Below, in pieces: positions 1 to 33,453 of a DNA stretch of 33,453 nucleotides. The stretch comes from an uncultured Bacteroidales bacterium. Its GTDB lineage: Bacteria > Bacteroidota > Bacteroidia > Bacteroidales > Bacteroidaceae. Under the pieces are notes generated by a model. That model made no database searches. It worked only from the letters and a program-made list of their open reading frames with translations, and was not told where the DNA came from. Position 1 is the first letter of the stretch. Each line of letters starts with the position of its first letter. Location of the stretch: NCBI GenBank assembly GCA_902760965.1, contig CACWIN010000030.1, forward strand, positions 1-33,453. Direction: 5' to 3'. The translations under genes and the position numbers were made by a program.

Positions 1-486
1 TTTGTAGATCCATACGGTCTGCTCTGACTGGTTGCCCATCATGTCAACGGTCATGGTGTACTTGGTGCACTCCTTACCGGCGATGGTCTCCTTACCAACC
101 TCCTTGATGTTGTTATCCTTCTTAACCTGATCAGTCAGCTTGTTCCAGTTGATCTGGGCACGGCCACCGCCGAAACCACCCATACCACCGAATGCCGGCA
201 TCTTGGTAGCGGTCTTAGCCTCATCGTTGATGCGGATCTGAGCACCGTCCTTATCTGTGATTGTGCGGGTCTTGCCTTCGCCACCCATGAAACCACCTTC
301 TGATACCTGAGCGGTCTTAAGACCGTAGTTGTCAAAATAGGTCTCAGTGATCATTTCGTTACCCATCATATCCATAGACATGGTGATAACACCTGACTTA
401 ACTCCGTAAGGAGCATCGGCCGGAGCCTGAGCGTTAGCCAGAGAAACTACTGCCAGAAGGGCAGCTGCCAAAAACATCTTCTTCAT
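1..486 (-). CDS. Secreted hypothetical protein (DUF4412-like), 3' end beyond window
   Basis: This open frame runs from an ATG at 486 (minus strand) to the window edge, 162 codons without a stop, so the C-terminus is missing. It begins with a clear Sec signal peptide (MKKMFLAAALLAVVSLANAQ, cleavage after the Ala-Gln boundary). The mature part contains two similar Met-rich stretches (MSMDMMGNE and MTVDMMGNQ), a Gly/Met/Phe-rich linker (FGGMGGFGGG) and an AGKECTKYTM motif. The latter resembles periplasmic Bacteroidetes proteins annotated DUF4412, which is a family guess from memory. Possible -7 boxes on the minus strand are TAAATTTG (612-619, over the obg stop codon) and the weaker TGAATTTG (532-539). 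Function unknown; a periplasmic or outer-membrane-associated location is inferred from the signal peptide. Confidence 0.75.
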   Translation of the reverse strand, partial: MKKMFLAAALLAVVSLANAQAPADAPYGVKSGVITMSMDMMGNEMITETYFDNYGLKTAQVSEGGFMGGEGKTRTITDKDGAQIRINDEAKTATKMPAFGGMGGFGGGRAQINWNKLTDQVKKDNNIKEVGKETIAGKECTKYTMTVDMMGNQSEQTVWIYK

Positions 487-616
487 TTCTGTTTGTTTTA
501 AGTTATTAATTAGTAAAAGGTGAATTCAAAACAAATTCATACAACTATCATATAAGGCGTAAAAATAAAAGTTAAATGTGGAAAAGGAAAAAATGGAAAA
601 AAAACAAACAGCAAAT

Positions 617-1786
617 TTATTCCAGCTCCACCTCAACCTCTTCAAGGTCATCATCAGGATCATCGTCCGGAAGGTCGTCAAAATCAAATTCAAAATCAGC
701 TCCGGCTGCAACAAGCTCATTATGAAGCTCTCCTGCATCCTTGGAGCGGTGAACTATATGTTCGGTCTTCCATGTAGCGTCCAGCTTGTTGCTCTCGCTG
801 TTCAGTTCCTTCCAGAGTATATCCTTTAGTTGCTGCAAGCCCAGCCCGCTTACGCCCGATATGAACACATGAGGCAAATCGGCGGGAAGATTGGGTTCCA
901 GCATTGAAATAAGTTCCTCATCAATAAGGTCACATTTGGTAATTGCAAGCACCCGCTGTTTGTCCAGCATTTCCGGATTGAACTGTTCAAGTTCATTCAG
1001 GAGTATCCTGTACTCACGGGATATGTCATCCGTATCGGCCGGGACCATGAACAATAGCAGCGAGTTGCGTTCTATATGACGCAAAAAACGCAGTCCAAGT
1101 CCCTTACCCTCGCTTGCGCCCTCAATAATGCCCGGGATATCGGCCATTACGAACGATTTGCCTTCACGATAGGAAACAATGCCAAGATTGGGTTCAAGAG
1201 TTGTAAACGGATAGTTGGCAATCTTGGGTTTGGCGGCCGATATAGCCGACAAGAGTGTTGATTTGCCGGCATTGGGGAATCCCACCAGACCCACATCGGC
1301 CAACAGCTTGAGTTCCAGAACCACCATCAGTTCCTGAGCAGGTTCACCGGGTTGGGCAAATCTTGGTGCCTGGCGGGTAGCCGTCCTGAAATGCCAGTTG
1401 CCAAGTCCGCCGCGGCCACCCTTAAGAAGTACTATCTCCTGACCGTCATCGGTTATATCGCAAAGATACTCTCCGGTCTCGGCATCGTATGCAACCGTAC
1501 CGCAAGGCACCTCTATTATGACGTCCTTGCCGTCTTTACCAAAACACTTGTTGCTGCCGCCGTTCCCGCCGTTCTCGGCAAACGCATGGCGTTCATACCT
1601 AAGATGGAGCAAAGTCCAATAGTTACGGTTACCCTTAAGGATAACGCTGCCACCCTTGCCTCCGTCGCCACCGTCAGGACCGCCGTTGGGAATATACTTG
1701 TCATGACGCAGATGCGCCGAACCTCTGCCACCCTTGCCGGAGCGACAGAATATCTTTACGTAATCTACAAAATTGCTTTCAGCCAT
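617..1786 (-). CDS. obg: Obg/CgtA family ribosome-associated GTPase
   Basis: 389 residues, a normal length for Obg. The glycine-rich Obg fold occupies about residues 1-160 ([28 protein letters not shown]). The GTPase domain follows, with G1 GFPNAGKS (169-176), G3 DIPG (216-219), G4 TKCD (283-286) and an SGVSG G5-like loop. The C-terminal tail is strongly acidic (Asp/Glu runs), as in many Bacteroidetes Obg proteins. Obg proteins bind the 50S subunit and couple GTP/ppGpp level to ribosome maturation and growth control. The gene is last in a minus-strand operon hpt-adk-obg, starting 17 bases after the adk stop codon. No clear hairpin terminator is visible in 487-616, only an A/T-rich stretch. 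Confidence 0.97.
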
Positions 1787-1803
1787 ATAAATACAAGGTG
1801 GGG

Positions 1804-2373
1804 TCAGATTGACTCCACCTTTTCTATAATTTCCTTTATCATCAAGTCTTTGTCACCCTTGAAAGTAAACTCCGAAAGAACGCCCTCTTTCTTGAACCAC
1901 TCTATGAGCGGATGAGTCTGGGTGTAATATACATTGAAACGCTTCTTGATGGTCTCTTCGTTGTCATCGGCACGGCCCTCTATCTGGGCACGTTTTAAAA
2001 GGCGTTCCATAAGGATATCCTCGCTTACGATCAGATTCAGAGTGACCGATATCTTTTCGCCGCGTTCGTGAAGCATCTCCTTTAAAGCCTTGGCCTGAAC
2101 TATTGTGCGGGGAAAACCGTCAAATATCACGCCGGGACCCTCACGCATGGTGTCGTAAACACTTGCAAGCATATCAATGATCAGGTCATCGGGAATGAGT
2201 TGTCCTTTTTCAATATATCCTTCGGCAATATTGCCAAGTTCCGTGCCGGCTTTTATCTCGGCTCTGAGCACATCGCCGGTAGAAATATGATTATATCCGA
2301 ATTTCTCAACCAGGGCAGCACTATACGTTCCTTTGCCGGAACCGGGAGCGCCAAATATTACTATGTTGTCCAT
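1804..2373 (-). CDS. adk: Adenylate kinase
   Basis: 189 residues. The P-loop GAPGSGKGT is at residues 8-16, followed by the AMP-binding STGDVLR stretch, DGFPRT, and the arginine-bearing [12 protein letters not shown] segment. The LID is the short form, without a four-cysteine zinc site, as is usual for Bacteroidetes. The enzyme interconverts ATP + AMP and 2 ADP in the cytoplasm and so sets the adenylate energy charge. It lies between hpt and obg with spacings of 14 and 17 bases, so the three are almost certainly co-transcribed. This links purine salvage, nucleotide balance and GTPase-based growth control. Confidence 0.98.
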
Positions 2374-2387
2374 TGTTAAGCTGTTAT

Positions 2388-2924
2388 TTATTTTACAATC
2401 TGATAAATATCTCGTGAGTTTCGGCCAAAACCGTCATAATCAAGGCCATATCCCACAATAAAGCCGTTGGGGATACTCAATGCAAGATATTTGAGTGTAA
2501 GGTCAACTTTAAGTTTGTCAGGTTTGCACAGCAGGGCACACACCTGGACCGATGCGGCACCCTTCTCTGCCAGAGAGTCCAGGACGTCACGCATGGTGTA
2601 ACCGGTATCCACAATATCCTCAACTATTATCACATGACGGCCTTCGACCGACTCCTGCAGACCCATAAGTTCCTTAACCTTTCCGGTAGTATCGGTACCT
2701 GAGTATGAGGCCACCTTTACGAATGATACGTTACAAGGTACGCTCACGTTCTTGAGCAGATCGGCCGCAAACATGAAAGAACCGTTCAGGATACACAGGA
2801 ACAGAGGTTCCTTGCCCTCATAATCACGGTTAATATCTGATGCTACTCTCTTAATTTCCTTTTGGATCTCGGCTTCCCTGATGAAAGGAGCGAATAATCT
2901 GTCCTTAACCTGAATGGTTTCCAT
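2388..2924 (-). CDS. hpt: Hypoxanthine phosphoribosyltransferase
   Basis: 178 residues, normal for type I PRTases. The PRPP-binding loop VIIVEDIVDTGYT lies at 98-110, with the LNGSFMFAADL hydrophobic/pyrophosphate loop at 46-56 and the purine-contacting YGLDYDGFGRN near the C-terminus. It converts hypoxanthine or guanine plus PRPP to IMP or GMP in the cytoplasm. It is first in the hpt-adk-obg operon. A probable -7 box TATATTCG (minus strand, 2945-2952) lies 20 bases upstream of the start codon, giving a leader of roughly 14 bases. The nucleobase permeases at 5125-8612 would supply its substrates. Confidence 0.97.
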   Translation of the reverse strand: METIQVKDRLFAPFIREAEIQKEIKRVASDINRDYEGKEPLFLCILNGSFMFAADLLKNVSVPCNVSFVKVASYSGTDTTGKVKELMGLQESVEGRHVIIVEDIVDTGYTMRDVLDSLAEKGAASVQVCALLCKPDKLKVDLTLKYLALSIPNGFIVGYGLDYDGFGRNSRDIYQIVK

Positions 2925-2944
2925 ATACGACTTTATTAATTATG

Positions 2945-2952
2945 CGAATATA
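2945..2952 (-). promoter_or_regulatory. Probable -7 box for hpt-adk-obg
   Basis: On the minus strand the sequence reads TATATTCG, one mismatch from the Bacteroidetes sigma-ABfr consensus TAnnTTTG, at the right distance from the hpt ATG (2924). No convincing -33 TTG was found, so this rests on the -7 box and position only. Confidence 0.45.
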
Positions 2953-3038
2953 CTTAAAAAATGTGAGGTATTAAGGGGCATCATCCCATTTTTATAAGTG
3001 ACCCTTACAAGAATAGCCGTTTTTTAACAAAATAAACG

Positions 3039-3046
3039 TACATTTG
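3039..3046 (+). promoter_or_regulatory. -7 box for nnrD-DUF4831
   Basis: TACATTTG matches TAnnTTTG exactly and lies 17 bases before the ATG at 3064, giving a predicted leader of about 10 bases. A short leader of this kind fits the Bacteroidetes pattern and supports the 3064 start. Confidence 0.6.
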
Positions 3047-3063
3047 CCAAGTACAATTGCCAA

Positions 3064-3966
3064 ATGACAGACCTATCATACATAGATGAGACCCGGCAGA
3101 TGCTCAAAAAACTGCTTCCTGTAGAAAGCATCATGACCATTAATCAGGACCAGATAAAGGACCTGATCAAAAAGCGTGACCCTAAAGCTCACAAGGGCTG
3201 TTTCGGGCATGCCCTGCTTTATGCGGGCAGCTATGGAATGGCTGGCGCCGCAGTCCTCTCGGCCAAGGCATGCATGCGTTCTGGCGTTGGACTCCTTACT
3301 GTATGTACACCTCCTGCAAATAACGATATTCTGCAGATTTCGGTACCCGAGGCAATGGTGGTTCATACCGATGACATGTATGCCGAATCGGACTTTTCAC
3401 GTTATTCGGCTATAGGAGCAGGTCCCGGATTGGGTAAGGGAGACTCGCAGACTGCCCTGCTTGACAAAATTCTTAAAAGCGCTTCCTGCCCTACCGTACT
3501 CGATGCCGATGCGCTGAACATTTTATCCCAGAACAGCTATCTGCTGGAATATGTTCCGGCAGGTTCGGTCATAACGCCCCACCCTGGTGAATTGGCAAGA
3601 CTTACGGGAAAAACCACGGACTGGACACAGATGACCGGACGGGCAATAGAGTTTGCCAGGCAATCAGGCATAACCGTTGTAGTCAAGGGAGCGCCAACAG
3701 TAACTGTCACCCCTCAAGGGGCTGCATACATTAATACAACAGGTAATGCAGGTATGGCTACGGGTGGCTCGGGCGATGTACTGACAGGCATAACCCTGGC
3801 ATTGCTGGCTCAGGGTTACAGCGCACTTGATTCCGCATTGACAGCGGTTTATATTCACGGATTGGCAGGCGATATCGCCGCCGCACAATTGAGTCAGACG
3901 GCCATGACATCGGCCGATATCATATCCTGCCTGCCACAGGCATGGCTAAAAACGGAAATATTATGA
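3064..3966 (+). CDS. nnrD: ADP/ATP-dependent NAD(P)H-hydrate dehydratase, stand-alone domain
   Basis: 300 residues covering only the carbohydrate-kinase-like (YjeF C-terminal) domain. Motifs seen are AHKGCFGHALLYAGSYG (42-58), ITPHPGE, and the nucleotide-binding/catalytic TGNAGMATGGSGDVLTG near residue 240. The enzyme dehydrates the S epimer of damaged NAD(P)H hydrate back to NAD(P)H. In Bacteroidetes it is usually fused behind an NnrE epimerase domain in a protein of about 500 residues. Here residues 1-30 look like the inter-domain linker only, and no epimerase is present upstream or elsewhere in the window. The start at 3064 is supported by the promoter just upstream; ATG at 3133 is a shorter alternative. 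The stop overlaps the next start (ATGA). Confidence 0.9.
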   Translation: MTDLSYIDETRQMLKKLLPVESIMTINQDQIKDLIKKRDPKAHKGCFGHALLYAGSYGMAGAAVLSAKACMRSGVGLLTVCTPPANNDILQISVPEAMVVHTDDMYAESDFSRYSAIGAGPGLGKGDSQTALLDKILKSASCPTVLDADALNILSQNSYLLEYVPAGSVITPHPGELARLTGKTTDWTQMTGRAIEFARQSGITVVVKGAPTVTVTPQGAAYINTTGNAGMATGGSGDVLTGITLALLAQGYSALDSALTAVYIHGLAGDIAAAQLSQTAMTSADIISCLPQAWLKTEIL

Positions 3967-5045
3967 AAATGAATTTCATCAAATCATCCCTTATCATGGG
4001 ATTTGCCTTGAGCAGCGTTTTGGTTGCCGCACAAGGTATCTCCACCCCCTACTCCCCCGGAGTAACTCAGGACGCAATCTCATACTGGTTACCTAAGACC
4101 AAACTTACCGTAAAGGTAACCACCACCAAACGTTCATTCAAGCCCGGCGAATTTTCACGTTATGCCGAGCGTTATCTTCGTATGAGCCAGGTAAAGGACA
4201 AGGCCGAAGACGTTTGGGAGATAACAGATATCTCGGTTATGACCAGCGGAGTGCCTGACAAGGACAATCTTTACACATTGGCATTTCCCGCAAAGGGTAA
4301 CAGGCCCTATTTTGAGTTGACCAACGATGGTATACTGGCCGCGGTTAACACTCATATCCAGGAAGAGAGTACCGGTAGCCAGGAGCCAACAGCTCAAACC
4401 GGAACACAGGCCAAGGTAAATCCTCAGGATTATATGACCGAAGAGATTCTTATGGCAGGCTCCACCGCAAAGATGGCCGAACTTACCGCCAAAGAGATTT
4501 ACAATATCCGCGAAAGCCGCAATGCCATTACCCGCGGCCAGGCCGATTATGTGCCGACCGACGGCGAATCATTAAAATATATGCTGGAATCCTTGTCGCA
4601 GCAGGAGGCCGCTCTTTTGACCCTGTTCAGCGGTACAAACGAATCCGAGGAGCATGTATTCATGATTGAAGTAAACCCGGACGAGTCTCTATCCAAGCAG
4701 GTCCTGTTCAGATTCTCATTGAAACTTGGAGTCTTGCCAATTGACAATCTTGCCGGCGAGCCTGTATGGATAGACGTTAAGGACTACAATATGCCTGGAG
4801 GCCAGGCATCGGAATCAAAAGCCAAGACAAGCAAGAAAGGTCAAGGCCCGTTCCTTTATTACCGTATTCCCGGACGTGCCTTGGTAAAGGTTTACAACAA
4901 CCGCAAGAGCTTCCTTGAGCAGGACGTACAGATTGCCCAGTTTGGCAATGTGGAGGTTGTTTCATCATCAATAATGGGAAAGCACTCCGACACCAAGATT
5001 GTTTTTGACACCACAACCGGAAACATAAAAAGCATCAACGAGTAA
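3963..5045 (+). CDS. DUF4831 family secreted protein
   Basis: 360 residues from the ATG at 3963, which overlaps the nnrD stop codon as ATGA; an in-frame ATG lies at 3942 inside nnrD, but the signal peptide and coupling favour 3963. The N-terminus is a Sec signal peptide (KMNFIKSSLIMGFALSS...VLVAAQG). The body has the pattern I associate with the Bacteroidetes DUF4831 family: YWLPKTKLTVKVTTTKRSFKPGEFSRYAER early on, then a long charged region with IRESRNAITRG, and a C-terminal half rich in beta strands. Long motifs are quoted by key residues only; the first spans about residues 43-70. Function unknown; predicted periplasmic. Its 3' end is followed by a strong terminator. Confidence 0.85.
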   Translation: MKMNFIKSSLIMGFALSSVLVAAQGISTPYSPGVTQDAISYWLPKTKLTVKVTTTKRSFKPGEFSRYAERYLRMSQVKDKAEDVWEITDISVMTSGVPDKDNLYTLAFPAKGNRPYFELTNDGILAAVNTHIQEESTGSQEPTAQTGTQAKVNPQDYMTEEILMAGSTAKMAELTAKEIYNIRESRNAITRGQADYVPTDGESLKYMLESLSQQEAALLTLFSGTNESEEHVFMIEVNPDESLSKQVLFRFSLKLGVLPIDNLAGEPVWIDVKDYNMPGGQASESKAKTSKKGQGPFLYYRIPGRALVKVYNNRKSFLEQDVQIAQFGNVEVVSSSIMGKHSDTKIVFDTTTGNIKSINE

Positions 5046-5066
5046 TAATCTTTATGCCAAAAATAA

Positions 5067-5105
5067 TTCCGGGCGAACCTTTTAAAAGGTCCGCCCGGAG
5101 TTTTT
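5067..5105. terminator. Bidirectional intrinsic terminator
   Basis: A hairpin with arms TCCGGGCG-A-ACCTTTT (from 5067) and AAAAGGT-C-CGCCCGGA (to 5099) is closed by a TTTTAAAA centre, with one A/C mismatch. T runs flank both sides: TTTTT at 5101-5105 on the plus strand, and the complement of AAAAATAATT on the minus strand. It separates the convergent DUF4831 gene (ends 5045) and the permease gene (ends 5125). Confidence 0.85.
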
Positions 5106-5124
5106 ATGGAATCTGTACCGTCTG

Positions 5125-6423
5125 TTACAGGAATATATACCGTAACACGAACAGTATTGCAAGAATCCAGGATGTTAAAGAAATCTTGTTGAACTTACCG
5201 CTCACTGCATTCAGGATAACATAAGAGATCATACCGAGCATAATACCATCGGAGATGCTGTATGTAAGAGGCATCATGATAAGGGTAATGTAAGCAGGTA
5301 TTGAATCCGAATAGTCGTCAAGGTCAATCTCCTTGATAGGAGACATCATGAACAGACCCACAATGATAAGAGCTGGAGCCGTAGCTGAACTGGGAATTGC
5401 CAGGAATACGGGAGCAAACAGCAGGGAGATTATGAATCCGCATGCAATTACGAATGCGGTCAGACCTGAACGGCCTCCCTCGGCAACGCCCGATGCGCTC
5501 TCAACATAAGTGGTAGTTGTACTGGTTCCTACGCATGCACCTACTATGGTAGCAATTGCATCGGCCATAAAGATATTCTTAACGCCGGGAATCTTGCCGT
5601 CAGGGGTCATCATTCCAGCCTTCTTTGAAACGCCTACTACGGTACCAATGGTATCGAACATATCAATGAACAGGAATGTGAAGACCACGATAAGCATATC
5701 CAGTGAGAATATCTGGTCAAATGTGAACTTGAAAGCGATAGAACCTACCGAAGGCGGAACATCAATAATCTTGTCAAAATGGGTAAGGCCCATAGGAATA
5801 CCTACAATCGAGGTCAGGATAATACCAATCAGCATAGCACCCTTTACCTTAAGGATAAAGAGCACACCTGTTATTACCAGTCCTATCATGCAGAGCCAGG
5901 CCGACGGTGAAGAAATGTCCAAACCTACCAGAGTAGCTGAGTTGTCAACAATAATCTCGGCATTCTGCAGACCTATGAATGCAATGAACAGGCCTATACC
6001 TGCACCGATAGCATTCTTAATGGCATCTGGCAAAGCATTTACCAATGCCTCACGTACGTTTGTGAGGGTCAGGATTACAAATATGAAACCTTCAATCAGA
6101 ATTGCAGTCAATGCAAACTGCCAGGGTTTTCCCATGCCCAGACAAACTGTGTAAACAAAGAATGCGTTCAAACCCAGGCCAGGAGCCAGACCAAACGGTT
6201 TTTTTGCCAGAAACGCCATTACAAGAGTACCTGTTATGGCAGCAATGGCGGTAGCCGTAAACACGGCGCCATTGTCCATACCCAAATCATCAAGAGCAGC
6301 AAAAATAGTCGGGTTGACAACCAAAATGTAGGCCATTGTCAGGAATGTGGTTATACCAGCCACAATCTCTGTCTTTACGCTTTGCTTGGCGGGATCAAAA
6401 CCCAAAGCTCCAAGAAATGACAT
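5125..6423 (-). CDS. pbuG: NCS2 family purine (adenine/guanine/hypoxanthine) permease, AzgA/PbuG type
   Basis: 432 residues with about 12-14 hydrophobic segments. The N-terminus (FDPAKQSVKTEIVAGITTFLTMAYI, about residues 9-33) and the FGLAPGLGLNAFF segment near residue 80 are hallmarks of the AzgA branch of NCS2 transporters; TSTTTTYVESASGVAEGGRSG near residue 300 is the paired substrate-site helix region. These proteins import purine bases with protons across the inner membrane. It is the last gene of an operon with a DUF5020 channel (37 bases upstream) and uraA. Its 24-base leader resembles that of uraA (see findings). Exact substrate range is not readable from sequence. Confidence 0.93.
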   Translation of the reverse strand: MSFLGALGFDPAKQSVKTEIVAGITTFLTMAYILVVNPTIFAALDDLGMDNGAVFTATAIAAITGTLVMAFLAKKPFGLAPGLGLNAFFVYTVCLGMGKPWQFALTAILIEGFIFVILTLTNVREALVNALPDAIKNAIGAGIGLFIAFIGLQNAEIIVDNSATLVGLDISSPSAWLCMIGLVITGVLFILKVKGAMLIGIILTSIVGIPMGLTHFDKIIDVPPSVGSIAFKFTFDQIFSLDMLIVVFTFLFIDMFDTIGTVVGVSKKAGMMTPDGKIPGVKNIFMADAIATIVGACVGTSTTTTYVESASGVAEGGRSGLTAFVIACGFIISLLFAPVFLAIPSSATAPALIIVGLFMMSPIKEIDLDDYSDSIPAYITLIMMPLTYSISDGIMLGMISYVILNAVSGKFNKISLTSWILAILFVLRYIFL

Positions 6424-6460
6424 AATAGTTCAGTTTTTTAGTTACGACTGTCAGGCTTGA

Positions 6461-7180
6461 TCAGAAATTCCACTTGACACCAAGGCAGGGATTGCATACA
6501 AAGCCCTTGTCCCTGAAGTTGTTTGAAAGCTCAATCTCACCACCAATGTTAAAGTTCTCGCAGCCAAAGAGAGCACCTACGTTGTACCAGAGCTGAGGCT
6601 CGGAGAGGAACTTGAACTTGGTCTCGTCATCGAGTCCCCAAACAGCTTTCTCACCCCAGAAATCAAAGAATCCTGAGAATCTGAGGCCCTCCAAGCCAAA
6701 CAGATTGTTCATGCCCCATACACCTGAAACCTGAATGGGAGTGTCGGTAGCTTTACTGTCAGTGTACATCTTGTACAACAGGGCAATTGTGAATGTATTT
6801 GAAAAATCAGCGTTGTGCAGGAAATACTCAGCACCAAACAACCAGTTACGTGCCGAGAAACCGCCGAATCGGCCAGACTGGAACTCAACATGTGCGCTCA
6901 AGGCACCCAGCTGTGTATCCTGCCAGAAGTTCAGGGCACGCTCAATCTCCATATAAGTACTCTGGGTACCATAGATATCAACGTCGCGCTGTTCTTTTGT
7001 GGTGTAGTCATAATCAACAAAGAAGAAAGTGCTTCCCCAATCATCGGCCTTGAACATTTCAAGTGTTGTTGTCACAAGTTTACGATCCTTGCCGAAATCA
7101 TAGAACACCTGTAAGTTGGTCTGTGCAAAAGCACCCACTGACAGCAGGGCAAATCCTGCAAAAGCTACGATTTTTTTCAT
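6461..7180 (-). CDS. DUF5020 family Tsx-like outer-membrane nucleoside channel
   Basis: 239 residues from the ATG at 7180. The frame stays open upstream to 7339, but MKKIVAFAGFALLSVGAFAQ starting at 7180 is a textbook signal peptide, and the longer start would run into uraA. The mature part is a predicted beta-barrel: alternating aromatic strands (LQVFYDFGKDRKLVTTTLEMF, GSTFFFVDYDY, WYNVGALFGCENFNIGGEIEL) ending in a terminal Phe (GVKWNF), the classic outer-membrane insertion signature. The first motif is given by its key residues around positions 22-43. The family is related to Tsx, the nucleoside-specific channel. Lying between uracil and purine permeases, it plausibly supplies nucleosides or bases across the outer membrane. 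Confidence 0.85.
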   Translation of the reverse strand: MKKIVAFAGFALLSVGAFAQTNLQVFYDFGKDRKLVTTTLEMFKADDWGSTFFFVDYDYTTKEQRDVDIYGTQSTYMEIERALNFWQDTQLGALSAHVEFQSGRFGGFSARNWLFGAEYFLHNADFSNTFTIALLYKMYTDSKATDTPIQVSGVWGMNNLFGLEGLRFSGFFDFWGEKAVWGLDDETKFKFLSEPQLWYNVGALFGCENFNIGGEIELSNNFRDKGFVCNPCLGVKWNF

Positions 7181-7223
7181 ATCAAAACTTTTTAGAGTTA
7201 ATAAGAATATAATTTGTAATTGA

Positions 7224-8612
7224 TTATCCGTTGTATTTGGGGTCATCGTGAATAGGTTTCTTGAACTCCTCAGGCAGTTCCTGACCCTCACCGGTAGCGC
7301 GCTTACCGCTTGTGTAATCACCTGTAAAGTGGAAGTCATTACCGGGCAGCACTGCGTTCATGATTATACCCACCAGAGCGGCAACAGCCAGACCTGACAG
7401 GGAAATCTTACCGAATGATATGCTGCCGGGACCAAAGTTGATACCGATGGCGAGCACCAGTATCAGGGCGGCAATTAGCACGTTGCGGTTATTTGTAAAG
7501 TCAACCTTGTTCTCAACCAGGTTACGTACACCTACAGCCGATATCATACCGTAGAGCACCAGAGATACACCACCCACGGTTGCGGTAGGCATAGCATAGA
7601 TGATCTGAGCGAACTTGGGGCAGAACGAGAACACGATTGCCAGCAATGCGGCAATTCGCACCACCTTGGGATCAAACACCTTGGTAAGGTTGAGCACACC
7701 TGTATTCTCACCGTATGTAGTGTTGGCGGGAGCACCGAACAGGGCAGCCAGTGCGGTAGCGCAGCCGTCACCCATAAGAGTACGGTGCAGACCGGGATCG
7801 GCAATATAGTTACGGTTACATGTTGACGAGATAGCGGCAACATCACCTATATGCTCAATCATTGTAGCGAAAGCAATGGGAACTATGGCAATTACGGCAG
7901 TCCAGACAAATGACCAGTCAGGATTCTGGAGAACCGAGAAAGCTGTATTCTCCCACTGGAAAGGCATTCCGAACCATGCAGCTTCCTTAACGGCCGTAAA
8001 ATCAACCTGGCCAAAGCAGGCAGCTACTATGTATGAACCGATAACACCCAGAATGATAGGAATGATCTTGATCATACCCTTACCGAATATATTGCATATC
8101 ACGATAATAAGGATTGCCAGCAGTGCTATCCACCAGTTGCTCTGGCAGTTATTGATGGCACTTGACGACAGGATAAGACCTATTGAGATAATGATAGGAC
8201 CTGTTACCACGGGCGGGAAGAAACGCATTGTGCGACGCACACCGTAGAACTTGAACAGGGCAGCCAGGACAAAATATAGAAGTCCTGCAAAGAATACGCC
8301 TATGCAGGCATACGTAAGAGAAACGCCTTCGGTCAAGCCAAGACCAACGCCTATTTCCTTAACAGCCGCATAACCGCCCAGGAATGCAAATGACGAGCCC
8401 AGGAATGCGGGAACCTTCATCTTTGTAAACAAGTGGAAAATAAGAGTGCCTATACCTGCAAACAGCAGTGTAGCCGATACAGACAGACCTGTAAGAAGCG
8501 GTACAAGGACCGTAGCACCAAACATTGCGAACATGTGCTGACATCCCAGCACAAACATTTTTCCCCCTCCAAGGGTACTGGCATCATAGATGCCATCCTG
8601 TTTTAGCTCCAT
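7224..8612 (-). CDS. uraA: Uracil permease (NCS2 family)
   Basis: 462 residues, slightly longer than E. coli UraA because of a hydrophilic C-terminal tail (about the last 35 residues). Conserved UraA elements include VLGCQHMFAMFGATVLVPLL near the N-terminus, the substrate-binding MIEHIGD (Glu and His), RNYIADPGLHRTLMGDG, and NTTYGENTGVL with the second key Glu. The transporter imports uracil with a proton across the inner membrane. First gene of the operon uraA-DUF5020-pbuG, with 43 bases to the next gene. A perfect -7 box lies at 8665-8672. The C-terminal tail contains several charged residues and is predicted cytoplasmic. Confidence 0.95.
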   Translation of the reverse strand: MELKQDGIYDASTLGGGKMFVLGCQHMFAMFGATVLVPLLTGLSVSATLLFAGIGTLIFHLFTKMKVPAFLGSSFAFLGGYAAVKEIGVGLGLTEGVSLTYACIGVFFAGLLYFVLAALFKFYGVRRTMRFFPPVVTGPIIISIGLILSSSAINNCQSNWWIALLAILIIVICNIFGKGMIKIIPIILGVIGSYIVAACFGQVDFTAVKEAAWFGMPFQWENTAFSVLQNPDWSFVWTAVIAIVPIAFATMIEHIGDVAAISSTCNRNYIADPGLHRTLMGDGCATALAALFGAPANTTYGENTGVLNLTKVFDPKVVRIAALLAIVFSFCPKFAQIIYAMPTATVGGVSLVLYGMISAVGVRNLVENKVDFTNNRNVLIAALILVLAIGINFGPGSISFGKISLSGLAVAALVGIIMNAVLPGNDFHFTGDYTSGKRATGEGQELPEEFKKPIHDDPKYNG

Positions 8613-8664
8613 GACTGTTAACTGTTTTAGTTACGATTTGTTGAATTTTGTAGAATCGTGTTAG

Positions 8665-8672
8665 CAAAATTA
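8665..8672 (-). promoter_or_regulatory. -7 box for uraA-DUF5020-pbuG
   Basis: Minus-strand TAATTTTG is an exact TAnnTTTG match 52 bases upstream of the uraA ATG, giving a leader of about 45 bases. That leader can form an ACGATT/AATCGT stem. A -33 TTG is not obvious at the usual spacing. Confidence 0.5.
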
Positions 8673-8797
8673 ATCGGGGGTAAAAAAAAGAGAAAAAAAA
8701 TGCCGTTCTTTTTTGGCAATTGTTGAAAACTTTCCACCTATCAGTTGAAAACCTGTAAAACATAGGGAATCGGGCACTGATTTTTAAGCAAAACCAT

Positions 8798-8805
8798 TAT
8801 ATTTG
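8798..8805 (+). promoter_or_regulatory. -7 box for malQ
   Basis: TATATTTG, an exact TAnnTTTG match, 29 bases before the malQ ATG at 8835. The 8613-8834 gap holds only this promoter and the divergent uraA promoter, plus A/T-rich sequence. Confidence 0.6.
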
Positions 8806-8834
8806 TGTCTTGTATCCAACAGTAAAAAGAGACT

Positions 8835-10952
8835 ATGCAGATCCATTTTCAGATAGAATATCTAACCCGTTGGGGAGAGAACCTGTTCCTTTGCCTTAAT
8901 ATGCCCGACGGCTCCGGGCTGTGCCTTGACATGGACAACAACGGTCAGGGTACATGGTTTACGGATTATGACTTTGACAACGACGAGGTTGCCTGCAAAG
9001 ATATCACCTATTATTATATTGTCCAGACCGACGGCATGCTCACACGCCGCGAAGAGGGTGCACTCCACTCCATACCTTACACGCGTGCTGACCGGCTGGT
9101 CCTGTCCGACCGTTGGAAAGACGTTGGAGGACAGAACATAGAACAGCGTACCGTTGCCATTCCTTATGTCCGGCACAACAACAGGCCCCGCTGGAAAGGA
9201 GCAGGCGTTTCCATTCCGGTATTCTCACTCCGTTCCGACAAGGATTTCGGCATTGGAGAATTCATGGACCTAATTCCTCTTGTTGACTGGGCAGCAATGA
9301 CCGGACAGTGCATAATACAGACACTCCCTGTCAACGACACCACATTGACCGGCACATGGAAGGACTCCTACCCTTACAGCGCAAACTCATCGTTCGCCTT
9401 GAATCCCATTTACATAAATCTGGAGATGGTAGGCAAACTGCCGGACACGGATTTTGTTGAGCGGATGGAGAAAGTACGTCAGGAACTCAACTCTCTCCCG
9501 GCAATTGACTACGAAAAGGTTCTGGCAGCCAAGAATGAATATCTGGACCGTTTGTACGATGTCTTCGGCCCTCAGGTCCTTAAATCAAACGAATACCGCA
9601 AATTCTTTAATGCCAACCGCAGTTGGCTGGAGCCATACGCCCTGTACTGCTATCTGCGTGACAAATACGGAACCGCAAACTTTAAGGAATGGAAAGAGTC
9701 ACAATACAAGGCGTCCCTGCTTGACAAATACCTGACCCCCGGCAATGAACGCTACCGCTTGATACAAAAGTACATGTTTATCCAGTATCACCTGGACAAG
9801 CAGTTCTCATATGTAAAGAAATACGCCAACAGCAAAGGAGTTCTTCTGAAAGGTGACATACCCATAGGCGTAAACCGTGACAGTTCCGATGCATGGATCC
9901 ATCCCGAACTGTTCTTTGATGACTGTCAGGCTGGCGCTCCACCCGATGCCTTTGCTACCGATGGTCAGAAATGGGGAATGCCAACATACAATTGGGACAA
10001 TATGGCACGTGACGGCTACTCCTGGTTTGCGGCCAGATTCCGCAAGATGGCCGATTTCTTTGATGCTTACCGCATTGACCATTTGTTGGGATTCTTCCGC
10101 ATTTGGGAAGTGCCTCTCAAGTACAACAGCGGATTAATGGGACGTTTCAATCCCGCTTTGACATATACCGCCGACGAAATACGCAGGCAAGGATTCAATT
10201 TTGATCCGGAAAAGCATACCCAGCCCACGCCCGGCACCCCCGAGACCAATGTCCTGTTCCTTGAGGATACACACAAACAGGGCACATACCATCCGCGGAT
10301 AAACGGCTTTGACACCCCCATGTTCAAAGAACTGTCCGCCCAGGATCAGGAAGCATACCGTCGTCTGCACGAGGATTTCTTTTACAGCCGCAACAATGAT
10401 TTCTGGAGCAGCGTGGCAATGTCAAAACTGCCGGCTCTGATCGAGGCTACCGATATGCTTGTGTGCGGTGAGGACCTTGGAATGATTCCCGCATGTGTCC
10501 CCGATGTCATGGACCGTCTGCGCATTCTGGCACTCGAGGTGCAGCGCATGCCCAAGAACATGGGCGTGAGTGTATCGGACCCCGCCACATACCCGTATAT
10601 GTCGGTCTGCACCACATCAACGCACGACATGAGCGTTCTGCGTACCTGGATTGAGGACGAAATGGAGCCCAACACCGTCATTGGCGCAAAGAAAGCAACC
10701 ACAGCAGCCTGCACAAGTGTGATATCGGCCCATCTGGCGTCACCTTCCATGCTGGCCATATTCCCGCTTCAGGACTGGCTATCCATGAGTAAGGAACTGC
10801 GTGCTCCCGAGCCCAGGTCCGAGCGCATCAATGTCCCGGCCAACCCCAACAACTACTGGTGCTACCGCATGCACCTTACCCTTGAAAAGCTCTGCTCCGC
10901 CAAAAAGTTCAACCAGGAGCTCCAGCAAATGCTCTACCTCTCCGGCCGCTAA
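8835..10952 (+). CDS. malQ: 4-alpha-glucanotransferase (GH77) with an N-terminal CBM20-like domain
   Basis: 705 residues. Residues 1-115 resemble a CBM20 starch-binding module (FQIEYLTRWGENLFL, YYYIVQ). The GH77 domain begins near residue 120 (GVSIPVFSLRSDKDFGIGEF). Catalytic residues by family analogy are D415 in DAYRIDHLLG (nucleophile), E546 in VCGEDLG (acid/base) and D598 in STHDMS. The enzyme transfers alpha-1,4-glucan segments during maltodextrin and glycogen metabolism. Many Bacteroides MalQ proteins are near 890 residues with two CBM20 modules, so this one is short. The segment after D598 (about 600-625) is also compact compared with the usual lid. The stop codon (10950-10952) touches the palindromic repeat, which separates it from ffh. 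Confidence 0.93.
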   Translation: MQIHFQIEYLTRWGENLFLCLNMPDGSGLCLDMDNNGQGTWFTDYDFDNDEVACKDITYYYIVQTDGMLTRREEGALHSIPYTRADRLVLSDRWKDVGGQNIEQRTVAIPYVRHNNRPRWKGAGVSIPVFSLRSDKDFGIGEFMDLIPLVDWAAMTGQCIIQTLPVNDTTLTGTWKDSYPYSANSSFALNPIYINLEMVGKLPDTDFVERMEKVRQELNSLPAIDYEKVLAAKNEYLDRLYDVFGPQVLKSNEYRKFFNANRSWLEPYALYCYLRDKYGTANFKEWKESQYKASLLDKYLTPGNERYRLIQKYMFIQYHLDKQFSYVKKYANSKGVLLKGDIPIGVNRDSSDAWIHPELFFDDCQAGAPPDAFATDGQKWGMPTYNWDNMARDGYSWFAARFRKMADFFDAYRIDHLLGFFRIWEVPLKYNSGLMGRFNPALTYTADEIRRQGFNFDPEKHTQPTPGTPETNVLFLEDTHKQGTYHPRINGFDTPMFKELSAQDQEAYRRLHEDFFYSRNNDFWSSVAMSKLPALIEATDMLVCGEDLGMIPACVPDVMDRLRILALEVQRMPKNMGVSVSDPATYPYMSVCTTSTHDMSVLRTWIEDEMEPNTVIGAKKATTAACTSVISAHLASPSMLAIFPLQDWLSMSKELRAPEPRSERINVPANPNNYWCYRMHLTLEKLCSAKKFNQELQQMLYLSGR

Positions 10953-10953
10953 A

Positions 10954-11051
10954 GGGGCACAAAGGGGACGGTTCTTTTTGTGCCCCTAAAATAAGGCCAT
11001 TGGGGACAGACCTTGATAAATCACAGGGGCACAAAAAGAACCGTCCCCTTT
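10954..11051. repeat. Palindromic REP-like element, copy 1 (malQ-ffh junction)
   Basis: Exact 26-bp inverted arms occupy 10961-10986 and 11026-11051; each contains the core GGGGACGGTTC and ends in TTTTTGTGCCCC or its complement. A second, shorter hairpin is possible within the left side: GGGGCACAAA (10954-10963) can pair with TTTGTGCCCC (10977-10986). The centre includes GGCCATTGGGGAC (10995-11007), the same 13-mer found in copies 2 and 3. The element starts two bases after the malQ stop codon and ends one base before the ffh ATG. Its form matches BIME/REP elements rather than an IS. Confidence 0.85.
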
Positions 11052-11052
11052 C

Positions 11053-12381
11053 ATGTTTGAAAATCTGTCAGAAAGACTTGAAAGGTCACTAAAGATACTC
11101 AAGGGTGAAGGAAAAATCACCGAGGTCAACGTTGCCGAAACCCTAAAAGACGTACGCAAAGCCCTCCTTGATGCCGATGTAAACTACAAGGTCGCCAAGC
11201 AGTTCACCGATACCGTAAAGGAGAAGGCCCTGGGCATGAACGTGCTCACATCGGTCCGCCCCGGCCAGCTGATGGTCAAGGTGGTGCACGATGAACTTGC
11301 CACGCTCATGGGCGGCCAGGCCGTTGACATTGACATAAAGGGTCATCCCGCAGTCATTCTGATGGCCGGTCTGCAAGGTTCCGGTAAGACTACTTTCAGC
11401 GCCAAGCTTGCCAACCTGCTCAAGACCAAACGCGCCAAGAAGCCTCTGCTTGCAGCCTGTGACGTTTACCGTCCAGCTGCCATAGACCAGTTAAAGGTAC
11501 TTGGTGAGCAGATTGGAGTTACAGTATATACAGAGGAGGGCAACAACAAGCCCGTAGAGATAGCACAGAACGCCATAAAAGAGGCCCGCGCCAAAGGTTA
11601 TGACGTAGTTATCATAGATACCGCCGGCCGTCTTGCCATTGACGAGATGATGATGCAGGAGATAACCGCCATAAAGGAGGCAGTATCACCCAACGAAATC
11701 CTGTTTGTGGTCGATGCCATGACCGGTCAGGATGCAGTCAACACCGCACGCGAGTTCAACGAACGTCTGGACTTTAGCGGAGTTATCCTTACCAAACTGG
11801 ACGGTGACACACGCGGTGGTGCCGCACTCTCCATACGCACTGTTGTAAGCAAGCCCATAAAGTTTGTAGGCACAGGCGAAAAGATGGATGCATTCGATGT
11901 ATTCCACCCCGACCGCATGGCCGACCGAATCTTAGGCATGGGCGACATTGTATCGTTCGTGGAGCGTGCCCAGGAAAACTTTGATGCAGAACAAGCCAAA
12001 CGCCTCCAAAAGAAAATGGGTAAAGGCAAGTTTGACTTTAACGATTTTCTGGAGCAGATTGGACAGATCAAAAAGATGGGCAACATGAAAGACCTGATGG
12101 GCATGATACCCGGTGTAGGCAAAGCCCTCAAGGATATAGATATTGATGACAATGCTTTCAAGGGCATTGAGGCAATGATACACTCCATGACCCCCCAGGA
12201 GCGCAGCAACCCTGAGTTGCTTGACAAGAGCCAGTCCCGACGCAACCGTATTGCCAAAGGAAGCGGTGTTCCACTGCAGGAGGTCAACCGTATGCTCAAG
12301 CAGTTTGAACAGACCCGTAAGATGATGAAAACCGTTGCCGGTGCCAAACTGCCCAACCTGGGTTCAATGATGAGAAGATAA
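11053..12381 (+). CDS. ffh: Signal recognition particle protein Ffh (SRP54)
   Basis: 442 residues with the full N-G-M layout: the N domain (residues 1-90); the G domain with GLQGSGKTT near 110, [16 protein letters not shown] near 190, and [10 protein letters not shown] near 250; and the methionine-rich M domain (about 300-440) with the SRP-RNA-binding [13 protein letters not shown]. It binds signal peptides and 4.5S RNA at the ribosome and docks with FtsY. The ATG at 11053 gives the canonical [10 protein letters not shown] start. That start lies one base after the palindromic repeat, so the leader of the mRNA is repeat sequence. I see no TAnnTTTG box in 10950-11052, so transcription probably reads through from malQ or from an unseen promoter. 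Followed by folD after 13 bases. Confidence 0.97.
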
Positions 12382-12394
12382 ATACATTCAACAT

Positions 12395-13276
12395 ATGCAG
12401 TTAATAGACGGAAAGGCTGTTGCCGAACAGGTAAAACAGGAAATTGCAGCCCAGGTGGCCGCAATGGTAGAGAGAGGTGAGAAACGCCCCCATCTGGCCG
12501 CCATTCTGGTAGGTCATGACGGTGGTTCAGAGACATACGTGGCAGCCAAGGTAAAGGCATGCGAGGTTTGCGGATTCAAGTCCACACTGATCCGCTACGA
12601 GAGCGACATAACAGAGGATACTCTGCTGGCCAAGGTTGCCGAACTCAACAATGATCCCGATGTTGACGGATTCATAGTTCAGCTCCCCCTGCCCAAGCAT
12701 ATAAATGAGCAGCACGTTATTGAAGCCATTGACTACCGCAAGGATGTGGACGGTTTCCATCCCATCAACGTAGGCCGTATGAGCATAGGTCTGCCCTGTT
12801 TCATATCGGCCACACCCAACGGCATAATGGAACTGCTCAAACGCTACAACATTGAGACCCGCGGCAAGAAAGCCGTCGTACTGGGCCGCAGTAACATAGT
12901 AGGCAAGCCCATGGCCAGCCTTTTGATGCAAAAGTCCAACCCCGGTGACTGCACCGTGACAGTTTGCCACAGCCACACCGCAAACATCAAGGAGGAGTGC
13001 CTCCAGGCCGATATCATCGTGGCAGCCCTTGGTCAGCCTGGATTCGTAAAGGCCGATATGGTCAAGGAGGGCGCCGTAATCATTGACGTAGGCACTACCC
13101 GCGTGCCCGATGCCACCAAGAAGAGCGGCTTCCGCCTGAGCGGTGACGTCCAGTTTGATGAGGTTGCTCCCAAGTGCAGTTTCATCACCCCTGTTCCCGG
13201 CGGCGTAGGTCCCATGACCATCTGCTCGCTTATGAAGAACACCCTACTTGCTGGCCAGAAAGCAATCTACAAGTAA
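12395..13276 (+). CDS. folD: Bifunctional methylenetetrahydrofolate dehydrogenase/cyclohydrolase
   Basis: 293 residues. The YVAAK motif carries the catalytic lysine (YxxxK) near residue 52; [11 protein letters not shown], the NADP-binding [11 protein letters not shown] near 170, and [10 protein letters not shown] near 265 are diagnostic. The enzyme interconverts 5,10-methylene-THF and 10-formyl-THF in the cytoplasm, supplying one-carbon units to purine and formyl-Met synthesis. It sits between ffh (13-base gap) and the CapA-like gene (6-base gap), so the three are likely one transcript. Confidence 0.97.
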
Positions 13277-13282
13277 ACCGCG

Positions 13283-14248
13283 ATGGCTCGTGCTGCCAGG
13301 TTTACCACTCTGATCGGGGCGCTGTTTGTATGCAACGTTTGTGCATTGGCCCAGACCATAGACAGTATCTCCATCTACTTTGCTGGAGACATAATGCAGC
13401 ATGAGGCCCAGCTTAAAGCCGCTCTCCGTGCAGACGGCACATATGATTATACCGGCTGTTTCACCCAGGTCACCCCTGAGATTGAGGATGCCGATATTGC
13501 TGTATGCAACTTTGAGACCACTCTGGGCGGCGCCCCCTACTCCGGATACCCCCAGTTCTGCTCACCCGATGAGCTTGCAGCAGCCGTGCGTGATGCAGGT
13601 TTTGACATATTCCTGACCGCCAACAACCACTGCCTGGACCGCCGCACCCGCGGTCTTGTACGCACTCTGGATGTGCTGGACAGTCTGGGCATACCGCATC
13701 TGGGCACATACCGTGACCTGGCCGAGCGCGACTCACTTTACCCCTATATCATTGAGCGGAACTCCATGCGCATAGCACTGCTCAACTACACCTACGCCAC
13801 CAACGGCATTCCCGTGGCAGCCCCCTGCATAGTCAATTACATAGACACCACACAAATCAAGGCCGATGTCATCCGCGCCCGCCAGCTTAAGGCAGACTGC
13901 ATCATAGCCTGCATGCACTGGGGCACCGAGTACCGGCTGGAGCCTGACAAATCACAGAAAACGCTTGAGGAGTGGCTCTACAGCATAGGTGTAGACCATA
14001 TCATTGGAGGTCATCCCCATGTAGTGCAGCCTATCCGAACACTGCCGCACCGTTACCATGCCGGCAGCAGTCTTACGGTATGGTCACTGGGTAACTACAT
14101 ATCAAACATGAGCGCCCCGCACACCTTTCAGGGGCTTGCCGTAACCACACATCTCATCAAGATAGGAAACATAACCAAACTGCGCGGTTACGATATTCAT
14201 CCTAACCGCACAATCCGTCCTGGTTTTATTGTGGTGCCCGGCAGGTGA
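13283..14248 (+). CDS. CapA family (PGA_cap) metallophosphatase-like secreted protein
   Basis: 321 residues with a signal peptide (RFTTLIGALFVCNVCALAQT). The mature part shows the CapA calcineurin-like pattern in order: FAGDIMQHEAQL near residue 32, ADIAVCNFETTLGG near 72, TANNHCLDR near 112, HWGTEY near 210, GGHPHVVQP near 235 and SLGNYISN near 265. The Asp/His/Asn residues in these motifs are the expected metal ligands. In Bacillus CapA belongs to poly-gamma-glutamate capsule export, but no CapB/CapC genes are here and in Bacteroidetes the substrate is unknown. It is the last gene after ffh and folD. Its stop codon directly abuts that of the convergent outer-membrane gene, with no base between. 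Confidence 0.88.
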   Translation: MARAARFTTLIGALFVCNVCALAQTIDSISIYFAGDIMQHEAQLKAALRADGTYDYTGCFTQVTPEIEDADIAVCNFETTLGGAPYSGYPQFCSPDELAAAVRDAGFDIFLTANNHCLDRRTRGLVRTLDVLDSLGIPHLGTYRDLAERDSLYPYIIERNSMRIALLNYTYATNGIPVAAPCIVNYIDTTQIKADVIRARQLKADCIIACMHWGTEYRLEPDKSQKTLEEWLYSIGVDHIIGGHPHVVQPIRTLPHRYHAGSSLTVWSLGNYISNMSAPHTFQGLAVTTHLIKIGNITKLRGYDIHPNRTIRPGFIVVPGR

Positions 14249-17200
14249 TCAGAACGTAATTCCTGATACGAACTGTATCGTGGCCTGTCCCACACGGTCA
14301 ATCATATCGCCCATAGAATCCTTGTTATAGCTGTATCTCAGGCCGATTTTTGATGTTCCTGTCAAATAAAGGAACTTTTCCAGACGGAACAACACCTCAA
14401 CGCCTGTACTCAGCAAATGGTCAGACCTACCGGGCTTGCTGGCAAAGGTAAAGTCAACAAAGGGGTTCACCTCCATGTTCCTTACATAGAAACACTGCCC
14501 TATCGCAAAATCCATCGGGAACAGCGGAAACACGTAATCGGCAGTTATGTGATAGGTGTCAATATAATCAAGCTTTATCTGCGTCCAGGCATTAGTGTTG
14601 TAATACCCGCGTGGAGTCATGTCAAACATATCAAACGCCCAAACATCGGCCTTGGTGGAGCTCTGTCTCATATGCTTTTTCTGCATGCCGGCACTGAGCG
14701 CGATGCCATGAGTGGACATAAAACCGGGCAGATAGCCATACATCATTGCATATAATGAGTTGGCGAATGAATTCATAGAATACTGCAAGCCGCCACCTAT
14801 ACCCCATTTAGGAATGATGCATGACGGAGCTGCGTCCAGCCTTATATCTGCAGACAAGCCGGCAATTATACGGGTTGTGGGATAGAGACCGGAGTTGACA
14901 GGCTCGTTGGGGGAATATGATTCATTATCATGATCATAATTGATTAAACGGTATTCGGCTGCAACCAGATCCGTGCTTGTCTGTATGCCTACAAACGGCT
15001 GCACGCTCCTGTTCCATCCGCCCGATGAGAAATTAAAAGGAACAGAGACGCTCACACGTCCTCCCATAAAGATACCGGCGTCCTGGGATTTCTGGCTAAT
15101 CAGTTTATAGTTGTCCTCTTTATAATCATTCTTATTGATGTAACCCCAGAATGTATCGGCCGAGTATCTCTTACCCATATCAAAAGCCACGTCAAACACC
15201 GGATAGAGACCGCTATAATTCATCTTGAGATGCAGTCCCGGCAGATAATGCGTTGAGGTCTGTTTCTCTTTGTCGATTGTTTGGAACGGGTCACTGGTAA
15301 CAGAGAACGCCAGGCTACCGGTCAGTGTGGTAGGCATGTTCTGGAAATAGGCCGTAAAGCCCAGAGATGATGTCTCAGCAGGAAGATATGACTCCGATCC
15401 TACCATGACGCCTTCCTGGTTAATATATAGCGGTATCCATGAATGTATCATGAGTCCGTCCATTCCGGAATGCTTCTGGGGCGTACCATGTTCAGTCAAT
15501 ACCGGGAAACGCTCAATGCCGCTCTCCTGTTTTGACAGGAATTCGGCTATGGGATAGGTGTAACGGTCACCGTAATCAACACTACGGCCCAATGGTTCTT
15601 GTACCGTTGCCGGCATTCTGCCATCAGGGGTCAATGCGGTGAAACAGAGTTTGTCATCCTTGAAGAATGCACTTGACACACCGTATTTGGTATTGGTCTG
15701 CTGTCTTACACCCTCTGCATGCGAGTATGAGTATATCTCATCGGTACCGTTCCTATCGGAGGTGAAATAGACGGCATCGGCATGTGATATCAGACCACGG
15801 GTCAGCAATACGGCCGGCTCCACCAGAACCTTCACATTGTCAAAATCTGTGGAATAAAGGCCTGTACCATTATCACCCATTGCAGTGAATACCACCTCAT
15901 CGGCCAGGAATGCCACCTCTTTGGCATTTGTACCGTCAAGAGGACGGATGGAACGGACTACATGGCCGTCATTCATATCCAGGATAACCACACTGCTTGT
16001 TCCGTCCTCAAAGAGCTGTACAGCGGCCAGGGTCTTGCCATCGGCCGACACAGCAGGGCTGACAAAGAAGCCATCCTTAGTAAGGTCCTGTATGCTTTTT
16101 GAACCCACCTTAAGCTGTCTGACACGTGAAATTCCGTACATACCCCAACGGGTATCTATCAGAGATTCAGACCAATAAATACAGTTTGTAGCGGCTGAGT
16201 AGGCAAGTTTGCTGGCTGCATTGAAATACCTCACGTGGTTTTCCTTACCGTCGGGGAGTATCTCCACCAGTTCCATAGTCTTATCCATATCCGAACGCAC
16301 TGCCATCAGTCGGCCGTCGGCAGTCTGTACCAGACTCTTGTAATTGGGAAAGAACCTGGAGTTGTCTGCCACAAGCCTCTCCACATTCTGGAACGGACCG
16401 CGTACCTTGTCATCCTCAGTCCAAATGGTCTTGAAAGCATCGGCAATCTGTATCCATGAATTGTTGATGCCGGTATGTGAGTAATCAAGGAGAGTCTTTT
16501 CAAAAGCATGGAAACTGAATATACGGGTGCTTCTTGACAGGTAGTTCTTAGTAAAGTCCCATCTATTTGACAGATATCTGGTTCCCGCCACAGTCATATA
16601 ACCTATCTTGTAATAATCCGGGGTATAATAACGCTGTGAGCCATATCTCCAACGGAACCAGTTACGGTAATCATTCCTGTCCAGTGCCATACGGTAATAC
16701 TCCAGGAAACTGGCAGTACGTCCACGACCGCCATCGGTCAGCGCAGTCTCCATAACCACTGCATCACCCTCCATGATTGCGGCATTGGCATACAAACGGC
16801 ACACGTAATATGACAAGCCCTCACCGAACAGAACCTTAGGCCAATCCCACGAGCCGTCTCTTGAGAACTGGAACTGGGCCGCGTGACGCCCCTCATGAAT
16901 AGCCAGCATCTTGTCAAACGGGATGTTGAAGAGTCTGCCGTAAGGATCTCCCATCGTAAAAAGCTCCAGTCGGCTTGGCGCAATATCTGCAACACCGTTC
17001 CCATCAGGATAACGCGTATGCAACACTACAGGCAGTGGGGCACTCATCAATTGGCCCGGATAGTATCCGGCCGATGCGCCCAACAGACGGTAATAGGTCT
17101 CAAAAGCATCCGCATATCTCATGCCAAGGCTGTCCAGCCCCTTTGGATATATTATGCTGTACTTGGTTGTCGTAATCTGTGACCAGCCTGATAATGACTT

Positions 17201-17311
17201 CTCACCTGATAAGGCTAAGAATTGAGAATAAACCGGAATGGATAATGCAAACAATCCGAAAGCTGTAACTACACGCTTATGAAAAATGGTTTTGATATTG
17301 GTTAGAAACAT
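14249..17311 (-). CDS. Large outer-membrane protein: HEXXH metallopeptidase-like domain, beta-propeller, C-terminal barrel
   Basis: 1020 residues from the ATG at 17311 (the frame is open to 17362, but the signal peptide KRVVTAFGLFALSIPVYSQ fits the inner start). After the signal, residues about 40-290 resemble the peptidase MA superfamily: HEGRH at 139-143 fits HEXXH, and E164 in FGEGLSYYV could be the third zinc ligand. Residues about 320-560 carry repeated TolB/WD40-like blades (VSADGKTLAAVQ, YFTSDRNGTDEIYSY). The last ~400 residues are a predicted outer-membrane beta-barrel ending in Phe (FVSGITF). No known name recognised. Plausibly a surface or periplasmic peptidase tethered to its own barrel; this is inference from architecture. 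Convergent with capA, and divergent from the GH9 gene with a short shared upstream region. Confidence 0.8.
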   Translation of the reverse strand: MFLTNIKTIFHKRVVTAFGLFALSIPVYSQFLALSGEKSLSGWSQITTTKYSIIYPKGLDSLGMRYADAFETYYRLLGASAGYYPGQLMSAPLPVVLHTRYPDGNGVADIAPSRLELFTMGDPYGRLFNIPFDKMLAIHEGRHAAQFQFSRDGSWDWPKVLFGEGLSYYVCRLYANAAIMEGDAVVMETALTDGGRGRTASFLEYYRMALDRNDYRNWFRWRYGSQRYYTPDYYKIGYMTVAGTRYLSNRWDFTKNYLSRSTRIFSFHAFEKTLLDYSHTGINNSWIQIADAFKTIWTEDDKVRGPFQNVERLVADNSRFFPNYKSLVQTADGRLMAVRSDMDKTMELVEILPDGKENHVRYFNAASKLAYSAATNCIYWSESLIDTRWGMYGISRVRQLKVGSKSIQDLTKDGFFVSPAVSADGKTLAAVQLFEDGTSSVVILDMNDGHVVRSIRPLDGTNAKEVAFLADEVVFTAMGDNGTGLYSTDFDNVKVLVEPAVLLTRGLISHADAVYFTSDRNGTDEIYSYSHAEGVRQQTNTKYGVSSAFFKDDKLCFTALTPDGRMPATVQEPLGRSVDYGDRYTYPIAEFLSKQESGIERFPVLTEHGTPQKHSGMDGLMIHSWIPLYINQEGVMVGSESYLPAETSSLGFTAYFQNMPTTLTGSLAFSVTSDPFQTIDKEKQTSTHYLPGLHLKMNYSGLYPVFDVAFDMGKRYSADTFWGYINKNDYKEDNYKLISQKSQDAGIFMGGRVSVSVPFNFSSGGWNRSVQPFVGIQTSTDLVAAEYRLINYDHDNESYSPNEPVNSGLYPTTRIIAGLSADIRLDAAPSCIIPKWGIGGGLQYSMNSFANSLYAMMYGYLPGFMSTHGIALSAGMQKKHMRQSSTKADVWAFDMFDMTPRGYYNTNAWTQIKLDYIDTYHITADYVFPLFPMDFAIGQCFYVRNMEVNPFVDFTFASKPGRSDHLLSTGVEVLFRLEKFLYLTGTSKIGLRYSYNKDSMGDMIDRVGQATIQFVSGITF

Positions 17312-17392
17312 ATGAAATAAAGTTTTCTGCAAAAATCGCACTAATATCTGTAATAACGGCACTCCTGATGGGGAAAATTAGGATTTGAATCT

Positions 17393-17400
17393 TATCTTTG
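17393..17400 (+). promoter_or_regulatory. -7 box for the GH9-symporter-channel operon
   Basis: TATCTTTG, an exact TAnnTTTG match, lies 17 bases before the ATG at 17418. This argues against the TTG at 17385, which would lie upstream of the transcription start. Confidence 0.65.
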
Positions 17401-17417
17401 TACCATTTATAATCATT

Positions 17418-19514
17418 ATGCAGATGAAAACCTTGCTAACCGCATTATTGAGCCTGCTGATAACCCTCACAGCCAGCGCCAGGCTTACATTACGTGAAAT
17501 ACGTACAGCCTCAAACAATGTAATTGAACTCTTCTATCAGAGCGATACGCTCAATGTCAATGAGGTTGGCATATTCAATCCTTCACAGTGGAAAGTAAAC
17601 GGAGTCCAGGTATTGGGATTGAACCGCGTTGCAGCGGCAGCCGATCAGTGTGACCATTTTGTTTACCTGACCGTTCCAACGCTCAAGAACGGACAGAAAT
17701 ACAAGATTGAAACCCCATATGGCACATACAAGTTCAAGTTCAATGACAAGGATGTATTCTGCGAGGCCATCAAGACCAACCAGGTGGCATACAGTGCCCT
17801 GTCAACCAAACGTTTTGCAAACTTTGCCATATATCTGGGCGACGGCGGCATACGCAAGATTCAGGGTGACCTGCCCGGTTACACCGTGTACGAGTACAAG
17901 AAAAACAAGTTAGGCAAGATAGTAACATCGGGCCAACTCATTGAGATTGGTGACGACCGTTCATCGGGCGACTATGTTTACCGCATTGACCTGTCACAGG
18001 TCCCTGAGGGTGGTCCTTATAAGATTGTGGTTGACGGTTACGGATCATCCTATCCCTTTGGCGTAGGCGGCCAGTTCTCACAGAAACTCTCTTACGTGAG
18101 TTTCCGTTCACTCTTTAACCAGCGATGCGGCATTCAGATCATAGAGCCCTACTCTGACTTCAGTTACCGCACCAAGCGCTGCCATGAGACTATCTACCAG
18201 ACCTATGACCGCATCGCTGAGGCTCGTCTGGTAGTAAAAGGCACTGAGCCCACCATCCAGGCGTGGGGCGGCTATCACGATGCAGGCGATGCTGACCGCC
18301 GTACCTACCACATGGACGTGCCCAGCACCCTGCTCACCACATTTGAGGCTTTTCCTGAGCTGTTTACTGATGACCAGTTCAACATCCCTGACAAGTTTGA
18401 TGAGCACTTCAACATACTGGGCAAGGGTAACGGCATACCCGATATCCTTGACGAGGCTGAATGGGGCACCATGTTCTGGAAGTATTTCCAGGAGGAGGAC
18501 GGCCAGATCCCATGGGGCACCGAGACCAACGGATACTCACCGTTCACCACATATGACTTTGAGGACCATCTGTTTGGTTCAGAGGCACTTGACCCGCGTA
18601 CATCGGCCTGGGCATCGGGCCTGTTCTATCATTTTGCCCGCATTATCAAGCCTTATGATGAGGCCAAGAGTAAAGAATATGCCCAGCGTGCCGAACTGGC
18701 ATACAACGCATCGGTCCGCGTATATGCTGAGCGCAACCGCCAGATGCCGGCCACATTCCGGATGTATTACAATGTAGAGAAGTATCTGATGACCGGCAAT
18801 GCCGAGTGTCATGAGTACATCAAGGCACATGCGCAGGATGCACAGCAGATTGTGAGCACCTATAATCAGGGCTCAGAGATTTTTGCCGAGCGCGGTTGGC
18901 TTACCTCATATTTCTTCAGTTACATTCTGGCACCGGCCAGCAAGACTGATCCCGCCACCGTTCAGGCCTTCAAGGATGCCCTTCAGGCCACGGTCGACAA
19001 GCAGCTTGCAGCATTTGCCGAGAACGCCTACCCCAACGGTGCACCGATGAACGTAAACTGGTGGGGAAGCAACGTAGCACAGGGACAATATACTTTCCCA
19101 ATTGTGCTGATGTGGAAGCTTACCGGCAAGCAGGAGTACATTGATGCTGTAAGCCAGATGATGGACTACGCACTGGGCCTGAATCCGCTTGGCAAGTGCT
19201 ACATGACCACCCTGGGATTTGATCAGGTTCACTGGCCTCATGACCGCGAGAGCGCATACACAATTGAGAAGGGCTGGGGTCCACGCCCCGGAATCCTGGT
19301 ATTCGGCGCCGGCAACTACGTTCGCAACTATCCCAGTTACCCTGCAATATCACGTAATCAGACTCCCCGTGAGCGTGCATACATAGATATCCTTGACAAC
19401 TATCAGAATAACGAATATACAATTTACCAGAGCCTCTGTTTCCCATCGGTAGTCTACCCCATCCTGGCTGGTGGCTGCACCTGGAAACCCGGCACAAAAG
19501 ATCCGTATAAGTGA
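17418..19514 (+). CDS. Glycoside hydrolase family 9 (endoglucanase-type) with N-terminal Ig-like domain
   Basis: 698 residues from the ATG at 17418 (ATG 17424 is equally possible). A signal peptide ends near TLTASA. Residues about 25-110 form a CelD_N-type Ig-like domain, and the rest is the (alpha/alpha)6 GH9 fold. GGYHDAGDADRRTY carries the two catalytic aspartates D288 and D291; GNGIPDILDEAEWG, YALGLNPLGKCY and HDRES follow; E666 in NNEYTIY is at the position of the general acid. GH9 enzymes cleave beta-1,4-glucan-type chains (cellulose, mixed-linkage glucan, xyloglucan or glucomannan); the exact substrate is not readable. The catalytic glutamate context differs from the common NENAVTINW pattern. 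The stop overlaps the next start as GTGA. Confidence 0.9.
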   Translation: MQMKTLLTALLSLLITLTASARLTLREIRTASNNVIELFYQSDTLNVNEVGIFNPSQWKVNGVQVLGLNRVAAAADQCDHFVYLTVPTLKNGQKYKIETPYGTYKFKFNDKDVFCEAIKTNQVAYSALSTKRFANFAIYLGDGGIRKIQGDLPGYTVYEYKKNKLGKIVTSGQLIEIGDDRSSGDYVYRIDLSQVPEGGPYKIVVDGYGSSYPFGVGGQFSQKLSYVSFRSLFNQRCGIQIIEPYSDFSYRTKRCHETIYQTYDRIAEARLVVKGTEPTIQAWGGYHDAGDADRRTYHMDVPSTLLTTFEAFPELFTDDQFNIPDKFDEHFNILGKGNGIPDILDEAEWGTMFWKYFQEEDGQIPWGTETNGYSPFTTYDFEDHLFGSEALDPRTSAWASGLFYHFARIIKPYDEAKSKEYAQRAELAYNASVRVYAERNRQMPATFRMYYNVEKYLMTGNAECHEYIKAHAQDAQQIVSTYNQGSEIFAERGWLTSYFFSYILAPASKTDPATVQAFKDALQATVDKQLAAFAENAYPNGAPMNVNWWGSNVAQGQYTFPIVLMWKLTGKQEYIDAVSQMMDYALGLNPLGKCYMTTLGFDQVHWPHDRESAYTIEKGWGPRPGILVFGAGNYVRNYPSYPAISRNQTPRERAYIDILDNYQNNEYTIYQSLCFPSVVYPILAGGCTWKPGTKDPYK

Positions 19515-20884
19515 ACGAGATTGTTTCAAGCATAAATAAGATTGTCTGGAACCCGGGACTGGTGGTACTGCTGCTGGGAGCGGGACTGTTTTTCTCCATC
19601 TGCACACGCATGGTTCAGGTACGGCGGTTAGGACTGATGGTGCGTTCTCTTTTTGGCAAAAAGCATGGGACTGATGGCATATCATCATTTCAGGCGTTCT
19701 GCATTGCACTGTCCGGCAGGGTTGGAACCGGCAACATTGTCGGTGTAGCCACAGCCATTGCATTCGGTGGCCCGGGAGCAGTGTTCTGGATGTGGGTGGT
19801 GGCATTCTTCGGCGCATCAACCGCCTTTGTGGAGTCCACGCTGTCACAGATGTACAAGTTCCGTCATGCCAGCGGATTCCGCGGCGGCCCATTCTGTCTG
19901 TTTGAGGCTGGTCTGGGTAAGCGTTGGCTGGGAGTGCTGTTTGCGGTGATAACCATCGTGGCTTGTGGCGTATGCCTTACCATGGTTCAGGCCAACGGCG
20001 CATCCACAACCATGAACAACGCATTCCCCGTTTCCACTCTGACATCGGGCATAACCCTGGCCATACTTTTGGGCATCGTCATAATAGGAGGTGTAAAAAG
20101 AATAGCAACAGTTGCATCAATCATTACGCCGTTCATGGCTTTCGGTTACATAATTCTGTCGGTCATTGTGGTGGGATTCCATATCCATGATGTTCCGGCT
20201 GTTCTTGGCAGCATCTTCACTAACGCATTCGGTATCAATCCGATAGCAGGCGGAATAATAGGCTCCACCATATCCATGGGCGTAAAGCGTGGCATATTCT
20301 CCAATGAGGCCGGACAGGGAACCGGAGCAATCGTTTCTGCCGCAGCCGATGTCAAGTCACCTGCGCAACAGGGCTTGGCACAATCGTTCTCAGTATATGT
20401 GGATACGCTGTTTGTATGTACGGCAACGGCTCTGATGATACTCACATCGGGCACCTACAACATAATAGATGCCGATGGAAACATGCTGATTGCAAACGCC
20501 CCGGAACTGGGCAACAACTATGCCGCATTCACACAGAGCGCTGTGGATACGGTGTTTGCGGGATTCGGCAGCCAGTTTGTATCGGTCGCAATGATATTCT
20601 TTACCTACAGCACAATCATGGCCTACTATTTCTATGCGGAATCCAGCATAATCTACCTTTTCAGGGACAAGAATCCCAAGCGTGAGAAGCTGGTTATACG
20701 CATATTCCAGGTTGTAATCCTTACATCGGTAATATATGGCGCCGTACGAGAGGCCGATGTGGTCTGGCAGGTGGGAGATATTGGCGTAGGGCTAATGGCG
20801 TGGGGAACGCTGATTTCAATCATACTGCTTTTCCCTAAAGCCATCCGCGCACTAAAAGACTATGAGAAGGAAATTGAAAAGTGA
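19511..20884 (+). CDS. Alanine/glycine:cation symporter (AGCS) family protein
   Basis: 457 residues with about 11 membrane segments. The start is a GTG at 19511 overlapping the GH9 stop (GTGA). Family motifs seen: FFSICTRMVQVRRLG near residue 30, ALSGRVGTGNIVGVATAIAFGGPGAVFWMW near 66-95 (key residues G, GTGN, GGPG), and GVKRGIFSNEAGQGTGA near 257. These proteins import alanine or glycine with sodium or protons across the inner membrane. Close to family length throughout, with no sign of damage. Its coupling to a GH9 gene and a K+ channel gene is unexpected functionally and may just reflect chromosome packing. Confidence 0.93.
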   Translation: MNEIVSSINKIVWNPGLVVLLLGAGLFFSICTRMVQVRRLGLMVRSLFGKKHGTDGISSFQAFCIALSGRVGTGNIVGVATAIAFGGPGAVFWMWVVAFFGASTAFVESTLSQMYKFRHASGFRGGPFCLFEAGLGKRWLGVLFAVITIVACGVCLTMVQANGASTTMNNAFPVSTLTSGITLAILLGIVIIGGVKRIATVASIITPFMAFGYIILSVIVVGFHIHDVPAVLGSIFTNAFGINPIAGGIIGSTISMGVKRGIFSNEAGQGTGAIVSAAADVKSPAQQGLAQSFSVYVDTLFVCTATALMILTSGTYNIIDADGNMLIANAPELGNNYAAFTQSAVDTVFAGFGSQFVSVAMIFFTYSTIMAYYFYAESSIIYLFRDKNPKREKLVIRIFQVVILTSVIYGAVREADVVWQVGDIGVGLMAWGTLISIILLFPKAIRALKDYEKEIEK

Positions 20885-21753
20885 AAATGAAAAAGCTGAT
20901 AGATATAATTAAGGACAAAGAGAGACTGTACAGGATACTGTTTGAGGGAACCGATCCACTTTCAAAGCCCGTTGACATAGTCATAATGATTGCCATCGGA
21001 CTATGTGTAATCATAGCCTCGCTGGAAAGTGTACTTAAGGTTGATGATTACTCTTTCCAGACACTCATTCACATGGAGCTGACCGGTGCAGGAATCTTTA
21101 AGACTGCAATCATTGTCCTTGAGTACGTTCTGAGCATACTTTTCGCCATTGAGTATGTGCTCAGAGTCTATTGCTCACCCGTAAAACGCGAGTATGTACT
21201 CAGTTTCTTCGGCATAATTGATTTGTTGGCCACATGGCCCCAGCTGCTCAGCATATTCTTCCCGCCGCTAAGGTATCTGGCCATCATGCGAACCTTCCGC
21301 CTGTTCCGCATTTTCCGCGTACTCAAGCTGTTCGCGTTCCTGAATGAGGGCTACCTGCTGCTGGAGAGCATACGCAAGAGCCTTACCAAGATCCTGGTCT
21401 ATTTCATGTTCGTGGTAGTGCTGGTATGCATCCTTGGAACCATAATGTATATAGTGGAGAGCGGGACTCCCAACTCCGGATTCACCAGCATCCCCACCAG
21501 CATCTATTGGGCCATAGTGACACTTACAACCGTAGGTTACGGTGATATAACGCCTGTAACCGCGCTGGGCAAGTTCCTGTCGGGAATAATCATGATCCTG
21601 GGTTACACCATCATAGCCGTGCCCACCGGTATCGTATCGGCCACCATGATAGATACCACCAAGAAGAAAGGTAAAGACGGCCGATGCCCCCGCTGCAACG
21701 AGAAGACGGACCTTAACGCAAACTACTGCAAACACTGCGGCGAACGCTTATAA
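20881..21753 (+). CDS. Voltage-gated potassium channel with C-terminal zinc ribbon
   Basis: 290 residues starting at GTG 20881 (GTGA overlap with the symporter stop); ATG 20887 is an alternative two codons later. Six membrane segments are predicted. S4 carries arginines every third residue (R137, R140, R143, R146 in RTFRLFRIFRVLK). The pore has the potassium selectivity filter TVGYGD at 217-222. After S6 a short linker leads to a rubredoxin-like zinc ribbon: C269-x2-C272 and C283-x2-C286. The first three features place it in the ion transporter/Kv family in the inner membrane. The zinc ribbon replaces the usual cytoplasmic regulatory domain and might assist tetramer assembly or binding of a partner (inference). 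Confidence 0.93.
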   Translation: MKMKKLIDIIKDKERLYRILFEGTDPLSKPVDIVIMIAIGLCVIIASLESVLKVDDYSFQTLIHMELTGAGIFKTAIIVLEYVLSILFAIEYVLRVYCSPVKREYVLSFFGIIDLLATWPQLLSIFFPPLRYLAIMRTFRLFRIFRVLKLFAFLNEGYLLLESIRKSLTKILVYFMFVVVLVCILGTIMYIVESGTPNSGFTSIPTSIYWAIVTLTTVGYGDITPVTALGKFLSGIIMILGYTIIAVPTGIVSATMIDTTKKKGKDGRCPRCNEKTDLNANYCKHCGERL

Positions 21754-21767
21754 ACGCACGTACAGCG

Positions 21768-21845
21768 TATTGGGGCGAAGCGAGTATGCGAGCGAGAGCG
21801 GCCGGGTAGGCCGCCCTTTCGCGTTAGCGAAATAAAAAAAGGTCC
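21768..21845. other. GC-rich hairpin-forming intergenic stretch of unknown role
   Basis: Two perfect hairpins follow the channel gene: GCGGCC-GGGTA-GGCCGC (21798-21814) and TTTCGC-GTTA-GCGAAA (21817-21832), preceded by repeated GCGAG/GCGAA motifs (21774-21798) and followed by TAAAAAAA. The base composition is unlike the surrounding genes. Neither hairpin has a downstream T run on the plus strand. Possibly a remnant of a repeat element or part of the 3' untranslated region. Confidence 0.5.
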
Positions 21846-21921
21846 CGAGTCCCACCGGGCACCCCAAAAGAAAAAGAGGCCGAATGACCTCTTTTTCTTT
21901 TGGGGTGCCCGGTGGGACTCG
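21846..21921. repeat. Perfect 34-bp inverted repeat containing the tRNA-His 3' end
   Basis: Arms 21846-21879 and 21888-21921 are exact reverse complements around an 8-base loop, CCGAATGA. The right arm comprises the last 21 bases of the tRNA-His gene (3' half of the T-arm, acceptor strand, CCA) plus half of the terminator stem; the left arm is its mirror copy. Just outside the left arm (21841-21845, GGTCC) the match to the T-arm degrades. Confidence 0.9.
21866..21901. terminator. Bidirectional terminator between channel gene and tRNA-His
   Basis: The stem AGAGG/CCTCT with loop CCGAATGA is extended by an A-rich left arm (AAAAGAAA...) and a T-rich right arm (...TTTCTTTT). Because the arms are complementary, both strands read a GC stem followed by a T-rich tract. 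It serves the plus-strand channel gene and the minus-strand tRNA. It forms the core of the larger palindrome. Confidence 0.75.
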
Positions 21922-21978
21922 AACCCACGACATTCAGAACCACAATCTGACGCTCTAACCAACTGAACTACGGGCACC
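21901..21978 (-). tRNA. tRNA-His (anticodon GTG), CCA encoded
   Basis: On the minus strand a full cloverleaf is readable. G-1 plus GTGCCCG at the 5' end pair with CGGGCAC plus C73. The D-arm has AGTTGGTTAGAG, the anticodon stem TCAGA/TCTGA encloses the loop TTGTGGT with anticodon GTG, and the T-arm is GTGGG-TTCGAGT-CCCAC. The additional G-1:C73 pair is the identity element of bacterial tRNA-His. The CCA is genome-encoded (21901-21903). tRNA-His(GUG) is one of four tRNAs modified with queuosine at position 34, the pathway served by genes at 24929-26113. Confidence 0.97.
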
Positions 21979-22005
21979 ATATACCGCTTTTCTGTTAAAG
22001 CGGTG

Positions 22006-22035
22006 CAAAGTTAGCAATTATTCGCAACAATGCAA
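22006..22035 (-). promoter_or_regulatory. Promoter of tRNA-His
   Basis: Minus-strand -7 box TAACTTTG (22006-22013) with a -33 TTG (22033-22035) exactly 19 bases upstream, the classic Bacteroidetes spacing. The predicted start is about 20 bases before the mature tRNA. An 8-bp hairpin ACCGCTTT-TCTGTT-AAAGCGGT (21983-22004) lies between promoter and tRNA and would be in or at the start of the leader. Confidence 0.65.
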
Positions 22036-22045
22036 TACAATTCAC

Positions 22046-23365
22046 TTAATTTTTAGATTTATAAACCGGTCTGATGCATAAGCCATAAACACGGCGTGTA
22101 GTTCCTGTCCCCTTATAGAGATAGGTACTGCTCTCATCCATATTGATACACAAAGAGTAAGCCTCAAACGCATCGACAGCCGACATAGTTGAAGTCCAGA
22201 AAAAACCATATTTACTATATGGAATGTTCTGAGAGTAGTTGTTGTTCTTTAAAGTTTCGGAAGTCAATGAGAATGGCATAAACAAACGCCTGTCGCTATA
22301 ATCTTCATTCTTTGGAACAAATACAAAACCCTCTTTTCCTGATACCACACTGTAAAGGACATGGCAATTGTCAAACAGTTCGTTAACCTGAACCTTTGAC
22401 GGAGTTTTCCAATCCTCACCAAAAATGACCGATGCAGGATCATCCTCAGGAAGCATCTCAGTTATCTGATCATCAACATATTTTGTCAGTTCAAGACTGT
22501 TCTTGTCATAATAAATGTAGTTCTCCAAAGAATAAGAATCCTTTGCGGTGGTTTCGGCCCAGGCAAAACGCTGGCCGTCCTGATCGGGAGTAGCAGCACC
22601 AAGATTGGTGTATGCCCACATAGTACCGCTTGGAAGACCCATATCAACAACATTTATAAGACTGTCGCCAAGACCTGTCTTTTGGACCACACCCGGTTGC
22701 AGGTATTCTGTCGTAAATTCCTTAGGAATTCGTTTCATCTTTACAGACTGCCTGTCCTTGTCATCGGAATAATAGAAATTTATATAGCTTGCATGTACTG
22801 ATGTTATTACCAGCTTTTTGTCAATCTGGCCTACAGGTGAATTCTTGTAGGTGACAGAAAGACGCATGCCGTCAAACGACCAGCCAAAGAATCTTTCATC
22901 ATTCTCATAGCCGTTTTCATCAAAACCAAAGAAATATGTATCCTGGGTATTGTCGATATTCCATAATCCGTACAGAACCTCTTTTTTAAACATGCACACG
23001 TTAACTCTGCATTTTGCCACAAATGTGCCGCATATAAAACTGATATAGCATGAGCCTACCCCCTGGGCGGTTACAAGACCGTTTTCATCAACAACTGCAA
23101 CCTTGGAGTTATCGGACCTCCAGAATATCATATCTTTAATGGTACTATCGGCCGATATGGCCTCCTGGATTGTTTCATTGAACGGAAGCAATGATGGTTT
23201 GAGCGATATTGTTTCGCCCGGAATAAGATCCGCATGAGTTACGTCCAACAAAACTCCCTCTATTACTTTCTGGATAGATTCATTATCTTTCTTTTCGCAT
23301 GATAACAACAGCAACACGGATAAGGCAAAAATGGCCGCTTTTGAAAAAGAACTTGCAAGTTTCAT
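22046..23365 (-). CDS. Lipoprotein with BIG2 Ig-like domain and FISUMP-like C-terminal domain
   Basis: 439 residues from the ATG at 23365 (open to 23542, but the lipoprotein signal MKLASSFSKAAIFALSVLLLLSC begins there; lipobox LLSC; long motif quoted by its key boundary). Residues about 40-130 are a BIG2 bacterial Ig-like domain (SDNSKVAVVDENGLVTAQGVG). A middle segment (130-240) contains WNIDNTQDTYFFGFDENG, resembling lipocalin-like sheets. The C-terminal half resembles the Fibrobacter-type paralogous (FISUMP) domain: VDMGLPSGTMWAYTNLGA, RFAWAETT, DWKTPSKVQVNELF and a final CIRPVY. Likely anchored in the outer membrane and possibly surface-exposed; function unknown. Divergent from the DUF3298 lipoprotein. 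Confidence 0.85.
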   Translation of the reverse strand: MKLASSFSKAAIFALSVLLLLSCEKKDNESIQKVIEGVLLDVTHADLIPGETISLKPSLLPFNETIQEAISADSTIKDMIFWRSDNSKVAVVDENGLVTAQGVGSCYISFICGTFVAKCRVNVCMFKKEVLYGLWNIDNTQDTYFFGFDENGYENDERFFGWSFDGMRLSVTYKNSPVGQIDKKLVITSVHASYINFYYSDDKDRQSVKMKRIPKEFTTEYLQPGVVQKTGLGDSLINVVDMGLPSGTMWAYTNLGAATPDQDGQRFAWAETTAKDSYSLENYIYYDKNSLELTKYVDDQITEMLPEDDPASVIFGEDWKTPSKVQVNELFDNCHVLYSVVSGKEGFVFVPKNEDYSDRRLFMPFSLTSETLKNNNYSQNIPYSKYGFFWTSTMSAVDAFEAYSLCINMDESSTYLYKGTGTTRRVYGLCIRPVYKSKN

Positions 23366-23394
23366 ATATTTAATCAGTTGACGGTTAGTGACTG

Positions 23395-23402
23395 CAAATA
23401 TA
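23395..23402 (-). promoter_or_regulatory. -7 box for the BIG2 lipoprotein gene
   Basis: Minus-strand TATATTTG, exact TAnnTTTG match, 30 bases upstream of the ATG at 23365. Confidence 0.55.
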
Positions 23403-23446
23403 ATGCAAGCGTGTAATTCAAGCGAACTTATTACCGAACTATTTTG

Positions 23447-23454
23447 TACTTTCG
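23447..23454 (+). promoter_or_regulatory. Probable -7 box for the DUF3298 lipoprotein gene
   Basis: TACTTTCG, one mismatch from TAnnTTTG, 18 bases before the ATG at 23472. Its position explains why the upstream in-frame ATG at 23388 is not used. Confidence 0.5.
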
Positions 23455-23471
23455 CAAAAAAGTTGAACAAT

Positions 23472-24251
23472 ATGAAATTATCCAGGTTTATAGTCCTTGT
23501 ATCATTACTGGCGCTATATGCATGCAGTGAAAAAGGAGACAAGTACGCTTTTCAGTATCTTACGTTCAAACAGGATATTCCGTTCACTCAAGATAAAGAA
23601 AAGCCTTCGTGCAATATTGACCTTAAAGTCTTAAGGGCATATGGCACCGACACGATGTTCGCCCAGGCATTCAACCGGGATATATCCCAGTTCCTTTTCG
23701 GTCATAATACCACCAACGTCCAAAAAGCCATGGTTCTATATGTTGATTCCATCATAAAGGTGTTCAAGCAGGAAAACCAGGAACAGGTTGATTTTGCACT
23801 TCAGGAAGGATATGAGCCGCATGGACTTGATTACGAGTACATTATTAACACCGAAGTCCATTACGGCAACAACAAGGATATTATCGGCCATTTTATAAAT
23901 ATGTATCAGTATTCAGGCGGCGCACATGGAGGCACATTCATTACATGCCGGAACTATCGCCTTAAGGATGGCAGTGTGGTAACGCTTGACAACTATTTCA
24001 AGCCCGATTACGAAAAGGTTCTCATTCCAATTCTGGAGCGCAAGTTGCTTGAGTATGCAGGTTGCAACAGCCGGGATGAGCTTGACGAGTACGGATATTT
24101 CAGCAACGATCCCATGTTTGTATCGGACAACTTTGAAATCCGGCAGGACACCATTGATTTTATTTACAACCAATACGATATTGCGCCCTACTCCACGGGC
24201 ATCACTACCCTCTCGGTTCCCCTTAATGAGATTGAAAATTTGATCAAATAG
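23472..24251 (+). CDS. DUF3298/RsiV-like lipoprotein
   Basis: 259 residues from the ATG at 23472. The signal peptide ends in a lipobox (ALYACSEK), so it is a lipoprotein. The central segment has YSGGAHG and NYRLKDGSVVTLDNYF, and the C-terminus FIYNQYDIAPYSTGITTLSVPL is the DUF3298 hallmark (about residues 229-250, key residues FxYNxYxIAPYSxG). The family includes the extracellular part of the anti-sigma factor RsiV, but no sigma factor gene or membrane helix is present here, so a free-standing periplasmic or outer-membrane role is more likely. The stop codon (24249-24251) touches the first base of palindrome copy 2, and the gene overlaps the convergent editing-protein gene by 8 bases. Confidence 0.85.
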   Translation: MKLSRFIVLVSLLALYACSEKGDKYAFQYLTFKQDIPFTQDKEKPSCNIDLKVLRAYGTDTMFAQAFNRDISQFLFGHNTTNVQKAMVLYVDSIIKVFKQENQEQVDFALQEGYEPHGLDYEYIINTEVHYGNNKDIIGHFINMYQYSGGAHGGTFITCRNYRLKDGSVVTLDNYFKPDYEKVLIPILERKLLEYAGCNSRDELDEYGYFSNDPMFVSDNFEIRQDTIDFIYNQYDIAPYSTGITTLSVPLNEIENLIK

Positions 24252-24894
24252 GGCCATTGGGGACGGTTCCGTTTGGCTCATTTGTTAAAAACGAGCCAAA
24301 CGGAACCGTCCCCAATGGTATCCATTCAATCTCACCACCCCAAATTTCCAGGAAACGGAGGAATGCGGCGTTCGATACCACAACGCTGGCGGTGTTTTCG
24401 CAGGGATGGAATGATATGCGTTCGGCGGTCTTGAGTTCTGCGTCAAGGAAATATTTTACGCGATGGCCGTTGTCAAACAGTTCTTTAGGATTCACGCCCT
24501 CTTTTACCCAGCCAAAATCGCGTGTACCATCGGCCGATATAATTGCGGGGTGCTCCACCAGATTCATGTCGTTAATCAGGCCGTATGCACATACTGAACC
24601 AGGTGTTACGCCGATGCATCGGTCCATACGTTCGGGACTGGCAAAGCTGAGCTTACCCTGCCTTACGATATGCTCCAGCCCGTGAATATCCAGATTCTTG
24701 TGGCACTCAAAACTGGCCATATAGTGGCGATTGCCCTTGTGATTTCGGAAAAACAGGTTCTTGCAGTGGGTTGAGTCAATGTTCTTCCAATAGGCCAGCG
24801 CCTCCTCAATGGTAGGCAACGGCGGATGATAGTGCACCTGGTACTCTATCCCGTGCTCCTCTAACCATCCCAATACAAATTCAGTCTTAGTCAT
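24244..24894 (-). CDS. ProXp-ala/PrdX-type prolyl-tRNA editing protein with a repeat-encoded C-terminal tail
   Basis: 216 residues. The YbaK/ProX editing fold covers about residues 1-190: YHPPLPTIEEAL, NLFFRNHKGNRHYMASF, LSFASPERMDRCIGVTPGSVCAYGL, FHPCENTASVVVS. Relatives (ProXp-ala) hydrolyse Ala-tRNA-Pro mischarged by ProRS, and some are annotated as 'prolyl-tRNA synthetase associated domain' proteins. The family normally ends near the FLEIWGG motif. Here the frame continues through palindrome copy 2, adding roughly 22-24 residues (PLGTVPFGSF...NEPNGTVPNG). The start codon lies at the edge of palindrome copy 4. Third gene after yhhQ and queF, though the 34-base gap to queF contains the palindrome. 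Confidence 0.88.
   Translation of the reverse strand: MTKTEFVLGWLEEHGIEYQVHYHPPLPTIEEALAYWKNIDSTHCKNLFFRNHKGNRHYMASFECHKNLDIHGLEHIVRQGKLSFASPERMDRCIGVTPGSVCAYGLINDMNLVEHPAIISADGTRDFGWVKEGVNPKELFDNGHRVKYFLDAELKTAERISFHPCENTASVVVSNAAFLRFLEIWGGEIEWIPLGTVPFGSFLTNEPNGTVPNGPI
24254..24318. repeat. Palindromic REP-like element, copy 2 (C-terminus of editing protein)
   Basis: Exact 26-bp inverted arms at 24254-24279 and 24293-24318 around a 13-base loop. Each arm begins CCATTGGGGACGGTTCCG, or its complement. It shares GGCCATTGGGGACGGTTCC with copy 3. It lies between convergent genes but is translated on the minus strand. No T run follows it, so it is not a standard terminator. Confidence 0.9.
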
Positions 24895-24924
24895 GACGCA
24901 AAGGGGTCGTTTCGTTTTGCGTCA
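24894..24924. repeat. Palindromic REP-like element, copy 4 (start of editing protein gene)
   Basis: The stem TGACGCAAA (24894-24902) pairs with TTTGCGTCA (24916-24924) around GGGGTCGTTTCGT. Aligned with the left hairpin of copy 1, the 21-base core CAAAGGGG-A/T-CG-G/T-TTC-T/G-TTTTG matches at 18 positions, and the outer stem bases differ but remain paired. Its first base (24894) is the A of the editing-protein ATG on the minus strand. Confidence 0.75.
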
Positions 24925-24928
24925 CTTT

Positions 24929-25390
24929 TTACTCGTGAGTTGCCATGCGTTGGGTGGCCAAGGCCTCGTACTTGGTGCCCTTGCGGCCGTAGTTGGCGTA
25001 CGGATAGATTGATATGCCGCCGCGCGGAACAAAGAAACCGGTCACCTCAATGTACTTGGGATCCATCAGTTTGATAAGGTCCTTCATAATGCGGTTCACG
25101 CAATCCTCGTGGAATCCGCCGTGATTGCGGAAACTGTGCAGGTACAGTTTGAGTGACTTGCTCTCTACCATCTTGACATCAGGGATATAGCTTATGCGGA
25201 TCTCGGCAAAATCGGGCTGACCGGTTATTGGGCAAAGAGTAGTGAACTCCGGGCAGTTAAAGCGTACCCAGTAGTCATTCTCCTGGTTCAGGTTCTCAAA
25301 TGCCTCCAGCAGGCCGGGGTTATACTGGTTTGAATATACGGTTTTACCGCCAAGGGCAACCAAGCCCTCCTCTTTTCTATTTTCGGACAT
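24929..25390 (-). CDS. queF: NADPH-dependent preQ0 reductase (7-cyano-7-deazaguanine reductase), type I
   Basis: 153 residues, the short unimodular (YkvM-type) form. The active-site cysteine is C53 in [12 protein letters not shown], with D60 and E95 (GGFHEDCVN) as further conserved catalytic residues; [16 protein letters not shown] is the QueF motif. It reduces the nitrile preQ0 to the amine preQ1 in queuosine biosynthesis, in the cytoplasm. It begins 3 bases after the transporter gene, so the two are co-transcribed, and a preQ1-I riboswitch candidate precedes the pair. None of the earlier preQ0 synthesis genes (queC, queD, queE) are in the window. Confidence 0.97.
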
Positions 25391-25393
25391 AAC

Positions 25394-26113
25394 TTATTCT
25401 GTTTTAATCTTAAACGGATTGTACTTAATATCATAGTCAAAGGTGTCAATTCCCTCCTTTGCCTTGAGTTTGCCTGAAATGAGCGCTGTAACAGGGAGGA
25501 TAACCACCTCGTACAGAGTCTTGACTGTAACCTGAGTTACAATTATTGAAAGGATTGTCCTGAAAGGCATAGCCCCCATGAATGCGAGCGGATAAAAGAT
25601 GATGGAGTCCGATAACTCACCAACCACACTCGAGACAACCGCTCTCCAGCCGAATCCCTTACCTTTGGTTGCAATTTTCATTCTGGACAGCACCCACGCG
25701 TTCATGTGTGATCCCAATATGAAAGCCAGCAACGATGCAGCCGTTGTACGCGGAATAAGACCGAACAGATGGTTAAAGCTATCGGCCACAGCTTGGTTCT
25801 CAGGATCGATTGGAGCCGGAAGGATACTTACCAAACCCGCAGCCAGAGCCACAAAAGCACTCATGGCAAAACCCATCCAGATAACCTTCATGGCCTTGCG
25901 GTAACCGTAAACCTCGGTCAGCAGGTCATTGATTATATACGAAATGGGAAAAATGACAACTGCACCTGATAATTGCATCCAGGTGTTACCCACTCGCCAA
26001 AGCCTTGGCACAAAAAGATTTGATGTAATAAGGCAGACACAAAAGGTTACTGCCAACACCACGAACGTGACGGACAGCCCACGCTGCCCCGCAGAATTAG
26101 TTTTTTCGGACAT
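25394..26113 (-). CDS. yhhQ: Queuosine precursor transporter (YhhQ/VUT family, DUF165)
   Basis: 239 residues with about six membrane segments. Family signatures include FPISYIINDLLTEVYGYRKAMKVIW near residue 55-80 (key residues N-D-x-x-T-E-V-Y-G-Y-x-x-A), and SHMNAWVLSRMK, followed by the GELSDSIIFYPLAF helix. YhhQ proteins import preQ0/preQ1 or related 7-deazaguanines across the inner membrane. First gene of the yhhQ-queF(-editing protein) unit. Promoter -7 box at 26177-26184, with a structured leader of about 57 bases containing the candidate preQ1-I aptamer, whose 3' strand ends 5 bases before the ATG. The adjacent queF and this aptamer support a preQ0/preQ1 substrate. Confidence 0.95.
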   Translation of the reverse strand: MSEKTNSAGQRGLSVTFVVLAVTFCVCLITSNLFVPRLWRVGNTWMQLSGAVVIFPISYIINDLLTEVYGYRKAMKVIWMGFAMSAFVALAAGLVSILPAPIDPENQAVADSFNHLFGLIPRTTAASLLAFILGSHMNAWVLSRMKIATKGKGFGWRAVVSSVVGELSDSIIFYPLAFMGAMPFRTILSIIVTQVTVKTLYEVVILPVTALISGKLKAKEGIDTFDYDIKYNPFKIKTE

Positions 26114-26118
26114 TTTTA

Positions 26119-26147
26119 CTTGTTTTTATAGTGGTTCCAAGCACACT
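26119..26147 (-). ncRNA. Candidate preQ1-I riboswitch in the yhhQ-queF leader
   Basis: On the minus strand, 5' to 3': AGUG (P1), U-G (L1), CUUG (P2 5' strand), GAAC (L2), CACU (P1 3' strand), AUAAAAA (L3), CAAG (P2 3' strand). This is the H-type pseudoknot of class I preQ1 aptamers. Compared from memory with the Thermoanaerobacter tengcongensis aptamer, the segment from the first loop U to the ligand-pairing C is the same length; AAC just before P1' and AAAACAAG at the 3' end match. The 3' CAAG is 5 bases from the yhhQ ATG (26113), so binding would plausibly mask the initiation region. P1 is only 4 bp, so I hold back some confidence. Confidence 0.72.
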
Positions 26148-26150
26148 TGC

Positions 26151-26167
26151 AGCGGGCTCACCCCGCT
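26151..26167 (-). other. Leader hairpin upstream of the preQ1-I candidate
   Basis: AGCGGG-GTGAG-CCCGCT on the minus strand, a 6-bp GC-rich hairpin starting near the predicted transcript 5' end (about 26170). It could protect the 5' end or stack on the aptamer. No T run follows it. Confidence 0.55.
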
Positions 26168-26176
26168 ACTCGGCAG

Positions 26177-26184
26177 CAAAGTTA
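26177..26184 (-). promoter_or_regulatory. -7 box for yhhQ-queF
   Basis: Minus-strand TAACTTTG, exact TAnnTTTG match. It ends two bases from palindrome copy 3, so the -33 region lies inside that palindrome and no TTG is found there at usual spacing. Confidence 0.65.
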
Positions 26185-26185
26185 C

Positions 26186-26302
26186 AAAAAAGGGCCATTG
26201 GGGACGGTTCCGTTTGGCCCTTTTTTAACTAAAAACAACAAACTTAGCACTTTCTTCTAAAAAAAACGGGCCAAACGGAACCGTCCCCAATGGCCCTTTT
26301 TT
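26186..26302. repeat. Palindromic REP-like element, copy 3 (between divergent promoters)
   Basis: Exact 35-bp inverted arms at 26186-26220 and 26268-26302, each including AAAAAAGGGCCATTGGGG and GACGGTTCCGTTTGGCCC, or complements. A further six T/A pairs (26221-26226 with the A run before 26267) are interrupted by a single C. The central part (about 26227-26258) is A/T-rich and unlike the other copies. Confidence 0.92.
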
Positions 26303-26303
26303 A

Positions 26304-26311
26304 TATCTTTG
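26304..26311 (+). promoter_or_regulatory. -7 box for the kinase-peptidase-GH3 transcript
   Basis: TATCTTTG, exact TAnnTTTG match, directly after palindrome copy 3. Only six bases separate it from the ATG at 26318, so the transcript is predicted to be leaderless or nearly so. The upstream TTG at 26309 lies inside the box and is not a plausible start. Confidence 0.6.
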
Positions 26312-26317
26312 CATATT

Positions 26318-27160
26318 ATGGAACCAAAACTAATAAACGTAAAGGACTATGAACTCTCCGGAGGCGGAAAGCTCGGTGAGAGTTATTATTGCAAGGATAA
26401 CCCCCAGATCCTGCTAAAGCTGTACCCACTTGGACTTGAAAAGATGGGTCTTGAAGAATTTGACAGAGCGCACAAGGTTTATCGGATAGGTATTCCCTGC
26501 CCCGAACCAGGCGAACTGATTAAAACCACCGACGGTAGAATCGGTGTCAAGTATGAACGCATAATAGGCAAAAAGTCATATGCCCGCGCAGTCAGTGAAC
26601 AACCGGAACTGCTGGAACAGTATGCACACGATTTTGCCGACGTATGTAAACTACTGCATTCCACAAAACCCGATCCCGGATTGTTTCCACAGGCCAAAGA
26701 GAGGTATATAAAATCAATGCTTGATAATCCGTACCTCACGGATAAAGAAAAGAACGGGCTGGAGTCATTCATCCTTAAATTGCCCGATGCCGAAACAGCC
26801 GTTCACGGAGACTTGCATTTTGGCAATGTTATTTTTACCCCTGACGGAAAAAAGTTTTTCATTGACCTGAGCGATTTTTGTATTGGCAATCCTCTTTTTG
26901 ACATAGGCATAGTATTCCTACAGACCAACTGGATTCCGGATGAGATGGTATTGGAACTATATCACATGAACAAGAACCTTTCAATGGCATTCTGGGAGCA
27001 GTTCGCAAAATTCTACTTTGGTCCCGATGTCCCGATCAAAGAGGTCGAAGAAATGATTAAGCCATATACCCTTCTGCGCATCCTGATGGTCGAACCCGCA
27101 ATGGGACGTCCCATAACTACAATCCGTCCCGCTGTCCATGCAATGATAGGCATTCAGTAA
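26318..27160 (+). CDS. APH-like phosphotransferase (TIGR02172-type family)
   Basis: 280 residues from the ATG at 26318. The aminoglycoside-phosphotransferase/choline-kinase fold is shown by an N-lobe with ILLKLYP, the catalytic loop HGDLHFGNVIF near residue 167 and the metal-binding FIDLSDFCIGNPLFDIG near 181. It resembles the TIGR02172 paralogous family first described in Fibrobacter succinogenes, as I recall it. The substrate is unknown; an antibiotic-resistance role should not be assumed, because this branch is common in commensals and lacks resistance-gene context. The prolyl oligopeptidase gene follows after one base, so the two are co-transcribed. Confidence 0.82.
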   Translation: MEPKLINVKDYELSGGGKLGESYYCKDNPQILLKLYPLGLEKMGLEEFDRAHKVYRIGIPCPEPGELIKTTDGRIGVKYERIIGKKSYARAVSEQPELLEQYAHDFADVCKLLHSTKPDPGLFPQAKERYIKSMLDNPYLTDKEKNGLESFILKLPDAETAVHGDLHFGNVIFTPDGKKFFIDLSDFCIGNPLFDIGIVFLQTNWIPDEMVLELYHMNKNLSMAFWEQFAKFYFGPDVPIKEVEEMIKPYTLLRILMVEPAMGRPITTIRPAVHAMIGIQ

Positions 27161-27161
27161 A

Positions 27162-29264
27162 ATGAAAACAATCAATAATATCATAACCATAATCATGTCA
27201 TCAATAGTGCTTGACGCCTGCGCGCCCAAGATTCCGGATACGCGCCGTGACAATACCGTAGACAATTATTTTGGCACACAGGTTGCGGATCCCTACCGCT
27301 GGCTTGAGGACGATGCATCGGACGAAACCGCACAGTGGGTTCAGGCTCAAAACAGGGTGACAAACCATTATCTTAAAGGCATTCCGGGCCGCAAGCAGCT
27401 GCTGAACAGACTGTTGGATGTTGCAAACTACGAAAAGGTAGGTCTGCCGGCACTCAAAAAGAACGGAAAATGGTACTATTTCTGCAATAACGGCCTGCAA
27501 AACCAGAGCGTGCTGTATGAATTGGATTCACCCCAGTCGGAGCCACGTGTTTTCCTGGACCCGAATACTCTGAGCGATGACGGTACGGTAGCCCTTAAAG
27601 GCACATTCTTTTCGCACGACGGCAAATACATGGCATATACAATCTCCCGCAGCGGAAGTGACTGGGAGGAGATTTTTGTCATTGAGACAGCCACCGGAAA
27701 GCAACTGGATGACCACATAGAATGGGCCAAATTTACCGAAGCCGCCTGGCGCGGAGACGGATTCTACTACAGCGCATATGACAAGCCTACCGATGAACAC
27801 GCATACAGCGGAAAGAACGAAGGACATAAAATATATTATCACAAGATAGGCACTCCCCAGTCCCAGGATGTACTGTTCTACCAAAACCTTAAAGAGCCCT
27901 TACGCTTTTATCAGGCATCGGTCAACCAGGAGGAAACCATGCTGTTTCTTTACGAGGACGGAGCCGACATAGGCAACAACCTGTACGTAATGGACCTGAG
28001 GCCCGATGCAAAGAACAAGGAGTTTGTCCAGATAACCAAGGACATGAAGAACACCTGCATCCAGGCGGAGACCGATGGAGACATGATATACCTGTACACC
28101 AATGTTGATGCACCACTAAACAAACTGGTAGTCACCAACATAAGCAATCCAAGAGAGTGGAAGGATGTAATTCCTGAGGGTAAAAGCGTGCTTGATGAAG
28201 TCAGCTTTATAGCCGATGACTTTATAATTGCCCTATACTCCCAGGATGCCTCGACCCATGCTTATCTGTATGACCGCAATGACGGCCGGATGGTCGAAGA
28301 GCTTAAACTGCCCGGAGTAGGAAGCGCCAGTTTTTCAACAAAGATCCACGAACCCTGGTGTTACTACTCTTATTCCAGTTTCACCACCCCGGGAACCATC
28401 TATGAGTGGAACATAGAAACCGGTAACAGTACCGTGTACAAGCAACCCAAAACCAGTTTTGACCTTTCTGATTTTGAGACTGTCCAGGTGTTCTTCAACT
28501 CCAAGGACGGAACAAGGATTCCAATGTTCCTCACTTACAGGAAAGGCATAAAGCTTGACGGCAACAACCCGGTTTACCTGTATGGATACGGAGGTTTCAA
28601 CATTTCACTCCCGCCATCGTTCTCATCGACCCGCATACCGTTCCTTGAGTCAGGCGGCATATACGCCCAGGTAAACCTTAGAGGTGGCTCAGAATACGGC
28701 GAGGCCTGGCATCTGGCCGGCACCAAAATGCAAAAACAGAATGTATTTGATGACTTTATATCTGCAGCCGAATGGCTTATAGCTCAAGGATATACATCGA
28801 CCAGCAAGCTTGCAATAGTGGGAGGCTCAAACGGAGGTCTTCTGGTTGGTGCATGCATGACCCAGCGCCCGGATCTGTTTGCAGTAGCAATCCCCGAAGT
28901 TGGCGTTATGGACATGCTGCGTTATCACAAGTTTACTATAGGCTGGAACTGGGCACCGGACTATGGAACATCCGAGGACTCGGAGGAGATGTTCCGATAT
29001 CTATACGGCTACTCCCCACTCCACAACCTGAAACCCGGCACTGTCTATCCTGCAACACTGGTAACCACGGCCGATCATGATGACCGTGTTGTTCCGGCCC
29101 ACTCGTTCAAGTTTGCGGCAACCCTTCAGGCCTGCAACGCCGGCCCCAACCCAACACTTATCCGCATAGACACCAAAGCTGGTCACGGAGGTGGCAAACC
29201 CCTTAAAAAAGCACTCGAGGAGCAGGCCGACATTTACGCATTCATTATGCATAACCTTAAATAA
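27162..29264 (+). CDS. Prolyl oligopeptidase family serine peptidase (S9A), probable lipoprotein
   Basis: 700 residues. A short hydrophobic N-terminus ends in LDAC, a plausible lipobox, so an envelope location is likely. The S9A beta-propeller (about 75-440) follows the DPYRWLEDD motif near residue 43, and the alpha/beta hydrolase domain carries the triad S556 in GGSNGG, D641 in ADHDDRVVP and H675 in AGHGGG, close to the numbering of mammalian prolyl oligopeptidase. These enzymes cut after proline in short peptides. Complete, with no sign of damage. It starts one base after the kinase gene and is followed 37 bases later by the GH3 gene. Confidence 0.95.
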   Translation: MKTINNIITIIMSSIVLDACAPKIPDTRRDNTVDNYFGTQVADPYRWLEDDASDETAQWVQAQNRVTNHYLKGIPGRKQLLNRLLDVANYEKVGLPALKKNGKWYYFCNNGLQNQSVLYELDSPQSEPRVFLDPNTLSDDGTVALKGTFFSHDGKYMAYTISRSGSDWEEIFVIETATGKQLDDHIEWAKFTEAAWRGDGFYYSAYDKPTDEHAYSGKNEGHKIYYHKIGTPQSQDVLFYQNLKEPLRFYQASVNQEETMLFLYEDGADIGNNLYVMDLRPDAKNKEFVQITKDMKNTCIQAETDGDMIYLYTNVDAPLNKLVVTNISNPREWKDVIPEGKSVLDEVSFIADDFIIALYSQDASTHAYLYDRNDGRMVEELKLPGVGSASFSTKIHEPWCYYSYSSFTTPGTIYEWNIETGNSTVYKQPKTSFDLSDFETVQVFFNSKDGTRIPMFLTYRKGIKLDGNNPVYLYGYGGFNISLPPSFSSTRIPFLESGGIYAQVNLRGGSEYGEAWHLAGTKMQKQNVFDDFISAAEWLIAQGYTSTSKLAIVGGSNGGLLVGACMTQRPDLFAVAIPEVGVMDMLRYHKFTIGWNWAPDYGTSEDSEEMFRYLYGYSPLHNLKPGTVYPATLVTTADHDDRVVPAHSFKFAATLQACNAGPNPTLIRIDTKAGHGGGKPLKKALEEQADIYAFIMHNLK

Positions 29265-29301
29265 GACATTACCTTAGTATACATAACCAAATAAATAAGA
29301 C

Positions 29302-31863
29302 ATGAAAAAGTATTTTATTGCGCTTTTGTGCGCTTTCACGGGAGTCATTTGCAATGCACAACCTTACAAGAATGCAAACCTGCCGGCCGCTGAACGTGCA
29401 GCCGATCTTGTGAGCCGACTAACGCTAGAGCAAAAGGTTGCTCTGATGCAGAACGGTTCACCCGCTATCCCCGAGTTTGGAATCAAGGCTTACGACTGGT
29501 GGAACGAGGCTCTTCACGGAGTTGGTCGTGCCGGTATCGCTACGGTTTTTCCGCAAGCTATTGGTATGGCTGCATCGTTCGATGACGCCCTGCTGCTGGA
29601 TGTGTTTACCGCAGTGAGCGACGAGGCCCGCGCCAAATCAACCCAGTACAGCCAGAACGGCAATCTTCGCCGCTATCAGGGTCTTACATTCTGGACTCCC
29701 AACGTGAACATTTTCCGTGATCCCCGATGGGGCCGCGGTCAGGAGACATACGGTGAGGACCCCTACCTTACATCAAGGATGGGTGTATCGGTAGTAAACG
29801 GACTTCAGGGTCCGGCCGATTCAAAATATGACAAGCTGCATGCCTGCGCCAAGCACTTTGCAGTGCACAGCGGTCCGGAATGGAACCGTCATGAGTTCAA
29901 TGCCGAGAACATTGCAGCACGTGACCTGCGCGAAACCTACCTGCCCGCCTTCAAGGCACTGGTCCAGGAGGCCGATGTCAAAGAGGTGATGTGCGCCTAC
30001 AACCGATACGAGGATGAGCCCTGCTGCGGCAGTGACCGTCTGTTACAGCAGATCCTTCGTAACGAATGGGGTTACAAAGGTATTGTGGTATCGGACTGCT
30101 GGGCTATAAATGACTTCTTTACCCAGGGGCACCACAACACTGAGCCCGATGCCAAACATGCCACTGCCAAGGCTGTACTCACAGGCACTGATCTGGAGTG
30201 CGGCAGTTCATACGCACAGCTGGTTCAGGCTGTCAAGGATGGTCTGATAAAGGAATCCGATATTGACGTTTCGATTACACGCCTCATGACCGCCCGTTTT
30301 GAGCTTGGCGAAATGGATGACCCCAGCCAGGTAGAATGGAGCAAGATCCCCTACAGCGTGGTTGACAGCAAGGAGCACCGTGCCCTGGCGCTCAAGATGG
30401 CCCAGGAGAGCATGGTCCTACTCAAGAACAACGGTCTGCTGCCTCTTAATAAAAACATGAAAGTTGTTGTAATGGGCCCCAATGCCAACGATTCTGTAAT
30501 GCAGTGGGGCAATTACAACGGAACACCTTCACGCACCGTTACACTGCTTGAGGCAGTAAAATCAACCGGCGCCGATGTACAGTATATGCGCGGTTGCGAC
30601 TACGCATCAAATTCACTAGCCCTGATAAGCCTGTTCAGCCAGACCACTGCCAGCGGCCAGCAGGGTTTTGACGCCCAGTACTGGAACAACTCCCGTGCCG
30701 AGGGTGACCCCGACGTACTGCGTCATAATGCCACTCCTTTGCGTTTCTCAACAGGCGGCGCTACGGTGTTCGCTCCTAATGTAAACCTGGAGAACTTTGC
30801 AGCCCGCTACACATCAACATTCCATGCCAACGAGGACGGTAAGGTTGCATTCTACTTGCAGAACCAGGGTCAGGCATCAATCAGCGTTGACGGACGCCGC
30901 GTGGCTTCGGGCCGCAACAGCACGGAATCACGCAAGGTCTATACTCTGGACGCAAAAGCCGGCCAGGACTATGAGATTGTAATCAATTACAGCTGCCGCA
31001 GCGGACTGGCATCGCTCTCATTCGATCTGGGTTACGAAGAGGAGGTAAGCGTTGACAAGACCGTAGCCGCATGTGCCCATGCAGACGTAGTGATATTTGC
31101 CGGTGGTATATCTCCCTCGCTCGAGGGTGAGGAGATGCCCGTAAGCATTGAGGGATTCCGTGGCGGTGACCGCACCAAGATTGAACTCCCCGCTGCCCAG
31201 ACAGAACTTGTAAAGGCTCTCAAGGCTGCCGGAAAGAAAGTGGTATTTGTAAACTTCAGCGGCTCAGCAATGGGTCTGACTGATGTTGAGCCTGCATGTG
31301 ACGCAATACTCCAGGCATGGTATCCGGGTGAAGAAGGCGGTAACGCGGTTGCATCGGTCCTGTACGGAACATACAATCCGGGCGGCCGTCTGCCGGTTAC
31401 CTTCTATGCCTCAACAGACCAGCTGCCTGATTTTGAGGACTACTCAATGAAGGGCCGCACCTACCGTTACATGACAGAGAAGCCTCTCTATCCGTTCGGT
31501 TACGGTCTGAGCTACAGCACATTCAAGTACGGCAAGGCAAAAATTCGCAAGGACGGAGACAACGTTTACTTTACGGTTAACGTAAAGAACACGTCAAAGG
31601 TTGACGGTGATGAGGTTGTGCAGCTCTATCTGCGCCGTCCCGGTGACACTGAGGGTCCCAGCCATGCCCTGCGCGGATTCAAGCGCGTGTCAATCCCTGC
31701 CGGCAACAGCGTGGATGTTGAGTTTGAACTCACCCCTGAGTCATTTGAGTGGTTTGACACCAACCACAACTTGATGGCCACCATGCCGGGCAAGTTTGAG
31801 ATTCTGTACGGGCCGTCATCGGACCTGACGGTTCTTAAGAGTTTGAAATACGAGATTAAATAA
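29302..31863 (+). CDS. GH3 beta-glucosidase/beta-xylosidase with PA14 insertion
   Basis: 853 residues. Signal peptide MKKYFIALLCAFTGVICNAQ. The GH3 TIM-barrel domain includes ALHGVGRAG, NIFRDPRWGRGQETYGEDP and the nucleophile D265 in VVSDCWA. The alpha/beta sandwich domain is interrupted by a PA14 module (about 454-580). The acid/base is probably a Glu in SLEGEEMP (608-611). A fibronectin-III-like domain closes the protein (about 735-850). The overall pattern resembles Prevotella/Bacteroides xylan-acting GH3 enzymes (Xyl3A type), but a beta-glucosidase role is equally possible from sequence alone. It removes terminal sugars in the periplasm. No promoter box is seen in the 37 bases upstream, so it is probably read from the kinase promoter. 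Confidence 0.93.
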   Translation: MKKYFIALLCAFTGVICNAQPYKNANLPAAERAADLVSRLTLEQKVALMQNGSPAIPEFGIKAYDWWNEALHGVGRAGIATVFPQAIGMAASFDDALLLDVFTAVSDEARAKSTQYSQNGNLRRYQGLTFWTPNVNIFRDPRWGRGQETYGEDPYLTSRMGVSVVNGLQGPADSKYDKLHACAKHFAVHSGPEWNRHEFNAENIAARDLRETYLPAFKALVQEADVKEVMCAYNRYEDEPCCGSDRLLQQILRNEWGYKGIVVSDCWAINDFFTQGHHNTEPDAKHATAKAVLTGTDLECGSSYAQLVQAVKDGLIKESDIDVSITRLMTARFELGEMDDPSQVEWSKIPYSVVDSKEHRALALKMAQESMVLLKNNGLLPLNKNMKVVVMGPNANDSVMQWGNYNGTPSRTVTLLEAVKSTGADVQYMRGCDYASNSLALISLFSQTTASGQQGFDAQYWNNSRAEGDPDVLRHNATPLRFSTGGATVFAPNVNLENFAARYTSTFHANEDGKVAFYLQNQGQASISVDGRRVASGRNSTESRKVYTLDAKAGQDYEIVINYSCRSGLASLSFDLGYEEEVSVDKTVAACAHADVVIFAGGISPSLEGEEMPVSIEGFRGGDRTKIELPAAQTELVKALKAAGKKVVFVNFSGSAMGLTDVEPACDAILQAWYPGEEGGNAVASVLYGTYNPGGRLPVTFYASTDQLPDFEDYSMKGRTYRYMTEKPLYPFGYGLSYSTFKYGKAKIRKDGDNVYFTVNVKNTSKVDGDEVVQLYLRRPGDTEGPSHALRGFKRVSIPAGNSVDVEFELTPESFEWFDTNHNLMATMPGKFEILYGPSSDLTVLKSLKYEIK

Positions 31864-31899
31864 CACTGTTCAGATTTCCTGACACTTAATATCTGATAA

Positions 31900-33348
31900 A
31901 TGACAAATAGGACTTTTGCACAACAAATGATTGCTGGAATTATACTTCTTGCAATCAGTTGTTCTTGTTCAGGCAATAAGCAAAAGAGTATTGAACTGAA
32001 CTCTGAAGCCGACCTTTCCGGTCTGACACTTAGTACTGCAGTAGGCAATTACTACGAGCACAAGTTCTCTAAACGCTCAGATGTCAAAGTGTTTGCTGCC
32101 GCCACCCAAGCCGATGCACTTCAGGCCATACGTCAGGGTCTGGCAGATGTATTTGTGGCCGATGACATTGAGATTCCGGAGCGTACCCTCAAAAGCCTGG
32201 GATTGAAGGTGGCTTTTTACGGAGAAGATTTGTTTGAGGTCGCGTACTGCGTAAAAAAAGGAAACACAGAGCTAGCCGGGCAGTTCAATACGTTCCTTGC
32301 TTCAATCCCTATAAAGGATGTCATAGAACACTGGACAAAGGATGGTCCCGAGGTTCCCGATTCCTACGCCGGACATTCAGAGAACCCCCAGCCCTTGCGC
32401 TGTGCGGTGGTTTCCAGTCTGGATCCCGTATGTTATGTTGGTGAAGGTGGTAAATGGATGGGAGTTACCCCTGACCTGCTGACCCGTTTTGCAAATTATT
32501 TGGGGCGTCCCATAGAAATAATGCTGCAGGATCTGGGCGGTGCCCTTACAGCCGTACAGGCCGGACAGGTAGATATGGTAGGCGGCAACATCTTTATAAC
32601 TGAAGAGAGAAAGACTTTCATGGATTTCACTGATCCATATTACCTGTGCCATCCGGTATTTGTAGTTGCAGATCATGGCAAACGTGCGCACATAGGATTG
32701 GGTGAGCGGTTCAGGATGAACCTTATTAAGGAGAATCGCTGGAAACTGATTACAAACGGATTTTTGGAGACCATAAAGATAACAGTCCTGGCAATCCTGA
32801 TAGGCACCGTTCTGGGAATAGGAGTTTGTGCAGCATTGCGCAGCCGCCGCCGTTGGATAAGTTCGGCAGCCGGTCTTTACGGCTCATTCATACAGGGTAC
32901 CCCCACTCTGGTTCTGCTGCTCATAATGTTCTACGTGGTGCTTGCAAGTTCCGGTTTGAGCGCGTCGTCTGTGGCAATCATCACATTTGCATTCAGCTTT
33001 GCCTCATCGGCCGGAAATATCTTTAACTCATCCATATCAACTGTACCTGTAGGACAAACCGAGGCCGGATTGAGTTTGGGATTCACGCCTTACAAGACTT
33101 TCACCGGAATTGTACTGCCGCAGGCACTGCGCAGAGGACTGCCTCTGTATGCAGGCGAGTGCGTCAAGTTGCTGCAAAGCACATCGATAGTGGGCTATAT
33201 CGCTATTCAGGACCTGACCCGTGCCAGCGACCTTATCCGTAGCCGCACGTTTGATGCACTCATTCCTCTGCTCATCATCACCATAATCTATTTTGTCCTG
33301 GCTTGGTTGATACGCAAATTGTTGAACCTCCTCTTAATCAGAAAGTAA
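31900..33348 (+). CDS. Fused amino-acid ABC transporter: binding domains plus permease (GlnH-GlnP type)
   Basis: 482 residues. A lipoprotein-like signal ends at LLAISC21. Residues 35-150 are a degenerate or partial periplasmic binding (SBP_bac_3) segment (VFAAATQADALQAIRQGLADVFVAD). Residues 165-258 are a second SBP_bac_3 segment with WMGVTPDLLTRFANYLG and MDFTDPYY. From about 285 the protein becomes a BPD_transp_1 permease with a TITVLAIL-like first helix, SFIQGTPTLVLLL and the EAA loop EAGLSLGFTPYKTF...LPQALRRGLP. The fusion tethers receptor to translocator in the inner membrane. Polar amino acids are the usual cargo; specificity is not readable. The ATPase gene begins one base after the stop. 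Confidence 0.9.
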   Translation: MTNRTFAQQMIAGIILLAISCSCSGNKQKSIELNSEADLSGLTLSTAVGNYYEHKFSKRSDVKVFAAATQADALQAIRQGLADVFVADDIEIPERTLKSLGLKVAFYGEDLFEVAYCVKKGNTELAGQFNTFLASIPIKDVIEHWTKDGPEVPDSYAGHSENPQPLRCAVVSSLDPVCYVGEGGKWMGVTPDLLTRFANYLGRPIEIMLQDLGGALTAVQAGQVDMVGGNIFITEERKTFMDFTDPYYLCHPVFVVADHGKRAHIGLGERFRMNLIKENRWKLITNGFLETIKITVLAILIGTVLGIGVCAALRSRRRWISSAAGLYGSFIQGTPTLVLLLIMFYVVLASSGLSASSVAIITFAFSFASSAGNIFNSSISTVPVGQTEAGLSLGFTPYKTFTGIVLPQALRRGLPLYAGECVKLLQSTSIVGYIAIQDLTRASDLIRSRTFDALIPLLIITIIYFVLAWLIRKLLNLLLIRK

Positions 33349-33349
33349 C

Positions 33350-33453
33350 ATGATAAGCATCAGACATTTAAGCAAGACTTTCCATAATCCGGACGGCAGC
33401 GTTGTAAACGTTCTCAAGGATGTTAACTGCGATATTGACAAGGGCGAGGTAAT
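33350..33453 (+). CDS. Amino-acid ABC transporter ATP-binding protein, 5' end only
   Basis: From the ATG at 33350 the frame stays open to the window edge, 34 complete codons. The translation begins MISIRHLSKTF, continues with SVVNVLKDVNCDIDKGEV and matches the N-terminus of GlnQ/HisP-type ATPases, which leads into the Walker A motif just beyond the window. It is one base downstream of the fused binding-protein/permease gene and would energise it. Not yet far enough to show Walker A, so the call rests on the start motif and context. Confidence 0.85.
   Translation, partial: MISIRHLSKTFHNPDGSVVNVLKDVNCDIDKGEV

Follow-up and report, generated by a model that had tools for sequence, protein, structure and literature searches.

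What are the palindromes that stand at four gene boundaries in this DNA of an uncultured Bacteroidales bacterium, and how could they have come there? An earlier note on the window (the whole stretch analysed, 33,453 nucleotides) had described them as one dispersed family with a shared core, and all four are indeed present in the sequence. The exact core GGGGWCGKTTC has seven occurrences in the window. Allowing one mismatch raises the number to nine, whereas 100 shuffles gave 1.87 on average and 7 at most. Folded as single-stranded DNA, six stretches spanning the four copies beat their shuffles (z -3.6 to -14.6).

Two core families at four gene edges

Copies 1, 2 and 4 each consist of two units that form an inverted pair, and copy 3 is a lone hairpin. 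The notion of a single family had to be given up, since there are two core families, GGGGACGGTTC in copies 1, 2 and 4 and GGGGTCGTTTC in copy 3. Copy 1 (10953..11051; fold z -9.3), read from the sequence as an inverted pair with class-a cores, has a left unit made of arm X (10954-10963), core (10964-10974) and arm Y (10977-10986). In its right unit, Y' (11026-11035) is followed by a minus-strand core (11038-11048), and the outer arm is cut to TTT. Nested between these two GGGGACGGTTC units is the plus-strand piece GGCCATTGGGGACAGACC (10995..11012) with a different core, GGGGACAGACC, of the class c type, and cores of this class flank other transposase genes. The stretch said to be common to copies 1 to 3, GGCCATTGGGGAC, is truly shared, but by copies 1, 2 and 4 (10995, 24252, 26193 and 26283), and in copy 1 it is part of GGGGACAGACC.

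Copy 2 (24252..24318; fold z -13.1) is a class-a inverted pair with the arm GGCCATT and cores at 24259-24269 (plus) and 24303-24313 (minus). Copy 4 (26186..26302; fold z -14.6) is likewise a class-a inverted pair, with cores at 26200-26210 (plus) and 26278-26288 (minus) and the outer arms AAAAAAGGGCCATT and AATGGCCCTTTTTT. Copy 3 (24894..24924, plus strand) is a single hairpin with a class-b core and a 13-nt loop, reading TGACGCAAA, core GGGGTCGTTTC (24903-24913), TTTGCGTCA. Its entire hairpin recurs downstream of transposase genes in the congeners G002 and G012, and relatives of its core family flank a transposase clade of their own.

Each copy lies within two bases of a coding end, a start codon or a promoter box, as had been claimed. 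Copy 1 runs from one base past the malQ stop (10952) to one base short of the ffh ATG (11053), copy 2 directly follows the TAG at 24249-24251, copy 3 adjoins the ATG of a ybaK-like gene (24894, minus strand), and copy 4 adjoins a TATATCTTTG box. On the opposite strand, copy 2 additionally falls within the 3' end of the ybaK-like ORF (24244..24894, minus; Pfam tRNA_edit), whose tail was compared and whose final codons run through it. Across 11 stretches of the own genome with crude ORF calls, 26 of 49 flanking stop codons were within 20 nt of a core. The role of such placement had been called undescribed; the text of Di Nocera 2013 (PMC3733652) already reports that REPs lie predominantly downstream of coding regions.

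The proximity to stop codons would suit host regulatory hairpins (bidirectional terminators or transcript stabilisers) selected at gene ends, the transposase link being incidental, and copy 4 has terminator-like arms with an A-run and a T-run. A terminator scan found none at copies 2 to 4, loops above 8 nt being outside the scan's model, and we regard this explanation as very improbable, also in view of the comparisons with relatives below.

Stop-codon triplets at the outer edges of the arms were considered as a signal (20/40 type-A arms in the own genome, 56/99 in class c/f and 28/38 in class b) and rejected. Reversed triplets were equally high at neighbouring offsets, and outside the genus the signal was weak (at most 10/89 at one offset). 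Because family history can explain these triplets, they were not counted as evidence.

A fixed loop within variable stems

The unit is a stem of approximately 5 to 10 bp around a 13-nt loop beginning GGGGWC, and it occurs singly or as an inverted pair. Variable arms open the units, the GGGGWC loop is the conserved part, and a conserved GT(A/G)G head is absent. Covarying stems or modular assembly had been suspected; indeed, the stems vary compensatorily in the register of the 13-nt loop. In this register 54% of cells were paired, compared with 20 to 29% in six slid registers, and the pairing total was 749/1380, compared with a shuffle mean of 549 and a maximum of 595. In class b, shuffled stems paired as well as observed (7.38 versus 7.41); this class gives no covariation information because its stems are uniform.

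In the openly licensed literature (text without figures and supplements), we found no description of the fixed-loop, variable-stem rule or of GGGGACGGTTC repeats. For RAYT groups, there was no match in the text of PMC8049555.

The same design was seen in other bacterial phyla, at transposase genes related to those here. From the best 80 of 561 loci, 2 without an ORF and 7 apparently of the same genus were removed, leaving 71. At these loci, 67 of 176 units had a stem of 5 or more pairs at loop 13, whereas at any other loop length from 7 to 18 no more than 4 did; under shuffling, the loop-13 count had a mean of 4.4 and a maximum of 11. Only 40 of the 71 loci had such a unit, and units with such stems also occurred 900 to 1900 nt away from the genes (23/116). 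The loop consensus outside the genus was GGGGAC[G/A]GNTCNN.

Repeats and transposase genes in the own genome

In the whole genome the core GGGGWCGKTTC was counted 224 times (108 + 116), compared with one occurrence of the reversed pattern, so it is not confined to the window. The window itself holds no Y1/RAYT transposase gene, as the earlier note had said, but the genome has three Y1_Tnp (RAYT-type) genes, all of them flanked on at least one side by core palindromes. The C23 gene has type B pairs on both sides. Upstream of the C13 gene is a type A palindrome and downstream of it a type B pair, so that both genes stand between abundant inverted palindromes, a mark of a RAYT/REPtron (Nunvar 2010). 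The C50 gene has a CGCG-stem pair downstream, the only side that is clear. The stem of copy 1, GGGGCACAAA, matches a stem at the C23 and C13 genes, and among the matches listed at least 23 of the 224 cores fall in a region of about 14.5 kb that surrounds the C13 gene. Genes flanked by copies were found here and in congeners.

All five proteins tested matched PF01797 (Y1) over the Pfam cut-off; with NCBIfam REP_Tyr_transpos (NF047646), the same number scored 52.4 to 68.0 bits, below the curated cut-off of 80. HuH and Y motifs were present at 36 of 42 loci, with a spacing of 60 to 61 in 36/36, and F and Q of the FQ motif were invariant (22/22). The Y motif is mostly YIHQNP (YIHLNP in G027a), and full-length genes encode approximately 263 to 290 residues. 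HTH matches at the C-terminus were weak and below the Pfam cut-off. The PDB entry nearest to a structure model was 4er8, a REP transposase with its REP hairpin; a sequence-based PDB search gave nothing useful.

We consider it likely that the four palindromes represent a mobile DNA repeat of a gut-type Bacteroidales genome with more than 200 core copies. The earlier assignment to a REP/BIME-type mobile element stands insofar as the repeats are REP/BIME-like, dispersed and Y1/RAYT-linked. They do not count as canonical REPs, since it is the 13-nt loop that is conserved rather than a GTAG foot. An Rfam search matched only a tRNA, and no Rfam family for the repeats was found.

Empty and filled sites in relatives

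When orthologous junctions were compared as the earlier note had proposed, both filled and empty sites were found. Of 66 clusters in syntenic blocks, 31 had an empty counterpart in relatives; copy 3 is missing at the orthologous junction in G005, G009 and G029, and the same junction holds different repeat families in congeners. The copy number varies between genomes of one genus from 0 to 206. These observations argue against regulatory hairpins, which are disfavoured as origin; a regulatory side effect is possible. On sequence comparison, the empty sites show insertion; direct movement is not among the observations.

Inverted ends, intergenic sites and a size of about 60 to 120 bp would also suit MITEs of the usual kind, derived from a DDE transposon with terminal inverted repeats. 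Regular target duplication was rejected, since direct repeats of at least 4 were found at only 2 of 46 paired own-genome elements (null mean 1.09). Moreover, the flanked genes are Y1 genes and each arm is itself a hairpin in fixed register, which makes DDE-type MITEs hardly credible. Separately, an 8-nt duplication was noted at the queF/ybaK-like junction, a single case.

Core type follows the transposase tree

A strict GGGGWC core was found in the flanks of 34 of the 36 HuH-bearing genes of the genus. The tree was built from 36 of 42 Y1 loci (four without an ORF carrying both motifs and two without HuH were dropped). Core type follows this tree, with 8 changes compared with a shuffled mean of 21.3 and 0/200 shuffles as low, the classes having been defined after the flanks had been seen. 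Core counts, covering classes a, b, c/f and e in relatives, were higher where a matching gene was found (class a, p 7e-5; b, 0.004; c/f, 2e-6; e, 8e-4). For class b, the counts were tied more closely to the c/f gene (p 0.00027) than to the class-b gene (0.0039); class-a genes, too, were associated with the counts of b and of c/f (0.0087 each). High copy numbers in genomes where no matching gene was found occurred for class a in G025 (112), G009 (47), G019 (41) and G026 (28) and for class b in G026 (62), G006 (43) and the own genome (30); because the drafts are incomplete, the absence of a gene carries little weight.

Stem types are kept within transposase subclades, so the enzyme may read the stem as well. 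The GGGGCACAAA stem goes with all three near-identical enzymes C23, G021c and G005a, TGACGC stems go with all four class-b enzymes, and three stem types go with the three own-genome genes, although the two sides of C13 differ (type A on one, B on the other). In the same mobile system, stem and core could thus be read together, each subclade having a cognate stem that changes only with the enzyme. We think this rather unlikely, since stems differ widely among units with the core GGGGACGGTTC, across phyla too, while the loop is constant, and mixed-type arms exist, as at the malQ/ffh junction of G005 in the left unit.

Somewhat more plausible, if still tentative and short of an even chance, is that the transposase reads the 13-nt loop (GGGGWC plus a clade-specific part) and accepts any stem sequence that pairs, the opposite of what holds for canonical REPs. 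In that case the variable part of the loop would act as a natural specificity code that evolves together with the enzyme in Bacteroidota, Bacillota and further phyla.

Proposed mechanism and comparison with known systems

The repeats are probably non-autonomous mobile hairpins, REP/BIME-like in kind, that owe their spread to RAYT-type single-strand transposases (HuH, Y1) with the same repeats beside their genes. A unit would fold into a hairpin when the DNA is single-stranded, for example in the lagging-strand template, which would couple the process to replication. On the strand it binds, the transposase would recognise loop bases and hairpin shape, needing little of the stem beyond pairing, and may nick near the hairpin foot. 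The unit or inverted pair would then be moved by cut-and-paste or copied to another site, mostly an intergenic one close after a stop codon, and in many cases in the neighbourhood of the transposase gene. Any benefit or cost to the host is something that we infer.

Canonical REP/BIME/REPIN repeats with RAYT are reportedly also the subject of Bertels and Rainey 2011. According to the text of Nunvar 2010 (PMC2817692), they have in common with ours a flanked Y1 gene, inverted pairs, high copy number, intergenic sites and repeat-enzyme co-evolution, but there the GT(A/G)G foot is conserved and here the loop. IS200/IS605 elements share a related fold and, as described in the text of PMC8266576, hairpin recognition in the single strand; they differ in their repeats, and here the protein is longer with an HTH-like end and most copies are gene-free.

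The closest known system is that of the TIRYT inverted repeats. In the text of Di Nocera 2013 (PMC3733652), TIRYT genes (TIRtrons) are Y1 genes flanked, as here, by inverted repeats with a shared G4 motif, GGGGWSAS, that are genomically repeated (TIRs moderately) and in part self-complementary. Our core GGGGACGGTTC does not fit this motif as worded there, and here a 13-nt loop has a matched variable stem and more than 200 copies. Some of our classes (GGGGWCAG..) do fit GGGGWSAS, the main core GGGGACGG does not, and outside the genus (the 71 loci kept from the best 80 of 561) 43 of 176 units fit it and 107 fit GGGGWCGG. The CGTC REPs of the same source include Bacteroidetes among their hosts, and our core complement contains CGTC. 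Their CGTC is an unpaired end tag, with a stem of 8 to 9 bp and a loop of 4 to 5 nt, and no transposase flanked by them is reported there; the 13-nt loop and the flanked transposase set our repeats apart.

For the enzymes, we compared the subclasses in the text of Quentin 2018 (PMC6006769). With subclass 2.1, for which no REP-like sequences are reported there, ours share NHVH (2.1: NHVH or NH[YF]H), FQ (2.1: W[EQ] or FQ), a HuH-Y spacing near 60 (2.1: 58-67) and, going by the weak matches, a C-terminal HTH-like domain; the Y motif of TIRYT/subclass 2.1 is YIELNP or Y[IV]HLNP, whereas here it is mostly YIHQNP. Subclass 2.6 shares NHVH and YIHQNP (2.6: NH[LIV]H, YIH[QN]NP; few variants here), occurrence in Bacteroidetes and, according to that text, atypical structures that flank the genes and exist in further copies. 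It differs by WQ, a spacing near 82 and a length near 179, compared with FQ, 60 to 61 and about 263 to 290 here. If our genes are subclass 2.6, some of the repeats may already stand in Table S1 of that study. Transposase-linked REP/BIME-like repeats are thus known in kind; the fixed-loop, variable-stem rule is apparently new.

The repeat system explains a new protein tail and altered gene junctions in the own genome. The rule of a 13-nt loop with a matched variable stem ties core type to enzyme clade. For the large RAYT-like branch reported without REP-like repeats (subclass 2.1), this one architectural rule would make them findable, and the natural enzyme-repeat pairs offer a means to test how a nuclease acting on single strands distinguishes its own hairpins from other ones.

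A high-copy palindrome family with a 13-nt loop

Sequence reading, core matching and folding confirmed the four window palindromes described in the earlier note (copies 1 to 4, at 10953-11051, 24252-24318, 24894-24924 and 26186-26302). A count of the core across the assembly that contains the window (GCA_902760965.1; draft, 2.32 Mb, 93 contigs, 81% complete) gave 224 exact matches versus 1 with the reversed pattern, revealing a high-copy family. The sequence GGCCATTGGGGAC, which had been assigned to copies 1 to 3, is actually found in copies 1, 2 and 4; in copy 1 it sits in a nested piece with a different core, GGGGACAGACC. The GGCCATT arm and the GGGGACGG core are both absent from copy 3.

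Each unit is a hairpin, occurring singly or in inverted pairs, with stem arms X and Y around a 13-nt loop that starts with GGGGWC. The suggested covariation of the stems was borne out by comparing the arms before (X) and after (Y) each core in 323 units with 138 distinct arms, from loci almost all of the same genus: in this larger set, all four Watson-Crick pairs occurred at 9 of 10 stem positions. In the register leaving 13 nt between the arms, 54% of cells were paired (749/1380; shuffle mean 549, maximum 595), versus 20-29% in six shifted registers. With stricter selection (44 arms), 214/440 cells were paired (shuffle mean 148, maximum 179). Class b stems are uniform and thus carry no information on covariation.

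Relatives beyond the genus were sought by alignment, and the best 80 of 561 loci came from Bacteroidota, many Bacillota, and single records titled Actinobacteria, Atribacteria and Desulfaltia. After removal of 2 ORF-less loci and 7 from the genus itself, GGGGWC was present in the flanks of 64 of the 71 loci kept (176 units). Stems of at least 5 pairs were formed by 67 units at loop length 13 and by at most 4 at any other length from 7 to 18; shuffled partners gave a mean of 4.4 (maximum 11), and 40/71 loci had at least one such loop-13 unit. Before exclusion of same-genus loci, GGGGWC density was 1.80 per kb near the genes versus 0.42 per kb at 900-1900 nt. Even at that distance, 23/116 GGGGWC had such a stem at loop 13, which is as expected for a dispersed repeat and makes these regions an imperfect negative control.

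Core type follows the transposase

A Y1 transposase gene flanked by copies, as the earlier note had envisaged, was found in the own genome: three Y1_Tnp genes, here called C23, C13 and C50, encode proteins of 263-269 residues. A type B pair (stem GGGGCACAAA) lies on each side of the C23 gene. Upstream of the C13 gene is a type A palindrome with arm GCCATT, and downstream of it is a type B pair; the C50 gene is followed by CGCG-stem units and preceded only by a stretch that looks decayed by eye. In the core match listing, 23/224 cores lie within about 14.5 kb around the C13 gene, less than 1% of the genome. All five proteins tested (three own, two from congeners, i.e., genomes of the same genus) matched Pfam Y1_Tnp above cut-off and scored 52-68 bits against NCBIfam REP_Tyr_transpos, below its 80-bit cut-off. 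Among PDB entries, the structure model of the C23 protein (mean pLDDT 85.5, pTM 0.66) came closest to the E. coli REP transposase together with a REP hairpin (4er8; E 4.7e-07), followed by IS200/IS605 transposases. Two congener transposases (L059, L080) have KGTVLFG or KGTVPFD C-terminal tails, read into the adjoining repeat.

Together with 39 congener loci, the three own genes make 42 Y1 loci; in 36 of these, an ORF encodes both the HuH and the Y motif. The strict GGGGWC core was present in the flanks of 34/36; the other two (G014, G015b) had only the variant AGGGACGGTTC. The cores fell into classes a (GGGGACGGTTC), b (GGGGTCGTTT), c (GGGGWCAGACC), d (GGGGACTGTCC), e (GGGGACAGGYC) and f (GGGGTCAGGCC), with a single further core, GGGGACGGCG, outside them. 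On the protein tree, core class required 8 changes versus a shuffled mean of 21.3 (0/200 shuffles as low), although the classes were named after the flanks had been inspected and near-copies favour any clustering. Clustering of class d was within chance (3 changes; 68/500 shuffles as low).

Across 37 genomes, core counts were higher where the matching gene was found (p = 7e-5 for a, 0.004 for b, 2e-6 for c/f and 8e-4 for e). Class e was the cleanest, with 69, 13, 11 and 5 copies in genomes with its gene and never more than 8 elsewhere. Class-a cores were also numerous where no class-a gene was found (G025, 112; G009, 47; G019, 41; G026, 28), 30 class-b cores were counted in the own genome, where no gene of that class was found, and class-b counts tracked the c/f gene (p = 0.00027) more strongly than the class-b gene. 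Because of these unmatched cores and the class-b pattern, the counts support a link between core type and enzyme but not strict one-to-one specificity.

Filled and empty sites, and effects on genes

The window genes that we take to be malQ, ffh and ybaK have products with Pfam matches. Comparison of orthologous junctions, proposed in the earlier note, yielded both empty and filled sites among congeners. The queF/ybaK-like junction lacks the element in G005, G009 and G029, where the two genes overlap, and also in G006, G010, G022 and G036. The GGGGTCGTTT hairpin is present there in the window, G019, G021, G026, G002 and G012, and in decayed form in G020; near the same place, G007 and G008 carry class-d hairpins with other stems. 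The malQ/ffh junction is empty in G006, G010, G012 and G017 and holds class-a pairs, several with other stems, in G005, G008, G011, G015 and G021. In several congeners (L108, L113, L114, L115, L118, L120), malQ/ffh is taken up by a different inserted repeat, about 200-340 bp long and with ends resembling CTTTTTGGGGTATCGG.

In the retrieved syntenic blocks, an empty counterpart was found for 31/66 clusters. A clean empty/filled case (G021 versus G019, flanks 98 and 96% identical) showed no target duplication, the queF/ybaK-like site showed one of 8 nt, and direct repeats at element ends in the own genome were at chance level. At one orthologous site (L161 15903-15958 in G021, L173 15799-15811 in G005), stems and unit number differ; replacement, conversion and repeated insertion are candidate causes. 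In 2/46 paired elements (L034 8205-8280, L039 9892-9967), the outer palindrome extends 8 bases past the usual arm into unique flanks, to 19 bp in all.

Placement was counted in 11 stretches of the own genome, with ORFs called crudely: 90% of the sequence was coding, yet only 4/43 clusters lay inside an ORF. Among 38 classified clusters, 23 had co-directional neighbouring genes, 13 convergent and 2 divergent ones, and a core was within 20 nt of 26/49 flanking stops versus only 7/27 starts. Copy 2 has altered a protein: the ybaK-like protein (Pfam tRNA_edit) has 26 residues past its aligned part (window 24244-24317, minus strand), read through copy 2, and 27/27 of its listed relatives end 2-12 residues past that part. 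Several relatives retain a TTTTGCTAACTTTG-type promoter box in front of ffh. In the window, copy 1 stands immediately upstream of ffh and no promoter box remains in the interval from it to the start codon (11049-11053), which could also be an assembly fault. Type-A arms of the own genome have a stop triplet at one fixed outer-edge offset in 20/40 cases, a tendency that is weak outside the genus. The gene-edge placement, whose role had been thought undescribed, is thus genuine, but it does not amount to new behaviour, since compact genomes force proximity to gene ends and REPs are known to occur downstream of genes (PMC3733652).

Relation to known REP systems

The enzyme agrees with subclass 2.1 (TIRYT) in HuH, FQ, spacing and length, but carries the Y motif of subclass 2.6; its subclass is therefore left between the two. 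TIRYT repeats have been given as GGGGWSAS and called terminal inverted repeats (Di Nocera 2013, PMC3733652). Around subclass 2.1 genes, automatic and manual searches are both reported to have given no REP-like sequences, and atypical structures are described as flanking those of subclass 2.6 (Quentin 2018, PMC6006769). A search for GTAG-footed hairpins would miss a conserved sequence placed in the 13-nt loop. Reading of the loop by the present transposases is plausible by analogy, because loop bases influence cutting by two group-3 REP transposases (PMC8266576). By function, repeat and enzyme work like a REP/RAYT system, while by membership the repeat is not a canonical REP.
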